64,000 bases of DNA from Leisingera sp. JC1. GTDB lineage: Bacteria > Pseudomonadota > Alphaproteobacteria > Rhodobacterales > Rhodobacteraceae. The translations under genes and the position numbers were made by a program. Positions 1 to 64,000 of this stretch are shown piece after piece; the first letter of the stretch is position 1; every line of letters begins with the position of its first letter. The notes below the pieces were generated by a model. That model did not search any database. It saw nothing but the letters and a program-made list of their open reading frames with translations, and was not told the origin of the DNA. Location: positions 222,421 through 286,420 of the forward strand of contig NZ_LYUZ01000001.1 in assembly GCF_001679925.1 (NCBI RefSeq). Reading direction: 5' to 3'.

Positions 1-1394
1 GCGGCTCCGGTCAGGCTGGCGGGGCGGGCCACAGGGCGCAGTCCGGTAAAGGGCACCTTCTGCACAGCAGCGATGATGACCGGCTCCGCTGTCTCTTCAG
101 CAGGCTGTGGTTCGGCTTCCGCTTCGGCGAGGGCCACAGCAATGCTCTCCCGCACTGCGTCACCCTGAACTATGCTGTCAGCACTGACGGTTTGAACATT
201 CTCAATCTGTTCCTGCTGGCTGTCTTCCGCCGGGCTTCCTGCCGTTTCAGAAACTGTGCCCTCATCTGACTCGCCGGAGGCAGCTGTTGCGGCAGGGGCG
301 GCATCCTCTTCCGGTTCGCTGACCGGTGTCTGGAGCGCTTCCTCAAGGGCGGCAACCAGTACCGGCGATTCGCTGGCGCCCGGGCGCGATTTGGGGCGGA
401 GGCTCGTGTTCACCTGGCCGCTTACACGGAGAGTTTTGCCTGCCACCCCATGCGAGGGACCGTCATCTGCGTCGGCAACCACCACATTGCCCGCGCCCTG
501 ATAGGCCGGCCGCTGCGGTTTGCGCAGGGCCGCGCGTGAGGGCGCCCGGCGGAAGCCGAGGTCCAGCAGTTCCGCCACCTTGGCATTGCGCGAGGCGGTT
601 GATTTGCCGCCGAACACAGTGGCGATGATCCGTTCGTTGCCGCGCTTGGCTGAGGCCACCAGGTTGAAACCGGCGGCGCGGGTGTAGCCGGTCTTGATCC
701 CGTCGGCGCCGCGGTAGGCGGCCAGCAGACGGCGGTTGGTGTTGGGAACCTCGCGAATGCCGGCATGGGTCGAGCGGCGCGAGAACAGGTTGTAATACTC
801 CGGATAGTCATACAGCAGGTGCCGCCCCAGCGTGGTCATGTCGCTGGCGGTCGACAGATGCCCGCTGGCAGTCAGCCCGTGGGCGTTCTTAAAGGTCGTG
901 CGGCTCATCCCCAGCGCCTTGGCGGTGCGGTTCATCCGGCGGGCAAAGGCGGCTTCGGAGCCGGACAGGGTTTCGCCGATGGCAGTGGCGGCGTCGTTGG
1001 CGGACTTCACCGCCGCGGCGCGGATCAAATAGCGGAAGGCAATTTTCTGGCCGGATTTCAGCCCCAGCTTCGACGGCGGCTCAGCGGCGGCATTGCGGCT
1101 GATCCGGACTTTGGTGTCCAAGGTGATTTCGCCGTTCCGCACCGCCTCAAACGCGATGTAGAGCGTCATCATCTTGGTCAGCGATGCCGGGTGCAGCCGG
1201 GTGTCGGCATTGCGTGAATGCAATACCTCGCCGGTGCGGGCATCGATGACCATCGCTGCATAGGGCGCAGCTGCGGCCCTCTGCGGCTGAAACGCCGCCG
1301 TAAGAACTGCCAAAAGAAAAACCGCGGCTGCCCATAGGAACCGGGTACGGGAATACCGGCTGGACGCCGGACTTACCTGCGTGATCACTGCCAT
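1..1394 (-). CDS. D-alanyl-D-alanine carboxypeptidase (S11 family), 3' end outside window
   Basis: Serine DD-peptidase that trims the terminal D-Ala of peptidoglycan pentapeptides in the periplasm. The N-terminus has a positively charged stretch and a hydrophobic segment ending in AAAAP (residues about 20-43), a signal peptide or anchor. All three penicillin-binding motifs are visible: SLTK, SAN (in KSANDAATAIGE) and KTG (in DGIKTGYT). After the catalytic domain comes a long Ala/Glu/Pro-rich acidic tail that runs off the left edge, so at least 464 residues are encoded here. Such tails in the family often end in a SPOR domain, but none is visible. The ATG at 1394 was chosen because it gives a complete signal peptide. 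Confidence 0.9.
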   Translation of the reverse strand, partial: MAVITQVSPASSRYSRTRFLWAAAVFLLAVLTAAFQPQRAAAAPYAAMVIDARTGEVLHSRNADTRLHPASLTKMMTLYIAFEAVRNGEITLDTKVRISRNAAAEPPSKLGLKSGQKIAFRYLIRAAAVKSANDAATAIGETLSGSEAAFARRMNRTAKALGMSRTTFKNAHGLTASGHLSTASDMTTLGRHLLYDYPEYYNLFSRRSTHAGIREVPNTNRRLLAAYRGADGIKTGYTRAAGFNLVASAKRGNERIIATVFGGKSTASRNAKVAELLDLGFRRAPSRAALRKPQRPAYQGAGNVVVADADDGPSHGVAGKTLRVSGQVNTSLRPKSRPGASESPVLVAALEEALQTPVSEPEEDAAPAATAASGESDEGTVSETAGSPAEDSQQEQIENVQTVSADSIVQGDAVRESIAVALAEAEAEPQPAEETAEPVIIAAVQKVPFTGLRPVARPASLTGA

Positions 1395-1580
1395 GTTTGC
1401 CTCGTGCCGCCGGTTTTCCGGCTGACGTTTTTGCCTGTGCTGAAAAGCGTAACACAGGGTTTACGAGGAATAAACAGGCGCGGCAGCGCCCTGTTGAGCA
1501 CTTCGGCTCAATTGCGCCGGCATCTTGTGTGCAGGGCGTAGCTAACCGCTAGATGCGGCAAGTCCTAACGGAATGTTACC

Positions 1581-1622
1581 AAAAAAAATTGCCTCTGCGG
1601 CCAGGGGCAGCGGCTGGAGGCG
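1581..1622 (-). terminator. Rho-independent terminator after the isomerase-family gene
   Basis: Read on the minus strand, an imperfect GC stem (GCCTC paired with GAGGC, with an inner CCAG/CTGG stem) is followed by eight T residues. It sits about 30 bases past the stop codon at 1655 and probably ends the two-gene HAD/isomerase transcript before the carboxypeptidase gene. Confidence 0.55.
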
Positions 1623-1654
1623 CCTGCTGGGAGGGCTTTGGCCCGTTTTTCCGG

Positions 1655-1981
1655 TCATCCGCCGTGGAAATTGGTCACATAGAACGGGGTGGAATAGCTG
1701 AGACCGAGAGAGAATTCGCATGGCTGATGCAGCCGCGCCTTGATGCGGGATTCGAGGTCCGCCAGCAATGCCCTGGAAAAGGTTTCATCCCGGTGCGGCT
1801 TGGTCAGCAATGCGACGCTGACGGTGATATGGGTGTGGTGATACCGGTCCGTGGAGTAGGCACGGCCCTTGCAGGCACCCGCACCGCAGTCGTGCTCCAG
1901 AATCACAGTTTCGATTTCGGCAAGAATGGCCTCGGCATCGACGTCCAGGTTGCTGGAGTACTTCAATTCTGCATGCGGCAT
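1655..1981 (-). CDS. 5-carboxymethyl-2-hydroxymuconate isomerase family protein
   Basis: 108-residue protein resembling the 5-carboxymethyl-2-hydroxymuconate delta-isomerase (HpaF-like) branch of the tautomerase superfamily. These are small trimeric cytosolic enzymes that interconvert dienol and enone forms of aromatic breakdown products using the N-terminal proline. The protein starts Met-Pro-His, so Pro2 would be the catalytic base after Met removal. The ATG at 1981 has a good ribosome site (AGAGGAG) upstream, and this choice puts the proline in place. It lies 43 bases downstream of the HAD gene on the same strand. No other homoprotocatechuate pathway gene is nearby, so the true substrate is unknown. 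Confidence 0.75.
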   Translation of the reverse strand: MPHAELKYSSNLDVDAEAILAEIETVILEHDCGAGACKGRAYSTDRYHHTHITVSVALLTKPHRDETFSRALLADLESRIKARLHQPCEFSLGLSYSTPFYVTNFHGG

Positions 1982-2024
1982 GTGTCCGGGGCTCCTCTGG
2001 CGTTTGCCGAAGGAATAGCGCCGC

Positions 2025-2738
2025 TCAGCCCAGGCTGTCCACCAGATCCGCCAGCCGGCCCAGATCGGCGATCTCCGCATACCGCGGGCTGTGTTCCGGC
2101 GCCTCGGCGTGCTCGACCTCCCAGACCAGCCCGTGCGGCACATAGGTGCCCCAGCCGCCGGCCTCGATCACCGGCACCACGTCGGAACGCATCGAGTTGC
2201 CGACCATCATCGCGCGGTCCGGGCCGTCGCCATGGCGGTTGAAAATGTCCACATAGACGTCTGGTGTCTTTTCCGAGACCACTTCGACCCCGTCAAACAG
2301 CTCCCCCAGGCCGGACTGCGCCAGCTTGCGTTCCTGATCCAGCAGGTCCCCCTTGGTGATCAGCACCACCTTGTAGCGGCCCGCAACGGCCTCCACCGCC
2401 TCCCGCGCATGGGGCAGCAGCTCGATCGGATAGGACAGCATCATCTGGCCCGCGGTGATCAGTTCCTTGATGACTGCTGCAGGCACCCGCTCGCCGGTCA
2501 CTTCGATCGCGGTCTCGATCATCGACAGGGTGAACCCCTTCACCCCGTACCCGTAACGCCCGAGATTGCGCTTCTCGGCGTCCAGCAGCTGGCGCTCCAG
2601 CTGCTCCGGGCCGATGTCCGCGGGGGTATGATCCTGCAGCAATTCGGCGAACCGTTCCTGCGTCACGCGGAAGAACCGTTCGTTGTGCCAGAGCGTATCA
2701 TCGGCATCAAAACCGATTGTTGTCAAATTAGGTGTCAA
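2025..2738 (-). CDS. HAD-family hydrolase
   Basis: 237-residue haloacid-dehalogenase-superfamily phosphohydrolase. Motif I is DADDT (nucleophile Asp11, general acid Asp13), motif II is the Thr/Ser of LITKGD, and the metal-binding motif IV is GNSMRSD. A helical cap of about 70 residues sits between motifs I and II, as in the phosphoglycolate phosphatase/YjjG-type branch. The substrate cannot be deduced. The gene diverges from clpS and is followed on the same strand by the isomerase-family gene, with which it may be cotranscribed. The signature residues make the fold and chemistry secure. Confidence 0.85.
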
Positions 2739-2826
2739 TCTGCCGGTCTCAGTCTCTTTTCCTCTACGCCATAGACGCTATATAAGCGTCACAGTTAATT
2801 CCACGTATCACTGGATCAAATTGCCC

Positions 2827-3168
2827 ATGCCGCTGCTGCCGACAATGATGACCGATCATTCTGACGACGACACGGAATCCGGCGTTCTGACCAAGACGCG
2901 GCCCAAGACCAAGCGCCCGCCGCGCTACAAGGTGCTGCTGCTGAATGACGACTACACCCCGATGGAATTCGTGGTGATGGTGCTGGAACGCTTCTTCGGC
3001 ATGACCCACGCACAGGCGTTTGAGATCATGCTGACAGTGCACAAGAAGGGCGTTGCCGTGGTCGGCGTGTTCAGCCATGAGGTGGCGGAAACCAAGGTGG
3101 GCCAGGTGATGGATTTCGCCCGCCGCCACCAGCATCCGCTCCAGTGCACCATGGAAAAAGAAGAATAA
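2827..3168 (+). CDS. clpS: ATP-dependent Clp protease adaptor ClpS
   Basis: Adaptor that binds the N-domain of ClpA and delivers N-degron substrates to ClpAP. The core runs from [19 protein letters not shown] (about residue 33) through the C-terminal [12 protein letters not shown], with the NDDYTPM substrate-binding loop intact. The start is uncertain: ATGs at 2827, 2845 and 2848 are in frame and none has a clear Shine-Dalgarno, so the protein is 106-113 residues. The disordered, acidic N-terminal tail is typical of the family. It diverges from the HAD gene and is 12 bases upstream of the rRNA methyltransferase gene, possibly a two-gene operon. Confidence 0.93.
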
Positions 3169-3180
3169 AGAGGCCCTTAG

Positions 3181-4170
3181 ATGTCTGTCCGCTTGTCCCT
3201 GGCCGCCCAATCGGGCGGCTTTGCTGTGCCTGCCGAGGGCCGCATCGCCGTATTCCACCCGCGCAGCGAACACGATCTGTCGGTGCTGCCCAAGGACCAG
3301 GTTCTGATCATCCAGCCGCTCCGCCCGGACCATGACCATTTCGCGGGGCAGGGCTACGCCTGCGCACCCGCGCTGGAAGCCGGGGCAGAATATGCCGCCG
3401 CCGTTGTCTTCCTGCCGCGGGCCAAGGCACTGGCCCGGATGCTGGTGGCACAGGCCGCTGCCGTCACCGCGGGGCAGGTGCTGATCGACGGGGCCAAGAC
3501 CGAAGGCATTGATTCGGTGCTGAAGGACCTGCGCAAGCGCTGCGCCCCCTCCGCGCCGGTCTCCAAGGCGCATGGCAAGGTGTTCTGGATCGAGGGGGGC
3601 ACCGATTTGTCCGATTGGCTGCCCGACGGCCCGCAGCAGGTCGAGGGCTTCATCACCGCCCCGGGCGTGTTCTCGGCGGATGGCATCGATCCCGCCTCCC
3701 GGATGCTGACGGCGGCACTGCCGCAAAAGCTGGGCCGCTGCGTCGCGGATCTTGGCGCCGGCTGGGGCTATCTCTCGGCGCAGGTGCTGCAGCGCGAGGG
3801 CGTCGAAGAGCTGCACCTGGTTGAGGCCGACCATGCCGCGCTGGCTTGTGCCCGCCTGAATGCAGCGGATCCGCGGTCGCATTTCCACTGGGCGGATGCC
3901 CGGACTTGGAAGGCGCCGGGCTTGGTGAACACCGTGGTGATGAACCCGCCATTCCACAGCGGCCGCGCGGCGGAACCGTCGCTGGGGCAGGCCTTCATCG
4001 CTTCGGCAGCCTCCATGTTGGCCGCCAGCGGCAGCCTGTGGATGGTGGCCAACCGGCACCTGCCGTATGAGACCGCGCTGGCGGAAAAATTCGCCCAGGT
4101 GCGCGAAGAGGGCGGAGACAACCGCTTCAAGATCCTGCATGCGGCCAAGCCGAAGCGCGGGCGCAAGTAA
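3181..4170 (+). CDS. RsmC-like class I SAM-dependent methyltransferase
   Basis: 329 residues with the two-part layout of RsmC/RlmG-type rRNA guanine-N2 methyltransferases: a degenerate N-terminal methyltransferase-like half and a catalytic C-terminal half. The SAM-binding loop is ADLGAGWGYLS (about residue 188), the acidic motif is VEAD, and the catalytic motif is NPPFHSG (about residue 257), the NPPF signature of N-methyltransferases acting on exocyclic amines. The C-terminus ends in basic residues (KPKRGRK), suited to RNA binding. The probable target is m2G1207 of 16S rRNA, inferred from family. It follows clpS closely. Confidence 0.85.
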   Translation: MSVRLSLAAQSGGFAVPAEGRIAVFHPRSEHDLSVLPKDQVLIIQPLRPDHDHFAGQGYACAPALEAGAEYAAAVVFLPRAKALARMLVAQAAAVTAGQVLIDGAKTEGIDSVLKDLRKRCAPSAPVSKAHGKVFWIEGGTDLSDWLPDGPQQVEGFITAPGVFSADGIDPASRMLTAALPQKLGRCVADLGAGWGYLSAQVLQREGVEELHLVEADHAALACARLNAADPRSHFHWADARTWKAPGLVNTVVMNPPFHSGRAAEPSLGQAFIASAASMLAASGSLWMVANRHLPYETALAEKFAQVREEGGDNRFKILHAAKPKRGRK

Positions 4171-4254
4171 CCGCGCGCGGGGCGCAATGGCGGTTTCCAA
4201 ACCGGCAGGCGCGGTCTAACGTGCGGGCCAAATGCCATAGGGGAGCACCCTTTC

Positions 4255-5061
4255 ATGTCCTTTTCCATTTCCGGAAAAACTGCCATCGTGACCGGCGCCG
4301 CCAGCGGCATCGGACTGGCGATCGGCAAGCAGTTCGCTGATGCCGGCGCCAATGTAATGTTTGCCGATACGCACGAGGCTCAGCTGGTTGATGAGCTGGG
4401 AGAGCAGGCCGACGAAAGCAATATCCGCTATTTCGCAGGCGACCTGCGCGAGCGGCTGACCATTGCCAACCTGTTGTCGGCCACCATCGACGCCTTTGAT
4501 GATATCGACATTCTGGTCAACGGCGCACGGCAGGTGGTGGCAACCGACGCGCTGGACCCCCAGGACGAGACACTGGACCAGCTCCTGAACCAAAGCCTGC
4601 TGCCGTCGGTGCGCCTGTCCCAGCAGGTTGCCAAGCGGATGATAAAGCAGGGCGAAGAGCGTGAGGACAGCGACGGCCCGCTCGGCGCCATCATCAACCT
4701 GTCATCGATTGCGGCCCGCCGCACCCATCCGGACCTGATGGCCTATTCAGTGGCGTCTGCCGCGCTGGACCAGGTCACGCGCTCCTTGGCAGTTTCACTT
4801 GCGCCGCACCGCATCCGGGTCAACTCGATTGCCTTCGGCTCGGTGATGAGCGCCTCGATGCAGGAGACGCTCAAGGAAAACCGCAGCTTCCGCCAGGATA
4901 TCGAGGCACACACGCCGCTGGGCCGGGTGGCCTCTCCGACGGAACTGACCGAGACGGCCCAGTTTTTGGCGTCTGACGCCTCCGGGTTCATGACCGGGCA
5001 GGTTCTCACGCTGGATGGCGGCCGCACTCTTCTGGATCCGGTTTCCGCACCGATGCACTGA
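4255..5061 (+). CDS. SDR-family oxidoreductase lacking the catalytic lysine
   Basis: 268-residue short-chain dehydrogenase/reductase of the FabG-like classical type. The nucleotide-binding TGAASGIG motif (residues 13-20) and the C-terminal LTLDGG are present, and Ser150/151 and Tyr164 mark the active site. However the canonical YxxxK is Y-S-V-A-S: the lysine position (168) is serine, checked codon by codon. The NNAG motif is also changed, to N-G-A-R. The protein may bind NAD(P)(H) yet be a poor or non-catalytic dehydrogenase, or use another base. It ends 12 bases before hemF. The start has an AGGGGAG site upstream. Confidence 0.85.
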   Translation: MSFSISGKTAIVTGAASGIGLAIGKQFADAGANVMFADTHEAQLVDELGEQADESNIRYFAGDLRERLTIANLLSATIDAFDDIDILVNGARQVVATDALDPQDETLDQLLNQSLLPSVRLSQQVAKRMIKQGEEREDSDGPLGAIINLSSIAARRTHPDLMAYSVASAALDQVTRSLAVSLAPHRIRVNSIAFGSVMSASMQETLKENRSFRQDIEAHTPLGRVASPTELTETAQFLASDASGFMTGQVLTLDGGRTLLDPVSAPMH

Positions 5062-5073
5062 TTGGACTGACCA

Positions 5074-5967
5074 TTGACTGCTGAAATGAAAGAAGAAAAG
5101 GCCCGGGCTGCGGCCTGGTTCCGGGAATTGCGCGACCAGATCGTCGCGGCCTTCGAAGGGCTGGAGGACAGCCACGCTGAGGGCCCCTTCTCGGAAATGG
5201 ACGCGGGCCGGTTTGAAGTGACCGAAACCAAACGCACCTCGGACGACGGTTCCGACGCGGGCGGCGGGCTGATGAGCGTGATGCGCGGCGGCCGGGTTTT
5301 TGAGAAGGTGGGTGTCAATATCTCAGAGGTCTACGGCACTCTGGGCGAACGCGCGCAGGCCGCGATGGCGGCGCGCAAGGGGATTCCGGGAATGAAGGAT
5401 GATCCCCGGTTCTGGGCCTCCGGGATCTCGCTGGTCGCCCACATGCGCAACCCGCATGTGCCTGCCGTGCACATGAACACCCGCATGTTCTGGACCCCGC
5501 ACGCCTGGTGGTTCGGCGGCGGTTCGGACCTCAATCCCTGCATCGAATACGCAGAGGATACCGCGCATTTCCACGGGCAGCAGAAACAGCACTTGGACCT
5601 CCACGGGATAGGGCATTACCCGCGGCTCAAGGCATGGGCGGACGAGTATTTCTACATCCCCCACCGCAAACGCGCCCGCGGCGTCGGTGGCATCTTCATG
5701 GATGACCGGAACTCCGGCGACTGGGCCACGGATTTCGCGCTGACCCAGGACATCGGCCGTGCCTTCCTGCCGGCCTTTGTGCCGCTGGTCGAAAAACGCA
5801 GGGTGCAGGACTATTCCGAGGCCGACAAGGACGCTCAGCTGATTCACCGGGGCCTCTATGCCGAATACAACCTCGTTTACGACCGCGGCACTAAGTTCGG
5901 GCTGGAAACCGGCCACGACGCCAACGCAGTGCTGATGAGCCTGCCGCCGCTGGCCAAATGGGTCTGA
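5074..5967 (+). CDS. hemF: Oxygen-dependent coproporphyrinogen III oxidase HemF
   Basis: Converts coproporphyrinogen III to protoporphyrinogen IX with O2 in haem biosynthesis. The protein is 297 residues and covers the whole family. Recognisable blocks are the GGGLMSVMRGGRVFEKVGVN region near the N-terminus, the HMNTRMF segment, WWFGGGSDLNP and the C-terminal RGTKFGLETG block. Position 5074 is a TTG; an in-frame ATG at 5086 would shorten it by four residues, and neither has a strong ribosome site, so the start is open. It follows the defective SDR with a 12-base gap and ends at a strong terminator. Confidence 0.96.
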   Translation: MTAEMKEEKARAAAWFRELRDQIVAAFEGLEDSHAEGPFSEMDAGRFEVTETKRTSDDGSDAGGGLMSVMRGGRVFEKVGVNISEVYGTLGERAQAAMAARKGIPGMKDDPRFWASGISLVAHMRNPHVPAVHMNTRMFWTPHAWWFGGGSDLNPCIEYAEDTAHFHGQQKQHLDLHGIGHYPRLKAWADEYFYIPHRKRARGVGGIFMDDRNSGDWATDFALTQDIGRAFLPAFVPLVEKRRVQDYSEADKDAQLIHRGLYAEYNLVYDRGTKFGLETGHDANAVLMSLPPLAKWV

Positions 5968-5991
5968 ACCGCGGGCACCCCTGGAACTGAC

Positions 5992-6021
5992 AACGCGCCG
6001 CTGCTCAGCGGCGCGTTTTTC
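5992..6021 (+). terminator. Rho-independent terminator after hemF
   Basis: A perfect 12-base-pair stem, AACGCGCCGCTG pairing with CAGCGGCGCGTT across a two-base CT spacer, runs into TTTTTC. It is 25 bases past the hemF stop. Confidence 0.93.
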
Positions 6022-6145
6022 TTGCGGCGGATTTACGCTGATCTGCGTCCTTAGGGGCGCGACTTTGCGCCGCCCTGCGCTAAGATGAAACTCAACAGGC
6101 AAAGAAAAGAGCAGTTGTAACGAAGCGAGGCAGGGAGCACATCAC

Positions 6146-6961
6146 ATGCGCAGACTGGTTCTTGGGGCATTGGCACTGGCGTTGACGGCGGGCTGCGGCA
6201 GGCCGCCGGAAAGGGATGCCGGCGCGCCGGCGGTCACGCGCACCGAACCTGCCAACGCCCGGCTGGCCGGGCTTTCCACCTATCCCCGCTTCGGCGACCG
6301 CGACCCGCATGACTGGGAAGGGCGCAAGCCCTGGTCATACCCAGTCCACGGCATTGACGTCTCGCGCTATCAGGGAGACATCGACTGGCGCAGGGTGCGC
6401 CGCTCCGGCGTATCCTTCGCCTATATCAAGGCAACCGAAGGCGGCGACCACACCGACGCCAAATTCCGCGACAACTGGCGCGGCGCGCGTGCGGCAGGGC
6501 TGAAACACGGTGCCTACCACTACTATTATTTCTGCCGCCCCGCCGCAGAACAGGCGCGCTGGTTCATCAAGCATGTGCCCAAGGACGCAAACGCGCTGCC
6601 GCCGGTGCTGGACATGGAATGGAACCACCGCTCCCGCACCTGCCGCACCCGGCCCGACGGCGCCACGGTACGGGCCGAGGCGCGCAAGTTCCTGAACATC
6701 CTGGAACGCCACTACGGCAAGCGCCCGGTGATCTATACGACAGTGGATTTCTACCGCGACACCGGCATCGGGAAGCTCACCGGCACCGAGTTCTGGCTGC
6801 GCTCCGTCGCGGGCCACCCGCAAAAGGTCTACCCGGGCAAGAACTGGAGCTTCTGGCAGTACTCCGGCACCGGCGAGGTGCCGGGGGTGGCGGGCGACGT
6901 CGACCTCAACACCTTCCGCGGCAGCCCGGAGAGCTGGCTCAGGTGGTCCGGTCAGATCTGA
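6146..6961 (+). CDS. GH25-family lysozyme-like lipoprotein
   Basis: 271-residue glycoside hydrolase family 25 (Lyc) muramidase. A short signal peptide ends in the lipobox LTAGC, so Cys17 would be lipidated and the enzyme membrane-anchored. The catalytic barrel starts at HGIDVSRYQGDIDW (about residue 70) and continues with FAYIKATEG and LDMEW, carrying the expected Asp and DxE catalytic residues. It may remodel peptidoglycan at the cell's own wall. It is convergent with hemC and separated from it by an inverted-repeat region. The fold is secure; the physiological role is not. Confidence 0.9.
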   Translation: MRRLVLGALALALTAGCGRPPERDAGAPAVTRTEPANARLAGLSTYPRFGDRDPHDWEGRKPWSYPVHGIDVSRYQGDIDWRRVRRSGVSFAYIKATEGGDHTDAKFRDNWRGARAAGLKHGAYHYYYFCRPAAEQARWFIKHVPKDANALPPVLDMEWNHRSRTCRTRPDGATVRAEARKFLNILERHYGKRPVIYTTVDFYRDTGIGKLTGTEFWLRSVAGHPQKVYPGKNWSFWQYSGTGEVPGVAGDVDLNTFRGSPESWLRWSGQI

Positions 6962-7011
6962 TGCCGGGCAGGGGAGGCATTGCCCCCTCACGCCCTTGGC
7001 ACTGACCTCCA

Positions 7012-7067
7012 GGATATTTTCAGCCGGATGAAGAGCGGATCTTCTTTTTATCTGGCTTCAAATATCC
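7012..7067. repeat. Inverted repeat between convergent genes, probable bidirectional terminator
   Basis: A 14-base arm GGATATTTTCAGCC at 7012-7025 faces GGCTTCAAATATCC at 7054-7067, matching at 12 of 14 positions, with a T-rich loop. A second hairpin (GAGCGCGAGG with CCTCGCTC, 7070-7092) follows. It lies in the gap between the GH25 gene and hemC, which point at each other. Confidence 0.5.
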
Positions 7068-7090
7068 GGGAGCGCGAGGCAGGGCCTCGC

Positions 7091-8062
7091 TCAGGCTTTC
7101 CAGTCGAAGAAACCCTTGCCCGCTTGTTCCAGCAGCTTGGCCGCCATTTCGCGGCCCAGCTCCGCGCCGTCCGCAACAGCGCAGGTCTGGTCGTCATTGA
7201 TCGCCTCCGACCCGTCCGGGCGCAGCACTTCGCCACGCAGGCGCAGGGTGGAGCCGTCCAGTTCAGCCAGCCCTGCAATCGGCGTTTCGCAGGAGCCGTC
7301 GAGCGCCGCCAGGAAGGCGCGTTCCGCCGCCAGCCGCTTGCCCGTCTCATGGTCGTGGATCGCCGCCAGCATATCGCCCGCGCGGCTGTCATCTGCGCGC
7401 CTTTCGATGCCGATCGCACCCTGCGCCACCGCGGGCAGCATGTCGCCGGTCTCAATCGCGTTGGCGGGCACATCTTCCATTGCCAGCCGGTTCAGGCCCG
7501 CCATCGCCAGGAAGGTGCATTCCGCCACGCCCTCGGACAGCTTGCGCAGCCGGGTCTGAACATTGCCGCGGAATTCGACCACGTTCAGATCGGGGCGGCG
7601 GTTCAGCAGCTGCGCCCGGCGGCGCAAGGATGAAGTGCCGACCACGGCGCCCTCTGCCAGATCGTGCAGCGATTTCAGCGCAGGAGAAATAAACGCATCC
7701 CGCACGTCCTCGCGCGGCAGGTAGGTGTCCAGCGCCAGCCCCTCCGGCTGCGCGACCGGCATGTCCTTCATCGAATGCACCGCGATGTCGATAGCGCCGG
7801 ACAAGAGGTCCTCTTCGATCTCCTTGGTGAACAGCCCCTTGCCGCCCAATTCCTTCAGCGGCTTGTCCGCGGCGATCAGCGCCTGATTGTCGCCGGTGGT
7901 CTTGATCACCACGATCTCGAACGCCTCCTGCGGCAGATCAAAGGCTGCGGCCAGGCGCGCGCGGGTCTCATACGCCTGGGCCAGCGCCAGCGGCGATCCG
8001 CGGGTGCCGATTTTCAGGGGCGAAGCGGGGGAGGGCAGGGTCAGTGTCATGCTGAAAGCCAT
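7091..8062 (-). CDS. hemC: Hydroxymethylbilane synthase (porphobilinogen deaminase)
   Basis: Polymerises four porphobilinogen molecules into hydroxymethylbilane. The protein is 323 residues. Diagnostic parts are KIGTRGSPLALAQA near residue 17, the AVHSMKDMP block (about 94-102), GTSSLRRRAQL (about 142-152), and Cys258 in GSCETPIAG, which carries the covalent dipyrromethane cofactor. Start choice: ATG 8062, or the in-frame ATG at 8050 giving MTLTLPSP; neither has a strong ribosome site. It diverges from hemE across 167 bases, so two consecutive enzymes of the pathway share a promoter region. Confidence 0.97.
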   Translation of the reverse strand: MAFSMTLTLPSPASPLKIGTRGSPLALAQAYETRARLAAAFDLPQEAFEIVVIKTTGDNQALIAADKPLKELGGKGLFTKEIEEDLLSGAIDIAVHSMKDMPVAQPEGLALDTYLPREDVRDAFISPALKSLHDLAEGAVVGTSSLRRRAQLLNRRPDLNVVEFRGNVQTRLRKLSEGVAECTFLAMAGLNRLAMEDVPANAIETGDMLPAVAQGAIGIERRADDSRAGDMLAAIHDHETGKRLAAERAFLAALDGSCETPIAGLAELDGSTLRLRGEVLRPDGSEAINDDQTCAVADGAELGREMAAKLLEQAGKGFFDWKA

Positions 8063-8229
8063 AAATCAGTTTGCATCCCGGAGGAAACCGGTTTTTGCGC
8101 ATCTCCCACAGGCCGGGCGCGCGGGCTTTGACATAAGACAAGGCGCAACCGCGCGGGGCGCGGCACATCGCCCCTGCTCTTGACATTCCGCCCTTCAGGC
8201 GTGACCTCAGGAGCCAGCTGACAAAGAGG

Positions 8230-9270
8230 ATGACCATGGCCAGACAAAAGAAGCTGCTGCGCGCATTGGCGGGTGAAAAACAGGATGTGCCGCCGATCTG
8301 GATGATGCGCCAGGCGGGCCGCTACCTGCCGGAATACCGCGCCACGCGGGCCGAAGCCGGGGATTTCCTGTCGCTCTGCTACAACTCCGAACTGGCGGCT
8401 GAGGTGACGCTGCAGCCGATCCGGCGCTACGGCTTTGACGCCGCGATCCTGTTTGCCGATATCCTGCTGATCCCGCAGGCACTGGGCGCTGACCTGTGGT
8501 TCGTGACCGGCGAAGGCCCGCGGCTCTCGACCATCACGACGGAGGCCGACTTCGCCAAGCTGGGTCCGGCATCTGATATCCACGAGACGCTGAACCCGAT
8601 CTATGAAACGGTCCGCATCCTGTCGCGTGAGCTGCCCGCGGAAACCACGCTGATCGGTTTCGCCGGCGCGCCCTGGACTGTGGCCACCTATATGATCGCA
8701 GGCCGCGGCACTCCGGATCAGGGGCCGGCCCACGCCCTGCGCGAGGAAAACACCGCCCTGTTCGAGGCGCTGCTGGCACGGATCACCGAGGCGACCATCG
8801 ACTACCTCTCCAAGCAGATCGAGGCCGGCGCCGAAGTCGTCAAAATCTTCGACAGTTGGGCCGGCTCGCTGAAGGGCGAAGCGTTCCGGAAATACGCGCT
8901 GGAGCCCTGCCGCCAGATCACCGCGGCGCTCAAAGAACGCCACCCGGGCATCCCCGTTATCGGCTTCCCGCGCGAGGCGGGCGAGAAATACGTGGGCTTT
9001 GCCAAGGCAACCGGTGTGGACTGTGTGGCGCTGGACAACTCCGTGGACCCGGCCTGGGCCGCAGCAAATGTGCAGGTTGACGGCTGCGTGCAGGGCAACC
9101 TGGCGTCGCGCCATATGGTGACCGGCGGGCAGGAACTGGTGGAGGAGACCCGCCGCATTGTCGAGGCGTTCAGGAACGGCCCGCATATCTTCAATCTCGG
9201 CCACGGCATTACCCCGGATGCCAACCCGGACAATGTGCAGCTGATGATCGACACCGTCCGCAACGGCTGA
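8230..9270 (+). CDS. hemE: Uroporphyrinogen decarboxylase
   Basis: Removes four acetate carboxyls of uroporphyrinogen III to give coproporphyrinogen III, the substrate HemF uses. 346 residues with the signature [17 protein letters not shown] near residue 20 and [13 protein letters not shown] (about 144-156). The second ATG at 8236 is better placed relative to the AAAGAGG ribosome site, so the mature start may be MARQKKL. TTGACA at 8180-8185 is a plausible -35 but no good -10 follows. It is divergent from hemC and followed by a perfect hairpin. Confidence 0.97.
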
Positions 9271-9285
9271 TCTTGTGTTATCCAT

Positions 9286-9311
9286 GAAGATGCGGCAATA
9301 GCCGCATCTTC
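9286..9311 (+). terminator. Perfect 11-bp hairpin after hemE
   Basis: GAAGATGCGGC, loop AATA, GCCGCATCTTC. There is no T-run after it, so it may be a weak or Rho-assisted terminator, an RNA-stability hairpin, or an element controlling the 55-residue gene that begins 22 bases later. Confidence 0.6.
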
Positions 9312-9333
9312 GGACACATCCAGAGGTCTAACG

Positions 9334-9501
9334 ATGGACTACAGCAGAATGGGCGGTGCCCGCATGGGCAGCAACAAGCCCCGTCATTCGGAACATAATG
9401 CCAAGGGCACCAAGAAGAACCCCTTTGGCAAGCAGGCGGACAAGACCGAACTGCTCAAGCGGATGAAAGCCGCGGCTGAAAAGGCCAAGAAAGAAGACTG
9501 A
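9334..9501 (+). CDS. Small basic conserved-type protein (55 aa), unknown function
   Basis: A 55-residue reading frame from ATG 9334 to TGA 9501. It is hydrophilic and rich in lysine, with MGSNKPRHSEHNAKGTKKNPFGKQ in the middle split by Gly and Asn, and a Lys/Ala-rich C-terminal helix ending in KKED. There is no signal peptide or membrane segment. Codon use matches its neighbours. It sits just downstream of hemE after a perfect hairpin and converges on the racemase gene two bases later. A nucleic-acid or ribosome contact would fit the charge but is speculation. I recall similar short proteins in Rhodobacteraceae but cannot name a family. Confidence 0.6.
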   Translation: MDYSRMGGARMGSNKPRHSEHNAKGTKKNPFGKQADKTELLKRMKAAAEKAKKED

Positions 9502-9503
9502 CA

Positions 9504-10601
9504 CTACTTCCGGGCCAGTTCTGCCAGGATGTCCTCCGTGTGCTGGCCGCGCCGGGGGATCTCCGGCGGCGTCCAACCCGGCTGGCCAGAAAACCGCGGC
9601 GCAGGGGCGGCTTGCAGCACACCGTCTGCCTCCACCCAGGCGCCGCGCGCATTCATCGGATGCGCCATTGCCTCCTCCGGGTTCAGCACCGGGGCCACGC
9701 AGGAATCTGATCCTTCGAACAGCGCCGCCCAATGATCGCGCGGCTGGCCGGCAAAGATCCCGGCAAGACGGCCGGTCAGTGCAGGCCAAAGCGCCTTGTC
9801 GAACTGCCGCTGGAACTCAGAATCTTCCGCCAGCCCCAGCTTCTCCAGAAACAGCGCATAGAATTTCGGCTCCAAGCATTGCACTGAGACATAGCCGCCA
9901 CCAGCGCAGGCATAGGTGCGGCACCAATGCGGCCCGTCGAGCAGGTTTGCTCCACGCGTGACGCCAAAACTCCCGGCCTGGCGGATGCTCATCAGCAGGT
10001 TCATCATATGGGCCGATCCGTCATAGATCGCAGCATCCACCACACAGCCCTGTCCGGTGGTCCTGGCATTCAGGATGCCTGTCAGTATCCCGGCCACCAG
10101 ATACATCGCCCCGCCGCCGATATCGCCCACCAGCGTGGCTGGTGTCAGCGGTGCATCTCCGGCGTTCGAGGCATACCACAACGCCCCCGACAGCGAGATG
10201 TAATTGAGGTCATGCCCCGCCGCATGGGCCAGCGGGCTGTCCTGTCCCCAGCCGGTCATCCGGCCATAGACCAGGCCTGGGTTCACCGCGTGGCAGTGCT
10301 CGGGCCCCAGCCCCAGCCGCTCCATCACTCCGGGGCGGAAACCCTCGATCAGCCCATGTGCGGTTTCGGCAAGTTTCAGGAAGGTCGCGGCATCGTCCGG
10401 GGCCTTCAGGTCCAGCGTGATGGATCGTTTGCCACGGTCCAGAAGTGAGCGCTCCGGCATTCCTGGTGCACGGGCCGGTGTACGGGTGGTGTACGGCCGG
10501 TGCACGCAGATCACCTCCGCCCCTAGGTCCGCCAGCGTCATCGCGGCAAAGGGGCCGGGACCGAGCCCTTCAACTTCCAGAATGCGGATCCCCTGCAGCA
10601 T
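9504..10601 (-). CDS. Alpha-methylacyl-CoA racemase / CaiB-BaiF CoA-transferase family
   Basis: 365-residue class III CoA-transferase fold protein. It matches the racemase branch: AGHDLNYISLSGAL (about residues 123-136) holds the His of the catalytic pair, VGDIGGGAM holds the Asp, and a conserved LEPKFY carries the Glu. These enzymes epimerise 2-methylacyl-CoA thioesters so that branched chains or bile-type side chains can be beta-oxidised. The N-terminal LEVEGLGPGPFAAMTLADLGAEV is the family's CoA-binding start. Its stop lies two bases from the stop of the convergent 55-residue gene, and its start is 45 bases from the AraC-type regulator stop on the same strand. Confidence 0.88.
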   Translation of the reverse strand: MLQGIRILEVEGLGPGPFAAMTLADLGAEVICVHRPYTTRTPARAPGMPERSLLDRGKRSITLDLKAPDDAATFLKLAETAHGLIEGFRPGVMERLGLGPEHCHAVNPGLVYGRMTGWGQDSPLAHAAGHDLNYISLSGALWYASNAGDAPLTPATLVGDIGGGAMYLVAGILTGILNARTTGQGCVVDAAIYDGSAHMMNLLMSIRQAGSFGVTRGANLLDGPHWCRTYACAGGGYVSVQCLEPKFYALFLEKLGLAEDSEFQRQFDKALWPALTGRLAGIFAGQPRDHWAALFEGSDSCVAPVLNPEEAMAHPMNARGAWVEADGVLQAAPAPRFSGQPGWTPPEIPRRGQHTEDILAELARK

Positions 10602-10646
10602 TTGGCCTCTCCCTTTCGCTGTCCGGCAAGAACAGTCTGCGGCGGC

Positions 10647-12793
<2,147 letters not shown>

Positions 12794-12833
12794 GGCCTAG
12801 GCATTCGCCGGCGGCTGACGTCCGGCAATCAGT

Positions 12834-12931
12834 GGCTCCCGCGCCTTTGCAGAGCATCACAGATGCCCGGCAAAGCCTTGGGTCCGGCGCCGCGCTGAAG
12901 CGCGGCGCGGCAGCGCGCAGGGCGCGCTGCC
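12834..12931. repeat. Dispersed hairpin element, copy A
   Basis: Begins GGCTCCCGCGC. A short hairpin GCATC-aca-GATGC (12854-12866) is followed by CTTGGGTCCGGCGC, then a 9-bp hairpin (12887-12908, loop TGAA) and another 9-bp hairpin (12909-12931). The same order of parts recurs near 44993, 55788 and 63176. It lies between convergent pobA and the NAD(P)-binding gene. Confidence 0.7.
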
Positions 12932-12958
12932 TGGCCCAACGCCGCCCAAGGCCCGGCG

Positions 12959-13633
12959 TCAGCCGACCGCCAGGGCGGGGGCGGGAGCGCCCCAGGCAAC
13001 CGTCAGTTTCCGGTGGCTGCCGCGCGGTGCCTCAGCCAGCTCCAGCAGGGCTGTACCGAAATCTGCAAAGGAAATCTTAGAGTTGCCCTCTGCGTCGGTA
13101 ACCAGCGTGTCAGTTCCAAAGCGGTAACTGCCGGTTTGGGGCCCTTCTGACAGGATCGCGGGCGGGCGCAGGCAGGTCCATTGTGCCTCAGTCTCCGCGT
13201 CCAGCAGCGCGTCCTGTGCGGCGCAGGCCTCGGCAATCGGGCGGACGCTGTCGGGCAGGAAGCCTGGTGCGTTCAGCACCGTGTGGCCGCTGCCGTCTGC
13301 CAGTTTCAGGGTTGCGGCGCCGCCGGTGACGAGCGCCGGAATGCCGGCCAGCCGCGCGGCCGTCAGCGCATTGCGGGTCAGCGGCACCAGATCCGCCTCC
13401 CGGCCTGCGGGTGGCCTCAGGGCGCTGATGACCAGATCGTGACCCCTGGCGGCTTCTGACGCGGCCTGTGGCTGGTCCAGCAGGTCCAGTGCCAGCAGTG
13501 TTACATTCGGGCCAACGGCGCCAAGGGCCTCCGGTTTGCGCGCCACGGCTGTCACGTGGTGGCCGCGGGAAATTGCTGCCTGCAGTGCCGCGCCGCCGAC
13601 ATCGCCGGTGGCACCGAAAAGAATTATCTTCAT
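12959..13633 (-). CDS. NAD(P)-binding (NmrA/YwnB-like) protein
   Basis: 224-residue atypical SDR. The N-terminal MKIILFGATGDVGG is the nucleotide-binding loop of the NmrA/YwnB type, followed by VTAVARKPE, where the Arg suggests NADPH. The central AAQDALLDAETEAQWTCLRPP resembles the substrate region of this group. Members are often flavin-reductase-like or redox-sensing proteins; the function here is unknown. A strong ribosome site (AAGGAG, six bases before ATG) and an unusual double palindrome overlapping the promoter imply tight regulation, probably by a MarR-, HxlR- or TetR-type repressor. No such regulator is encoded next to it. Confidence 0.82.
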   Translation of the reverse strand: MKIILFGATGDVGGAALQAAISRGHHVTAVARKPEALGAVGPNVTLLALDLLDQPQAASEAARGHDLVISALRPPAGREADLVPLTRNALTAARLAGIPALVTGGAATLKLADGSGHTVLNAPGFLPDSVRPIAEACAAQDALLDAETEAQWTCLRPPAILSEGPQTGSYRFGTDTLVTDAEGNSKISFADFGTALLELAEAPRGSHRKLTVAWGAPAPALAVG

Positions 13634-13644
13634 GCTGTTCTCCT

Positions 13645-13696
13645 TTTTATCTTGATGTCGAGATACAAACTTTTAAATCTCGACGTCAAGATAAAA
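13645..13696 (-). promoter_or_regulatory. Double palindromic operator overlapping a promoter
   Basis: Two 20-base arms (13645-13664 and 13677-13696) are inverted copies matching at 19 of 20 positions, separated by 12 bases. Each arm is itself nearly palindromic (ATCTTGATGTCGAGAT). On the minus strand a -35 candidate TTGACG (13684-13689) and a -10 candidate TATCTC (13660-13665), 18 bases apart, lie one in each arm, so bound repressor would cover both. The shape resembles MarR-family operators. Start codon is 12 bases further on. Confidence 0.75.
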
Positions 13697-13810
13697 TTTT
13701 CCGGCGAAGGCTTAATGCGCCCAGTCAGGGGCTGCAGCAGGCTTGGCAGCGCCGGGCTGGGCGGCTAGGTCTGAAAGGAACCGCAACGAAGCGCCAGGGA
13801 GGGCCCGCCC

Positions 13811-14332
13811 ATGCAGATGAGTGACCAGAAGGATATCGCCGCCGATCCGGCAACCGTCTATGCAGCGCTGCTGACGCCGGAGGTTCTGAAAGCTTGCGTG
13901 CCCGGGGCGCAAGAGGTGACCGGCACGCCTCAGGACGGGTTCGAAGCCACGGTCACCCAGAAGGTCGGGCCCGTCAAAGCAACCTTCAAAGGGCAGGTGA
14001 CGCTGTCGGATCTGGTCGAAAACGAAAAGCTGACTATCTCCGGTGAGGGCAAGGGCGGCGCGGCCGGCTTCGCCAAGGGCGGGGCTGTTGTGACGCTGGC
14101 GCCGTCTGAAACCGGCACATTGCTGTCCTACAACGTGGAAGCCAAGGTCGGCGGCAAGCTGGCCCAGCTGGGCAGCCGGATCATTGATGGTTTTGCCAAG
14201 AAGATGGCGGATCAGTTCTTTGTCAATCTGCAGTCCCACCTGGCGCCGGAAGAAGAGGGCGGCGATGGTGCTGCACCGGATGAGGGTGAAGAAAAGAAAG
14301 GCTGGTTCAGCAAGGTGACAGGCCGCGGCTGA
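13811..14332 (+). CDS. CoxG-like SRPBCC domain protein
   Basis: 173 residues. Residues about 1-145 form an SRPBCC/START-like fold of the carbon monoxide dehydrogenase subunit G (CoxG) family: PATVYAALLTPEVLKACVPGAQEV near the start, KVGPVKATFKGQVTL in the middle, and LGSRIIDGFAKKMADQFF at the end. An acidic linker follows, ending in KKGWFSKVTGRG. CoxG-type proteins bind lipid or assist membrane docking of molybdenum hydroxylases. No CO dehydrogenase subunits are near, so this is a stand-alone member. ATG at 13811 or 13817; the AGGGAGGG site favours either. An ABC exporter follows 110 bases later. Confidence 0.85.
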   Translation: MQMSDQKDIAADPATVYAALLTPEVLKACVPGAQEVTGTPQDGFEATVTQKVGPVKATFKGQVTLSDLVENEKLTISGEGKGGAAGFAKGGAVVTLAPSETGTLLSYNVEAKVGGKLAQLGSRIIDGFAKKMADQFFVNLQSHLAPEEEGGDGAAPDEGEEKKGWFSKVTGRG

Positions 14333-14443
14333 TCCCTGCGCTGGCGCACAGGCCATTCTGCGGCCTGATACGATGCGCAGGGCTGGCAGGCGCGGCAAAC
14401 CGCCGCTAGGGTGGCCGGGATTTGAGACCATCCCGGAGGCACC

Positions 14444-15403
14444 ATGGCGGCAATCCTGTCAATCCGCGATCTGCGCAAAACATATGATGGCGGTTTTCAG
14501 GCGCTGAAAGGCGTCTCGCTGGATATAGCTGAAGGGGAAATCCTGGCGCTGCTCGGGCCTAACGGCGCGGGCAAGACCACGCTGATTTCAACCATCTGCG
14601 GCATTACCACGGCAACGTCTGGCAGTGTCAGCGTTGGCGGGTTCGACAACGTCAGCCAATTCCGGCAAGCGCGTGCCCTGATCGGGCTGGTGCCGCAGGA
14701 GATTACGCTGGAGCCTTTCACCAAAGTTCTGGACACGGTCACCTTCTCCCGCGGTCTGTTCGGCAAGCCTGCCAGCCCGGCGCTGGTGGAGGACGTCTTG
14801 CGCAAGCTGTCGCTGTGGGAGAAGCGGGACAGCCGGATAATGGACCTGTCTGGCGGAATGAAGCGGCGGGTGCTGATTGCCAAGGCGCTGGCGCATGAGC
14901 CGCGCATCCTGTTCCTGGATGAACCGACGGCGGGCGTAGACGTCGAACTGCGCAAGGACATGTGGGAGATCGTCCGGGAGCTGAAGGCGGACGGTGTCAC
15001 CATCATCCTGACCACCCACTACATCGAAGAGGCCGAAGCGATTGCCGACCGTGTCGGGGTGATCACCGGCGGCGAGCTGCTGCTGGTTGAGGAAAAAGAG
15101 CAGCTGATGGCGCGGATGGGGCAAAAGCAGCTGGAAGTGCAACTGACCGCGCCGGTCGAGGCAATCCCTGAGGCGCTGTCGCAGCACAATTTGCAAATCG
15201 TCAATGGCGGCGGGGCGCTTCTCTATACCTATGACGCTCGGGCGGAGCGGACTGGCATCACCACACTGCTGAACGATGTGGCCCAGGCCGGACTGGTGCT
15301 GGCGGATGTGCAGACCCGGGAGTCCAGTTTGGAGGATATTTTTGTCGGTCTTGTCTCTGGCGGACCGGCAGCAAAAGACGCAGCCGCAGGAGATGCAGCA
15401 TGA
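14444..15403 (+). CDS. ABC-2 type transporter ATP-binding protein
   Basis: 319 residues. Walker A is GPNGAGKTT (about residue 38), the Q-loop is in [10 protein letters not shown], the signature is LSGGMKRR, Walker B is [10 protein letters not shown], and the H-loop is [17 protein letters not shown]-terminal extension of about 90 residues with a [19 protein letters not shown] pattern is typical of ATPases of drug, antibiotic or polysaccharide ABC-2 exporters. Its stop overlaps the permease start in ATGA, so the two are translationally coupled and form one exporter. Substrate unknown. Confidence 0.93.
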
Positions 15404-16161
15404 ACTGGACCGCAGTTGCCACAATCTACAAGGCGGAAATGGCGCGCTTCTGGCGCACCTTTCTGCAAAGCTTCATCTCGCCGGTCCTGTCCACTTCGCT
15501 CTATTTCGTGGTGTTTGGAAGTGCCATCGGCAGCCGCATTCAGGAGGTCGACGGGGTCGAATACGGCGCCTTTATTGTGCCTGGGCTGGTGATGTTGTCG
15601 GTGATCACCCAGAGCATCAGCAATGCGTCCTTCGGGATCTACTTCCCGAAGTTTATCGGCAATATCTATGAGATCCTGTCGGCGCCAATCAACTTCCTGG
15701 AGGTTGTGGCGGGCTTTGTCGGTGCGGCAGCGACCAAATCGCTGTTCATTGGCACGGTGATCCTGTGCACCGCCTCACTGTTTGTGGATCTTTCAGTGCA
15801 GCACCCGCTGGCGATGGTGGCATTTCTGGTGCTGACCTGCCTCAGCTTCTCCCTGATGGGCTTCATCATCGGTATCTGGGCCGGGAATTTCGAACAGCTG
15901 CAGCTGGTGCCGTTGCTGGTGGTGACGCCGCTGGTGTTCCTGGGCGGGTCTTTCTATTCGATTTCGATGCTGCCCCCGGTCTGGCAGACGATTACCCTGT
16001 TCAACCCGGTCGTCTATCTGGTGTCGGGTTTCCGCTGGGCCTTCTTTGGTCAGGCCGATGTGCCGGTGCTCCTTAGTCTGTGTGCGATTGGCGGGTTCAC
16101 GCTCGCTTGCGTGGGCGTCATCTGGTGGATCTTCAAAACAGGCTGGCGCATCCGGGCCTGA
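15400..16161 (+). CDS. ABC-2 type transporter permease
   Basis: 253 residues with about six membrane segments and the ABC-2 signature around [17 protein letters not shown] near the C-terminus. The N-terminal region [25 protein letters not shown] is typical of the YadH/NodJ-like branch. It pairs with the overlapping ATPase gene upstream to form an inner-membrane exporter. The cargo is not shown by sequence or context. A 10-bp hairpin lies 22 bases past the stop. Confidence 0.92.
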
Positions 16162-16183
16162 TCCGGGCGATGCCTTCCTTCAA

Positions 16184-16206
16184 GGCGGCAGCCGCAGGCT
16201 GCTGCC
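16184..16206 (+). terminator. Hairpin after the ABC exporter genes
   Basis: GGCGGCAGCC, loop GCA, GGCTGCTGCC: ten pairs with one G-T. There is no T-run, so termination here is only possible, perhaps with Rho. Confidence 0.4.
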
Positions 16207-16347
16207 CATTAAGGCGGGCTGGGAGCAATTCGGCGGGGGCAAACCAGCGTTGCATTTATGCCCGCGGCTGTGCGGTTTTTGCATTTCACGGAAATTCCCA
16301 AGTCCGCGCACCTTGTTTCACCCCGGACGGCCCTCTACATCGGCGCC

Positions 16348-17145
16348 ATGAGATTTCACCTGCCTTTCCTGAAAAGACAGCCGCTGGTGGCAGTGGTGCG
16401 CCTGAATGGCGCCATTGGCATGCCCGGCCGCGGCTCCCTCAGCGACGCAGGGCTGGCACCGGTGCTGGAGCGCGCGTTCCGCAAGGGCAAACCTGCTGCC
16501 GTCGCACTGGAGATCAACTCTCCTGGCGGTTCGCCGGTGCAAAGCTCGCTTATCGGCGCCCGCATCCGGCGGCTTTCAGAAGAGCTGGATGTGCCGGTCT
16601 ATGCATTTGTCGAGGATGTGGCAGCTTCGGGCGGCTATTGGCTGGCGGCGGCTGCAGATGAGATTTGGGCCGATGCCAGCTCGGTTCTCGGCTCGGTCGG
16701 GGTGATCTCAGCAGGTTTTGGCGCCCATGTCCTGCTGGCGCGCCAGGGGGTGGAACGGCGCGTCTATACCGCGGGCGAAAGCAAATCGATGCTGGACCCG
16801 TTCCGCCCGGAAAACCCGGAGGATGTGAAGCGCCTAAAGGTCATCCTGAACGACATCCACGCCAATTTCATCGACCATGTCACCGAACGCCGCGGGTCCA
16901 AGCTGCACAGTGAGGAAAACCTGTTCACCGGCGAGGTCTGGCTGGCGCGCCGGGCAGAAGAACTGGGGCTGATCGACGGTATCGGCCATCTGAAGCCCAA
17001 GATGCAGGAACGGTTTGGTGAGAAGGTCCGCTTCCGCCGCTATGGCCTGAAGAAACCGCTGCTGAGCCGCTTCGGTATTCAGGTCGCGCAGGATGCGCTG
17101 GCCGGGATCGAGGAGCGCGCCGAATACGCGCGTTTCGGTCTCTGA
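16348..17145 (+). CDS. S49-family signal-peptide-peptidase-like serine protease
   Basis: 265 residues, the short form of SppA/SohB-type proteases. The catalytic serine is Ser94 in VAASGGYWLA, and the general-base lysine is Lys146 in AGESKSMLDPF. The oxyanion region is INSPGGSPVQSS (about 57-68). The start at ATG 16348 gives MRFHLPFLKRQPLVAVVRL, a short amphipathic or anchoring N-terminus rather than a cleavable signal. These enzymes degrade leftover signal peptides or membrane protein fragments. It is followed with a single-base gap by a 57-residue membrane protein. Confidence 0.92.
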   Translation: MRFHLPFLKRQPLVAVVRLNGAIGMPGRGSLSDAGLAPVLERAFRKGKPAAVALEINSPGGSPVQSSLIGARIRRLSEELDVPVYAFVEDVAASGGYWLAAAADEIWADASSVLGSVGVISAGFGAHVLLARQGVERRVYTAGESKSMLDPFRPENPEDVKRLKVILNDIHANFIDHVTERRGSKLHSEENLFTGEVWLARRAEELGLIDGIGHLKPKMQERFGEKVRFRRYGLKKPLLSRFGIQVAQDALAGIEERAEYARFGL

Positions 17146-17146
17146 C

Positions 17147-17320
17147 GTGCTGTTCAAGATCGTTGCAACCTTTCTGGCGGTGATGGCTGTGCTGGCGATG
17201 TTCGGCAAGTTGCGGTTTCCCGGCCAGAAGCAAATAAATTCCAGGCGCTGCCCGTCCTGCGGCCGCTTCAAGATCGGCAAGGGGCCGTGCGCCTGTAATA
17301 AGGGGGATCGTGGCAAATGA
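17147..17320 (+). CDS. 57-residue membrane protein with Cys cluster (unknown)
   Basis: A GTG-started frame between the S49 protease and the antiporter, one base after the former's stop and overlapping the latter's ATG (ATGA). One N-terminal membrane helix (about residues 2-22: FKIVATFLAVMAVLAMFG) is followed by a basic linker and RRCPSCGRFKIGKGPCACNKG, a Cys-x2-Cys then Cys-x-Cys array like a one-knuckle zinc ribbon. Tight packing and coupled starts support a real gene. Function unknown; a membrane-tethered metal-binding partner of the protease or antiporter is an inference. Confidence 0.72.
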   Translation: MLFKIVATFLAVMAVLAMFGKLRFPGQKQINSRRCPSCGRFKIGKGPCACNKGDRGK

Positions 17321-18279
17321 TGCCATGGCTGTATTCGGCGCTTGGTCTGGTCATCCTGCTGCTGGCGGGGGACGCGCTGGTGCGTGGTGCGGTGAATCTC
17401 AGCCTGCGGCTGGGGGTGCCCGCGCTGATCGTCAGCCTGACCATCGTCGCCTTTGGTACCTCGGCACCGGAACTGCTGATCGCGATCAGCGCCGTGCATG
17501 AGGGCGCCGATGGCATCGCAATGGGCAATGTCGTTGGTTCGAACACGGCCAATATTCTGCTGGTGCTGGGCATACCTGCCCTGATGCGGGCCTTGCACAC
17601 CAGCGAGTGCAGCACCCGCAGAAATTATATCTTTATGCTGGGTGCCTCGGTTCTGTTCATCGGCCTTGCCTTTGGCGGCACCTTCACCGTCTGGTCGGGG
17701 CTGATCCTTCTGGCGGCGCTGGCAGGGGTGCTGGCGGTGGCCTTCCGCGACGCTCGCAACCACCGGCGCAACGGAAATGGCAAGGGCTGCGCTGCGGATG
17801 CAGACTTGGAAGAGATCGAGGAAGCCGACCCGGACATGCCTTACTGGCGCGTTGGCCTCTACCTGCTGCTGGGCCTGATCGGCCTGCCGCTGGGCGCCGA
17901 CCTGCTGGTCGATAACGCTACAATCATTGCCCGCCTCTACGGCGTCAGCGAAACCGTGATCGGCCTGACGCTGGTGGCAGTCGGCACCTCGCTGCCGGAA
18001 CTGGCCACCACTGTGATGGCAGCGCTTCGCCGCCAAGCGGATGTGGCGCTGGGCAATGTGATCGGCTCCAACATGTTCAACTTGCTGGCCATCATAGGTA
18101 TTGCAACTTTCATCGGCCCGATCAGCGTGGATCCGGAATTCCTGCAGTTCGACCTGTGGGTGATGCTGGCCGCCTCATTGCTGCTGATCCCCTTTGTCTT
18201 CTTCAAGCAGGACATCACCCGCATCTGGGGTGTCATTCTGACGGCGCTCTATCTGGCCTATCTCTTCGTCCTGTTCTAA
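17317..18279 (+). CDS. Calcium/sodium antiporter (CaCA family, YrbG-like)
   Basis: 320 residues with the two inverted alpha-repeats of the Ca/cation antiporter superfamily: FGTSAPELLIAIS (about residue 46) with GNVVGSNTANI, and VGTSLPELATTVM (about 225) with GNVIGSNMFNL. About ten membrane helices are split by an acidic cytoplasmic loop (DADLEEIEEADPDM). It exchanges Ca2+ for Na+ or H+ across the inner membrane. Its ATG overlaps the stop of the 57-residue gene, so the two are translated together. Confidence 0.94.
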   Translation: MMPWLYSALGLVILLLAGDALVRGAVNLSLRLGVPALIVSLTIVAFGTSAPELLIAISAVHEGADGIAMGNVVGSNTANILLVLGIPALMRALHTSECSTRRNYIFMLGASVLFIGLAFGGTFTVWSGLILLAALAGVLAVAFRDARNHRRNGNGKGCAADADLEEIEEADPDMPYWRVGLYLLLGLIGLPLGADLLVDNATIIARLYGVSETVIGLTLVAVGTSLPELATTVMAALRRQADVALGNVIGSNMFNLLAIIGIATFIGPISVDPEFLQFDLWVMLAASLLLIPFVFFKQDITRIWGVILTALYLAYLFVLF

Positions 18280-18312
18280 CTCTGTTTCCAAGGCAGCAGC
18301 AGGGAGGCACAG

Positions 18313-19089
18313 ATGCGTGCATTGGTGACCGGGGCGGGCAGGCGGCTGGGGCGCGCCATGGCTTTGGAGCTTGCAGCGCAAGGGTATGACGTCGCTGTCC
18401 ACTATGCGTCTTCCGCAACTGAGGCAGAGGCGACGGCGGCGCAGATCCGCAGCATGGGCCGGCAGGCCGCGGCAGTACAAGCAGACCTGCTGCAGGAGGA
18501 TCAGGCCCAGGCTCTGCTTCCGCGCGCAGCTGATAGCCTGGGCGGCGCCATTAATTGCCTGGTCAACAATGCGTCCGTGTTTGAGCATGATACGCTTTCC
18601 ACTGCCTCCCGGAGCAGCTGGGACCGGCATCTGGACAGCAATCTGCGGGCGCCGTTTGTACTGTTGCAGGCCATGGCCGCGCAGGAGATCCCGGTAGAGC
18701 TGGATGCAGGCGGCGAGCCGAGGGCATGGGGGCTGGCGGTCAACATGATCGACCAGCGGGTGCGCAAGCTTACGCCTGACTTCATGAGCTACACACTGGC
18801 CAAATCAGCGCTGTGGACATTGACGCAGACGGCTGCACAGGCGCTGGCTCCGCGGATCCGCGTCAACGCCATCGGCCCGGGCCCGACCCTGCAAGGGCCG
18901 AGGCAAAGCGCGGAGCAATTCGCCCGCCAGCGAAAGGCCACAATTTTGCAGCGCGGCGCGGATACCGAGGATGTCACCGCGGCTCTCAGCTATCTGCTGC
19001 AGGCAAAAGCAGTGACGGGTCAGATGATCTGCGTGGACGGCGGCCAGCACCTGGGCTGGCAGACTCCTGACAGCGACGGCCTTGAGTGA
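18313..19089 (+). CDS. SDR-family oxidoreductase, pteridine-reductase-like
   Basis: 258 residues. VTGAGRRLGRAMA (about residues 5-17) is the TGxxRxLG form typical of FolM/pteridine-reductase-like SDRs, where the Arg favours NADPH. VNNASVFEHD carries the NNAS variant of NNAG, also typical of that group. The catalytic YTLAK is intact, and the end shows VTGQMICVDGGQHL. A dihydrofolate/dihydromonapterin reductase activity is likely but inferred. It follows the antiporter by 33 bases with an AGGGAGG ribosome site. Confidence 0.85.
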   Translation: MRALVTGAGRRLGRAMALELAAQGYDVAVHYASSATEAEATAAQIRSMGRQAAAVQADLLQEDQAQALLPRAADSLGGAINCLVNNASVFEHDTLSTASRSSWDRHLDSNLRAPFVLLQAMAAQEIPVELDAGGEPRAWGLAVNMIDQRVRKLTPDFMSYTLAKSALWTLTQTAAQALAPRIRVNAIGPGPTLQGPRQSAEQFARQRKATILQRGADTEDVTAALSYLLQAKAVTGQMICVDGGQHLGWQTPDSDGLE

Positions 19090-19388
19090 CGCAAACAGGG
19101 AAGAAACCGGCCCTTTCGCTGCAAGTTTTGCACCGTCTAACATGCCGTCACGGAAGCGTTACAAAAGTGCCTTTCTTTTCAAAACCTTGACAGATGGCGT
19201 GAAAAGTTTTTCTTTAAATCAGCACCTTATCAGGTTGCCTAAAAAATAAGCATCCGTCCAAAACCGCTCTGAAATAAGAGAAAAGGCGGGATAGCCCAAA
19301 GATATCTCCGTAGTTATCCACAGCTTCCGTGGATTTCCCGGCTCTTGATCCTGACGGGTAAACATTGCAGCCAAGGACAGGGAATCAT
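19090..19388. other. Non-coding leader upstream of uvrC with a DnaA-box match
   Basis: About 300 bases with no gene I can support. It is more AT-rich than its surroundings. It holds a TTGACA hexamer (19187-19192) with a weak T-rich -10 region, and a perfect TTATCCACA (19314-19322) inside a short dyad ATCCAC-N7-GTGGAT (19316-19334). It probably contains the uvrC promoter. Confidence 0.5.
19314..19322 (+). promoter_or_regulatory. Consensus DnaA box
   Basis: TTATCCACA is the exact consensus bound by DnaA. It stands alone, 67 bases before the uvrC start, with no second box close by, so it is not an origin. It could allow DnaA control of uvrC or occur by chance. Confidence 0.35.
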
Positions 19389-21281
19389 ATGTCTGGGCGC
19401 ATGACTGACCAGCCTTCCGAAACAGCCCCGGATTCGCCCGTCCGCACCGGTTACGCGGTAATCCAGGATTATGTGAAAACGCTGGACGCATCGCCCGGCG
19501 TTTACCGGATGCTGGATGCGGACAGCCGCGTGCTGTACGTGGGGAAGGCCCGCAACCTCAAGGCCCGGGTGTCGAATTACACGCGCCCCGGAAATAGCCC
19601 GCGGATCGAGCGTATGATCGCGCTCACCGCGTCGATGATGTTCCTGACCACCCGGACGGAAACCGAGGCACTGCTGCTCGAGCAGAACCTGATCAAGCAG
19701 CTGAAGCCCAAGTACAACGTGCTGCTGCGTGATGACAAAAGCTTTCCCAACATTCTGGTCGCCAAGGATCACGCCTTCCCGCAGATCAAGAAGCACCGCG
19801 GCGCCCGCAAGCAGAAGGGCAGCTATTTCGGCCCCTTCGCTAGCGCCGGTGCGGTGAACCGGACGCTGAACCAGCTTCAAAAGGCGTTCCTCCTGCGCAA
19901 CTGCTCGGATTCGATGTTTGAGACCCGCACGCGACCCTGCCTGCAGTATCAGATCAAACGCTGCACAGCACCCTGCACCGGGCTCATCAGCGAAGAGGAT
20001 TACGCCGCCAGCGTGCGCGACGCAGAACGTTTCCTGTCCGGCCGCTCCACCAAGATCCAGGAGGAACTGGCAGAGCAAATGATGGCCGCCTCGGAGGCGA
20101 TGGAGTTCGAGCGCGCCGCCGCGTTGCGCGACCGGATCAAGGCGCTGACCCAGGTGCAGACAAGCCAGGGCATCAACCCGCGCGGCGTGGCAGAGGCGGA
20201 TGTGATCGGCCTGCATATGGATGGCGGCCAGGCTTGCGTGCAAGTCTTCTTCATCCGTGCCAACCAGAACTGGGGCAACCAGGATTTCTACCCCAGGGTC
20301 GACGCCGACAACAGCCCGGCAGAGATCATGGAAGCCTTCCTGGGCCAGTTCTACAGCAACAAGGAGCCGCCGCGGCAGCTGATCCTGTCCGACGGCATCG
20401 AAAACGCCGACCTTATGGAGGCCGCGCTGAGCGAGAAAGCCGAGCGCAAGGTCGAACTGCTTGTTCCCCAGCGCGGAGAAAAGACGGAACTGGTGGCCTT
20501 TGCGGTGCGCAACGCCCGCGAAAGCCTAGCCCGCCGCATGGCCGAAAGCGCCACGCAGGCCAAGCTCCTGCGCGGGCTGGCCGAAGCCTTTGGACTGGAT
20601 GGCCCGCCGCAGCGGATCGAGGTCTACGACAACTCGCACATCCAGGGCACCAATGCCGTGGGCGGCATGATCGTGATGGGGCCGGATGGCTTCATGAAAA
20701 ACGCCTACCGCAAGTTCAACATCAGGGGTGACGACCTAGTCCCCGGCGATGACTTCGGCATGATGAAGGAAGTGCTGAACCGCCGCTTCTCGCGCTTGCT
20801 GAAGGAGGACCCGGCCAGGGAGAAGGGCCTGTGGCCGGACCTCTTGCTGATCGACGGCGGTGCCGGGCAGGTCTCTGCTGTGGCAGAGATCATGGAAGCG
20901 CACGGTGTGCAGGACATCCCCATGGTCGGAGTCGCCAAGGGCGTGGACCGTGATCACGGCAAGGAAGAATTCTACCGCCCCGGGGAGAGCGTCTTTGCGC
21001 TGCAGCGTAATGATCCGGTGCTCTATTTCATCCAGCGGATGAGGGATGAGGCGCACCGGTTTGCGATCGGCACCCACCGCGCCAAAAGGGCCAAGGCCGT
21101 CAGCGCCACCCCGCTGGACGAGGTGCCGGGGGTAGGAGCTTCACGTAAGCGGGCGCTGCTGGCGCATTTCGGCAGCGCCAAGGCCGTCAGCCGCGCCAAT
21201 CTGGCCGACCTGAAGGCCGTGGATGGAATATCCGAAGCGCTGGCCGAACGGATCTATGACCACTTCCATACGCAGGGTTAG
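19389..21281 (+). CDS. uvrC: Excinuclease ABC subunit C
   Basis: The dual-incision nuclease of nucleotide excision repair, cutting on both sides of lesions marked by UvrAB. About 630 residues, normal length. The N-terminal GIY-YIG domain begins at [21 protein letters not shown] (split here by a hydrophobic turn), the UVR helix pair [17 protein letters not shown] sits mid-protein, the RNase H-like endonuclease half contains [10 protein letters not shown] and [11 protein letters not shown], and the C-terminus has the helix-hairpin-helix pair [13 protein letters not shown] and [15 protein letters not shown] 19389 follows an AGGGA site; ATG 19401 is an alternative. Confidence 0.97.
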
Positions 21282-21323
21282 GCCGCTCAATTTGGGCTGA
21301 GAGGCAATCGTGCTAAGTCTGAA

Positions 21324-21342
21324 GGGCAGCCGTTAACTGCCC
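21324..21342 (+). promoter_or_regulatory. Leader hairpin abutting a ribosome site
   Basis: GGGCAG, loop CCGTTAA, CTGCCC, immediately followed by the Shine-Dalgarno GGAGGA (21343-21348) of the DUF922-like gene. It may protect the messenger end or tune translation; it could also help end the uvrC transcript, though no T-run follows. Confidence 0.4.
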
Positions 21343-21351
21343 GGAGGAATT

Positions 21352-21963
21352 ATGCCTGTCTCCCTGACCGTGAAAACTGTTGTCTATGACACCTATTCGG
21401 TGTCCGGAAAAACGCTGCCGGACATTGCCAAAAGCATCAAGAAGAGCGGCCCGAAAGACCCGAATGACAACAAGAAGGTGGCCTTTCTGACCACCACGGA
21501 ACTGGAATGCCTGACCGCCAAGGGAAAATACGTTGCCGACGGCAAACCCAAGATCGACAAGAAAACAGGCTGGTTCGAGGTGACGGCCAAGGTCTCGGCG
21601 CTGAAACTGAACCTGCATACGACGGTGAAATGCCCGAAGCGCTCTGTCAGCGGGCTGTCGCCGCGGGCGCTGATCGAATGGTACCGCTTCTATGCCTGCT
21701 GCCTGGCGCATGAAGCGCAGCACTTGGATAAGGCCAAGAAGGAATGCGACAAGATCGCCAAGGAACTGGACAAGCTGAAGGGAAAAGGGCTGGCGGACAC
21801 CGAAGCAGATGCTCTGAAGATGGCCAGGGAAGACCTGATGCGGGAGATCAACAACCACATCTTTGTGGACCGGGACCGGCTGAACGAGGTGCACCGGAAA
21901 TTTGACCGCTCAAGCCATCATGGCGAAAAGAAGGGGGCGTTGCTGGATACTTCCGTAGGATGA
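21352..21963 (+). CDS. DUF922-like putative zinc-dependent peptidase
   Basis: 203 residues. An HExxH zinc motif is visible as HEAQH (120-124) in CCLAHEAQHLDKAKKEC. The fold order matches DUF922: YDTYSVSGKTLPDIAKSI then GP near residue 34, a TTTE strand, a second beta region, then a WYRFY helix leading into the zinc motif. Known DUF922 members are mostly predicted secreted proteases, but this protein starts MPVSLTVKTVVYD with no signal peptide and has paired cysteines. The third zinc ligand is not certain. It has a strong GGAGGA site and stands between uvrC and pgsA. Substrate and role unknown. Confidence 0.68.
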   Translation: MPVSLTVKTVVYDTYSVSGKTLPDIAKSIKKSGPKDPNDNKKVAFLTTTELECLTAKGKYVADGKPKIDKKTGWFEVTAKVSALKLNLHTTVKCPKRSVSGLSPRALIEWYRFYACCLAHEAQHLDKAKKECDKIAKELDKLKGKGLADTEADALKMAREDLMREINNHIFVDRDRLNEVHRKFDRSSHHGEKKGALLDTSVG

Positions 21964-22091
21964 GACCAACACGTCCCGCGTGCTCACGGACCTGATTGCA
22001 GCCGGCCCCCACTGTTTAATGATGCCAGCCATTGCCGAATTTTAATCAACGCCGCTTTCCACTTTTGAAACAGCCGGATAATGTGCGCGGC

Positions 22092-22763
22092 ATGAAGTGG
22101 ACTCTGCCTAATATCCTCACCCTGCTGCGGCTGGTCGCAGCACCCGGCCTGGCCGTGATGTTCCTGTATTTCACCCGGCCTTACGCGGACTGGTTTGCCT
22201 TGCTGCTGTTTGTTACCGCAGCTGTCACTGACTGGTTCGACGGCTACCTGGCGCGGGCGTGGAAGCAGGAAACCAAGATGGGCGCGATGCTGGACCCGAT
22301 TGCCGACAAGGCGATGGTGGTGATCGCTCTGATGATCCTGGTGGGCTATTCCGCCGAGCATTGGACGCCCTGGCTGGTGCTGCCTGCCACGGTGATCCTG
22401 TTCCGCGAGGTGTTTGTATCTGGCTTGCGCGAATACCTGGGAGACACCGCTGGAACGCTGAAAGTCACCAAGCTTGCCAAGTGGAAAACCACGGCCCAGA
22501 TGATCGCAATTGCCACACTGTTCTCGCAGGGTATCTTTGAGCATTACCTGGTGATGTCCTCGTTTGGCATGGACCAGGCACTGATCGAACAGATCATGAC
22601 GGGGCAGATTTCCGACGAAATGGGCCTGCGCTGGAAATTTGACGGCATGGTCTGGACTGGCCGCGTTGGGCTGTGGCTGTTGTGGATTGCCGCAGCGCTG
22701 ACCGCTATCACCGGGATCGACTACCTGCGCAAGGCAATGCCGCACCTGAAGGAGGCGCACTGA
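22092..22763 (+). CDS. pgsA: CDP-diacylglycerol-glycerol-3-phosphate 3-phosphatidyltransferase
   Basis: Makes phosphatidylglycerophosphate, the precursor of phosphatidylglycerol, in the inner membrane. 223 residues. The CDP-alcohol phosphotransferase motif D-G-x2-A-R-x8-G-x3-D-x3-D is complete (DGYLARAW, then G, D and D at the right spacing, about residues 51-73). An insertion near residues 150-180 is usual in alphaproteobacterial PgsA. The ATG at 22092 gives MKWTLPNILTLLRL, the family N-terminus. Its stop overlaps moaD (TGATG), linking lipid and molybdopterin genes in one operon. Confidence 0.95.
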   Translation: MKWTLPNILTLLRLVAAPGLAVMFLYFTRPYADWFALLLFVTAAVTDWFDGYLARAWKQETKMGAMLDPIADKAMVVIALMILVGYSAEHWTPWLVLPATVILFREVFVSGLREYLGDTAGTLKVTKLAKWKTTAQMIAIATLFSQGIFEHYLVMSSFGMDQALIEQIMTGQISDEMGLRWKFDGMVWTGRVGLWLLWIAAALTAITGIDYLRKAMPHLKEAH

Positions 22764-23008
22764 TGGATGTCCTGTATTTCGCCTGGGTGCGCGAACGCAT
22801 TGGCCTGCCGCGCGAGCGTGTGGAGACCAATGCCGCTACGGTCGCGGATCTGGTCGAAGAACTGCGCGGGCGCGAAGATCGCTACGCCGCTGCCTTTGCC
22901 GATCTGTCGGCGTTGCGGGTGGCGCTGGACCAGGAACTGTCTGATTTTGACTCACCCCTGGATGGCGTGCGTGAGGTCGCATTCTTCCCGCCGATGACCG
23001 GGGGCTGA
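22763..23008 (+). CDS. moaD: Molybdopterin synthase sulfur carrier subunit MoaD
   Basis: 81-residue ubiquitin-like protein ending in the double glycine PMTGG needed for thiocarboxylation. It carries the sulfur that MoaE inserts into precursor Z. VLYFAWVRERIGLPRE is the usual first strand-helix. The ATG overlaps the pgsA stop by one base, and moaE starts four bases after its end, so the three are one transcript. A GGAGG site inside the end of pgsA drives it. Confidence 0.95.
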   Translation: MDVLYFAWVRERIGLPRERVETNAATVADLVEELRGREDRYAAAFADLSALRVALDQELSDFDSPLDGVREVAFFPPMTGG

Positions 23009-23012
23009 GGCA

Positions 23013-23459
23013 ATGCGGATCTCGGTTCAGGAAGACTCGTTTGAGCTGGGGGCAGAGAGCGATGCTTTTGCGGCCGGGATTGAAAACGCAGGCGCGGTAG
23101 TGACCTTCACAGGCGTGGTGCGGGATGCAGATCAGGGCGGTCTCCAGGCGATGGAGATTGAGCATTATCCGGGCATGACCGAGAAGGCGCTCACCGCGAT
23201 TGCTGAGGAGGCCGTGAAGCGCTGGTCGCTGGCAGATGCGCTGGTGATCCACCGCCATGGCCGCCTGGCACCCGGGGAGCGCATCATGATGGTTGCCACC
23301 GCTGCGCGCCACCGCAAGGATGCCTTTGAAGCTGCGGAGTACCTCATGGATTACCTGAAATCCCGCGCGCCGTTCTGGAAAAAGGAAATCCTCGCAGGCG
23401 GAAGCGCGGACTGGGTTGCGGCCAAGGACGCCGACGAGGACGCGCTCAAGCGCTGGTGA
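23013..23459 (+). CDS. moaE: Molybdopterin synthase catalytic subunit MoaE
   Basis: 148 residues. Converts precursor Z (cyclic pyranopterin monophosphate) to molybdopterin using MoaD thiocarboxylate. The core has GAVVTFTGVVRD (about 27-38), MEIEHYPGMTEKAL (about 47-60), IHRHGRLAPGE (about 78-88) and the active-site lysines in MDYLKSRAPFWKKE (about 111-124). It follows moaD by four bases. Downstream it converges on a small membrane protein gene, with two GC hairpins in the gap. Confidence 0.96.
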   Translation: MRISVQEDSFELGAESDAFAAGIENAGAVVTFTGVVRDADQGGLQAMEIEHYPGMTEKALTAIAEEAVKRWSLADALVIHRHGRLAPGERIMMVATAARHRKDAFEAAEYLMDYLKSRAPFWKKEILAGGSADWVAAKDADEDALKRW

Positions 23460-23531
23460 GGCCCGGCGGGCAGGGGGCCTCCCGTCAAGCGTTCAATCAT
23501 CAAAAGTTGATTTCCGCCTGTTGGACCGGGG

Positions 23532-23576
23532 GCGCTGGCACAGCCAGCGCATTCTGCAGGCGCGGGAGTGTCCCGC
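23532..23576. terminator. Two GC hairpins between convergent genes
   Basis: GCGCTGGC-aca-GCCAGCGC (23532-23550) and GCGGGA-gtg-TCCCGC (23562-23576) stand in the 130-base gap between moaE and the minus-strand gene. Neither has a T-run on either strand. They may slow or stop transcription from both sides. Confidence 0.4.
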
Positions 23577-23589
23577 TGGACCAAGCTAA

Positions 23590-23904
23590 TCAGTGCGGGA
23601 GCTGGCTGCGCATTTCCTCAGCCTCGCGGCGGGCTTCGCGCAGGCCTTCCATTGCCGCCCGCAGTTCCGCCTCGGTTTGGGTCAGCTGGTTGGTCAGTTC
23701 CGCCTCACGCTGCTGCAGGTAAGTGATCGCCTGGTCGCGCGTCTCCTCGGCCTCATGCAGCTCCTGGCTCATCCGGTCCAGGTCGGCCACATCACTCTGG
23801 CGCACCCGGGTGAACCGGTGCACCAGCCAGTTGGCAAACCAGCCCATGGCAAAGGCCGCAAACAGGATGATCGCGGTGGTGATGATGAACTCTGTCCTGT
23901 TCAT
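23590..23904 (-). CDS. Small membrane-anchored coiled-coil protein (unknown)
   Basis: 104 residues: one N-terminal membrane helix (about residues 7-28, FIITTAIILFAAFAMGWFANWLV) followed by a long charged coiled coil (about 36-98) rich in Glu, Gln, Arg and Leu heptads. Its start overlaps the stop of the OmpA-family gene by four bases (ATGA), so the two are translated together. The topology suggests a cytoplasmic or periplasmic rod anchored in the inner membrane, possibly working with the OmpA protein on envelope structure. No known domain. Confidence 0.75.
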   Translation of the reverse strand: MNRTEFIITTAIILFAAFAMGWFANWLVHRFTRVRQSDVADLDRMSQELHEAEETRDQAITYLQQREAELTNQLTQTEAELRAAMEGLREARREAEEMRSQLPH

Positions 23905-25790
23905 TCCTCTGTTGTCTCCTGTGCGCCGTCTGCGCTTTCGGCGGTCTCGCCGCTATCGTCGTCATTTGTTTCCGCCTGCTCCGCCGGGCGGACCAGCTTG
24001 AACTCGATGCGGCGGTTGGCCTCGCGGCCCTCTTCGGTGCCGTTGTCGGCAATCGGATCGCTCTCGCCATAACCCTTGGCTGCGAAGGTCGAGGTCACCA
24101 CCCGGCGCGCGCGCAGTTCGTTCAGGACCGATTGCGCCCGCGCCTGGCTCAGGTTCTGGTTCATCACCTCGCGGCCCTGGCTGTCGGTATGGCCCTGGAT
24201 CTCCAGCCGCACGGGTCCGCAGCGGCTCAGCACCTCTGCGATCCGGTCCATGGTGCTCGCGCTTTCGGCAGCAATGGTGGCTGAGCCGGGTTCAAAGGCG
24301 ATTTTGGCTTCGGCCTGCGCACCGGCAAGCTGTGCCTCGCAGAGTTCCGGCGGGATCGGCTGATCCTTGGGAGCCGGCGGTTTCTCGTAGGTGATGTCGA
24401 GGCCATAGGTCTCTGCCTCGCCCAGTTTGGCGGACAGGAAGCGTGCGATCTCGGAGAGCGCATCCTTGCGATAGCTCATACCGCGCAGTTCCAGGTTTTC
24501 CGGTGTAACCGTGACTGATCCGCGCTGCAGATATGAGAGTGCCTCCAGCCCGGCCAGCACGCGCACCGGCCAGTCGGCGGGCAGATCGGCAACAATCCGG
24601 GTGGCGGTGTGCACATTCCCAGAGCCGAAGCGCGCCTTGGCATAGCTGTCGGCCACTGTGCGCAGGGCCGCGTCGCTGAGACGTCCGCGCAGCTGCACCT
24701 GGCCTTCCGGGCTGAGGGTTGCGGTGAACTCGGGCGGACCTGCAGTGGCGCTGGCCTCTGGCACCGGCAGCACGGCGTGCAGTGCAAATACCCGGGGCAG
24801 GGCGCTTTCCAGCTCGCCCACCACGTGGTCAAAGGTACCGCTGGAGGTGCCTTCTGCTGCAACCAGTGTGATATCGGCATTGGCAATGGTCACGGAACCG
24901 CCGCCCAGCTCGGCGAGACTGGCGATACTCAGTTCTGTCGCACGGGCCCAGTTGGGGGAGGGCACGCCCATGCCGATCACGCAATCGGCGTCGCCCTTAA
25001 GCCCCGCCTTGCGGGCGGCTTCCAGGATGCGATTGCGGCTTTCCTCGCTTTCGGCAGAGCAGGCGTCGAACTGAGCGCCATCTTTGTCCAGCAGGAACCG
25101 CAGGGTGAAGGGAGTGATCACCGGACGCGGCGCCGCAATGTCCATCGCCAGCCGCAACCCCGGAGGCGCCAGACGGCCAAGCTGCTCTTCCAGCTGGTGC
25201 TTGGCCTCTTCGCTTCCGGAAATTGCGGTGATGGACACTTCGCCCGCTTCCACCGAAATCTTGGCGCGGGGCAGCAGCTTCAGCGCGTCGACGGCGAAAT
25301 CCAGGGCCTGCTGCCAGCCGTCGGGCTTGGCATATTTGGCGGTTTCCAAGAGGTCCGCCACATTGCCTTCGCCAGCCAGGGCGTTCAGCTGTTTGACCAT
25401 CGCCGCGCGGCCGGAGCCCGCGGGGATCAGCCCGATGATGGAGATGCCGCTGTCATTGCGCAGGATTTCCGCGGAAAACCGAGGCGGCGCCAAGCCCTTT
25501 GCCGGAGGAACCTCCATCCCGTCGATGATCCGGGCGGCGTCAACCACGCCGCCGATCAGCGAAATCACCGAAAACCGGGTTGCCTCGTCAGGTGCGGTTC
25601 CTTCCAGCAGCACTTGAAGCCCGTCCGCGGTTACCTCGGCCCAAGTGAAACCCGCGCGGTCCAGCGCCTGCCGCACCCCGGTTTCGGTGCTGCGTTCCAC
25701 CGCGGTGACGGAAAACCCGGCGGCCACAAGGCTCAGCCCTGCAGCGGCGGTAAAGGCCAGGCCTGGGATCAGCAGAGTGGACAAGCGCAT
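23901..25790 (-). CDS. OmpA-family peptidoglycan-binding protein with BON-like repeats
   Basis: 629 residues. An N-terminal hydrophobic signal or anchor (about residues 6-29) is followed by several repeats resembling BON domains (for example ADGLQVLLEGTAPDEATRF and the later LSPEGQVQLRGRLSDAALR). The C-terminal OmpA domain begins near FEPGSATIAAES (about residue 480) and contains EIQGHTDSQG, NLSQARAQSVLNEL and EANRRIEFKL, which bind peptidoglycan. An acidic tail (EQAETNDDDSGE) ends it. Probably an envelope protein linking membrane and wall. It is coupled to the small coiled-coil gene. The exact role is unknown. Confidence 0.88.
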   Translation of the reverse strand: MRLSTLLIPGLAFTAAAGLSLVAAGFSVTAVERSTETGVRQALDRAGFTWAEVTADGLQVLLEGTAPDEATRFSVISLIGGVVDAARIIDGMEVPPAKGLAPPRFSAEILRNDSGISIIGLIPAGSGRAAMVKQLNALAGEGNVADLLETAKYAKPDGWQQALDFAVDALKLLPRAKISVEAGEVSITAISGSEEAKHQLEEQLGRLAPPGLRLAMDIAAPRPVITPFTLRFLLDKDGAQFDACSAESEESRNRILEAARKAGLKGDADCVIGMGVPSPNWARATELSIASLAELGGGSVTIANADITLVAAEGTSSGTFDHVVGELESALPRVFALHAVLPVPEASATAGPPEFTATLSPEGQVQLRGRLSDAALRTVADSYAKARFGSGNVHTATRIVADLPADWPVRVLAGLEALSYLQRGSVTVTPENLELRGMSYRKDALSEIARFLSAKLGEAETYGLDITYEKPPAPKDQPIPPELCEAQLAGAQAEAKIAFEPGSATIAAESASTMDRIAEVLSRCGPVRLEIQGHTDSQGREVMNQNLSQARAQSVLNELRARRVVTSTFAAKGYGESDPIADNGTEEGREANRRIEFKLVRPAEQAETNDDDSGETAESADGAQETTEE

Positions 25791-25850
25791 ATGGCGGCAG
25801 TTTCCCTTGGTCAGTTAGTGGCTCTTACCGCGCGCGGCGCTGGGGTTCAA

Positions 25851-26813
25851 TCATGCGAACATGGCCAAGGCGAAGAAGATCAGCGGGATCAGGCCGGTAT
25901 CGCGGTTCAGCCGGAACAGCTGCAGCAGCCGGGCATTGTTTTCCGCGTCAAAGGCGCGCAGCTGCCAGGTCATGTGCCAGCCCATTGCCCAAGGGGCTGC
26001 GAGTGCCAGCACCAGCGCCAGAACCGAAGCGTCTTCCAGCATCGCGCCGATGACCGCCATCGCCATCAGGCAGACAAAGGCCACGATGAAACGGCGCAGC
26101 CACATCGGGGATTGCGTGCCGAACAGCCGGGCGGTGGATTTCACGCCAATCAGCGCGTCGTCTTCGGTGTCCTGATGGGCATAGATGGTGTCATAGAACA
26201 GCGTCCAGGCGATGCCGGCCAAGTACAGTAAAACCGGCGGCCAGCTCATGGAGCCGGTGTGCGCAACCCAGGCCAGCATGGCTCCCCAGTTGAAGGCAAG
26301 GCCCAGAAACACCTGCGGCCACCATGTGAAGCGCTTGGCAAAAGGGTAAACCGCCACGGGCAGCAGCGACAGGATGCCCATCGCTATGGCGGCCTGGGTG
26401 AAGGTGAGAAGGATCATCAGCCCCAAGAGGCACTGCAGCCCCATCCAGGCCAGTGCACCCTTCACTGTGACCTGGCCGGAGGGGATCGGGCGGGAGCGGG
26501 TGCGCTCCACCTGGCCGTCGAAGTTGCGGTCGGTGATGTCGTTCCAGGTGCAGCCCGCCCCGCGCATCAGCCAGGCGCCGCCCGCGCAGCCGATGGCAAT
26601 CCACAGGTCGCTCCAGCGCGGGCTTTGATCTGCAAGGATTGCCAGGGCAAGCCCCCACCAGCACGGGATCAGCAGCAGCCAGGTGCCGATCGGCCGGTCG
26701 GCGCGGCTGAGGCGCAGATAGGGACGTGTCCATTCCGGGGCGTAGGTGTCGACCCAGTTCCCCTTGACCGCATCCGCGACCTGACCCTCTGGTGCTGGTG
26801 TCTCGCCTTGCAT
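25851..26813 (-). CDS. ubiA: 4-hydroxybenzoate polyprenyltransferase UbiA
   Basis: Attaches the polyprenyl tail to 4-hydroxybenzoate in ubiquinone synthesis, in the inner membrane. 320 residues with about eight to nine membrane helices. The first Mg-binding motif is NDITDRNFD (about residues 90-98) and the second is YDTIYAHQDTEDD (about 208-220). The ATG at 26813 was chosen because the ORF's 21 extra upstream codons overlap the divergent rsmE start. Only 12 bases separate the two start codons. The prenyl donor would come from the synthase at the right edge of the window. Confidence 0.94.
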   Translation of the reverse strand: MQGETPAPEGQVADAVKGNWVDTYAPEWTRPYLRLSRADRPIGTWLLLIPCWWGLALAILADQSPRWSDLWIAIGCAGGAWLMRGAGCTWNDITDRNFDGQVERTRSRPIPSGQVTVKGALAWMGLQCLLGLMILLTFTQAAIAMGILSLLPVAVYPFAKRFTWWPQVFLGLAFNWGAMLAWVAHTGSMSWPPVLLYLAGIAWTLFYDTIYAHQDTEDDALIGVKSTARLFGTQSPMWLRRFIVAFVCLMAMAVIGAMLEDASVLALVLALAAPWAMGWHMTWQLRAFDAENNARLLQLFRLNRDTGLIPLIFFALAMFA

Positions 26814-26825
26814 ATGTAGGACCCC

Positions 26826-27551
26826 ATGAGTGCAAAAATCAGACTGTATGTAGAGCACCCTTTGGGCGCAGGGCAATCACTTCCCTTGGATCGTGATCAG
26901 GCGCATTACCTGTTCGGAGTGATGCGGCTGGCGGCGGGCGCCCATGTGGCGCTGTTTAACGGCAAGGACGGCGAGTGGCTCGCCGAGGTGGCAGAGGCCG
27001 GAAAGCGCGGCGGCACTCTTGTTTGCCAGGAACAGACCAAACCGTTGCAGCTGCCGCCGGACCTGTGGCTGATGTTTGCGCCGATAAAGAAAGCGCGGAC
27101 CGATTTCATCGTCGAGAAGGCGGCGGAAATGGGCGCGGCGCGCATCCTGCCGATACAGACGGAATTCACCAATTCCGAACGTATCCGCCAAGACCGGCTG
27201 CAGGCCCATGCGGTCGAGGCTGCTGAGCAATGCGGCGGTACCTATGTGCCGGAGGTGTCGGACCTTCAGAAGCTCTCCCGCCTGCTGGACCAGTGGCCCG
27301 TCGGGCGCCAGCTGATGTTCTGCGACGAGGCTGAAGTGGGTAATGCGCTGCAACTGGCAGCAGAGACGCAGAAAGACGCGCCTTGGGCCATTCTGATCGG
27401 GCCTGAAGGTGGATTTTCCGAGGCAGAGCGCAAGCGGCTGCACGCGTTGCCGCAATCCCATGTCGTCAGTCTTGGCCCCCGCATCCTGCGTGCTGATACC
27501 GCGGCGGTGGCGGCGATGACCCTGTGGCAGCAGGCGCTGGGGGACTGGTAA
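26826..27551 (+). CDS. rsmE: 16S rRNA (uracil1498-N3)-methyltransferase
   Basis: 241 residues of the SPOUT class. An N-terminal PUA-like domain (LPLDRDQAHYLFGVMRL, about 20-36) precedes the knotted SAM-binding domain with LIGPEGGFSEAE (about 189-200) and VVSLGPRILRADTA (about 212-225). It methylates N3 of U1498 in the 30S decoding region. It diverges from ubiA with a 12-base gap, so its promoter must lie inside the ubiA coding sequence. An AACCAA-tt-TTGGTT dyad sits 34 bases past the stop. Confidence 0.94.
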   Translation: MSAKIRLYVEHPLGAGQSLPLDRDQAHYLFGVMRLAAGAHVALFNGKDGEWLAEVAEAGKRGGTLVCQEQTKPLQLPPDLWLMFAPIKKARTDFIVEKAAEMGAARILPIQTEFTNSERIRQDRLQAHAVEAAEQCGGTYVPEVSDLQKLSRLLDQWPVGRQLMFCDEAEVGNALQLAAETQKDAPWAILIGPEGGFSEAERKRLHALPQSHVVSLGPRILRADTAAVAAMTLWQQALGDW

Positions 27552-27713
27552 AGGAATGCTGCGTGGCTTCGGTCACAAACTGGAAACCAATTTTGGTTAA
27601 CCTTTGAGCATGTCGTGACGTTCGCGGCCATTGTATCCGCCATCCTGGCTGCACAAGTAAGGAGGGCATGGCAGGCCGCACCGCCCGCTGGACGTATAAA
27701 TGAGGCGAAACAC

Positions 27714-28241
27714 ATGAGTTTCATCCGCCCCGAAGCCCGCGAAACCCTGTGGCAATGGCGCGAGGTTCTGGCTGCCGCGCTGATGTTCCTGGTGGGGCTG
27801 AAATGGGCGTATTCCGCGGCCGGCTTCACCGCGATCACCGGTTGGGCGCTGGTTGCCACCGGGCTGGTTGCTGCGGTTATCGGTGTCCAGCGGATGCGGT
27901 TCCGGCGCGGCAGCGGCGGCCCTGGCGTGGTGCAGGTGGATGAGGGGCAGATTGCCTATTTCGGGCCGCTCAACGGCGGTGCGGTTGCCGCTTCGGAACT
28001 GGAACGGCTGGCGCTGGATCACACGTCCAAACCGCCGCACTGGCTGCTGGAGCAGCCCGGCCAGCCACCGCTGGCAATCCCGGTCAATGCGGAGGGCTAT
28101 GAGGCGCTGTTTGACGTCTTTGCCGCCCTCCCGGGCCTCAAGACGGAGCGGATGCTGGCAGAGCTGCGCCGCCGCGGCCCTCACCAGGTCGTGATCTGGG
28201 AGCGCGCCGCCAGCCGCCCGGAACATCAGCGCCTGCATTGA
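27714..28241 (+). CDS. Two-helix membrane protein of unknown function
   Basis: 175 residues. Two N-terminal membrane helices (about residues 17-33 and 38-56) are followed by a soluble domain starting RMRFRRGSGGPGVVQVDEGQIAYFGP. The latter looks like a beta-rich PH-like or DUF-type cytoplasmic domain: membrane anchor followed by a strand-rich module containing ELERLALDH. The ATG at 27714 follows a GAGGCGA site. It lies 162 bases after rsmE and just before gshA. I do not recognise a named family with confidence. Confidence 0.72.
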   Translation: MSFIRPEARETLWQWREVLAAALMFLVGLKWAYSAAGFTAITGWALVATGLVAAVIGVQRMRFRRGSGGPGVVQVDEGQIAYFGPLNGGAVAASELERLALDHTSKPPHWLLEQPGQPPLAIPVNAEGYEALFDVFAALPGLKTERMLAELRRRGPHQVVIWERAASRPEHQRLH

Positions 28242-28306
28242 CACTGGCGGCGATTCCGCCCACGACTGACCGTTCAAGACAGATCTAACAGGACGGAGTG
28301 CCAGGC

Positions 28307-29677
28307 ATGTCCATTCCCCAGTCCGGCGGCGGGCCGATCGAACGCCACGAGCAGCTTGCCCAGTATCTTGCCGACGGCTGTAAACCCAAGGAAGACTGGC
28401 GCATCGGTACCGAGCATGAGAAGTTCGGCTTCTGCAAGGACACGCTGAAGCCGCTGCCCTATGCAGGTGAGCGCTCCATCCTGGCGGTCCTTGAGGGCCT
28501 GCGCGACGGCCATGGATGGGCGCCGCTGACCGAAGGCGACAACCTCATCGGCCTGACCAAGGACGGCGCCAACATCAGCCTGGAGCCAGGCGGCCAGCTG
28601 GAGCTTTCCGGCGCGCCGCTGGAAACCATCCACGAGACCTGCGACGAGGTGAACGCCCACCTGCGCGACGTCAAGGACATCGCCGACAAGATCGGCGTCG
28701 GCTTCATCGGCTTGGGTGCTGCACCGGTCTGGAAGCATGAAGACATGCCGCTGATGCCCAAGGGCCGCTACAAGCTGATGGACGGCTACATGCAGGAAGT
28801 CGGCACCATGGGCACCACCATGATGCGCCGCACTTGCACCGTGCAGGTGAACCTCGACTTTTCGTCTGAGGCTGACATGGTGCAGAAACTGCGGGTGGCG
28901 CTGGCGCTGCAGCCGGTGGCCACTGCGCTGTTTGCCAACTCCCCGTTCCTGGAGGGCCAGCCCAACGGCCACAAGTCCTGGCGCGCCCGCGTCTGGCGCT
29001 CGCTGGACGCCGACCGCACCGGCATGCTGCCGTTTGTGTTCGAGGAAGGCTTCGGCTTTGAGGCCTGGGTGCAATACGCACTCGATGTGCCGATGTACTT
29101 TGTCTACCGCAATGGCGAATATATCAATGCGCTGGGCATGTCCTTCCGCGACTTCCTGAAGGGGCAACTGCCCGCGCTGCCAGGCGAAACCCCGACGCTC
29201 AGCGATTGGGCCGACCACCTGACCACCATCTTCCCCGAGGCTCGCATCAAGAAATTCATCGAGATGCGCGGCGCTGACGGCGGCCCCTGGCGCCGCCTGT
29301 GCGCGCTGCCCGCCTTCTGGGTGGGGCTCACCTATGACCAAAGCGCGCTTGATGCCGCCTGGGATCTGGTCAAGGCCTGGGACGCAGAAACCCGCGACGC
29401 CCTGCGCGTGGCTGCTTCTGAACAGGGGCTTCAGGCCAATGTAAACGGCATCAGCATGCACGAGCTGGCCCGCGAGGCGGTTGCAATCTCCGAAAGCGGC
29501 CTCAAGGCCCGCGCACGCCCCGGCGCTGGCGGTCTGGTGCCGGATGAAACCCACTTCCTGAACGCGCTGAAGGACAGCCTGGAAACCGGCAAGGTGCCCG
29601 CGGACGAGTTGCTGGAGCGCTACAATGGTGCCTGGGAGGGTGACCTCAGCCGGATCTACGGCGAGTTCGCCTACTGA
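28307..29677 (+). CDS. gshA: Glutamate-cysteine ligase (plant/alphaproteobacterial type)
   Basis: First, ATP-dependent step of glutathione synthesis. 456 residues, matching the plant/alphaproteobacterial class (class 3) rather than the E. coli class. Typical blocks are DWRIGTEHEKFGF near residue 30, EPGGQLELSGAPL (about 90), GTMGTTMMRRTCTVQVNLDF (about 168) split by a turn, and GADGGPWRRLCALPAFWVGL near residue 325. A GTG at 28298 is also in frame, but the ATG at 28307 is correctly spaced from GGACGGAG. A clean terminator follows. Confidence 0.96.
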   Translation: MSIPQSGGGPIERHEQLAQYLADGCKPKEDWRIGTEHEKFGFCKDTLKPLPYAGERSILAVLEGLRDGHGWAPLTEGDNLIGLTKDGANISLEPGGQLELSGAPLETIHETCDEVNAHLRDVKDIADKIGVGFIGLGAAPVWKHEDMPLMPKGRYKLMDGYMQEVGTMGTTMMRRTCTVQVNLDFSSEADMVQKLRVALALQPVATALFANSPFLEGQPNGHKSWRARVWRSLDADRTGMLPFVFEEGFGFEAWVQYALDVPMYFVYRNGEYINALGMSFRDFLKGQLPALPGETPTLSDWADHLTTIFPEARIKKFIEMRGADGGPWRRLCALPAFWVGLTYDQSALDAAWDLVKAWDAETRDALRVAASEQGLQANVNGISMHELAREAVAISESGLKARARPGAGGLVPDETHFLNALKDSLETGKVPADELLERYNGAWEGDLSRIYGEFAY

Positions 29678-29700
29678 CAGCCTGCAGCTTTGCACCTGCA

Positions 29701-29737
29701 AACCCAGCTTTTCCGCAATGGAAGGGCTGGGTTTTTC
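29701..29737 (+). terminator. Rho-independent terminator after gshA
   Basis: AACCCAGC pairs with GCTGGGTT, extended inwards by TTTTCC with GGAAGG (two wobble pairs), loop GCAAT, then TTTTTC. It begins 24 bases past the gshA stop. Confidence 0.93.
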
Positions 29738-29870
29738 TGTTCTGCGGCCCCGGCAGGTCCTGTGGTTTTAGCGGGAGCAGGGCGGTGCCTGATAAGGGTT
29801 GATTTGCGGCTTGCCGGCAAAATTGCACACGGATATTCAGCCGCTGTTCATTAAAGCAAAGGTTTGAACT

Positions 29871-30209
29871 ATGCGCGATTTTTTCATCTCGGCCTTCGAG
29901 AAACTTGTTGGCCTGATTGTCATTCTGATGGTCGTCGGCGTACTCGGCGGTGCCGCTGCTATTTACGCCGACCCCTTCCAGGGCGGCACTATTCCTGCCC
30001 TTTTGGTGCTGCTGGGCGGACTGCTCTATGTGATCATGCTGGGCGGAATGCTGTACCTGTTCCTTGGCATCTACCACAACACCAAGCGAACGGCTGAGGC
30101 AGTGGACCGTCAGGCGCAACTGACTCTGCTGCAAAGAAAACCGGCGGCAGGGTGCCCCGCCGCCGGCTGTTTGCTCGTGAGCGGCAGCTTCAGGCCTTAT
30201 TGCGCCTGA
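29871..30209 (+). CDS. Small two-helix membrane protein (unknown)
   Basis: 112 residues, starting MRDFFISAFEKLVGLIVILMV. Two membrane helices (about 11-32 and 43-67), then LGIYHNTKRTAEAVDRQAQL, which resembles a conserved short membrane protein of Rhodobacteraceae. The last 25 or so residues (KPAAGCPAAGCLLVSG...) are read through a hairpin that is the minus-strand terminator of the YHS gene, and the end overlaps that gene by 13 bases. The tail is therefore probably not under protein-level selection. Confidence 0.72.
   Translation: MRDFFISAFEKLVGLIVILMVVGVLGGAAAIYADPFQGGTIPALLVLLGGLLYVIMLGGMLYLFLGIYHNTKRTAEAVDRQAQLTLLQRKPAAGCPAAGCLLVSGSFRPYCA
30133..30166 (-). terminator. Rho-independent terminator of the YHS gene, inside an opposing ORF
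   Basis: Read on the minus strand: CCGGCGGC, a ten-base loop, GCCGCCGG, then TTTTCTTTG. It begins 31 bases after the YHS stop and lies in the coding sequence of the convergent membrane-protein gene. Confidence 0.88.
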
Positions 30210-30673
30210 AGTTCTTCCGGGGTCTTATCAGAAATATCAGTCCAGTTGACGCTGGCCTTCTCGATGAAGCCCGGGATGTCGCCTTCCCAGCGTTCCTGAA
30301 TGTCCTGCGACAGGTTCAAATACAGTGTGTTGTCGACGATTTTCCAGTGGTTCGGGTCACCGTCGAACTTGAAGCCCATCGCGGTGCCAAAGGCGCAGTA
30401 GCCGCCATAGGCCGGCACATAGGCCTCGGGATTCTTTTCAAAGGCCGCTTTGTGCTCTTCCGAAGCAAAGCGGTAGGTTGCGTCATTGTAAATGGAAGTG
30501 ATTTTGTAGCTGCCCTTGGTGGGGGCACCGTCCGTGAAATATGCGACCGGATCATAGCCCTGCATGGCCAGGCCGGTGGAGGATGCGTTGATCTCAACGC
30601 CCGCCGCCAGTGCCGAGGTTGCCATTGCAACCGACAGAGCCACACCGCTGATCAGTGCTTTTACTTTGTTCAT
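30197..30673 (-). CDS. Exported YHS-domain protein
   Basis: 158 residues. A cleavable signal peptide ends near ATSALAAG (about residue 24). The YHS domain follows: LAMQGYDPVAYFTDGAPTKG (split by a turn), YRFASEEHKAAFEKNPEAYVPAYGGYCAFG, with the conserved cysteine in GGYCAFG. YHS domains in secreted proteins are thought to bind metal or haem-copper centres, though the function is undefined. The gene diverges from another exported protein over 240 bases and ends at a strong terminator. Confidence 0.88.
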   Translation of the reverse strand: MNKVKALISGVALSVAMATSALAAGVEINASSTGLAMQGYDPVAYFTDGAPTKGSYKITSIYNDATYRFASEEHKAAFEKNPEAYVPAYGGYCAFGTAMGFKFDGDPNHWKIVDNTLYLNLSQDIQERWEGDIPGFIEKASVNWTDISDKTPEELQAQ

Positions 30674-30913
30674 GGTCCCGTCCTTTCAAATCCCGGCCGC
30701 GGCGTTCCCAAATGCTTGCCCGGCCGGCGTTTCACCATGTGTGCCGCGGTATGCTGCGGGTCACGGCACCGATGTGGAGAGCCGGGCGATCACATTCAAA
30801 ACAACTCAATTTGACTGTGCGCGTGGTGGATGCTCGCTGTGCAACGATGCGCAGAACGGGTGACAGCATGCCCGGATGCATGCAGACTGTGGGCAGGAAA
30901 ACCGGAGGACAGG

Positions 30914-31264
30914 ATGACACGCGCATTCCCCACCCGCCGCGCCTTGCTGGCTGGTTTTTTGTCAGCCTCAGCGCTGGCAGGAACAGCCGCAGCTCAAAGC
31001 ATCAGCGGCAGCTACCGCGCCGAGGGCCGCAACCCCGACGGCAGCACCTATACCGGCACGGTGCAAATCCAGGACAATGGCGGCGCTATCGAGATGAACT
31101 GGCAGGTTGGCGCCCAGGCCTATGCCGGCACCGGCACCCGCAACGGCGATGTGGTCTGGGTCGATTGGGGCGATACCTACCCGGTGGTCTACGTGCGGAT
31201 GCCCAGCGGTGAGCTGCACGGCACCTGGTCCAACGGCCGCGCTTTGGAGCGGCTCATTCCATAA
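30914..31264 (+). CDS. Small exported protein with twin-arginine-like signal (unknown)
   Basis: 116 residues. The N-terminus TRRALLAGFLSASALAGTAAAQ is a signal peptide with a twin arginine, so export by Tat is possible. The mature part is short, strand-rich and repetitive (SGSYRAEGRNPDGSTYTGTVQI, then GTGTRNGDVVWVDWG), like a small beta-sandwich or lipocalin-like fold. GGAGGACAGG is the ribosome site. It diverges from the YHS gene and its last 11 bases overlap the convergent 90-residue gene. No family is recognised. Confidence 0.78.
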   Translation: MTRAFPTRRALLAGFLSASALAGTAAAQSISGSYRAEGRNPDGSTYTGTVQIQDNGGAIEMNWQVGAQAYAGTGTRNGDVVWVDWGDTYPVVYVRMPSGELHGTWSNGRALERLIP

Positions 31265-31526
31265 CCTGGAGCGACAGCACAAAGCGGATCACTTTTTCCG
31301 CAGGCATCTCGCAGGGTTTGAGGCGGGCGCCGGACGTGAGCCGGTAAAGGTTGAGGCTGATGTAATCCGTGCCGCCCAGTTCCCGCGCCACCAGCTTCTG
31401 CGATTTGCCGCCGGCCAGGTCTTCGCGGGACACCATGTACTTGCACCCTTCCGCAGTCCCGGTGAAGGCGCCCAGCGGCAGGGCGTCGAAAGCTGCAAGA
31501 AAGGCCTGCAGCTCCTCCGGCGTCAC
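31254..31526 (-). CDS. Conserved-type 90-residue protein at the end of the pyr operon
   Basis: 90 residues, soluble, one compact domain: EELQAFLAAFDALPLGAFTG, then CKYMVSREDLAGGKSQKLVARELGGTDYISLNLY, ending PCEMPAEKVIRFVLSLQVM. Its ATG overlaps the plsY stop (ATGA), making it the last gene of the minus-strand operon that starts with pyrB. Its stop overlaps the convergent exported-protein gene by 11 bases. Function unknown; position suggests a link to pyrimidine or phospholipid metabolism, but it may only be co-transcribed. Confidence 0.78.
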   Translation of the reverse strand: MTPEELQAFLAAFDALPLGAFTGTAEGCKYMVSREDLAGGKSQKLVARELGGTDYISLNLYRLTSGARLKPCEMPAEKVIRFVLSLQVME

Positions 31527-32131
31527 TTCTGGCCTATCCGCGGCTCAGTGCCCGCCCGCAGGCGGGCGATATTGGCCGAGTGCCTGATGAACACCACTGC
31601 CGCCAGCAGCGCGGCCAGCAGGGCAACCGGATGGTAACCCAGCAGCAAGGCCCAGACCGCGCCCGACGCGGCCGAAACCAGCGCGCCCATCGAGGAAATC
31701 CGGGTCATTGCCGCTGCCGCCAGCCAGGTCAGGCAGCAGGCGATGCCCACCGGCCAGGCCAGTGCCAGCATCAGGCCGAGGAAGGTTGCCACCCCCTTGC
31801 CGCCCTTGAAGCCCAACCAGACCGGAAAGCAATGGCCGAGGAAGGCCATCAGCCCTGCCATCTGCGACGCATCCTCGCCGGCCAGAAAGCGGGCCAGAAG
31901 CACCGCCGCCGCACCCTTGCCGCCGTCCAGAAGCAGCGTCAGTGCCGCGGCGGGTTTGCTGCCGGTGCGCAGCACGTTGGTGGTGCCGATATTGCCCGAT
32001 CCGATTTCCCGCAGGTTGCCGAGGCCGAAAGCCTTGGTCACCACCAGCCCGAACGGCACTGAGCCGAGGCCGTAGCCGATTGCCGCCCACAGGATCAGAA
32101 CCGCCGCAGAGCTTTCGAGTACTGGCATCAA
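31523..32131 (-). CDS. plsY: Glycerol-3-phosphate acyltransferase PlsY
   Basis: Transfers acyl groups from acyl-phosphate to glycerol-3-phosphate, the first step of phospholipid synthesis, in the inner membrane. 202 residues with about five helices. All three family motifs are present: GSGNIGTTNVLRTGS (about 44-58), LDGGKGAAAV (about 68-77) and GFKGGKGVAT (about 107-116). It overlaps its neighbours by four bases on both sides (pyrC' upstream, the 90-residue gene downstream), so translation is coupled through the operon. Confidence 0.96.
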   Translation of the reverse strand: MMPVLESSAAVLILWAAIGYGLGSVPFGLVVTKAFGLGNLREIGSGNIGTTNVLRTGSKPAAALTLLLDGGKGAAAVLLARFLAGEDASQMAGLMAFLGHCFPVWLGFKGGKGVATFLGLMLALAWPVGIACCLTWLAAAAMTRISSMGALVSAASGAVWALLLGYHPVALLAALLAAVVFIRHSANIARLRAGTEPRIGQK

Positions 32132-33438
32132 TCCCTCCGGTAGACGGGCTCGCCCGCCACATATGTCGCTTCGACCCGGCCCTGCATCCGCTGGCCGTCA
32201 TAAGGCGTGTTCTGTGATTTCGAGCGCAGCTTGAAGCGGTCCAGCACAAACGGCACATCCGCATCGAACAGCACCAGATCCGCGGGCGCCTCCGCGGCCA
32301 GGCGGCCGCTCTCCAAGCCCAGCCGCCTGGCCGGGTTCAGCGACATGGCGCGGAACAGGGTTGGCAGGTCCAAAAGCTCGGCGTGGTAAAGCCGCAGCGC
32401 AGCGGGCAGCAGCGTCTCCAGCGCCACTGCGCCGGCCGCGGCTTCCTCGAACGGCAGGCGCTTGCTTTCCTCGTCCTGCGGCGTGTGCATCGAGGAGATG
32501 ATGTCAATCAGTCCGGTCCGCACCGCCTCAACCACTGCCAGCCGGTCATCCTCGGAACGCAACGGCGGCTTCACCTTGAAGAAACTGCGGTAGCCTGCCA
32601 CGTCCAATTCATTGAGCGTCAGATGGTGGACCGAGGTGCCGGCGGTGATGTCCAGCCCGTTGGCCTTGGCGCGCTCCAATGCGGGCAGGGCGCGGGCGGT
32701 GGTGATCTGGTCGGCGTGGTATTTCGCGCCGGTCATTTCCAAGAGCGCAATATCGCGGTCCAGCCCCATCCGCTCTGCCATCGGGGAGACCGCAGGCAGG
32801 CCGTACAAGGCTGCGAACTTGCCGCTGGTGGCGGCCGCGCCCTTGCTCAGGCCCGGCTCCTGCGGGTGGGCGATCACCAGGGCGCCGCAGGAGCGGGCAT
32901 AGGTCAGCGCCCGCTGGAACACCTTGGTGTTGCTGACCACATGGTCGCAGTCGGAAAACGCCACCGCGCCGGCATCCATCAGGAAGCCGATCTCAGTCAT
33001 TTCGCGCCCGTCTCGCCCCTTGGTCAGTGCCGCCATCGGCAGCACGTTCACCGGCGTATCCGCCTGCGCGCGGCGAGTGACGAATTCCAGCGTTTCCGGG
33101 CTGTCGATTGCCGGGGTTGTGTCGGGCCGGGTGACGATGGTGGTCACGCCGCCTGCCGCAGCCGCCAGACCCGCGGATTTATAGCTCTCCTTGTGCCGCT
33201 CACCCGGCTCGCAGACCTTGACGCCCATATCGACGATCCCCGGTGCCAGGCATTTGCCGCCGCAGTCCACCCGGGTGACGTCGTCCGGCGTGAGGCCTTG
33301 CGTGTGAAGCATCTGTGCAGGGTCGGCTGCCTTTTTTTCAACCGCCGCGATCCGTCCATTCCATACCAGAACCGAGCCGGGCGTGTCGGTGCCTGCCTCG
33401 GGATCGATCAGGCGGGCGTTGAAGAAGAGAGTGCTCAT
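32128..33438 (-). CDS. Dihydroorotase-like protein, predicted catalytically inactive (PyrC')
   Basis: 436 residues with the class I dihydroorotase fold, but the metal-site residues are gone. The usual D-x-H-x-H-x-R is D-M-G-V-K-V-C; the late D-H-A-P-H is S-M-H-T-P-Q; and the usual His before the S-T pair is replaced in ADQITTA. This matches the non-catalytic PyrC' of Pseudomonas-type PyrB-PyrC' complexes, where the inactive subunit supports aspartate carbamoyltransferase (established for that genus). PyrB is three genes upstream in the same operon. A functional dihydroorotase must be encoded elsewhere. It overlaps plsY and the PH-like gene by four bases each. Confidence 0.88.
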   Translation of the reverse strand: MSTLFFNARLIDPEAGTDTPGSVLVWNGRIAAVEKKAADPAQMLHTQGLTPDDVTRVDCGGKCLAPGIVDMGVKVCEPGERHKESYKSAGLAAAAGGVTTIVTRPDTTPAIDSPETLEFVTRRAQADTPVNVLPMAALTKGRDGREMTEIGFLMDAGAVAFSDCDHVVSNTKVFQRALTYARSCGALVIAHPQEPGLSKGAAATSGKFAALYGLPAVSPMAERMGLDRDIALLEMTGAKYHADQITTARALPALERAKANGLDITAGTSVHHLTLNELDVAGYRSFFKVKPPLRSEDDRLAVVEAVRTGLIDIISSMHTPQDEESKRLPFEEAAAGAVALETLLPAALRLYHAELLDLPTLFRAMSLNPARRLGLESGRLAAEAPADLVLFDADVPFVLDRFKLRSKSQNTPYDGQRMQGRVEATYVAGEPVYRRD

Positions 33439-33818
33439 GCCTTGGCTCTTTCAATTGCGTTGAGAGTCGCGGCCGGGTCGGCCTGGTATTTGATCAGGTG
33501 CTTGTCACCGGACTTGGTGATCACCTGCACATAGCCGCCCATGGTTTTGACAGCTTCGATCTGGGAAACCGGCACCGAACGTCCGGCGGGGCCTGAGAGG
33601 CTCTCCCGGGTCAGGGTCCAGACCACTGCCAGTTCCTCGCTTGCCATGTACCAGCCGCGCAAGGCAATGGCCGCCAGCCCGCCCACAGCTCCGGTCCAGA
33701 TATGCGGGCTGTCCATGAACCAGAGCACTGCCATCGCGCCGCCCATGCCAATCGCCGCCATCCAGGCGTGCGCGCGGATGTAAGCGCCGCGGTCCGGCTT
33801 GAACTCGATCTCCGCCAT
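33435..33818 (-). CDS. Membrane protein with PH-like domain (unknown)
   Basis: 127 residues. Two membrane helices (about 16-31 and 38-51) are followed by a strand-rich domain (WTLTRESLSGPAGRSVPVSQIEAVKTMGGYVQVITKSGDKHLIKY), the pattern of bacterial PH-like (bPH) domains. It overlaps pyrC' by four bases (ATGA) and the preceding gene by one base (TGATG), so it is a fixed part of the pyr operon. Role unknown. Confidence 0.78.
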   Translation of the reverse strand: MAEIEFKPDRGAYIRAHAWMAAIGMGGAMAVLWFMDSPHIWTGAVGGLAAIALRGWYMASEELAVVWTLTRESLSGPAGRSVPVSQIEAVKTMGGYVQVITKSGDKHLIKYQADPAATLNAIERAKA

Positions 33819-34351
33819 CAGAAAAGAAGTCCCCAGACTAAGAGCGCAATCAGCAGCATAACTGCTGTGAACAGGGTGGCCCCGATGCGGCGGGCTTGAC
33901 TGCGGGCTGCGCGCGGTGACAGCTTGGGGGCGGAGTATGGCTTGGCGCTCTCGGCGGAGGCAGGGACTGCGCTCCAATTGGTTTGCCGCTCGCCATAGGT
34001 GCCCGTGAGCACGATTTGTTCTGCCGGGGTCAGCCGCGTTTCTTCGCCGCCAAAGGCGCGGGAGCGGATCAGCAGCACATGGCCTTCCATCGCCTGCAGC
34101 ATCTCCCGGTCCTCTTCGACCTGCGCCCGCGGCACCCCGCAGCCCTCGGTCAGGTAGCCGGTCAGGCCGATATCCTCCAGATCGGAGACCGGAAAGATCT
34201 CCACCTGATCCATGTCCAGCGCTTCGATCCCCAGCACCTGCGCCAGTGCGCCGGGCTCCTTCAGAAACGCTGCCTGCTCGGGCCGCATATTGAGCGCAAA
34301 CAGGCGGATCACGCCACGCTCACCCGCCGGGATATGGATCACACCCTCCAA
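33818..34351 (-). CDS. Tail-anchored protein of unknown function in the pyr operon
   Basis: 177 residues. A soluble N-terminal domain (MEGVIHIPAGERGVIRLFALNM, then EVALIFPVSDLEDIGLTGYL-like strands) includes a region EEDREMLQAMEGHVLLIRSRAFGG resembling a ligand-binding or regulatory fold. One membrane helix closes the protein (about 157-176, TLFTAVMLLIALLVWGLLF). It starts five bases after pyrB and overlaps the next gene by one base. I know it as a hypothetical gene next to pyrB in related bacteria. Function unknown; a membrane tether for the ATCase complex is a guess. Confidence 0.75.
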   Translation of the reverse strand: MEGVIHIPAGERGVIRLFALNMRPEQAAFLKEPGALAQVLGIEALDMDQVEIFPVSDLEDIGLTGYLTEGCGVPRAQVEEDREMLQAMEGHVLLIRSRAFGGEETRLTPAEQIVLTGTYGERQTNWSAVPASAESAKPYSAPKLSPRAARSQARRIGATLFTAVMLLIALLVWGLLF

Positions 34352-34356
34352 GCGGC

Positions 34357-35307
34357 TCAGCCTGCCTTGGACTGGCGTTCGGCACGCAGGTTGCGGGCCA
34401 GCAGGTCCATCGCCGCCATTCGCACCGCGACGCCCATTTCGACCTGCTCCTGAATAACCGAGCGGTTGATGTCGTCGGCAAGCGTCCCGTCGATCTCAAC
34501 GCCGCGGTTCATCGGCCCGGGGTGCATGACGATGGCGTCAGGCTTGGCCAGCGCCAGTTTTTCGGCGTCCAGGCCATAGCGGTGGTAATATTCGCGCTCC
34601 GAGGGGATGAAACCGCCGTCCATGCGCTCCTTCTGCAGGCGTAGCATCATCACAACGTCGACGTCCTTCAGGCCCTCGCGCATATCGTCGTAAATCTCGG
34701 CGCCGAACTCAGCGAACTGGCCGGGCACCAGGGTCGGCGGGCCGATCAGCCGGATGCGGTTTTCCATCTTGCCCAAAAGGATCAGGTTCGAGCGCGCCAC
34801 ACGGGAATGCGCGATGTCGCCGCAGATCGCGATGTTCAGCCGGTGCAGCCGGCCCTTGGAGCGGCGGATGGTCAGCGCATCCAGTAGCGCCTGGGTCGGG
34901 TGCTCATGCTTGCCGTCGCCCGCGTTCAGCACCGCGCAGTTCACTTTCTGCGCCAGCAGGTCCACCGCACCAGAATGCGGGTGGCGCACGACCAGCAGGT
35001 CCGGGTGCATCGCATTCAGCGTCATCGCGGTGTCAATCAGGGTTTCCCCCTTTTTGATCGAGGACGCCTGCATCGCCATGTTCATCACATCGGCGCCCAG
35101 CCGCTTGCCCGCCAGCTCGAACGAGGCTTGGGTTCGGGTGGAGTTCTCAAAGAACATGTTGATCTGGGTAAGCCCCGCCAGCACATCAGAATGCTTTTCA
35201 GGGCGGCGGTTCAATTCCACGTACTCGTCAGCCAGGTCGAGGATCGCGGTGATCTCATGCGGCTTCAGCGGTTCGATGCCAAGCAAGTGGCGGTGTTCGA
35301 AGGACAT
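34357..35307 (-). CDS. pyrB: Aspartate carbamoyltransferase catalytic subunit
   Basis: Committed step of pyrimidine synthesis: carbamoyl phosphate plus aspartate. 316 residues. The carbamoyl-phosphate loop is [13 protein letters not shown] (about 52-64), the second is [15 protein letters not shown] (about 104), and further blocks are [18 protein letters not shown] (about 128-145) and the C-terminal [13 protein letters not shown] (about 263). It heads the operon pyrB-unknown-PH-pyrC'-plsY-unknown and diverges from the uracil-DNA glycosylase gene across 154 bases. No pyrI regulatory chain is present. Confidence 0.97.
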
Positions 35308-35461
35308 AGATGGCAGCTCCGCTTGATTTGCCGGTTCTTATAGGCGGAGGGGGCGGAACGGGCAACGGCTGCGTGCGGGGTGCGGTCAGAGAATTTGAGT
35401 ATTTGCAGCAAGATGACAGGGAGGTGTTCCGCTTGTCCGGCGGGCGGAGTAGCTTGGGCGC

Positions 35462-36226
35462 ATGGAATCGGCATTGGATTACTGGAGCGCCCGGGCGCTG
35501 TTGGAGTGGCAGGCGGAGCTTGGCGCCACCGAGGCGCTGTGCGACGACCCCGTCGACCGCTATGCGCTTGAGCAGGCCGCACCCAAGCCGAAACCGGGTG
35601 CCGCCCCCGCGCCGCCGCCCAAGCCCAAGGAAGTGGACCCGGTCGAGGTGGCTCAAAAGGCGGCCAAAGGCGCAGCCTCCCTGCCTGCGCTGCGTGACGC
35701 GATGGATGAATTCGGTCATTGCGACCTGAAGCGCGGCGCCCGCAATCTGGTGTTCTGCGACGGCCAGGCCGGCGCGCGGGTGATGATCATCGGCGAGGCG
35801 CCGGGCCGGGATGAGGACCTGCAGGGCAAGCCCTTTGTGGGCCGCGCCGGGCAGCTTCTGGACAAGATGCTGGAGGCGATCGGCCTCAGCCGCGACGAAA
35901 ATGTCTATATAACCAACGTGCTGCCTTGGCGGCCGCCGCAGAACCGCGACCCGCTGCCTGCCGAAATTGCCATGCTGACACCCTTTCTGGAGCGGCATGT
36001 GGCACTGGCTAAGCCGGAGGTGCTGGTGCTGATGGGCAATATCAGCTGCCAGGCGGTACTGGGCAAACGCGGTATCACCCGGCTGCGCGGGCAGTGGGAC
36101 CAGGCCTGGGGCAAGCCGGTCATTCCGATGTTCCACCCCGCCTACCTGCTGCGCCAGCCTGCGCACAAACGGCTGGCCTGGGCGGATCTGCTGGAGCTGA
36201 AGGCGCGGCTGGGGAGCTTGACCTGA
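35462..36226 (+). CDS. Uracil-DNA glycosylase, family 4-like without the Fe-S cysteines
   Basis: 254 residues. A Pro/Ala/Lys-rich linker (about 41-60) precedes a family 4-type domain: motif [10 protein letters not shown] (111-119), then [13 protein letters not shown], and motif B HPAYLLRQ (225-232). Classical family 4 enzymes hold a 4Fe-4S cluster with four cysteines; here only Cys87 aligns. The first Cys of CxxC is absent, the KCRPP cysteine is Trp (PWRPPQNR), and the next is replaced too. So this is a cluster-free variant. It removes uracil from DNA, probably still active because the catalytic motifs are intact. Confidence 0.88.
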
Positions 36227-36235
36227 GGTAGTCCC

Positions 36236-36835
36236 ATGAAAATTCTGGCGTTCTCCGACTTGCATCTCTCAGCATCCCATGCTGCGGATATCGTTGCCGC
36301 CAGCGCCGGTGCGGATCTGGTGATCGGGGCCGGTGATTATTGCAACATGCGGATGGGGCTGGACAGTGCTGTCGCCATGCTTGCGGGCCTGAAGGCACCG
36401 ATGGTGGCAGTGCCGGGCAACGGCGAAAGCGCGGATGAACTGCGTGCGGCAGGATTTGCAAACACCACCGTGCTGCATGGAAACGGCAAGGATGTCGAAG
36501 GGCTGCGCCTGTTTGGGCTGGGGTATGGCGTGCCGGAAACGCCCTTTGGCGGCTGGTCCTGCGACCTGAGCGAAGTGCAGGCAGCCGCGATGCTGGCAGC
36601 CTGCGTTCACGCGGACATCCTGATCTCCCATTCGCCGCCCAAGGGACTGGGGGATGTGACTTCAGGCGGGCTTTCCGTTGGTTCCACCTCGGTACGCGCA
36701 GCTGCGGAACGGATTCAGCCGCAACTCTTGCTGTGCGGACATGTGCATGATTGCTGGGGTTTTCGCGGCAACCTGGGCAAAACGCAGGTGGCCAATCTTG
36801 GTCCCGGAGTAAGCTGGTTCGAGGTGGAGCCGTGA
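36236..36835 (+). CDS. Calcineurin-like metallophosphoesterase
   Basis: 199 residues. Metal-site motifs in order: FSDLH (Asp8, His10), GAGDY (Asp34), PGNGES (Asn62; the usual His of GNHE is Gly63), ISHSPP, and GHVHD. The missing His would normally stabilise the leaving group, so activity may be reduced or of a different kind, although some small members of this superfamily also lack it. It lies 9 bases after the glycosylase gene and overlaps the LysE gene by four bases (GTGA). Substrate unknown. Confidence 0.85.
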   Translation: MKILAFSDLHLSASHAADIVAASAGADLVIGAGDYCNMRMGLDSAVAMLAGLKAPMVAVPGNGESADELRAAGFANTTVLHGNGKDVEGLRLFGLGYGVPETPFGGWSCDLSEVQAAAMLAACVHADILISHSPPKGLGDVTSGGLSVGSTSVRAAAERIQPQLLLCGHVHDCWGFRGNLGKTQVANLGPGVSWFEVEP

Positions 36836-37452
36836 TTGATCCCGTGACCTTGCTGGCCTTCATCCCGGCTGCGCTGGCACTGAACCTGACGCCGGGTGCG
36901 GACATGATGTTCTGCCTGGGTCAGGGCCTGCGGTCGGGACGCCGGGCCGCCGTGGCAGCCAGTGCCGGGATATCGGCTGGCGGCATGGTGCATGTCACTC
37001 TAGCGGGGCTGGGCCTTGGCGCTGCGGTTGCAGCATTGCCTGCGCTGTTCGGCGTGATCCGCTGGCTCGGCGTGGCGTATCTTCTGTATCTCGCTTGGAG
37101 CGCCCTGCGCAGCGGCCCGGTCAAGGCAGGGAGTCCTGCAGTGCCTGCCCGGCAAGCTTTCCGTTCCGGTTTCCTGGTCAACCTGACCAACCCTAAGGTG
37201 ATCCTGTTTGTTCTGGCCTTCGTACCGCAATTCGTGCGGCCTGAGGCCGGACCAGTGCTGGCACAGTTTCTAGTTTTCGGGCTGATCCTGGCCGCGGGCG
37301 GATTTGTCATAAACGGGCTGGTGGGCATTTTCGCAGGCCAGGCCGGACGGCGGCTGACAGACTCGCCGGTGTTTGCGCGCTGGCTGGGCAGGGTTTCGGC
37401 CGGAATTTTCACAGGGCTGGCCGTGCGGCTGGCGATTATGGAGAGGGCATAG
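36832..37452 (+). CDS. LysE/RhtB-family amino-acid exporter
   Basis: 206 residues with about six membrane helices. The N-terminal region LLAFIPAALALNLTPGADMMFCLGQGLRSGRRAA contains the NLTPGADMMF block typical of the family, and QAFRSGFLVNLTNPKVILFVLAF is the second hallmark. GTG start at 36832, overlapping the phosphoesterase stop (GTGA), so translation is coupled. Exports an amino acid or analogue; the substrate cannot be told. moaB begins directly after its stop. Confidence 0.92.
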   Translation: MIDPVTLLAFIPAALALNLTPGADMMFCLGQGLRSGRRAAVAASAGISAGGMVHVTLAGLGLGAAVAALPALFGVIRWLGVAYLLYLAWSALRSGPVKAGSPAVPARQAFRSGFLVNLTNPKVILFVLAFVPQFVRPEAGPVLAQFLVFGLILAAGGFVINGLVGIFAGQAGRRLTDSPVFARWLGRVSAGIFTGLAVRLAIMERA

Positions 37453-37995
37453 ATGTCCCGTATCGACGAAAGCATGGAGTTCATACCAGTCCGCATTGCG
37501 GTACTGACCGTGTCGGATACCCGAAAGATGGAAGACGACCGCTCCGGCCAGGTGCTGGTCGACCGGCTGCGGGAGGCGGGCCATACCTTGGCAGACCGCA
37601 AGATCATCCCCGATGAGAGGGGCGAGATCGCCGCTCAGTTGCGAGCCTGGATTGCCAACCCGCAAGTGGACGTGGTGATCTCCACCGGCGGCACCGGTCT
37701 GACCGGTCGCGACGTGACGGTGGAAGCGCACCGCGACGTCTATGAAAAGGAAATCGAAGCTTTCGGCACTGTCTTCACTTGGGTCTCGATGCAGAAGATC
37801 GGCACCAGCGCTGTGCAATCGCGGGCCACTGGCGGCGTGGCAGGCGGCACTTATCTGTTCGCGCTGCCCGGCAGCCCTGGCGCCTGCAAGGATGGTTGGG
37901 ATGAAATCCTGTCAAAACAGCTCGATTACCGGCACCGGCCCTGCAATTTCGTGGAAATCATGCCCAGATTAGAGGAGCATCTGCGACGGAAGTAA
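37453..37995 (+). CDS. moaB: Molybdenum cofactor biosynthesis protein MoaB
   Basis: 180 residues. A MogA/MoaB-type protein, which adenylylates molybdopterin to activate it for metal insertion. Signature: VISTGGTGLTGRDVTVEA (about 76-93), then SRATGGVAGGTYLFALPGSPGACKDGWDEIL (about 123-153, split by turns). It starts immediately after the LysE stop (zero gap), which suggests operon transcription. It is 14 kb from the fdhD-mobA-mobB-moeA cluster and 14 kb from moaDE. Confidence 0.95.
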   Translation: MSRIDESMEFIPVRIAVLTVSDTRKMEDDRSGQVLVDRLREAGHTLADRKIIPDERGEIAAQLRAWIANPQVDVVISTGGTGLTGRDVTVEAHRDVYEKEIEAFGTVFTWVSMQKIGTSAVQSRATGGVAGGTYLFALPGSPGACKDGWDEILSKQLDYRHRPCNFVEIMPRLEEHLRRK

Positions 37996-38121
37996 CCGTG
38001 CGCGGCGTGTAACCTCGCAAACCTGCGCGGAAAATCCTATATTTCCAAGCGGGCACAAGGCTTTTGCGCTTTGGCTGGCCGTGCGCGGCCCCGGCAGCAG
38101 CCGCCACCGGAAGGGAGAGAC

Positions 38122-39576
38122 ATGCGCTTTTTGCGTCAAAGTTTGATGGGGCTTTTCCTGGCGTCGCTGACGGCGGCCCTGCTGCTCTATGCCGGGCAGC
38201 TGATCTTTGGTGCAATTGAGGCGCAGCTCAACGCCGAGCGTAAGGCGCCACCGGTGCGCGAGCGGGTCTTTGCGGTCAATGTGGTGACTGCGGATCTGCA
38301 GACGGTGGCACCGGAACTCACGGCCTTTGGCCGCGTGGAAAGCCGCCGCACGCTGGAATTGCGCACAGCCGCAGGCGGCCGGGTGGTGCAACTGTCGGAG
38401 GATTTCGAAGAAGGCGGTGCGGTCCGGGCGGGCGAGGTGCTTGTGCAGGTCGACCCGGCGGATGCCCAGGCAGCGCTGGACCGGGCCGAGGCAGACATGA
38501 TGGACGCCCGGGCTGAGGAGCGCGATGCGGGCCGGGCGCTGATCCTGGCGCAGGATGAGCTGCAGGCGACCCAGGACCAGGCGCAGCTGCGCGAACGCGC
38601 CTTCCAGCGGCAGGTGGACTTGCAGGACCGCGGCGTCGGTACTGCCGCCACCGTGGAAACCGCGGAACTTGCGGCGGTTCAAGCCCGCCAGACCGTGATC
38701 TCGCGCCGCCAGGCGGTCAGCCAGGCAGAGGCGCGCGCGGATCAGGCCGCTACCCGGGTGGCCCGGGCGCAAATCGCGCTGGATGAGGCGCGGCGTGACC
38801 TGGAGGACACCACCATCAGAGCGGGATTTGACGGTACCCTGCAATCGGTCAGCCTGGTGCAGGGACGGCTTGTCTCCGCCAATGAAAAACTTGCTGATCT
38901 GGTCGATCCGGACCTGCTGGAGGTGGCGTTCCGGGTCTCCACCGCGCAATACGCCCGGCTGCTGGACGGTGACGGCCGTTTGCTCAAGGCTCCAGTACGG
39001 GTGACGCTGGATGCGGCCGGAGCCGGCCTCAGCGCAACCGGACGGATATCACGCGCCAGCGGTGCGGCGGGGGACGGGCAGACCGGGCGGCTGGTCTATG
39101 CCAGCCTGAACGCGGCCCCCGGTTTCAAACCCGAAGACTTCGTGACGGTTCACGTGACAGAGCCTGAAGTCCGCGCGGTCGCGCGGGTTCCGGCCTCCGC
39201 GCTGGGCGCGGACGGCACTGTGCTTCTGCTGGGCGAAGAGGACCGGCTGGAGGCGCTGCCCGTTGAGCTGGTGCGGCGCCAGGGCGACGACGTGCTGATC
39301 CGCGGCTCCGGGCTGGAGGGACGTGAAGTTGTCACCGGCCGCACGCCCTTGCTGGGGGCAGGCATCAAGGTGCGCCCGCTGCGCCAGGGCGCAGAAGTGC
39401 AGGCGCTGCCGGAGCTGATCGAACTCACAGACGAACGCCGCGCCCGGCTGGTGGCGCTGGTTGAGGGCAACAGCAGGATGCCCTCTGAGATAAAGGCGAA
39501 GATGCTACAGCAGCTGGCTGAGGCCAAGGTGCCCGCACAGCTGATCAGCCGGATTGAATCCCGGATGGGAGGCTGA
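38122..39576 (+). CDS. RND efflux periplasmic adaptor (membrane fusion protein)
   Basis: 484 residues. One N-terminal anchor helix (about 9-31), a lipoyl-like domain starting AVNVVTADLQTVAPELTAFGRVESRRTLEL, a long alpha-helical hairpin rich in Ala/Glu/Arg (about 115-230), then the second lipoyl half and a beta-barrel domain. The GAGA ribosome site (AAGGGAGAGAC) fits ATG 38122. The C-terminus carries an extra charged helical tail (about 430-484) seen in some alphaproteobacterial adaptors. It works with the downstream permease; no outer-membrane channel gene is adjacent. Confidence 0.93.
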   Translation: MRFLRQSLMGLFLASLTAALLLYAGQLIFGAIEAQLNAERKAPPVRERVFAVNVVTADLQTVAPELTAFGRVESRRTLELRTAAGGRVVQLSEDFEEGGAVRAGEVLVQVDPADAQAALDRAEADMMDARAEERDAGRALILAQDELQATQDQAQLRERAFQRQVDLQDRGVGTAATVETAELAAVQARQTVISRRQAVSQAEARADQAATRVARAQIALDEARRDLEDTTIRAGFDGTLQSVSLVQGRLVSANEKLADLVDPDLLEVAFRVSTAQYARLLDGDGRLLKAPVRVTLDAAGAGLSATGRISRASGAAGDGQTGRLVYASLNAAPGFKPEDFVTVHVTEPEVRAVARVPASALGADGTVLLLGEEDRLEALPVELVRRQGDDVLIRGSGLEGREVVTGRTPLLGAGIKVRPLRQGAEVQALPELIELTDERRARLVALVEGNSRMPSEIKAKMLQQLAEAKVPAQLISRIESRMGG

Positions 39577-39581
39577 TCCCG

Positions 39582-42500
39582 ATGGCGCGCAGGCTCCCCC
39601 GGCAGGCCCGCGGGCTGTTCAGCTATTTCACCCGCCACCGCACCGCGGCCAACCTTTTGCTGGTGATCATGCTGGTGCTGGGCGCCGCTGCGATGCCCAA
39701 CATGCGGGCGCAGTTCTTTCCGGATGTGATTGTCGAACGCGTCACGGTTTCTGTTGAATGGGAGGGTGCTGGCCCCGAGGATGTGGACAGTGCCATTGTC
39801 CAAGTGCTCGAACCTGCTTTGCTGGCCGTGGATGGCGTAGAGGAGACCTCTTCCATCTCCCGCGAAGGGCTGGCCACACTGACACTGGAATTTGAACCGG
39901 GCTCCGACATGGGCCAGGCCACCGACGATGTGCAGACTGCGGTGGACGGCATCACCACCCTGCCGGAAGAGGCTGAGGAGCCGGAGGTGCGCCGCGGCGC
40001 CTGGCGCGACCGGGTGACGGATGTCGTGATCACCGGGCCGGTCGGGGCAGGGCAGCTGGGTCTTTTTGCTGACGAACTGGTGGTGCGCCTCTTTGAGGCG
40101 GGCGTCACCCGTACGACAATCCGCGGTGTGGCAGCGCCGGAAACCATCGTCGAGGTGCCGACCGCCAAGCTGATCACCCACGACATCACCATGCGCGAGA
40201 TTGCGGAGGCAATTGCGGCAGAGGTCGATGCCGAACCTGCAGGCGACGTATCCGGCGCCAACGCCCGCGTGCGCACCGGCAGCGAGAAGCGCAAACCGGA
40301 TGAGCTTGCAGCCATCGTGCTGCGCACCAATGCCGACGGTTCGGTGCTGACCATCGCTGATGTGGGGCAGATCCGGGTCGAAGGCGTGGACCGCAACCGC
40401 TCCTACTTCGTGGATGATAACCCGGCGATGTCGATCCGGGTGGACCGCTCCGATCAGGGCAACGCCATCCGCCTGCAGGCACAGGTGCAGGAGGTTGTGG
40501 ATGAAATGCAGGCAAGCCTGCCGCAGGGAGTGACGGCTGAGCTGATCCGCACCCGGGCGCAGTCCATCACCGACCGCTTGGATATTCTGGTCGACAACGG
40601 CCTGATGGGGCTTGGCCTGGTGCTGTGCCTCTTGTTCCTGTTTCTCAACACCCGCATCGCCTTTTGGGTCGCAATGGGCATCCCGGCCTCGATGTTTGCT
40701 GCTGTCGCGCTGATGTATGCCGCCGGGATCACCATCAACATGGTCAGTCTGTTTGGCCTGATCATCACCCTGGGCATTGTGGTAGATGACGCTATCGTCG
40801 TAGGGGAACACGCTGATTTCCGGGTCCGCCGGCTGGGCGAAAGCCCGATGCAGGCAGCGGAAAACGCTGCCCGCCGCATGGCGATGCCGGTCTTTGCTGC
40901 GACACTCACCACAATCATTGCCTTCTTCGGGCTGACCCTGGTGGGCGGCCGGTTCGGCGAGCTGATCCGGGATATCCCCTTTACTGTGATTGCGGTGCTG
41001 GCAGCCTCGCTGGTGGAATGTTTCCTGATCCTGCCCAACCACCTGGCCCATGCGCTGACCCACGCTCAGGCGCGCCATTGGTATGACTGGCCGAACCGGA
41101 TGGTGAACCGCGGCTTCCGCTGGCTGCGCGACCATGCCTTCCGCCCGCTGATGGGCTATGTGGTCACCGCCCGTTACGCGGTAATGGCGGGCGCTCTGGC
41201 AATCCTGGCCAGCCAGGCGGCGCTGTTCATCAACGGCGATGTGCAGTGGCGTTTCTTCAACGCGCCGGAGCGCGGCTCGGTCACCGGAAACTTCGCCATG
41301 GTAGAGGGCGCCAGCCGCGCCGACACAATGGCGATGATGCAGGAGATGCAGCGCGCAACGGAGGCACTCGGCGCTGAGTACGAAGACCGCTATGGCCGCA
41401 ACCCGCTGGATTTCGTGATGGCGGAGGTGGGCGGCAATGCCGGCCGCGGCCTCAGCGGGGTGGAGGCCAAGGACACCGACCTTCTGGGCGGTATCTCGAT
41501 TGAGCTGATCGACGCCGACCTGCGCCCCTATTCCAGCTTTGCCTTTGTGGCGGAACTGCAGGAGCGGGTGGTGCGCCATCCGATGGTCGAGACCGTCTCC
41601 TTCCGCAGCTGGCGCTCGGGGCCGGGCGGCGATGCGCTGGACGTGCAGTTCTCCGGCCCCAGTGTGCAAGTGCTGAAAGATGCCTCCGAAGATCTGAAAA
41701 CCGCACTTCTGCGCTTCCCGGAGGTCTCGGCGGTTGAGGACAATCTCGCCTATGACAAGGAGGAGGTGATCCTCGATCTTACCCCGCAGGGGCAGGCGCT
41801 GAACTTCACCATCGGCAGCCTGGGCCAGGCACTCCGGGCGCGGCTCAACGGGATCGAGGCGGCGACCTATCCCGACGGCCCGCGCAGCGCCACCATCCGG
41901 GTGGAGTTGCCGGAGAATGAGCTGACCGCCGATTTCCTGGAGCGCACCCTGATGCGGGCGCCCAGCGGCATCTATGTGCCGCTTGCCGATATCGTCTCCG
42001 TTAACCAGCGCACCGGTTTCTCCACCGTGCGCCGCGAAAACGGCATCCGTGTGATCAGCGTGACGGGTGATATCTCCGAAGATGATCCGGCGCGCGCTGA
42101 GGCGGTGACCCAGGCACTTCAGGACGAGATCCTGCCAAAGATCGCCAGCGAGCGGCAGGTGGAGTGGCGCCTGTCCGGTCTGGCAGAGCAAGAACAGACC
42201 TTCCTGCAGGAGGCCGGCACCGGTCTGATCCTCTGCCTCACCGGAATCTACCTGGTGCTGTCCTGGATTTTTGCCAGCTGGACCCGGCCGCTGGTGGTGA
42301 TGGCGATCATTCCCTTTGGCCTCGTCGGCACCATCTGGGGCCACTACGTATGGGAAGTGCCGCTGTCCATGTTCACTGTGGTGGGACTGTTGGGGATGAC
42401 CGGGATCATCATCAACGATTCCATCGTGCTGGTAACCTCCATTGACCAATACGCGAAGGATCGCGGCTTGATCCCTTCGATCATCGACGCGGCGGCAGAC

Positions 42501-42977
42501 CGGCTGCGCCCGGTGATGCTGACCACGATGACCACAGTGCTGGGTCTCGCGCCGCTGCTTTTCGAGCGCTCACAGCAGGCTCAGTTCCTCAAACCCACGG
42601 TGATCACACTGGTTTATGGCTTGGGGTTCGGGATGTTCCTTGTCCTGCTGGTGGTCCCGGCGCTGGTTGCAATGCAGCGGGACCTGTCGCGGCCGATGGC
42701 ATCGCTGCGCCGCGCGTTGCGGCAGGGGGCAGGGCGCCTGCGCTGGCTGGTTCTGGGCACCGCGCTGGCGCAACTGGGCTGGCTGGTGCTGACGCTGGGC
42801 TGGGCGATGGCAACCGGAGCCTTGCATCCTGCGCTGCGGATGATCCCGGCGCTGGCGGCAATGGAGCCGGTGCGGGCCGGATTGCTGGCTTTCCTTCTGG
42901 GGGCCCTGGCATTGGTACTGCTTGCCTATGCGGCGGGCGGAATTGCCTACCGGCTCAACGCCCGCCAGCGGGTCTGA
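39582..42977 (+). CDS. RND-family efflux permease (HAE-1-like)
   Basis: 1131 residues of the resistance-nodulation-division superfamily: two repeats of six membrane helices with large periplasmic loops. Hallmarks are LLVIMLVLGAAAMPNM in helix 1, the proton-relay region LGIVVDDAIVVGEHADFRVRR (about 393-413) and the matching LGMTGIIINDSIVLVTSIDQY in the second half. Proton-driven export of drugs, detergents or metabolites with the adaptor; the substrate is unknown. Five bases separate it from the adaptor. Its end overlaps the convergent Nudix gene by 31 bases. The C-terminal 100 residues are extra helices beyond the usual twelve. Confidence 0.95.
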   Translation: MARRLPRQARGLFSYFTRHRTAANLLLVIMLVLGAAAMPNMRAQFFPDVIVERVTVSVEWEGAGPEDVDSAIVQVLEPALLAVDGVEETSSISREGLATLTLEFEPGSDMGQATDDVQTAVDGITTLPEEAEEPEVRRGAWRDRVTDVVITGPVGAGQLGLFADELVVRLFEAGVTRTTIRGVAAPETIVEVPTAKLITHDITMREIAEAIAAEVDAEPAGDVSGANARVRTGSEKRKPDELAAIVLRTNADGSVLTIADVGQIRVEGVDRNRSYFVDDNPAMSIRVDRSDQGNAIRLQAQVQEVVDEMQASLPQGVTAELIRTRAQSITDRLDILVDNGLMGLGLVLCLLFLFLNTRIAFWVAMGIPASMFAAVALMYAAGITINMVSLFGLIITLGIVVDDAIVVGEHADFRVRRLGESPMQAAENAARRMAMPVFAATLTTIIAFFGLTLVGGRFGELIRDIPFTVIAVLAASLVECFLILPNHLAHALTHAQARHWYDWPNRMVNRGFRWLRDHAFRPLMGYVVTARYAVMAGALAILASQAALFINGDVQWRFFNAPERGSVTGNFAMVEGASRADTMAMMQEMQRATEALGAEYEDRYGRNPLDFVMAEVGGNAGRGLSGVEAKDTDLLGGISIELIDADLRPYSSFAFVAELQERVVRHPMVETVSFRSWRSGPGGDALDVQFSGPSVQVLKDASEDLKTALLRFPEVSAVEDNLAYDKEEVILDLTPQGQALNFTIGSLGQALRARLNGIEAATYPDGPRSATIRVELPENELTADFLERTLMRAPSGIYVPLADIVSVNQRTGFSTVRRENGIRVISVTGDISEDDPARAEAVTQALQDEILPKIASERQVEWRLSGLAEQEQTFLQEAGTGLILCLTGIYLVLSWIFASWTRPLVVMAIIPFGLVGTIWGHYVWEVPLSMFTVVGLLGMTGIIINDSIVLVTSIDQYAKDRGLIPSIIDAAADRLRPVMLTTMTTVLGLAPLLFERSQQAQFLKPTVITLVYGLGFGMFLVLLVVPALVAMQRDLSRPMASLRRALRQGAGRLRWLVLGTALAQLGWLVLTLGWAMATGALHPALRMIPALAAMEPVRAGLLAFLLGALALVLLAYAAGGIAYRLNARQRV

Positions 42978-43408
42978 GCCAGCCGCGCCACGTCGCCGAC
43001 CTGATCCAGCAGTTGCAGGCCGCGGGACTCGATTTCTGCGATGGGAATCCATTCGGCCTGTTCGGCGTCATCATCCGGCACCGGTTCACCGCTCAAGTAT
43101 TCGCACAGCACCACGGTCAGCAGATACTGCCGCTGCGCCATACCGGATGAATCGCGCGAGATCACATCCACATTGGTGAGATATTCCAGCGGCCGGGCAG
43201 TCACACTGGTCTCTTCCATCAGCTCACGCGCCGCGGCCTGCAGGGCGGTCTCGCCCATCTCCACGTGGCCGCCGGGGAAGCCCCACCAGCCTGCGTTCGG
43301 CTCTTTGCCGCGCTGCACCAGGATCACCTGGTCCTGCCCGCCGGAATGGCGGCAGACCACGGCAATGGTGCCCAGAACCGGGCGGGCAGGGCTGCTGGCT
43401 GCGCTCAT
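42947..43408 (-). CDS. Nudix hydrolase
   Basis: 153 residues. The Nudix box starts at GGHVEMGETALQAAARELMEE and continues T-S-V; it fits G-x5-E-x7-R-E-U-x-E-E except that the Gly after the second Glu pair is Thr. The upstream QRGKEPNAGWWGFPGG is typical of MutT/NudC-like members. Hydrolyses a nucleoside diphosphate derivative; the substrate cannot be named. It is the second gene of an operon with the DsbD-N-like gene (ATGA overlap at 43405-43408). Its stop lies 31 bases inside the RND permease gene. Confidence 0.9.
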   Translation of the reverse strand: MSAASSPARPVLGTIAVVCRHSGGQDQVILVQRGKEPNAGWWGFPGGHVEMGETALQAAARELMEETSVTARPLEYLTNVDVISRDSSGMAQRQYLLTVVLCEYLSGEPVPDDDAEQAEWIPIAEIESRGLQLLDQVGDVARLAQTRWRALSR

Positions 43409-44226
43409 CCGGCGCTGCAGCCCTGGATATCAACTGCGTGGTTCTTTCCCAGCACGGTGATCCGCAGCTGCGAGCGGTCGATGGCGTAGGCATTGCCGTC
43501 CGCTGGCAGAAACTCGGTCTCCGCTACCAGCTGCCCGCCCTCGCGCCGCGTCTTGGTTTCGCCGGCATAAAGCTTGGGGTTGCCCGGTTCGATCACCGCA
43601 ACCTCCTCGCCGCCGGCAGAGGGCATCGAGATGCGGGCGGTTACCGTCATGCCGTACTGCGACGGGCGCAAGCTGCAGGATGCCTTGCGCACTCCGGCTT
43701 CCTTAGCCGACCAGGGGCGGCTCGCCATGGCTGCGGCAATTGCCGGGTGGCGGCCTGCACCGCTGTCCAGTTCACGGTCAAATTTCAGCTCTGCTGGGAC
43801 GCAGACATCCTTGCATACTCCCAGCTGCATCCGCCCCTTCAGGCGCACCGGCTTGCCGGGGGTTTCAGGCGTGATCTCCACCGGCAGCACCAACTGGTCA
43901 TGATAACCTATGGTGCGGTAACCGGAGGTCAGGAACACTTCGGGAGAGGGCCAGGTGATCGACAGCCCGCCGACATTGCGTGCCCCGCGCCAGGAAAAAC
44001 TGGGCGGGATGCCCGCATCGCCGGGTGCGCGCCAATAGGTCTTCCACCCTGGCTGCAGGGTGATCCGCAGCGCACCCAGATGAGTGCCGCGGGAGGTCAT
44101 GCCGCCATCCAGCACCTCGACCTGAACGATATCGCCGTCCGCGGCGCCGGCAAGAGCAGGCGTGACAGGAGCCACAGCCAGCAGAGCTGCCGCGGCGGCA
44201 GCGGTTTTGATCAATGTCCGTTTCAT
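43405..44226 (-). CDS. DsbD N-terminal-domain protein (thiol-disulfide, ScsB-like)
   Basis: 273 residues. A signal peptide (TLIKTAAAAAALLAVAPVTPALA, about residues 4-26) leads an exported domain like the alpha domain of DsbD/ScsB, with a redox pair in LGVCKDVCVP (CxxxC, about 141-145) and other cysteines in ASCSL and near the C-terminus (QGCSAG). There are no membrane helices, so it acts as a stand-alone periplasmic relay, possibly passing electrons to cytochrome maturation or metal-resistance partners. It overlaps the Nudix gene by four bases and diverges from the YqgE gene. ATG 44226 gives the signal peptide. Confidence 0.85.
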   Translation of the reverse strand: MKRTLIKTAAAAAALLAVAPVTPALAGAADGDIVQVEVLDGGMTSRGTHLGALRITLQPGWKTYWRAPGDAGIPPSFSWRGARNVGGLSITWPSPEVFLTSGYRTIGYHDQLVLPVEITPETPGKPVRLKGRMQLGVCKDVCVPAELKFDRELDSGAGRHPAIAAAMASRPWSAKEAGVRKASCSLRPSQYGMTVTARISMPSAGGEEVAVIEPGNPKLYAGETKTRREGGQLVAETEFLPADGNAYAIDRSQLRITVLGKNHAVDIQGCSAG

Positions 44227-44405
44227 ACTTGAATAATTGCGCCTGCCAGCCAGGTTTGCCAAGTCACGATCCGGTCATGCTTCCCTCATCCTACTGTGTT
44301 TGCGGCAAATTTGCCGGAGCCTGCGCGGAGTTGCGCCGATGCGCCCCTTGCGCGGCAAGCGGGTGCGCGTCATGGTGGGGGGAGGCAGCAGAAAGACGGA
44401 AATTC

Positions 44406-44963
44406 ATGGATCTGACTGGCAAGCTCTTGATTGCAATGCCTGGTATCGGCGACCCGAGGTTCGAGCATTCGGTGATCTTCCTGTGCTCGCACGGCGAGGA
44501 GGGCGCAATGGGGCTGATCGTCAACAAGCCCGCGGACGGCGTGGCGCTGGGCGATCTGCTGGAGCAGCTGGACCTGGGCGGCGATGGCAATGCGGCAGCG
44601 GCGCTGCCGGTGCGCTTTGGCGGCCCGGTAGAGACCCAGCGCGGTTTTGTGCTGCACACGCCGGATTACGAATCGGATGTGAGTTCGCTGAAGGTGCCGG
44701 GCGGCTTCTCGATGACCGCGACGCTGGATATTCTTGAGGACATCGCCCAGGGACAGGGGCCGCAGGACCTGCTGGTGCTTCTGGGCTATGCCGGCTGGGG
44801 GCCGGGGCAGCTGGAATCGGAAATCACCATGAATGGCTGGCTGACGGCCGAGGCCAGCCCTGAACTGGTGTTCGGGCTTGCGGATGACAGCAAATGGGGC
44901 GCGGCGCTGAAGACCCTGGGGGTTGATCCGCTCACGTTGTCGTCCAGTGCGGGCCACGCCTGA
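44406..44963 (+). CDS. YqgE/AlgH family protein
   Basis: 185 residues, DUF179/YqgE. The start MDLTGKLLIAMPGIGDPRFEHSVIFLCSHGEEGAMGLIVNKP is the family signature, and GYAGWGPGQLESEI is the second conserved block. The biochemical role of the family is undefined; genes of this type appear beside redox or regulatory genes. The ATG at 44406 was chosen because it begins this signature. It is convergent with tsaC; a dispersed hairpin element lies in the gap. Confidence 0.93.
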   Translation: MDLTGKLLIAMPGIGDPRFEHSVIFLCSHGEEGAMGLIVNKPADGVALGDLLEQLDLGGDGNAAAALPVRFGGPVETQRGFVLHTPDYESDVSSLKVPGGFSMTATLDILEDIAQGQGPQDLLVLLGYAGWGPGQLESEITMNGWLTAEASPELVFGLADDSKWGAALKTLGVDPLTLSSSAGHA

Positions 44964-44992
44964 ATACGCATTTCCGGACGGCACAGCGGGAC

Positions 44993-45066
44993 GGCTCCCG
45001 CGCGTTTTCTGATTATCGGAGATAATCCCAAAACCCTTGGGCCGGGCGCCCATCTTTGATGGGCGC
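44993..45066. repeat. Dispersed hairpin element, copy D
   Basis: GGCTCCCGCGC, a 7-bp hairpin GATTATC-gga-GATAATC (45011-45027), then CTTGGGCCGGGCGC and a 9-bp hairpin GCGCCCATC-ttt-GATGGGCGC (45046-45066). The part order matches copies A-C, but the first hairpin has a different sequence, consistent with conservation of structure. It lies between convergent YqgE and tsaC genes. Confidence 0.68.
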
Positions 45067-45089
45067 GGGTGCGCTGCGGCTTGCGGTGT

Positions 45090-46040
45090 TCAGTCCCGCG
45101 GCGCGGCGGCGCGGCGCAGACGGTCGTTGATGGCCTCGCCCAGCCCGCGCATCGGCACCGTCGCGACAGCGATCGGTTTGCCAAACGCATCGAGCTGGTG
45201 GAGATGGCCGAAGAGATTGGCCGCAGCTTCTGCCAGGTCGCCATTTTCAGACAGGTTCAGATCGCAGGGACCAGGGCCAAAGCCAAGAAAAAGCTCACCG
45301 CCGCGCGGCGCTTCTGCGTTGAGCCGCACCGGCGCGCCGGGCGCGTAATGCGACAGCAGCTGGCCGGGCGCTGTCAGCGGATCATGCACGTCGCGCAGCA
45401 TCAGCTTGCGGCCCAGCACGGCCTCAACTTCCTCTGCCGCCAGTCCGCCGGGCCGCAGCAGCACCGGTTCCGGCCCCGCCAGACCAATGATGGTGGACTC
45501 CAGTCCGACACCGCAGGCGCCGTCGTCCAGGATAGCGGCAATACGGCCGTCCAGCCCGGCCTTCACATGGGCTGCCGTTGTCGGGCTGATCTTGCCAGAG
45601 GGGTTGGCGGAAGGTGCCGCCACCGGCCCGTCCAGCTCCCGCAGCAGCGCTTGTGCCGCCGGATGCGCGGGCACCCTCACGCCAAGCGTCGCGAGGCCCG
45701 CCGTGACCAGCGGTGAGATCCCGTGCCCTTCGCGCAGCGGCAGCACCAGGGTCAGCGGCCCGGGCCAGAAGGCTGCGGCCAGCTGTTCCGCAACGTCATT
45801 CCATTCCACGTAGCGCCGCGCAGCCTCCGCCGAATGCACATGGGCAATCAGCGGGTTGAACGAGGGCCGCCCTTTGGCCTCGTAAATAGCCGCAACCGCT
45901 TCGCCCTGCCGGGCATCAGCGCCAAGGCCATAAACCGTTTCGGTCGGGAAGGAGACCAGCTGCCCGGCCTGCAAAAGCCGAGCGGCGCGGGCGATGCCGC
46001 TTGCCGTCGCGGCAAGGATTTCTGTGCTCTGCTGGGGCAT
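45090..46040 (-). CDS. L-threonylcarbamoyladenylate synthase (Sua5/YwlC type)
   Basis: 316 residues. Makes threonylcarbamoyl-AMP, the precursor of t6A in tRNAs, from threonine, bicarbonate and ATP. SFPTETVYGLGADA (about 30-43), KGRPSFNPL and the PSANPSGKISPT block (about 143-154) are the TsaC/Sua5 signature. A C-terminal Sua5 extension of about 110 residues (from about LRPGGLAAEEVEAVLG) makes it the long form. ATG 46040 gives a compact N-terminus. It diverges from the acyl-CoA dehydrogenase gene across 141 bases. Confidence 0.95.
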   Translation of the reverse strand: MPQQSTEILAATASGIARAARLLQAGQLVSFPTETVYGLGADARQGEAVAAIYEAKGRPSFNPLIAHVHSAEAARRYVEWNDVAEQLAAAFWPGPLTLVLPLREGHGISPLVTAGLATLGVRVPAHPAAQALLRELDGPVAAPSANPSGKISPTTAAHVKAGLDGRIAAILDDGACGVGLESTIIGLAGPEPVLLRPGGLAAEEVEAVLGRKLMLRDVHDPLTAPGQLLSHYAPGAPVRLNAEAPRGGELFLGFGPGPCDLNLSENGDLAEAAANLFGHLHQLDAFGKPIAVATVPMRGLGEAINDRLRRAAAPRD

Positions 46041-46181
46041 TCCGGGTGACGCGGCGTTTTGGTTGATTGAAATAAGCGCCCGGTTAGGTAATCGGACAAG
46101 CCACAGACCATAATGGGCCAGCGCCGGGAAGCCAAGACTGCCCGCGCCGCAGGCCCAAGAAACCCCCGCCAGAGGACGCCC

Positions 46182-47885
46182 ATGACCTTCCGCGCCCCCG
46201 TTTCCGAGTATGAATTTCTGCTGAACCACGTCGTTGGGTATGACAGCATCCCGGCCACAGACCGCTTTGCCGAGGCAACCACCGACACCGTAAGCGCGAT
46301 CCTGACAGAAGCAGGCAAGCTGTGCGACGAGGTGATGGCGCCCCTGCAGCGCAACGGCGATCTGCATCCTGCGCGTCTGGAAAACGGCGTGCTGCGCACA
46401 TCGCCCGGGTTTGCCGATGGATACCAGGCCATTCGCGAAGGCGGCTGGGTCGGCATCAGCGCTGCGGAGGAATTCGGCGGCATGGGGCTGCCGCAGACAC
46501 TCGCTGTCGCGGTCTATGAGATGATGGCCGGCGCCTGCCTGTCGCTGCAGCTGGCACCGCTGCTGAGCCAGGGCCAGATCGAGGCGCTGGAGCATCATGC
46601 TTCCGACGCCATCAAGGAGCTGTACCTGCCCAAGCTGATCTCTGGCGAATGGTCCGGCACCATGAACCTGACCGAGCCGCAGGCCGGTTCCGATGTCGGT
46701 GCGCTCAGTTCAAAGGCGGAACCGAACGGCGACGGCACCTACGCCATCTCGGGGCAGAAGATCTTTATCTCTTGGGGTGACACAGATTTCTGCGGCAACG
46801 TCTGCCACCTGGTACTGGCGCGGCTGCCCGATGGCATTCCGGGGACCAAGGGAATCTCGCTGTTCCTGGTGCCCAAATACCTGCCGGATGCGGACGGTAA
46901 TCCGGGCAAGGCGAATGATCTGAAGGTCGTGAGCCTGGAGCACAAGATGGGTCTGCACGGCTCCCCCACCTGCGTGATGCAGTTCGACGGTGCCACCGGC
47001 TGGCTGGTCGGGCCGGAACACGGCGGCATGGCAGCGATGTTCACCATGATGAACAACGCCCGCCTCGGCGTCGGCGGCCAGGGTGTCGGCGCGGGCGAGG
47101 GCGCCTACCAGCACGCGCTGGCCTATGCGCTGGAGCGCAAGCAGGGCAAGACCGCCAGCGGCTTCATCGCCGACCACGCCGACGTGCGCCGGATGCTGAT
47201 GGAAATGAAGGCGGATCTCTTTGCCTCCCGCGCGATCCTGATGGCCTGTGCCCGTGCTATCGACATGCACACCGCCACCGGCGGCAGCGACTGGGCCGCC
47301 CGCGCGGCCTTCCTGACACCGATTGCCAAGGCATTCGGCACGGACACCGGCATGCGCGTTTCGGAAACCGGGGTGCAGGTCTTTGGCGGCATGGGTTTCA
47401 TCGAGGAGAGCGGCGCCGCGCAGTATTACCGCGACGTGCGGGTGACGGCCATTTACGAGGGCACCAATGGCATCCAGTCAATGGACCTGGTAGCGCGCAA
47501 GATGATGGACGGCGGCGAGATGGCCTTTGCCCTGATCGACGAGATCGAGGAGCAGGCTGAACGCGCCCGCGCCACCCACCCGAACATGGCCGAATCTGTC
47601 TGGCAGGCCTGCGAATCCCTGCGCGAAGCCACCGAATGGCTGGTGTCGCAGCAGGATATGCAGGACCGTTTTGCAGGCTCGGTGCCGTACCTGCGCGCCT
47701 TTGCCCGGGTGCTGGGCGGCCATTATCACCTGGCGGCCGCGATGGCGGATCAGGGCGGCCCGCGCGAGAAGCTGGCCCGCTTCTACATCACCCGGATGCT
47801 GCCGGAGCACAGCGCGCTGCTGGCCCATGCGCAGGCCGGTGCAGAAGGCACCTTCGCCCTCAGCCTTGACGAACTGGCGGGCTGA
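46182..47885 (+). CDS. Acyl-CoA dehydrogenase, DmdC-like long type
   Basis: 567 residues, longer than a standard ACAD (about 380), with an N-terminal extension and a C-terminal domain. FAD and substrate motifs are visible: MNLTEPQAGSDVGALSSKAE (about 157-176), and the catalytic Glu region YYRDVRVTAIYEGTNGIQ (about 415-432). This length and the C-terminal helical domain are shared with DmdC, the 3-methylmercaptopropionyl-CoA dehydrogenase of DMSP degradation in roseobacters. That specific role is inferred only; no dmdB or dmdD gene is next to it. A metallo-beta-lactamase-fold gene follows after five bases. Confidence 0.85.
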   Translation: MTFRAPVSEYEFLLNHVVGYDSIPATDRFAEATTDTVSAILTEAGKLCDEVMAPLQRNGDLHPARLENGVLRTSPGFADGYQAIREGGWVGISAAEEFGGMGLPQTLAVAVYEMMAGACLSLQLAPLLSQGQIEALEHHASDAIKELYLPKLISGEWSGTMNLTEPQAGSDVGALSSKAEPNGDGTYAISGQKIFISWGDTDFCGNVCHLVLARLPDGIPGTKGISLFLVPKYLPDADGNPGKANDLKVVSLEHKMGLHGSPTCVMQFDGATGWLVGPEHGGMAAMFTMMNNARLGVGGQGVGAGEGAYQHALAYALERKQGKTASGFIADHADVRRMLMEMKADLFASRAILMACARAIDMHTATGGSDWAARAAFLTPIAKAFGTDTGMRVSETGVQVFGGMGFIEESGAAQYYRDVRVTAIYEGTNGIQSMDLVARKMMDGGEMAFALIDEIEEQAERARATHPNMAESVWQACESLREATEWLVSQQDMQDRFAGSVPYLRAFARVLGGHYHLAAAMADQGGPREKLARFYITRMLPEHSALLAHAQAGAEGTFALSLDELAG

Positions 47886-47890
47886 CAGCC

Positions 47891-48937
47891 GTGACTGACA
47901 TCCCCGACGTCTCCCCCCGCACACCCTGGGAAGAACCGCCTGCTCCGGGCGAAGCGTTCGAGGTGGCGGAGGGCGTCCTTTGGATGCGCCAGCCGCTGCC
48001 GATGAAGCTGGATCACGTCAACATCTACGCGCTGGATGAGGGCGACGGCTGGACGGTGATCGACACCGGTTTCAACTCCCGCAAAAGCCGTGGCATCTGG
48101 GAGAGCCTGATGGCCGGCCCCCTGAAGGGTAAGCCGGTGACCCGCGTGGTCGTTACCCATCATCACCCCGATCACATCGGGCTGGCAGGCTGGTTTCAGT
48201 CGCAGTACGGCGCCGAACTGGTCACTACCCGCACCGCCTGGCTGTTCGCCCGGATGCTGACGCTGGACGTGCAGGAGACATGGCCGGAGGAAACGCTGGC
48301 CTATTACCGCAGCGCGGGGATGGCGCCGGAGGTATATGACAAACGTGTCAATGACCGGCCCTTCAACTTCGCCGACACCGTGCATCCGATGCCGCTGGGC
48401 TTTACCCGCATCAAGCAGGGCGACGTGATCCGCATGGGCGGGCGCGACTGGGATGTGCACACCGGCAACGGCCACGCGCCGGAGCACGCGACCTTCTGGA
48501 GCCGCGACGACAACCTGGTGATTACCGGCGACCAGATCCTGTCGACCATCAGCCCCAACATCGGCGTCTACGCGACCGAACCAATGGCCGACCCGCTGGG
48601 CGAATGGCTGGAGGCTTGTGAACGGCTGGCGCAATTGGCACGCCCCGAACACCTTGCCTTGGGCGGCCACAAGCTGCCGTTCTCACGCCTGCCGCTCCGG
48701 ATGCAGCAGCTGATCGGCAATCACCACGGCGCGCTGGAGCGGCTGATGGATCACCTTTCCGTGCCGCGGACAGCTGCCGATTGCTTTGCGCCGCTGTTCA
48801 AGCGCACAATCGGCGAAGGTGAGTACGGGCTTGCGCTGGTCGAAGCGGTGGCCCATGTAAATCATCTGTACCACACCGGCCAGGTGACCCGCTGGAAACG
48901 CGAAGACGGCGCCTGGCTCTATCAAAGCAAGGGGTGA
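47891..48937 (+). CDS. Metallo-beta-lactamase-fold hydrolase
   Basis: 348 residues, GTG start. Zinc motif THHHPDHIG (about 92-100), further ligands in GNGHAPEHATF and ITGDQIL, and a C-terminal HLALGGHK. The C-terminal third (about 250-348) is a winged-helix-like domain found in MBL proteins that act on thioesters or related esters. Five bases separate it from the acyl-CoA dehydrogenase stop, so a role in releasing or clearing an acyl-CoA product is plausible but not shown. Confidence 0.9.
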   Translation: MTDIPDVSPRTPWEEPPAPGEAFEVAEGVLWMRQPLPMKLDHVNIYALDEGDGWTVIDTGFNSRKSRGIWESLMAGPLKGKPVTRVVVTHHHPDHIGLAGWFQSQYGAELVTTRTAWLFARMLTLDVQETWPEETLAYYRSAGMAPEVYDKRVNDRPFNFADTVHPMPLGFTRIKQGDVIRMGGRDWDVHTGNGHAPEHATFWSRDDNLVITGDQILSTISPNIGVYATEPMADPLGEWLEACERLAQLARPEHLALGGHKLPFSRLPLRMQQLIGNHHGALERLMDHLSVPRTAADCFAPLFKRTIGEGEYGLALVEAVAHVNHLYHTGQVTRWKREDGAWLYQSKG

Positions 48938-48963
48938 GCCGCACCCCGGAAAGGGGAGGCACC

Positions 48964-49416
48964 ATGAGCGACGAGATTTCCACCAGCGCCGAGGCGGCAG
49001 AGGCGGCGGTGCTTCCCTGTGTTCATGAGGTCCACTCCGACCCTGACGCTTGCGCAGGCCTCCGGAAGGTGCCGGAAAAGCTGCAGAAACCGGATGCCGC
49101 CAAAAGCCCGGCCCGCTGGGCCTATGAGCGGCTGATCCTGTATATCCAAAACTTCGAACAGCAGCTGGATGCCGAACACGAAGTCGCCATGGGTTTCACC
49201 GGCGGCAATGCCGGAGTGCTCAGGATTGAGGGCATGGGCTATTTCGACCCCGACATCATCACCTACTACGGCAGCGAGCCGGACGGCTCCCGGACCCAGC
49301 TGGTGCAGCACGTCAGCCAGCTCAATGTGATGCTGCGCGCAGTGCCAAAGGCGCGCGAGGAAGAACCCGCCAACCGCATCGGCTTCCGTCTCGCCTCGGA
49401 TCTGCAGCAGGAGTGA
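48964..49416 (+). CDS. Conserved hypothetical protein (150 aa)
   Basis: 150 residues, soluble. The core RWAYERLILYIQNFEQQLDAEHEVAMGFTGG (split by turns, about 52-82) is a helix leading into strands, then LRIEGMGYFDPDIITYYG and a C-terminal block ANRIGFRLASDLQQE. I know similar proteins only as hypothetical in Rhodobacteraceae. A very strong ribosome site (AAAGGGGAGG) precedes the ATG at 48964, so it is likely well expressed. It follows the MBL gene by 26 bases. Function unknown. Confidence 0.8.
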   Translation: MSDEISTSAEAAEAAVLPCVHEVHSDPDACAGLRKVPEKLQKPDAAKSPARWAYERLILYIQNFEQQLDAEHEVAMGFTGGNAGVLRIEGMGYFDPDIITYYGSEPDGSRTQLVQHVSQLNVMLRAVPKAREEEPANRIGFRLASDLQQE

Positions 49417-49579
49417 GCTGCACGATTCGCCGCCCGGGCCGCAGCCGCAGGATCCGCAGCGGTTTTCTGTGGTTTTCGGGCGGCATTTCCCTGGGATGCG
49501 CCCGAATGACGTGGTGACAGGGCCCGGCAAATCCGGTAATCACCGGGAAAACGCACGTGAATTTTGAGGGATAACTCAC

Positions 49580-49714
49580 ATGGCTGATCATCAGCACGGC
49601 ACCATGGACATCACCGTTCAGGAGAAGATGTTCTCGAGCTTCATGACCTTCGTGACCCGTTTCTGCATCGCGATGGTTTTCCTGGCGCTGTTCCTGGCCG
49701 TTTTCGCCACCTGA
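49580..49714 (+). CDS. aa3-type cytochrome c oxidase subunit IV (44 aa)
   Basis: A 44-residue protein MADHQHGTMDITVQEKMFSS plus a single membrane helix (about residues 21-43, ending AVFAT). It is the tiny subunit IV of alphaproteobacterial aa3 oxidases. The N-terminal tail (HGTMDITVQEKMF) matches the family. It has an upstream GAGGGA ribosome site. The main oxidase genes are not nearby, so it is an orphan assembly or stability subunit here. Confidence 0.88.
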   Translation: MADHQHGTMDITVQEKMFSSFMTFVTRFCIAMVFLALFLAVFAT

Positions 49715-49730
49715 TCCCGGGGCCAAACTT

Positions 49731-50348
49731 ATGCGCAATCTGCTCTGCCTCGGCGCGGTGATGCTGGCGCTTGCGGGTTGCGCGGCGCCGCAGCAGCCCA
49801 ACGCGGATGCCGAGACCCTGGCCAAGGTGGCCTACCGCCACCCCGGCCCTGCGACGCTCACCCTGTACACGATGATCAACAACCGCACCGGCAAGGGCGG
49901 CCACGCGTCGCTGATGATCAACGCGTCTGAACGGGTGATCTTCGATCCCGCAGGCTCTTTCTACGCCTCAGTCGTGCCGGAGCGGAACGACGTCCTCTAT
50001 GGTATCACCCCGGCAGTGGAAAAGGCCTACCGCGGCGCCCATGCGCGCAGCACTTTCCATGTGGTGGTGCAGCGGGTTGAGGTGACGCCTGAACAGGCCC
50101 AGAAGGCCTATCAGCTGGCAGTTACCAACGGCCGCGTGCCGGGTGCCTACTGCGCTCAGGCCACCATCGGCATCCTGCAGCAGATCCCTGGCTTCGAAAG
50201 CCTAGACCGCACTTTCTATCCGGAAAAGCTCTCTGCCCAGTTCGGGAAGCTGCCGGGGGTGGTGACGGAACGCTACTACGAAAACGACAGCGCCGATCTG
50301 CAGGCAGGCATCACCAAGAGCGGTGCTGCGCTGAACGCGGCAGAATAA
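49731..50348 (+). CDS. Exported lipoprotein, possibly a papain-fold hydrolase (unknown)
   Basis: 205 residues. The lipobox LALAGC (Cys17) marks a lipoprotein. A GGHASLMINASE block (His58) precedes a later AYCAQATIGIL block (Cys141). A conserved His before a conserved Cys is the order in circularly permuted NlpC/P60-like folds, so a cell-wall or amide hydrolase is possible but speculative. No motif settles it. It starts 16 bases after the oxidase subunit IV gene. Confidence 0.75.
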   Translation: MRNLLCLGAVMLALAGCAAPQQPNADAETLAKVAYRHPGPATLTLYTMINNRTGKGGHASLMINASERVIFDPAGSFYASVVPERNDVLYGITPAVEKAYRGAHARSTFHVVVQRVEVTPEQAQKAYQLAVTNGRVPGAYCAQATIGILQQIPGFESLDRTFYPEKLSAQFGKLPGVVTERYYENDSADLQAGITKSGAALNAAE

Positions 50349-50370
50349 CTCTTCCCCAGGTGCAGCGCGC

Positions 50371-50700
50371 TCAGGCGGCGAGATACAAAAGCAGCAGGCA
50401 CAGCCCGCCGGTTCCGAGCCCGATCAAGACGTTGCGGGTCAGATAACCCGCGACAAAAGTCGCCGCAGCGGCAGCAAAATGCATCAGGCTTGGGTCGCCG
50501 CCTGTGGGTGCAGGCCAAACCACCAGCGGCGCCACCAGCGCCGGGATGATCGCCACCGCGGTATAGCGCAGATGCCGCATCAGCCATTCGGGGATGGGTT
50601 TGCCGCCCATGAAACCGATGAAGGCAAAGCGCAGGGCATAACTGCCAAGCGCCAGCCCGATGATCACGGTCCATAAGATGGGTGTGGGGATACTGCTCAT
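50371..50700 (-). CDS. azlD: AzlD-family branched-chain amino acid export subunit
   Basis: 109 residues with about four membrane helices, starting MSSIPTPILWTVIIGLALGSY. AzlD-type proteins pair with AzlC to export branched-chain amino acids. Its ATG overlaps the azlC stop (50697-50700), so the pair is coupled. It converges on the lipoprotein gene. The family call rests on size, topology and the neighbour. Confidence 0.88.
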   Translation of the reverse strand: MSSIPTPILWTVIIGLALGSYALRFAFIGFMGGKPIPEWLMRHLRYTAVAIIPALVAPLVVWPAPTGGDPSLMHFAAAAATFVAGYLTRNVLIGLGTGGLCLLLLYLAA

Positions 50701-51425
50701 TTCGCGCCCTCCGCTTTGGCCTTCTGCCGCTCCAGCCACAGTTCCGCCTGTGCGCCCGCAATCATGCCGGCAATCCCCGCCACGATCAGGCCGAGGTTAT
50801 AGGGCAGGGCGGAGGCGGGCAGCGAGGCCGCCACCGCCACAAAACAGGCCGCCACATGGGCAGGGGTCCGCAGCATCGGGCCGATCATCGCCAGAAACGC
50901 CAGCGGCAGCACGAAGTCCACACCCCAGCTCTCCGGGATCCGGGTGCCCACCAGAGCTCCCAGAGCGGTGGCAATGACCCAGGCCGGGGTGATCAGCCCG
51001 TTGGTGCCAAAGAAATAGGCCATCCGCTGCGCCAGCGGCATTTCCGGCTCCTGTTCGAACTGCACAACCGACAGGGCATAGGACTGATCGACGATGAAGT
51101 AAGCGGCAATCGCCCGCTGCCACATCGGGGCGTCGCCGAGGTAGGGCGTGAGCGAGGCCGAATACATCGCCATCCGCAGGTTCACCGCCAGTGCTGAGAT
51201 CAGGATGATGATCAGCGGCGCGTTCTCCTGCATCAGCTGCAGCGCGGTGAACTGGGCAGCTCCGGCAAAGACTGTCAGTGAGAAAGCAAAGGCCTCCGGC
51301 ACGATCAGCCCGGCCTCCGCGGCCAGCACTCCGAACAGGAAGCCGAAGGGCGAGGCCATGAACAGAAACGGCGCGCTGTCGCGAAACCCCTTCCAGAAGG
51401 CCGATTTGGTGGTGGTGATTGCCAT
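50697..51425 (-). CDS. azlC: AzlC-family branched-chain amino acid exporter
   Basis: 242 residues with about seven helices. FWKGFRDSAPFLFMASPFGFLFGVLAAEAG and AGAAQFTALQLM are the family start, and SASLTPYLGDAPMWQRAIAAYFIVDQSYAL the next block. With AzlD it forms an exporter of branched-chain amino acids or analogues. It diverges from fdhD; the gap is only 49 bases to the fdhD start used here. Confidence 0.9.
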   Translation of the reverse strand: MAITTTKSAFWKGFRDSAPFLFMASPFGFLFGVLAAEAGLIVPEAFAFSLTVFAGAAQFTALQLMQENAPLIIILISALAVNLRMAMYSASLTPYLGDAPMWQRAIAAYFIVDQSYALSVVQFEQEPEMPLAQRMAYFFGTNGLITPAWVIATALGALVGTRIPESWGVDFVLPLAFLAMIGPMLRTPAHVAACFVAVAASLPASALPYNLGLIVAGIAGMIAGAQAELWLERQKAKAEGAK

Positions 51426-51474
51426 CTGCGCGTCCTAGATTGCCTTGAACCGCCCTACGGCGGACGCAGAAGGA

Positions 51475-52362
51475 ATGCAATTGGTGAGTATGGATATCAC
51501 GTCAGAATATCTGATCGCCCCCGGCGTCGCAGACCCGCGGCTCACGCGCGCCGTCACCGGCGTTGACCAGAACGGCGAGCAAAGCGAGATCGCCGTAGTC
51601 GAGGAGCGCCCGCTGACCATCTTCCTGAATTCCCAGGAAATTGTCACCGCGATGACCATCGGCGACTACCCGGAATACTTGGCGCTCGGCTTCCTGCGCA
51701 ACCAGCGGATGCTGCGTGACGAGGATGAGGTCACCCGTGTTGATTATGACGAGGATCTGGAAACCGTGGTGGTGCGCACCGCCGTGGAAACCAGCCACGA
51801 GGAAAAGCTGAAGAAGAAGACCCGCACCTCCGGCTGCGCGGTCGGCACCGTCTTTGGTGATATGATGGAGGGGCTGGAGGACGTGCGGCTGCCGCAGGCC
51901 GAGGTCCGCACCTCCTGGCTCTATGCGCTGGCGCACAAAATCAACCGCACGCCCTCGCTGTACCTGGAAGCTGGCGCCATCCACGGTACCGTGCTCTGCC
52001 GGCGGGACCGCCCACTGGTCTACATGGAGGATGTGGGCCGCCACAACGCGGTGGACAAGATCGCCGGCTGGATGCTGTCGGAGCAAGCCGAGGCCGCGGA
52101 CAAGATCCTCTATACCACCGGGCGGCTGACCTCCGAAATGGTGATCAAGACCGCGATGATGGGCATCCCGGTGCTGGCCTCACGCTCTGGCTTCACAGCC
52201 TGGGGCGTGGAGATTGCCCGCGAAGTCGGCCTCACTCTGATCGGCCGGATGCGCGGTCAGCGGTTCATCTGCCTGTCGGGCGAGGAGCGGCTGGTGCGAG
52301 ATATGGATCCGAAGGACGCGCCGGTGGAGGAGAAGAAACATCGGCGGAAGAGTGCGGAATGA
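51475..52362 (+). CDS. fdhD: Formate dehydrogenase accessory sulfurtransferase FdhD
   Basis: 295 residues from ATG 51475 (GTG 51484 and ATG 51490 are also possible; AGAAGGA best fits 51484). FdhD passes sulfur from IscS to molybdenum- or tungsten-dependent formate dehydrogenases. Blocks include GFLRNQRML, CAVGTVFGDMMEGLED, HGTVLCRRDRPLVYMEDVGRHNAVDKI and ILYTTGRLTSEMVIK. The usual two-cysteine CxxC is C-A-V-G (Cys121), so only one Cys remains. It heads the molybdenum block, separated from mobA by a structured leader. Confidence 0.93.
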   Translation: MQLVSMDITSEYLIAPGVADPRLTRAVTGVDQNGEQSEIAVVEERPLTIFLNSQEIVTAMTIGDYPEYLALGFLRNQRMLRDEDEVTRVDYDEDLETVVVRTAVETSHEEKLKKKTRTSGCAVGTVFGDMMEGLEDVRLPQAEVRTSWLYALAHKINRTPSLYLEAGAIHGTVLCRRDRPLVYMEDVGRHNAVDKIAGWMLSEQAEAADKILYTTGRLTSEMVIKTAMMGIPVLASRSGFTAWGVEIAREVGLTLIGRMRGQRFICLSGEERLVRDMDPKDAPVEEKKHRRKSAE

Positions 52363-52383
52363 AAACATGATTTCCAAAGGTGA

Positions 52384-52495
52384 GGGCAGCGTCCGGCCTG
52401 GCGGGGAGGGCGTGAAGCGCCCGCCCGTTTTGCCGAAGGCAAACCTTCGGTTTGACGGGGGGCGGGACGGGCGCTGCCCGGCCTGTAGGTCGGGC
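52384..52495 (+). promoter_or_regulatory. Structured leader upstream of mobA with mutually exclusive hairpins
   Basis: The gap between fdhD and mobA holds three helices. A long-range pair GGGCAGCG (52384-52391) with CGCTGCCC (52472-52479). A local hairpin CCGAAGG-CAAA-CCTTCGG (52433-52450). A late hairpin GCCCGGCCT / AGGTCGGGC (52476-52495, one wobble). The long-range helix and the late hairpin both use 52476-52479, so they cannot form together. This is the layout of an attenuator or riboswitch. It does not match the published Moco RNA sequence that I know. Confidence 0.45.
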
Positions 52496-52524
52496 GAGTC
52501 AATCGAGATCGGAGTGCGTGCAAC

Positions 52525-53163
52525 ATGACCAAACCCCTTGGCGTAATCCTCGCAGGCGGTCTCGCCACCCGGATGGGCGGCGGCGACAAGGGGCGGCTGG
52601 AGGTCGGCGGCCAAAGCCTGCTCTCCCGTGTTGTTGACCGCCTGTCGCCGCAGGTCTCAGGCCTTGCGCTCAACGCCAATGGCGATCCGGAGCGGTTCGC
52701 CGATCTCGGCCTGCCGGTCATTGCCGACTCAATCGAGGGTTTCGCCGGTCCGCTGGCTGGCGTTCTGGCTGGTCTCGACTGGGCGGCAGGGCAGGGGGCG
52801 GAAACCATCGTCACCGCTGCCGCTGACACCCCCTTCTTCCCGCAGGATCTGGTGGCCCGGCTGGCCGCCGCCGCGGAAGGCATGGAGCATCCGCTGGTGT
52901 TGGCGACCACGCCGCGCACCGGAGATGAGGCGTTGAAATCCGGCGGCGGCAAACGCATCAACCGGCACCCGGCCTTCGGCCTCTGGCCCGTTGCCCTACG
53001 CGATGATCTGCGCGCGGCGCTGCAGGGTGGCCTGCGCAAGGTGGTCTTGTGGACTGACCAGCACGGCGGCCGCGAGGCGATGTTTGGGGCCGATCCCTTT
53101 GACCCCTTCTTCAACATCAACACGCCGGATGATCTGGCCCGCGCCGAGGCGCTGCTGAAATGA
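52525..53163 (+). CDS. mobA: Molybdenum cofactor guanylyltransferase MobA
   Basis: 212 residues. Attaches GMP to molybdopterin to form the bis-MGD cofactor. The nucleotide-binding LAGGLATRMGGGDKGRLEVGG (split by a turn, about residues 9-29) is the signature, and AADTPFFPQDLV (about 93-104) holds the Asp-Thr-Pro metal region. FNINTPDDLARAE closes it. mobB overlaps its stop by four bases (ATGA). It sits downstream of the hairpin leader. Confidence 0.95.
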   Translation: MTKPLGVILAGGLATRMGGGDKGRLEVGGQSLLSRVVDRLSPQVSGLALNANGDPERFADLGLPVIADSIEGFAGPLAGVLAGLDWAAGQGAETIVTAAADTPFFPQDLVARLAAAAEGMEHPLVLATTPRTGDEALKSGGGKRINRHPAFGLWPVALRDDLRAALQGGLRKVVLWTDQHGGREAMFGADPFDPFFNINTPDDLARAEALLK

Positions 53164-53651
53164 AGATCTACGGCGTCACTGGCTGGAAGAACAACGGCAA
53201 GACCGGGCTGATGGAGCGGTTGGTGGCCGAGTTCTGCGCCCGCGGATTTTCTGTCTCCACCATCAAGCACGCTCACCATGCAACGGATGTGGACCAGCCC
53301 GGCACCGACAGCCACCGCCACCGCCAGGCCGGTGCATCCGAGGTGGTGCTGGCCTCAGCCGGCCGCGTTGCGATCATGCAGGAACTGCGCGGCGCTCCGG
53401 AGCCACCTTTGGCAGAGCTGCTGGCCCGCCTGAACCCCGTCGATCTGGTGCTGGTGGAGGGCTACAAGCGCGAACCGCACCCCAAGATCGAGGCCTTCCG
53501 GCAAGAAGCAGGCACCGAACTGATCGCGCCGCGGGATCCCAGCATCCGGGCCGTCGCCAGCGACACCCCGCTGGACCTGGACCGCCCGGTATTTGATCTG
53601 AATGGCACCGCTGAGATTGCGGATTTCATTCAGGTTGAAGTGGGGCTGTGA
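53160..53651 (+). CDS. mobB: Molybdopterin-guanine dinucleotide biosynthesis protein MobB
   Basis: 163 residues. GTP-binding helper of the MGD step. The P-loop is GWKNNGKTGLME (about 6-17), HHATDVDQPGTDSHRHR (about 39-55) is the second conserved block, and LVLVEGYKREPHPKIE (about 97-112) is a third. It overlaps mobA and the downstream MoeA fusion by four bases each (ATGA and GTGA), so mobA, mobB and moeA are translated as one unit. Confidence 0.94.
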   Translation: MKIYGVTGWKNNGKTGLMERLVAEFCARGFSVSTIKHAHHATDVDQPGTDSHRHRQAGASEVVLASAGRVAIMQELRGAPEPPLAELLARLNPVDLVLVEGYKREPHPKIEAFRQEAGTELIAPRDPSIRAVASDTPLDLDRPVFDLNGTAEIADFIQVEVGL

Positions 53652-55780
53652 CCCCCTTTGACACCATTCTGGCCGTCGACTGGTCTGCGGCCAAGCGCAG
53701 GCCCGCGCGGCCCAGCAAGGACGCGATCTGGCTGGGTATTGCACGCGGCGGCACCCCAGAGCAGCAAATCTACTGCCGCAGCCGGATAGAAGCAGAAGAG
53801 TGGATCAGCAGCTTCCTTGCCGCGGAGCAGGCTGCCGGGCGGCGGGTGCTGGCGGCCTTTGATTTCCCCTTCGGCTATCCGCGCGGATTTGCGCGCCGGA
53901 TCACCGGATCGGATGATCCCTTTGCCTTATGGGCATGGCTGGAAGAACGGATCGAAGACGCTGAGGACGGCAGCAACAACCGGTTCGGCGTCGCCTCCGA
54001 AATGAACCGGCAGTTTGCCGGCGCCGGTCCGTTCTGGGGCAAGCCGGACAAGAAGGCCTGGCCGGACATCCCCTACCGCAAAGCCGCTATAAGCTATGGC
54101 GAAGTGGCCGAACGGCGCAGCGCGGATCTGGCGGCCAGGGCAGCTTCCTCCTGTTTCCAGCTGTTTTTCAATCCGACGGTTGGCAGCCAGGTTCTGATGG
54201 GCCTGCCGGTCCTGCAGCGGTTGCGGCTCCGGCACCAGGCTGCCGTCTGGCCTTTCGAAAACATTGCGAACGCGCAAATTGTGTTCGCGGAAATTTGGCC
54301 AGGATTGATCGAATCCGCAGTCAAAGCCGCAATGGCTGTTGCAGGTGAGGGCGAAATACGCGACCGGGTGCAGATGCGGCTGTTGTCGCAAGCGCTCAGC
54401 CGCCTGCCGGCAGAGGAGCTGGCGGCAATGCTGGCTGCAGCGCCTGACGTAGCACAAGAGGAGGCCTGGATTTTGGGCACGGGGTATGAGGACCGCTTGA
54501 ATGCGCTGGCCGCAGAAGATCCGGGCGGGCTGACCCCGCCGCCGCTCAGCAATGACTGCTTCGCCCTGCCTGCGGGCGTCGACTGGACCCCGGTCGATGA
54601 CGCGCTGGCTTTGCTCAGGGACAGGCTGGGTCCGGTTACCGGAGCCGAAACTGTGCAGCTGGCAGAGGCGCTGGGCCGGGTGCTGGCGGAAGACGCTGTG
54701 GCCAAACGCTCCAACCCGCCGCTGCCGAATACCGCGGTGGACGGCTACGGATTTGCCGGCGGTCGGGCCGCGGGGCCGCAGGTGCTGCCGCTGGTGCAGG
54801 GCCGCGCCGCCGCCGGAGTTCCCTTTGACGGCACCGTGCCCGAAGGCAGCGCCATCCGCGTCCTGACCGGCGCCGCGCTGCCAGATGGCGTGGACACGGT
54901 GATCCTGGAGGAAGACGTCAACACCGACGGCACCCGGATCGCCTTCAACGGCCCCCTGAAACAGGGCGCCAACACCCGTAAAGCGGGCGAGGATGTCTGC
55001 GCAGGTGGGGTCATCCTGCCCGCAGGACGGGTCATCACCCCAGCCGATCTGGCGCTGGCCTCTGCCACCGGGCTGGCAGAGCTTACAGTTCGACTGCCGC
55101 TGCGCGTGGGTGTGCTCTCCACCGGTGATGAGCTGGTTGAGGCCGGGGAACCCGCAGGCAAGGGCCAGATTTTCGATGCCAACCGGCCAATGCTGCTGGC
55201 GCTGGTCCGCCAGTTGGGCTTTGTGCCGGTGGATCTGGGCAAGGCGCAGGACGACCGTGCGGCGCTGCGCGCACATCTGGACAGCGCAGCGGCAAAAACG
55301 GATGTGATCCTGACCTCCGGCGGGGCCTCTGCCGGGGATGAGGACCACATGTCTGCCCTGCTGCGTGAAGCAGGTGCAATGCAGGAATGGCGCATCGCGC
55401 TGAAGCCGGGGCGCCCGCTGGCGCTGGGCATGTGGAACGGCACACCGGTCTTCGGGCTGCCCGGAAACCCGGTGGCGGCGCTGGTTTGCACCCTGATCTT
55501 TGCCCGCCCCGCAATGGGGCTGATGGCGGGTACAGGCTGGCAGGCGCCGCAGGCGTTTGAGGTTCCAGCAGGTTTTGAAAAGCGCAAGAAACCCGGACGC
55601 CGTGAATACCTGCGCGCGCGGGTGCGGGACGGCAAGGCAGAAGTGTTCAAGTCCGAAGGTTCCGGGCGCATCAGCGGTCTCAGCTGGGCAGAAGGCCTGG
55701 TGGAACTCGGCGACGGCGCCGCGGAGATCAAGGCGGGTGATATGGTCCGCTTCATCCCCTACGGCAGTTTTGCTATGTGA
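53648..55780 (+). CDS. moeA: MoeA molybdotransferase fused to an N-terminal DUF429-like domain
   Basis: 710 residues, against about 400 for ordinary MoeA. MoeA begins near residue 310 and includes NTAVDGYGFA (361-370), STGDELVEAGEPAGKG and SGGASAGDEDH, the block expected for the molybdate-inserting enzyme. The N-terminal 300 residues resemble the RNase H-fold DUF429: AVDWSAAKR (Asp11), FDFPFGYPRG (Asp72), FAEIWPGL (Glu215) and a later RDRVQM (Asp239), an acidic set suited to a nuclease-like metal site. GTG start 53648 overlaps the mobB stop. Function of the extra domain is unknown. Confidence 0.92.
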   Translation: MTPFDTILAVDWSAAKRRPARPSKDAIWLGIARGGTPEQQIYCRSRIEAEEWISSFLAAEQAAGRRVLAAFDFPFGYPRGFARRITGSDDPFALWAWLEERIEDAEDGSNNRFGVASEMNRQFAGAGPFWGKPDKKAWPDIPYRKAAISYGEVAERRSADLAARAASSCFQLFFNPTVGSQVLMGLPVLQRLRLRHQAAVWPFENIANAQIVFAEIWPGLIESAVKAAMAVAGEGEIRDRVQMRLLSQALSRLPAEELAAMLAAAPDVAQEEAWILGTGYEDRLNALAAEDPGGLTPPPLSNDCFALPAGVDWTPVDDALALLRDRLGPVTGAETVQLAEALGRVLAEDAVAKRSNPPLPNTAVDGYGFAGGRAAGPQVLPLVQGRAAAGVPFDGTVPEGSAIRVLTGAALPDGVDTVILEEDVNTDGTRIAFNGPLKQGANTRKAGEDVCAGGVILPAGRVITPADLALASATGLAELTVRLPLRVGVLSTGDELVEAGEPAGKGQIFDANRPMLLALVRQLGFVPVDLGKAQDDRAALRAHLDSAAAKTDVILTSGGASAGDEDHMSALLREAGAMQEWRIALKPGRPLALGMWNGTPVFGLPGNPVAALVCTLIFARPAMGLMAGTGWQAPQAFEVPAGFEKRKKPGRREYLRARVRDGKAEVFKSEGSGRISGLSWAEGLVELGDGAAEIKAGDMVRFIPYGSFAM

Positions 55781-55787
55781 AAGGCGC

Positions 55788-55865
55788 GCTCCCGCCCGCG
55801 GTCCGGGGCATCAAAGATGCCTGCCCGCCGTTGGGCCGGGCGCAGCGCTGGCGCGCGGCGCGGCT
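55788..55865. repeat. Dispersed hairpin element, copy B
   Basis: GCTCCCGCCCGCGG, hairpin GGCATC-aaa-GATGCC (55807-55821), GCCCGCCGTTGGGCCGGGCGC, then a GC-rich segment (GCGCTGGCGCGCGGCGCGGC). It begins eight bases after the moeA stop, in the gap before the convergent coiled-coil gene. About 70 of its bases align with copy C. The following ACCTTTTGAAAATACTCG resembles a stretch after copy C. Confidence 0.72.
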
Positions 55866-55940
55866 GCTCTCCATTTTTCACCTTTTGAAAATACTCGCGT
55901 CCCGCTGCCCGGCAGGCAGCACCTGAAAGGCGCGTTCTTT

Positions 55941-56978
55941 CTAGTCAAAGGTCCCGGCAACCCGGCCCACCAGCATGAAGGCGCGGGCAGTGCGGGTGTT
56001 GCCAAGGGCCGAAATCTCGCCGTCGGTCGCCTCGGCCTCGAAATCGGCAAACATCTGGTCGAACCGGCGCAGGAAGTGGTGCGCCGCATCCCGGAAGATC
56101 GGGTCCTGCTTCATACGTGCTGCGGTCAGCGCCAGGGAGGTCCGGTCGCGCACTCCGCCAAGCGCGGCCACCGCACGCCCGCGCGCGCCTTGTGCAAACT
56201 GGCGCCAGATCTCGGGCCGGGCCATGTCCGGGCGCAGGTCGTCCATGTAGATGCCGTCCTGGCTGAGCAGCGTCAGCACATCCTGCGCTGCCTGGATCAC
56301 CTGCGCCGCCTTGCGGTCCTTGAGTGCCGCGCGCAGGGCGGCAAAGCCTTCGGTGTCCTCGGCGGTTTCCGGGAAATTCAGGGCCCGGATGAACTGCTCG
56401 GCAGGCAAGGGCGGCGCGGTGTCTGCGGCCTGGGTGCCAAGCGCCAGCGAGCCCTGCTCGGCGGCGGTCATCTCTGCCGCCTCTGCCGGGATGGCCGGGC
56501 GCAGCGGATTGGCGCGGCGGCTGGTCTGGAAGGTCGCCAATGCGGTTTCGGTCTTGCGGGTGGCCTCGGCGATTTCCTCCAGCCGCTTGGCAACTGAGGT
56601 TTCCGCCACCGCCGCATGCTGCTGCGCCTGCGCCAGGTAGCTTTGGCGCAGCCCGTCGATGGCGGCCTGCAGCTGCTCGCTCTCTTCCCGCATCACCCGG
56701 GCCGAGCGCGCGGCAGAGGCCGCAACCCACAGCATCGCCAGGGGCAGCACCACTGCCAGCACGCTGATGATCAAATCCGCCCACTGCGAAAGCCCGGCAT
56801 CTTCGGGCGCCAGCACAAACGCTCCGGTCACCACCAGCAGCCACAGTGCGCCCAGCCCGATGGCCGCCAGTTCCGCACCGCCCAGGCCGTTGGCCGCTGT
56901 GGGGCCGTCAAGGCGGCGCAGCGGCTGGCTGCCGCCTGGTTTCTGGCCGGAACCCGGACTGCTGCTGGAGCCTGTCAT
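55941..56978 (-). CDS. Membrane protein with coiled coil (unknown)
   Basis: 345 residues. Two membrane helices near the N-terminus (about residues 38-57 and 67-87), then a coiled coil (about 98-150, rich in Glu/Gln/Ala) and an alpha-helical C-terminal domain starting around ALNFPETAEDTEGFAALRAALKDRK. The first 30 residues are polar and disordered. No catalytic motif is visible. It lies 19 bases after greA on the same strand, and copy B of the hairpin element separates it from moeA. Possibly a cell-envelope or division-related protein; no family identified. Confidence 0.75.
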   Translation of the reverse strand: MTGSSSSPGSGQKPGGSQPLRRLDGPTAANGLGGAELAAIGLGALWLLVVTGAFVLAPEDAGLSQWADLIISVLAVVLPLAMLWVAASAARSARVMREESEQLQAAIDGLRQSYLAQAQQHAAVAETSVAKRLEEIAEATRKTETALATFQTSRRANPLRPAIPAEAAEMTAAEQGSLALGTQAADTAPPLPAEQFIRALNFPETAEDTEGFAALRAALKDRKAAQVIQAAQDVLTLLSQDGIYMDDLRPDMARPEIWRQFAQGARGRAVAALGGVRDRTSLALTAARMKQDPIFRDAAHHFLRRFDQMFADFEAEATDGEISALGNTRTARAFMLVGRVAGTFD

Positions 56979-56997
56979 GACCTTGCGGCCTCCCGGA

Positions 56998-57468
56998 TCA
57001 GGAATAGACGATCTTGAGAATCTCGTAGGCGCGCTCGCCGCCGGGCGTGCGCACTTCCACACTGTCGCCTTCGTCCTTGCCGATCAAGGCGCGTGCAATC
57101 GGGGATTTGATGTTCAAAAGACCCGCTTCGATATTGGCCTCATGCTCGCCCACGATCTGCCAGGTCTTTTCTTCGTCGGTGTCCTCGTCCACCACGGTCA
57201 CCTTGGCGCCGAACTTGATGGCGCCGGACAGCTTGGCCGGGTTGATCACATCGGCCAGCGACAGGATGCCTTCCAGCTCCTTGATTCGGCCCTCGATGAA
57301 GGACTGCTTTTCGCGGGCGGAGTGGTATTCGGCATTCTCCGACAGGTCGCCCAGCTCGCGCGCTTCGGCAATCGCCTGGATGATGGCCGGGCGTTCGACG
57401 GATTTCAGGTTCTTCAGTTCGCTTTCCAGCGCGGCGTGACCCGTGGGGGTCATCGGGATCTTTTCCAT
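56998..57468 (-). CDS. greA: Transcription elongation factor GreA
   Basis: 156 residues. Inserts its coiled coil into the RNA polymerase secondary channel and triggers cleavage of backtracked RNA. The coiled-coil half ([49 protein letters not shown], about 13-61, split by turns) carries the tip residues DLSENAEY, and the C-terminal FKBP-like half ends in [15 protein letters not shown]. Length is exactly normal for GreA. ATG 57468 was chosen for that reason. Confidence 0.96.
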
Positions 57469-57713
57469 GTGGTTGGTCCAGGTCGCTCTATTGTTCTTGT
57501 CAGTATGAAAACCGCAGCCCCGCAGCATCTGCCGCGGGGCCTCCGGTCCGGTTGACATTTACCTGACCCAATCCTGCGCCCGAATTCAAGTGGCCGCAGG
57601 GCTTTGCCGCACGCAATTCCGCCTAACGCGGCAGATTGTGCGGCTTTTCCACAGGTTTGCGCGGAAAAATACCGCGGGCAGGGGGCGCAGACCCCGCCGC
57701 CAGCCACAGCAGA

Positions 57714-58094
57714 TCAATCATATTGCACCGCCTCGTATTCGATGCCGTTCTCATCATGGAAGTAGAACCGGCGGCCCGGCTCATAATCGCCATGGTTCAT
57801 CGGGGTGAAGCCGGCGGCCTTAACCGCGGCCTCAGTGGCGTCCAGATCCTCAACGATCACCGCCAGATGGTTCAGCCCGCCAATGATGCCATAGCTTTCC
57901 GGCGCTTTGCCTGCCGCAGTGCGCGGCGTGTAAAGCGCGAGGTAGCTGTTTTCCCCGCCCACATGCACGGTGTAGCCGCCGTTTTTCGCCTCGCCCTCCC
58001 AGCGCACATGCCAGCCAAAGATCTTTTCCATCCAGGCGGCGGTGCCATTGGGGTCCGCCACGGTGACATTCGCATGTTCCAAAACTGCGCTCAT
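57714..58094 (-). CDS. VOC-family (glyoxalase-like) protein
   Basis: 126 residues with two beta-alpha-beta-beta-beta modules of the vicinal-oxygen-chelate fold: LEHANVTVADPNGTAAWMEKIFGW (about 5-28) and LNHLAVIVEDLDATEAAVKAAGF (about 71-93). Metal ligands of the type His7 and Glu near the end (GIEYEAVQY) are visible. Likely a glyoxalase, dioxygenase or resistance protein. It diverges from soxR and its promoter contains a SoxR-like dyad, which suggests redox-cycling drugs or superoxide as inducers. Confidence 0.88.
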   Translation of the reverse strand: MSAVLEHANVTVADPNGTAAWMEKIFGWHVRWEGEAKNGGYTVHVGGENSYLALYTPRTAAGKAPESYGIIGGLNHLAVIVEDLDATEAAVKAAGFTPMNHGDYEPGRRFYFHDENGIEYEAVQYD

Positions 58095-58137
58095 CGTAAA
58101 TCTCCTTCTGCTCTGAGCAAACCTGTTGATGCGACTC

Positions 58138-58168
58138 ACCGTAATTCCTAAACCTAACTTTAGCTCAA
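58138..58168 (-). promoter_or_regulatory. SoxR-type promoter/operator of the VOC gene
   Basis: On the minus strand: -35 TTGAGC, a 19-base spacer, -10-like TACGGT. The spacer contains a dyad CTAAA-N6-TTTAG at 58148-58163. A 19-base spacer is the hallmark of MerR-type activation, and the sequence parallels the E. coli soxS promoter (dyad, then GGAATTA). soxR lies just beyond. Confidence 0.72.
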
Positions 58169-58191
58169 GGAATTTCTTCAGGGAGTTTGCC

Positions 58192-58671
58192 ATGCCCCGA
58201 TCCGCAGGTATTTCCATCGGCTATCTGGCCGAACGCACCGGCCTCGCCGTCTCGGCCATCCGCTACTATGAGGCGCAAGGTTTGGTGGAGCCCTGGCGCA
58301 ACGCTGGCGGCCAGCGCCGCTTCCACCGGGCCGACATCCGGCGGATGAGCTTCATCATGATTGCGCAGCAATTCGGTTTTTCGCTTCCGGAAATCCGCGG
58401 GTTCCTGCGCAGCCTGCCAGGTGGCCGCACACCGACCAAGGAAGACTGGGCCTGCATTTCGGACAGCTTCCGCAGCCACCTGGATCAGCGAATCGAAACC
58501 CTCGTCAAACTGCGCGACAATCTGGATGGCTGCATAGGCTGCGGCTGTCTTTCGCTTCCGAATTGCAAACTTTACAACCCCGAAGACCGGGCGGCACAGA
58601 AGGGGCAGGGACCCCGTTACCTGATGGGAGACCGCCCTGAGACAGAGGCTGCGGCGGAAAATGATCCTTGA
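58192..58671 (+). CDS. soxR: Redox-sensing MerR-family regulator SoxR
   Basis: 159 residues. N-terminal winged helix-turn-helix (ISIGYLAERTGLAVSAIRYYEAQGLV, about 7-32) and a long dimerisation helix. The [2Fe-2S] cluster motif Cys-x2-Cys-x-Cys-x5-Cys is complete: Cys114, 117, 119 and 125 in DGCIGCGCLSLPNC. It responds to redox-active compounds or superoxide. It starts 28 bases from the dyad and diverges from the VOC gene, so it likely controls that gene and itself. Confidence 0.96.
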   Translation: MPRSAGISIGYLAERTGLAVSAIRYYEAQGLVEPWRNAGGQRRFHRADIRRMSFIMIAQQFGFSLPEIRGFLRSLPGGRTPTKEDWACISDSFRSHLDQRIETLVKLRDNLDGCIGCGCLSLPNCKLYNPEDRAAQKGQGPRYLMGDRPETEAAAENDP

Positions 58672-58840
58672 GTGACGAAAATGGACGCACTTTTTGTCTC
58701 AGTTGCCTGTTTTACAGGTGTTTGACGCGGAGTTTGGATTGACCCAAGGGGGCGCCAAACGCTAAGCAGCCGCGAAAGAAAATTGCGCCCGCATGACCCT
58801 GTGGGGCCGGTAGCGAACAGAAAGCCAAGGAGCGCCGCAA

Positions 58841-60490
58841 ATGGCCGAGATTGAACGCGAAGCGATGGAATACGACGTGGTGATCGTCGGGGCCGGCCCT
58901 GCCGGTCTGTCTGCGGCCATCCGCCTGAAACAACTGGACGCCGACCTGCAGGTTGTTGTCCTGGAAAAAGGCTCCGAGGTCGGCGCGCATATCCTGTCCG
59001 GCGCGGTGCTGGACCCTTGCGGCCTGAACGCGCTGATCCCCGACTGGAAGGAAAAAGGCGCACCGCTGAACGTGGAAGTCAAGGAAGACAACTTCCTGAT
59101 GCTGGGCGAGGCCGGCCAGGTCCGCATCCCCAACTTCCCGATGCCGCCGCTGATGAACAACCACGGCAACTACATCGTCTCCATGGGCAACGTCTGCCGC
59201 TGGATGGCAGAGCAGGCCGAGGAAATGGGTGTCGAGATCTTCCCGGGCATGGCGTGCTCTGAGCTGGTCTACGGCGACAATGGCGAAGTCAAAGGCGTGG
59301 TTGCCGGCGAGTTCGGCAAGAACCCTGACGGCACCCCCGGCCCGTCTTACGAGCCCGGCATGGAACTGCACGGCAAATACGTCTTCCTCTCCGAAGGCGT
59401 GCGCGGCTCGCTGTCCAAGGAAGTGATTGCCAAATACGGCCTCTCCGACGGCAAAGAGCCGCAGAAATACGGCGTCGGCATGAAGGAGATCTGGGAGATC
59501 GACCCAGCCAAGCACAAGGAAGGCACCGTCACCCACACCATGGGCTGGCCGCTGGGCTCCAACGCGGGCGGCGGCTCGTTCATCTACCACCTGGACAACA
59601 ACCAGGTTTACGTGGGCTTCGTGGTGCACCTGAACTACAAGAACCCGCACCTGTTCCCCTACATGGAATTCCAGCGCTTCAAACACCACCCGGTGGTTGC
59701 TGATCTGCTGAAGGGCGGTAAGCGCGTTGCCTACGGCGCCCGCGCCATCACCGAAGGCGGCTGGCAGTCGATGCCGAAACTGGTCGCACCGGGCGTGGCG
59801 CTCTTGGGCTGCTCCGCGGGCATGGTCAACGTGCCGCGCATCAAGGGCAACCACAACGCGATGCTGTCGGGCAAGGCCGCGGCCGAAGCCGCCTTTGACG
59901 CGATCAAGGCTGAGCGTTCCGGCGACGAGCTGACCGCCTATGAGGCCGACGTGCGCGAAGGCGCTATCGGCAAGGACCTCAAGATGGTCCGCAACGTCAA
60001 GCCGATGTGGTCCAAGTGGGGCCTCACCGCGTCGCTGGCACTGGGCGGCCTGGACATGTGGACCAACAACCTCTTTGGCTTCTCCTTCTTCGGCACCCTG
60101 GGCCACGGCAAGAACGACGCCCAGTCGACCGAGGAAGCCTCCAAGCACAAGCCCATCGATTACCCCAAGCCCGATGGCGTGCTGTCGTTTGACCGCCTGA
60201 CCAACGTCAGCTTCTCGATGACCAACCACGAGGAAAGCCAGCCCTGCCACCTGCGCCTGGGCAATGAGGACACTCCGATCTCGGTCAACCTGCCGAAATT
60301 TGCGGAACCGGCGCAGCGCTACTGCCCGGCCGGTGTTTACGAGGTGGTCGAAAAGGACGGCAAGCCTGAGTTCGTGGTGAACTTCCAGAACTGCGTCCAC
60401 TGCAAGACCTGCGACATCAAGGACCCGTCCCAGAACATCACCTGGACCACGCCGCAGGGCGGCGACGGCCCGAACTACCCGAACATGTAA
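58841..60490 (+). CDS. Electron transfer flavoprotein-ubiquinone oxidoreductase
   Basis: 549 residues. Passes electrons from reduced ETF to ubiquinone at the inner membrane. FAD motif VVIVGAGPAGLSAAIRLKQ (about 13-31), ubiquinone-binding helices in the middle, and the C-terminal 4Fe-4S ligands in YCPAGVYE and CVHCKTCDIKDPSQN. It follows the SoxR gene on the same strand but after 169 bases, so it is probably its own unit. It supplies the quinone pool that UbiA and the polyprenyl synthase of this window build. Confidence 0.96.
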   Translation: MAEIEREAMEYDVVIVGAGPAGLSAAIRLKQLDADLQVVVLEKGSEVGAHILSGAVLDPCGLNALIPDWKEKGAPLNVEVKEDNFLMLGEAGQVRIPNFPMPPLMNNHGNYIVSMGNVCRWMAEQAEEMGVEIFPGMACSELVYGDNGEVKGVVAGEFGKNPDGTPGPSYEPGMELHGKYVFLSEGVRGSLSKEVIAKYGLSDGKEPQKYGVGMKEIWEIDPAKHKEGTVTHTMGWPLGSNAGGGSFIYHLDNNQVYVGFVVHLNYKNPHLFPYMEFQRFKHHPVVADLLKGGKRVAYGARAITEGGWQSMPKLVAPGVALLGCSAGMVNVPRIKGNHNAMLSGKAAAEAAFDAIKAERSGDELTAYEADVREGAIGKDLKMVRNVKPMWSKWGLTASLALGGLDMWTNNLFGFSFFGTLGHGKNDAQSTEEASKHKPIDYPKPDGVLSFDRLTNVSFSMTNHEESQPCHLRLGNEDTPISVNLPKFAEPAQRYCPAGVYEVVEKDGKPEFVVNFQNCVHCKTCDIKDPSQNITWTTPQGGDGPNYPNM

Positions 60491-60529
60491 CGGGAACGTT
60501 AGCATTTCGGCGTGGTTTCGCCGGATTTT

Positions 60530-60555
60530 ATGGGGCGGTCCTTGGACCGCCCCAT
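60530..60555 (+). terminator. Perfect 12-bp hairpin after ETF-QO
   Basis: ATGGGGCGGTCC, loop TT, GGACCGCCCCAT. No T-run follows; a TTGACG (60562-60567) with TCTTAG (60585-60590), 17 bases apart, comes right after and may be the promoter of the TPR gene. Confidence 0.55.
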
Positions 60556-60626
60556 TGCGTGTTGACGGGCACCGCACTACGCTTTCTTAGAAGAGCAAAG
60601 AGCAGTAAACCGTAAGGGGGTCCCCA

Positions 60627-62342
60627 GTGCCCGTATCCATTCTTCGCACCCTGTCCTGTGCGGCCCTGATGGCCGCAACCGCCGCACCTTCCGTGCAGGC
60701 CGAGGGACTGGCAGGATCCTACCTGGCCGGCCGGGCCGCGACCTACGGCAGCGACTTTGCTGCCGCCGCGCTCTATTACACCCAGGCGCTTGCGCGCGAC
60801 CCGCAGAACCCGCTCTTGATGGAAAACGTCGTGTTTGCGCAGCTGGCGATGGGCAAGGCGGACCTCGCCGTGCCGGTGGCCGAACGGCTGCGCCAGACCG
60901 GCGCCCGCAGCCAGGTGGCGAACATCGTTCTGGCGGGCGGTCTTGCAGCCAAAGGCGACTACCAGGCGATCCTGGACCGCGACTTGGAGCGGGAAGCGAT
61001 CCACCCGCTGGTGGACGGTCTGCTGCAAGGCTGGGCCTATGTCGGCGCGGGGTCTGTCTCCAGCGCGCTGGAAACCTTTGACCGGCTTGCCAAGGACGGC
61101 AGCCTGAAACCCTTCGTGCTCTATCACCGCGCCCTGGCGCTGGCCTCGGCCGGCGACTACGGCGGGGCGGAAGCGCTGTTTGCCGCCGAGGATGGCCGCC
61201 TCGCCACCCTCAGCCGCCGCGCCGCGGTGGCGCGGGTGCAGATCCTGTCGCAGCTGAACCGCAACGACGACGCCCGCGAGGCGCTGGCCGCCGCTTTCGG
61301 CAACAGCCTCGACCCGGGCCTGGAGGCGCTGGACGCGCAGCTCGCTGCCGGTGAAACTCTTGCCTACACCATCGCGCCCAGCCCGCAGGAGGGCATTGCC
61401 GAGGTGTTCTTCACTCTCGGTGCGGCGCTGAACGGCGATACCGCCAATGACTATGTGCTGATGTATGCCCGAATGGCAGCCTCGCTGCGCCCGGACCATG
61501 TGGATGCCATCCTGCTCAGCGCGGGCCTCTTGGACCAGCTGGGCCGTTATGAGCTGTCGGTTGCCACTTACAAGCAGGTGCCCGCCACCCATCCGGACTA
61601 CCACGCCGCCGAAATGGGCCGGGCCGAGGCGCTGCGCCGTGCTGCCAAGCCGGACGCCGCGATTGAGGTGCTGGAGAAACTGGCCCGCGACTTCCCCGAT
61701 CAGCCCAGCGTGAACATCAGCCTCGGCGACCTGCTGCGCCAGCAGGAAGACTATGCCGCCGCTGCCCGTGCCTATGACAAGGCGCTGGACAAGACGCCGG
61801 AGGACTCCTCCAGCCGCTGGTTCCTGTTCTATGCCCGCGGCATCTGCCACGAACGTCTGGACCAGTGGCCGCAGGCTGAGGCCGACTTCCGCGCCTCGCT
61901 GGAACTGGACCCGAACCGGCCGCAGGTGCTGAACTACCTTGGCTATTCCCTGGTCGAGAAAAGCAGCAAGCTGGATGAGGCGCTGGATATGATCGAACGC
62001 GCCGTTGCCGCGCGGCCCGACTCCGGCTTCATCGTCGACTCGTTGGGCTGGGTGCTCTACCGCATGGGCAAGTTCGAAGAGGCCGTCGCGCATATGGAGC
62101 GTGCAGTGGAGCTGATGCCGGTCGATCCGGTGGTCAACGACCACCTCGGTGACGTCTACTGGGCCGTGGGCCGCGCGCGCGAGGCGGAGTTCCAGTGGAA
62201 GCGGGCGCTCTCCTTCATCGACCCGGAGGACACCGACGGCGAAGCCGACCCCGAGCGCATCCGCCGCAAGCTGGAAGTGGGCCTCGATGCGGTTCTGGCC
62301 GAGGAAGGAGCCCAGCCCCTGAAGGTGGCCAATGGCGGCTGA
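60627..62342 (+). CDS. Exported tetratricopeptide-repeat protein
   Basis: 571 residues. Signal peptide MPVSILRTLSCAALMAATAA ending near SVQA. Several TPR units follow, for example AAALYYTQALARDPQNPLL (about 47-65), LLRQQEDYAAAARAYDKALDKTPED (about 370-394) and NYLGYSLVEKSSKLDEALDMIERAVAARPD. The sequence AKPDAAIEVLEKLARDFPDQPSV is another unit. GTG start preceded by AAGGGGG. A periplasmic scaffold; the partner is not known. Its end overlaps ispE by 11 bases. Confidence 0.9.
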   Translation: MPVSILRTLSCAALMAATAAPSVQAEGLAGSYLAGRAATYGSDFAAAALYYTQALARDPQNPLLMENVVFAQLAMGKADLAVPVAERLRQTGARSQVANIVLAGGLAAKGDYQAILDRDLEREAIHPLVDGLLQGWAYVGAGSVSSALETFDRLAKDGSLKPFVLYHRALALASAGDYGGAEALFAAEDGRLATLSRRAAVARVQILSQLNRNDDAREALAAAFGNSLDPGLEALDAQLAAGETLAYTIAPSPQEGIAEVFFTLGAALNGDTANDYVLMYARMAASLRPDHVDAILLSAGLLDQLGRYELSVATYKQVPATHPDYHAAEMGRAEALRRAAKPDAAIEVLEKLARDFPDQPSVNISLGDLLRQQEDYAAAARAYDKALDKTPEDSSSRWFLFYARGICHERLDQWPQAEADFRASLELDPNRPQVLNYLGYSLVEKSSKLDEALDMIERAVAARPDSGFIVDSLGWVLYRMGKFEEAVAHMERAVELMPVDPVVNDHLGDVYWAVGRAREAEFQWKRALSFIDPEDTDGEADPERIRRKLEVGLDAVLAEEGAQPLKVANGG

Positions 62343-63153
62343 GGTCGCAGCGCCCGCCAAGATCAACCTGACCCTGCATGTGACCGGCCGCCGCGAGGAC
62401 GGCTACCACCTGCTGGATTCGCTGGTGGTCTTTGCGGATACCGGCGACCGGCTGCAGCTTGAGCCGGGCCCGGAGTTGTCGCTGCAGGTTTCCGGCCTGT
62501 TTGCAGAGGGGGTGCCTGCCGATCATCGTAACCTGGTGTGGAAAGCCGCCGAGGGTGCCGGCTGGACCGGACAAATCAGTCTCGACAAGCAGCTGCCGCA
62601 CGGCGCTGGTATCGGCGGCGGGTCATCGGATGCCGCTGCGGTATTGCGCACGCTGGCGGGGCAGGGCGCCGGCGTCCCCGCAGACCTGCCGCTGACCCTT
62701 GGCGCCGACGTCCCGGTCTGCATGGCGGCCCGCGCATCCCGGATGCAGGGCATCGGAGAGCAGATAACGCCGGTGGAACTGCCCGAACTTCACGCTCTAT
62801 TGGTCAATCCCGGCGCGCATGTTCCGACAGGCCCGGTGTTTTCCGCGCTTGCCTCACGCAGCAACCCGCCAATGCCGCAGGAGATCCCCGGCTTCGCATC
62901 CGCCGAAGACTGCGCCGCCTGGCTGGCCGAACAGCGCAACGACCTGGAAGGTCCGGCCATCACTGTCGCTCCGGAGGTGGAGCGGGTTCTTTCAGACCTG
63001 CGCGGTTCCCGCCAGGCCTTGCTGGCCCGCATGTCCGGCTCCGGCGCCACCTGCTTTGCGCTCTATCCCACGAAAAAGGCCGCCCTTATGGCGGCTTATG
63101 AGATCGGGGCGGAACATCCCGAGTGGTGGTGCAGCGCGGTTACCCTGACCTGA
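62332..63153 (+). CDS. ispE: 4-diphosphocytidyl-2-C-methyl-D-erythritol kinase
   Basis: 273 residues, GHMP kinase of the MEP isoprenoid pathway: phosphorylates CDP-methylerythritol. APAKINLTLHVTGRREDGYH near residue 5 is the first block; LPHGAGIGGGSSDAAAV (about 86-102) is the ATP-binding loop; MSGSGATCFALYP (about 233-245) is the third. It overlaps the TPR gene by 11 bases in another frame, so they are probably cotranscribed. The product feeds the polyprenyl synthase at the right edge. Confidence 0.96.
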   Translation: MAAEVAAPAKINLTLHVTGRREDGYHLLDSLVVFADTGDRLQLEPGPELSLQVSGLFAEGVPADHRNLVWKAAEGAGWTGQISLDKQLPHGAGIGGGSSDAAAVLRTLAGQGAGVPADLPLTLGADVPVCMAARASRMQGIGEQITPVELPELHALLVNPGAHVPTGPVFSALASRSNPPMPQEIPGFASAEDCAAWLAEQRNDLEGPAITVAPEVERVLSDLRGSRQALLARMSGSGATCFALYPTKKAALMAAYEIGAEHPEWWCSAVTLT

Positions 63154-63175
63154 ACCGATTAATTGCACACAGGGG

Positions 63176-63328
63176 GCTCCCGCCCGCGGAGCAGCGCATC
63201 AAAGATGCTTGCCCGCCGTTGGGGGGGGGCGCCGCGCTGGCGCGCGGCGCGGCACCGCTTGCCAGCAGATTCATCGTTGCAAAAATATTCTGGGGTGAGC
63301 GCCGCAGGCGCGAGGGGCAAAGCCCCTC
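63176..63328. repeat. Dispersed hairpin element, copy C with downstream hairpin
   Basis: GCTCCCGCCCGCGG, hairpin GCATC-aaa-GATGC (63196-63208), TTGCCCGCCGTTGGG, a run of nine or more G, then GC-rich palindromic sequence (GCCGCGCTGGCGCGCGGC) to about 63252, then AAAAATATTCTGGGG and a hairpin GAGGGGC-aaa-GCCCCTC (63312-63328). It lies between convergent ispE and the polyprenyl synthase. Copy B is its closest relative. Confidence 0.72.
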
Positions 63329-63335
63329 CCGCGCA

Positions 63336-64000
63336 TCAGTTCAGCCGCGAGACCACGTAGTCGGCCAGGTCGCTCAGCATGGTGCGGATTTCGTGATCGG
63401 GCAGCACCTCCAGCGCCGCCCGCGCCTTGGCGGCCCAGCCCAGGGCATCCTGGCGGGTGGCCTCGAGCGTCTGGTATTTCGCCATCAGCGCCAGCGCCTG
63501 CTCCAGGTCGCCGTCCTGCTGCTTGCCCTTCTCGATGGTCCGGGTCCAGAACGCACGCTCCTCGTCCGTTGCCTGCGCCACTGCCTTGATCACCGGCAGT
63601 GTCAGCTTGCGCTCGCGGAAATCGTCGCCGACGTTCTTGCCGGTCGCCTTGCTGTCGCCCTGATAATCCAGCAGGTCATCGGCAATCTGGAAGGCAATCC
63701 CCAGCGCGTCGCCGTAGTCGAACAGCGCCTTCACCTGCGCCTCGGATGCGCCGGCAATCACCCCGCCGACCTCGGTTGCGGCCGAGAACAGCGCCGCGGT
63801 CTTGCCGCGCACCACCTGCAGATAGACGTCTTCATCGGTTTTCAGGTTCGAGGCGGCGGTCATCTGCAGAACCTCGCCCTCGGCAATGGTGGCCGATGCG
63901 TTCGCCAGAATGTCCAGCACCCGCAGGCTTCCGGTCTCCACCATCAGCTGGAAACTGCGGGCAAACAGGTAGTCGCCCACCAGAACGGAACTCTTGTTGT
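63336..64000 (-). CDS. Polyprenyl diphosphate synthase, 5' end outside window
   Basis: About 220 C-terminal residues of a trans-isoprenyl diphosphate synthase. The second aspartate-rich motif is DDLLDYQGD, and the GFAIN-like VGDYLFARSF and AFQIADDLLDY blocks are typical of octaprenyl or decaprenyl (ubiquinone-side-chain) synthases. The first DDxxD lies beyond the right edge. Fits the ubiA call: it would provide the quinone tail. The chain length is not visible. Confidence 0.9.
   Translation of the reverse strand, partial: NKSSVLVGDYLFARSFQLMVETGSLRVLDILANASATIAEGEVLQMTAASNLKTDEDVYLQVVRGKTAALFSAATEVGGVIAGASEAQVKALFDYGDALGIAFQIADDLLDYQGDSKATGKNVGDDFRERKLTLPVIKAVAQATDEERAFWTRTIEKGKQQDGDLEQALALMAKYQTLEATRQDALGWAAKARAALEVLPDHEIRTMLSDLADYVVSRLN

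Follow-up and report, generated by a model that had tools for sequence, protein, structure and literature searches.

In enterobacteria, relief of supercoils between convergent genes has been proposed for BIMEs. Integron attC sites, which end in RYYYAAC ... GTTRRRY, combine a variable terminal structure with conserved unpaired bases. The alphaproteobacterial CGTC-tagged palindromic repeats are described as small REPs of 20-40 bp that carry CGTC unpaired at one of their ends (PMC3733652). The 64,000-nt stretch of Leisingera sp. JC1 DNA analysed here (the window) carries four copies of a two-hairpin element that is undescribed so far and has dozens of copies in marine Roseobacter-group bacteria; a literature search found no matching element. 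The copies lie mostly right behind the final gene of a transcription unit, and the element may be an end-of-transcript signal of a new kind, lacking the usual U run.

Copies in the window and their retention

All four hairpin elements of the original prediction were present at the sites given, each between two convergent genes as it had said, and only the letters needed correction (Table 1). Copy 3 reads CGCTCCCGC, not GGCTCCCGC. The core TTGGGYCSGGCGC, proposed as common to all, leaves copy 4 outside the pattern because the core there is TTGGGGGGGGGCGCC, and of the interval 63176-63328 assigned to copy 4 only the first part is the element, the remainder holding another hairpin, distinct from it and towards the opposing gene. 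Copy 1 has a weak inverted partner, which faces it and overlaps its 3′ hairpin as well as the end of the opposing gene. Folded alone as RNA, the four copies were moderately unusual (z = -3.0, -2.7, -0.1 and -2.6), and no Rfam family matched the window at E<=1.

Table 1. Element copies in the window, with neighbouring genes from gene calls and Pfam
Feature	Position	Strand	R1 model (bits)	Site	Pfam of flanking genes
Copy 1 (G-C type): hairpin 1, core TTGGGTCCGGCGC, GC hairpin 2	12834..12922	+	78.4	Convergent gap, 40 nt from FAD monooxygenase stop	FAD-binding domain (originally called pobA) / NAD(P)H-binding
Weak inverted partner of copy 1	12896..12989	-	32.2		
Copy 2 (stem GATTATC/GATAATC)	44993..45080	+	70.5	YqgE stop 29 nt upstream; TsaC convergent	AlgH-like (YqgE) / Sua5-YrdC (TsaC)
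Copy 3	55787..55875	+	75.2	MoeA stop 6 nt upstream; convergent gap	MoeA / no family matched
Copy 4 (core changed to TTGGGGGGGGGCGCC)	63175..63264 (approx.)	+	61.6	IspE stop 21 nt upstream; polyprenyl synthetase convergent	GHMP kinase (IspE) / polyprenyl synthetase

The same gaps were occupied across the genus. Among its 21 genomes, own included, an opposite-strand partner at the copy 1 gap was found in 17, a same-strand copy right after YqgE in 17, and a copy at the ispE/polyprenyl synthetase gap in 18. Three congeners have an additional gene between the monooxygenase gene and the copy (in the one congener typed, it encodes an enoyl-CoA hydratase), and there the copy starts 13-17 nt after the additional gene. 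Occupied gaps were also found in Phaeobacter, Pseudophaeobacter, Seohaeicola, Falsiruegeria and Tropicibacter. Outside the genus, the stems at orthologous gaps have diverged in sequence and still pair. Copies are thus retained long-term at orthologous gaps. A noncoding gene is followed as well: a same-strand copy lies behind the SRP RNA in 13 of the 21 genomes of the genus. The search for an SRP-linked copy in other genera covered 18 of the 34 genomes with family matches there; none had one at E<=0.01, and the one match reached 17.4 bits (E 0.24).

Structure and extent of the family

The element measures about 85-100 nt and folds into two hairpins. Hairpin 1 runs from CUCCCG to UUGGG and has a conserved C.C mismatch, a variable stem and a loop of 3-5 nt; a tandem U.C/C.U mismatch recurs in less than half of the copies. 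On the other strand this mismatch ladder reads G.G and tandem G.A. Hairpin 2 follows after about 4 nt with a GC-rich stem, usually without a U run behind it. Covariation was assessed in an alignment (A1) of 27 copies picked by sequence pattern (CTCCCG plus core) and not by pairing; the CTCCCG and core letters are invariant there because copies were selected on them, whereas the pairs were not selected. Two position pairs were standard in 27/27 copies, as C-G/G-C/A-U and G-C/C-G. The covariation score was 0.319, compared with 0.122 in shuffled alignments (0/500 reached the observed value) and at most 0.097 in slid ones, and the number of changed cells was higher than in any of the 500 shuffles or any slide. 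Nine pairs had a change in both partners, which was not above shuffles (73/500 reached 9).

Pairs were also counted, alignment-free and from two anchors, in 127 copies remaining from 134 matches after 1 without an anchor and 6 duplicates were dropped. Pairs +2/-1, +4/-3 and +7/-6 were Watson-Crick in 126, 124 and 95 copies, where shuffling gave means of 89, 79 and 44, and the observed value of 0.731 stood against 0.20-0.31 in slid controls, although these copies were found with a model that itself scores the counted pairs. The C.C mismatch was kept in 100 of the 127. In a strand test, G.U and A.C counts were 10 to 51, dominated by internal-loop positions. The covariation, together with stems at orthologous gaps that differ yet still pair, strongly supports a structured family with selected base pairing, as originally suggested.

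A covariance-model search of the genome and its relatives, proposed with the original prediction, gave 89 matches in the own genome (E<=1) and 52-72 in each of 20 congeners, where 72 candidates were scored per genome; two congeners searched more deeply gave 135 and 117. Within Rhodobacteraceae 36 of 295 genomes matched, own included, compared with 0 of 24 from other families. The own genome had 30 matches to the pattern TTGGGYCSGGCGC and 10 to its reversed form, and 25 of 27 fetched core matches had CTCCCG at the expected distance upstream. With a second descriptor (CTCCCG-type start, TTGGG and two paired positions), 49 matches were found in 1.13 Mb, of which 43 were intergenic, in DNA that is 85-89% coding sequence, and all 43 were model matches. 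As a search for members outside the model it yielded 6 extra matches, all in called genes and one of them adjoining a model match. Degenerate copies with TTGGGCATAGCGC were nevertheless observed. At 20 other loci no copy exceeded an Rfam threshold; the one overlapping match was Acido-Lenti-1 in L068, which at 25.2 bits stayed below the gathering score of 37. Over-threshold neighbours of copies at these loci were SRP RNA and a SAM riboswitch.

Placement relative to genes and terminators

Leaving out 2 copies at contig edges and 3 in genes, 84 of the 89 own copies could be classified, 55 in convergent, 24 in tandem and 5 in divergent gaps. The proposed link to convergent gaps is real but not exclusive. 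Among gaps of at least 75 nt, a copy was present in 23 of 90 convergent ones, compared with 13 of 314 tandem gaps and 2 of 154 divergent gaps (convergent vs tandem, p = 1.8e-8; vs divergent, p = 2.2e-9). The three copies in genes fall in two short, doubtful ORFs (213 and 210 nt, scores 6.1 and 6.8), so that copies are not scattered inside genes. Behind a same-strand gene, 55 of 65 own copies begin within 40 nt of the stop codon. Single copies in convergent gaps lay near the stop in 36 of 41 cases, compared with 21.8 expected under uniform placement; in only 25 of the 41 was the 5′ end nearer to its own gene than the 3′ end to the other gene (p = 0.21). Close opposite-strand pairs of copies face each other in 10 of 11 cases.

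Nineteen of the 84 copies are directed away from the nearest gene upstream and sit 60-213 nt above its called start codon; 5 of the 19 are in divergent gaps. No tRNA gene was found near the 11 opposite-strand copies checked, and no Rfam gene at gathering score near 18 of the 19. In tandem gaps, the own copies together with a second sample (6 edge copies of 72 left out) divided into 31 same-strand and 28 opposite, and those of at least 60 bits into 20 and 6; any orientation bias in the second sample may not be general because its loci were picked by the exact class-A pattern, Leisingera included.

Only 7 of 80 second hairpins were followed by at least 4 T in the next 8 nt. At convergent gene ends a canonical terminator was found in 5 of 24 with a same-strand copy, compared with 68 of 161 without a copy. 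Among the 55 near copies a canonical terminator preceded the copy in 1; over a wider stretch a canonical signal occurred at 13 of these ends, 12 times in or after the copy. Because 6 of the 10 far copies sit behind a canonical terminator, they are not the sole terminator there. The contrast between near and far copies was dropped as functional evidence, since room alone predicts 0.6 of 55 and 4.0 of 10.

Possible roles and comparison with known systems

We lean, tentatively and at somewhat less than an even chance, towards reading the copies as one Roseobacter-group family of two-hairpin elements at the 3′ ends of transcription units. The computation gives the family, its covarying pairs and its position just after a stop codon or the SRP RNA, mostly in convergent gaps; the most likely step from there, which we infer, is that the element acts as RNA, as a non-canonical 3′-end element. 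A copy would be transcribed as the terminal part of the RNA and would fix its 3′ end. Halting of RNA polymerase at or just past the hairpins might need no U-tract and depend on Rho or another factor; in addition or instead, trimming might shorten the transcript back to hairpin 2, which would then block exonucleases. Facing copies could serve both convergent genes, and the original idea of a two-way terminator fits the facing pairs. In favour of the 3′-end reading are the covariation, the starts close behind stop codons, the convergent enrichment, the copy behind the SRP RNA, the copy that follows the extra gene in three congeners, the lower share of canonical terminators at convergent ends with a copy (5/24 vs 68/161) and the diverged but paired stems in other genera. 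Counted against it are the 19/84 copies pointing the opposite way, the 31:28 split in tandem gaps (20:6 at 60 bits or more), the 6/10 far copies behind a canonical terminator, the 7/80 second hairpins with a T run, the 25/41 single copies nearer to their own gene and the number of pairs changed on both sides. It is unlikely, in our estimate, that the copies are a new bacterial class of transcription-unit boundary in which a dedicated putative factor would read the pyrimidine mismatch ladder (C.C, U.C, C.U) of the folded strand, transcripts would be ended or trimmed without a U-tract, and either orientation would shield neighbours from convergent or divergent antisense transcription.

Convergent enrichment, facing pairs, mixed orientation in tandem gaps and the 5 copies in divergent gaps would also suit a boundary site acting in DNA, whose dyad would extrude or be bound by a nucleoid protein or gyrase and relieve supercoils between convergent genes. 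We regard this as rather doubtful. Leading-strand orientation by GC skew is on its side: across four own contigs 30 of 43 copies follow the leading strand, compared with 396 of 789 genes on three of these contigs (C81 left out). The figure for the copies is rough because the skew of C114 is mixed and that of C81 changes sign. Among the matches listed, genome G002 had 52 of 69 sites on the leading strand against 233 of 368 genes (p = 0.055), whereas the orientation split in G010 was not above shuffles (53/200 reached it). Replication polarity was rejected as the main driver, the excess over genes being modest and no split in G010 beating shuffles. The clustering of 5′ ends within 40 nt of same-strand stop codons and the copy behind the SRP RNA in 13/21 genomes speak against a DNA site, as do the covarying pairs and kept C.C mismatch, which suggest that a folded single strand is recognised, although an extruded DNA strand would be equally suitable. 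A palindrome of REP type that a transposase spread in the past, now mostly fixed where insertion harms least (just after genes and in convergent gaps) and keeping its structure through the copying mechanism and not a cell function, would explain dozens to more than 130 copies per genome, inverted pairs, an SRP copy known only in the genus (13/21 vs 0/18), copies behind canonical terminators and a replication-linked orientation bias. This, too, seems improbable to us, as does the mobile REP proposed originally: Y1/RAYT transposase (PF01797) was matched in 6 of 20 congeners, while all 20 carry 52-72 copies, and neither in the other 14 nor in the own genome, which argues against a RAYT-driven REP; the same gaps are occupied across the genus and five other genera by stems that have diverged yet pair; and, judged by eye with an approximate 3′ boundary, neither end of the 27-copy alignment shows a conserved unpaired GTAG or CGTC tag. 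On recent mobility, orthologous placement in the genus argues against it; the SRP copy is missing in the 18 other-genus genomes searched. Also counted against the once-spread palindrome is a shortage of copies on smaller contigs: in the deeper search, whose contig and orientation counts rest on the best 150 of 252 matches, 5 of these 150 were there, against about 24 expected by length. An ordinary intrinsic terminator with hairpin letters conserved by chance would account for a GC hairpin close behind genes and for the 12/55 near ends where a hairpin with a T-run lies within or behind the copy, but is very unlikely given fewer than 4 T behind hairpin 2 in 73/80 and the conserved letters and extra mismatch-bearing hairpin, which a plain terminator does not need.

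If the 3′-end reading holds and the element ends transcripts, it would do so in a U-tract-free way at dozens of sites per genome in a large marine group, and the covariation and fixed position after the last stop codon or SRP RNA offer a direct, testable handle. The family further shows that hairpins repeated between genes can be inherited components of long standing, retained for their structure, and not recent mobile repeats.

Compared with integron attC sites, the element has a GTTGGGC that fits the GTTRRRY box and likewise joins variable terminal structure to conserved unpaired bases, but its 5′ end is CTCCCG (25/27 fetched core matches, by eye) instead of RYYYAAC, and it is dispersed at gene ends and not in cassette arrays. 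With REP/BIME/REPIN elements and their RAYT transposases it shares many short intergenic hairpin copies, inverted pairs and a location mostly at gene ends; it differs in its 85-100 nt with two different hairpins, in lacking a terminal GTAG tag and, in most carriers tested, a Y1 transposase match, and in keeping orthologous positions across species and some genera. Like the CGTC-tagged repeats, it is an alphaproteobacterial intergenic palindrome without a dedicated transposase and often in dimers, whereas its plan is CTCCCG plus TTGGGCCSGGCGC with two hairpins, CGTC occurring only inside hairpin 1 of some copies (PMC3733652). Intrinsic terminators share the GC-rich hairpin soon behind a stop codon; in contrast to them, the element as a rule has no U-tract and carries a conserved, mismatch-bearing first hairpin.

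Size and spread of the element family

Inspection of the sequence confirmed the four hairpin elements that the original prediction had placed in the window, with small corrections. Copy 3, behind MoeA, was correctly positioned, but the first G of GGCTCCCGC is missing from it. Copy 4, behind IspE, was also correctly positioned but its core sequence is altered, and the interval assigned to it took in a hairpin on the opposing gene's side. A covariance-model search of the genome and its relatives had been proposed as a check, and it recovered a family. The model was built from an alignment of 27 copies selected by sequence alone and not by pairing, and gave 89 matches (E ≤ 1) in the genome containing the window (5.19 Mb, 168 contigs), and 52–72 in each of 20 congeners (E ≤ 0.01; 72 candidates scored per genome). 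Of 16 further genera of the family, 4 also had matches. A deeper search of two congeners yielded 135 and 117 matches (E ≤ 0.1). Among 295 genomes of the family, 36 had a match, our own and one congener among these 36 (E ≤ 0.001; 14 candidates scored each), and none was found in 24 genomes from other families.

An exact-pattern search of named genomes returned 53 stretches, carried by Leisingera, Phaeobacter, Pseudophaeobacter, Roseobacter, Ruegeria, Tropicibacter, Falsiruegeria, Tritonibacter, Epibacterium, Seohaeicola, Rhodovulum, several uncultured or metagenome-assembled members and one assembly labelled Nocardioides. The last, Nocardioides marinus DP1N28-1 (loci L153 and L175), is probably mislabelled, because the genes neighbouring the L175 copy encode proteins 89% and 99% identical to those of our genome. 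The passages retrieved from PMC3733652, PMC12306157, PMC11109978, PMC8632094 and PMC2864571 do not describe the element, and searches of the open-access literature turned up no description of it.

Pairing in the two hairpins

In hairpin 1, the strand beginning at CTCCCG folds back to pair with TTGGG. The suggestion that pairing is kept while stem letters change held in the 27-copy alignment: two pairs were standard in all 27 copies with swapped bases (16 C-G, 9 G-C and 2 A-U at one; 16 G-C and 11 C-G at the other). Standard pairs made up 87.0% of the named structure versus 75.2% after shuffling, and the covariation score was 0.319 versus 0.122, with all slid controls at or below 0.097. The number of pairs changed on both sides, nine, was not above that in shuffles (73 of 500 reached it).

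Pairs were also tallied by how far they lie from the two anchors in 127 distinct model-found copies, a set that leans towards hairpin 1 pairs as the model scores those same pairs; +2/−1 was Watson-Crick in 126 (104 C-G, 20 G-C, 2 A-T), +4/−3 in 124 and +7/−6 in 95. Between these lay C.C at +3/−2 (100 copies), T.C at +5/−4 (54) and C.T at +6/−5 (46). An apical stem was present in 123 of the 127; its loop was 3 nt long in 76 copies (often AAA or ACA), while 38 had 4-nt loops and 9 had 5-nt loops. In other genera, copies flanked by the same two genes differ in stem letters yet still pair, as at C24:41791 compared with relatives' loci L149 and L183. The GC-rich hairpin 2 was found in 80 of the 84 copies of our genome, out of 89, that were measurable, most often 4 nt after TTGGG, with stems mostly of 7–11 bp (11 being the finder's upper limit); only 7 of the 80 had at least four T within the following 8 nt.

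Placement at gene ends

Placement counts depend on genes called with our own codon-usage script. Convergent gaps, where the four original copies all lie, contained the majority (55 of 89) but not all. Tandem gaps contained 10 copies on the same strand as the upstream gene and 14 on the opposite strand; 5 copies were divergent, 3 fell inside called genes that are short and doubtful ORFs, and 2 were at contig edges. Among gaps of at least 75 nt on four contigs, a copy was present in 23 of the 90 between convergent genes, in 13 of the 314 between tandem genes and in 2 of the 154 between divergent genes. The 72 matches from named genomes comprised 28 convergent, 21 tandem same-strand, 14 tandem opposite-strand, 3 divergent and 6 edge copies, with none inside called genes. 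Where the upstream gene was on the same strand, 55 of 65 copies started in the stretch from 27 nt ahead of its stop codon to 40 nt past it. Where it was on the opposite strand (19 copies), the copy started 60–213 nt above the gene's called start codon and read away from the gene; if the element ends transcripts, our guess is that such copies would halt divergent or antisense transcription. Of the 89 copies, 22 formed 11 pairs on opposite strands with the partners separated by less than 400 nt; ten pairs were facing and one was back to back. Two divergent-gap copies of our genome, C114:127470-127557 and C98:39690-39780, stop just 43 and 46 nt short of a called start codon and so may sit inside a 5′ leader, acting as attenuators.

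A crude finder, positive in 25 of 640 coding controls, detected a canonical terminator at 5 of 24 convergent ends when a same-strand copy was present, at 6 of 18 when the sole copy was on the opposite strand and at 68 of 161 when there was none. Such a terminator stood ahead of 1 of 55 near copies (within 40 nt of the stop codon) versus 6 of 10 far copies; we dropped this contrast as functional evidence because available room alone predicts 0.6 and 4.0, respectively. A different recurring motif marks the ends of the opposing genes and is also present in congeners. A crude pattern for it matched 8 of the 161 convergent ends that lack the element and 4 of the 18 where the sole copy is on the opposite strand.

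Second end motif on opposing genes in the window
Feature	Position (about)	Strand	Remark
Second end motif	63258-63335	minus	GAGTATTT- or GAATATTT-like letters; adjoining GC hairpin
Second end motif	55870-55905	minus	GAGTATTT- or GAATATTT-like letters

Conservation and possible roles

Across the 21 genomes of the genus, our own included, a same-strand copy adjoins YqgE in 17, IspE in 18 and the monooxygenase in 15. In three more genomes an extra gene (enoyl-CoA hydratase in L259) sits beside the monooxygenase gene, and the copy starts 13–17 nt after that extra gene. The SRP RNA is followed by a same-strand copy in 13 of the 21 genomes, 30 nt behind it in ours; no such copy was found in 18 genomes of other genera that have the family elsewhere. 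The family is therefore old and retained, with gains and losses. Eight genomes lack the element behind SRP RNA: by eye, six of them (L304, L305, L314, L315, L318 and L320) have other hairpins in a row there instead, L309 has neither, and L323 retains what looks like hairpin 2 alone.

Where the copies lie, together with the SRP RNA and extra-gene cases, is consistent with an element that would end transcripts or cap 3′ ends. The reading as a mobile REP-type palindrome fared poorly: Y1 transposases had no match in our genome or in 14 of 20 congeners, and the same gaps are occupied across the genus. Smaller contigs of two congeners held 5 copies among the best 150 of 252 matches, versus about 24 expected by length. 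Copy orientation tracks replication somewhat more than gene orientation does in our genome (30 of 43 copies versus 396 of 789 genes, p = 0.018, by a rough skew) and in the congener G002 (52 of 69 versus 233 of 368, p = 0.055), and the signal was absent in a second congener, G010. This excess leaves room for a DNA-level role. As for known systems, the element was compared with enterobacterial BIMEs and with the boxes of attC sites.
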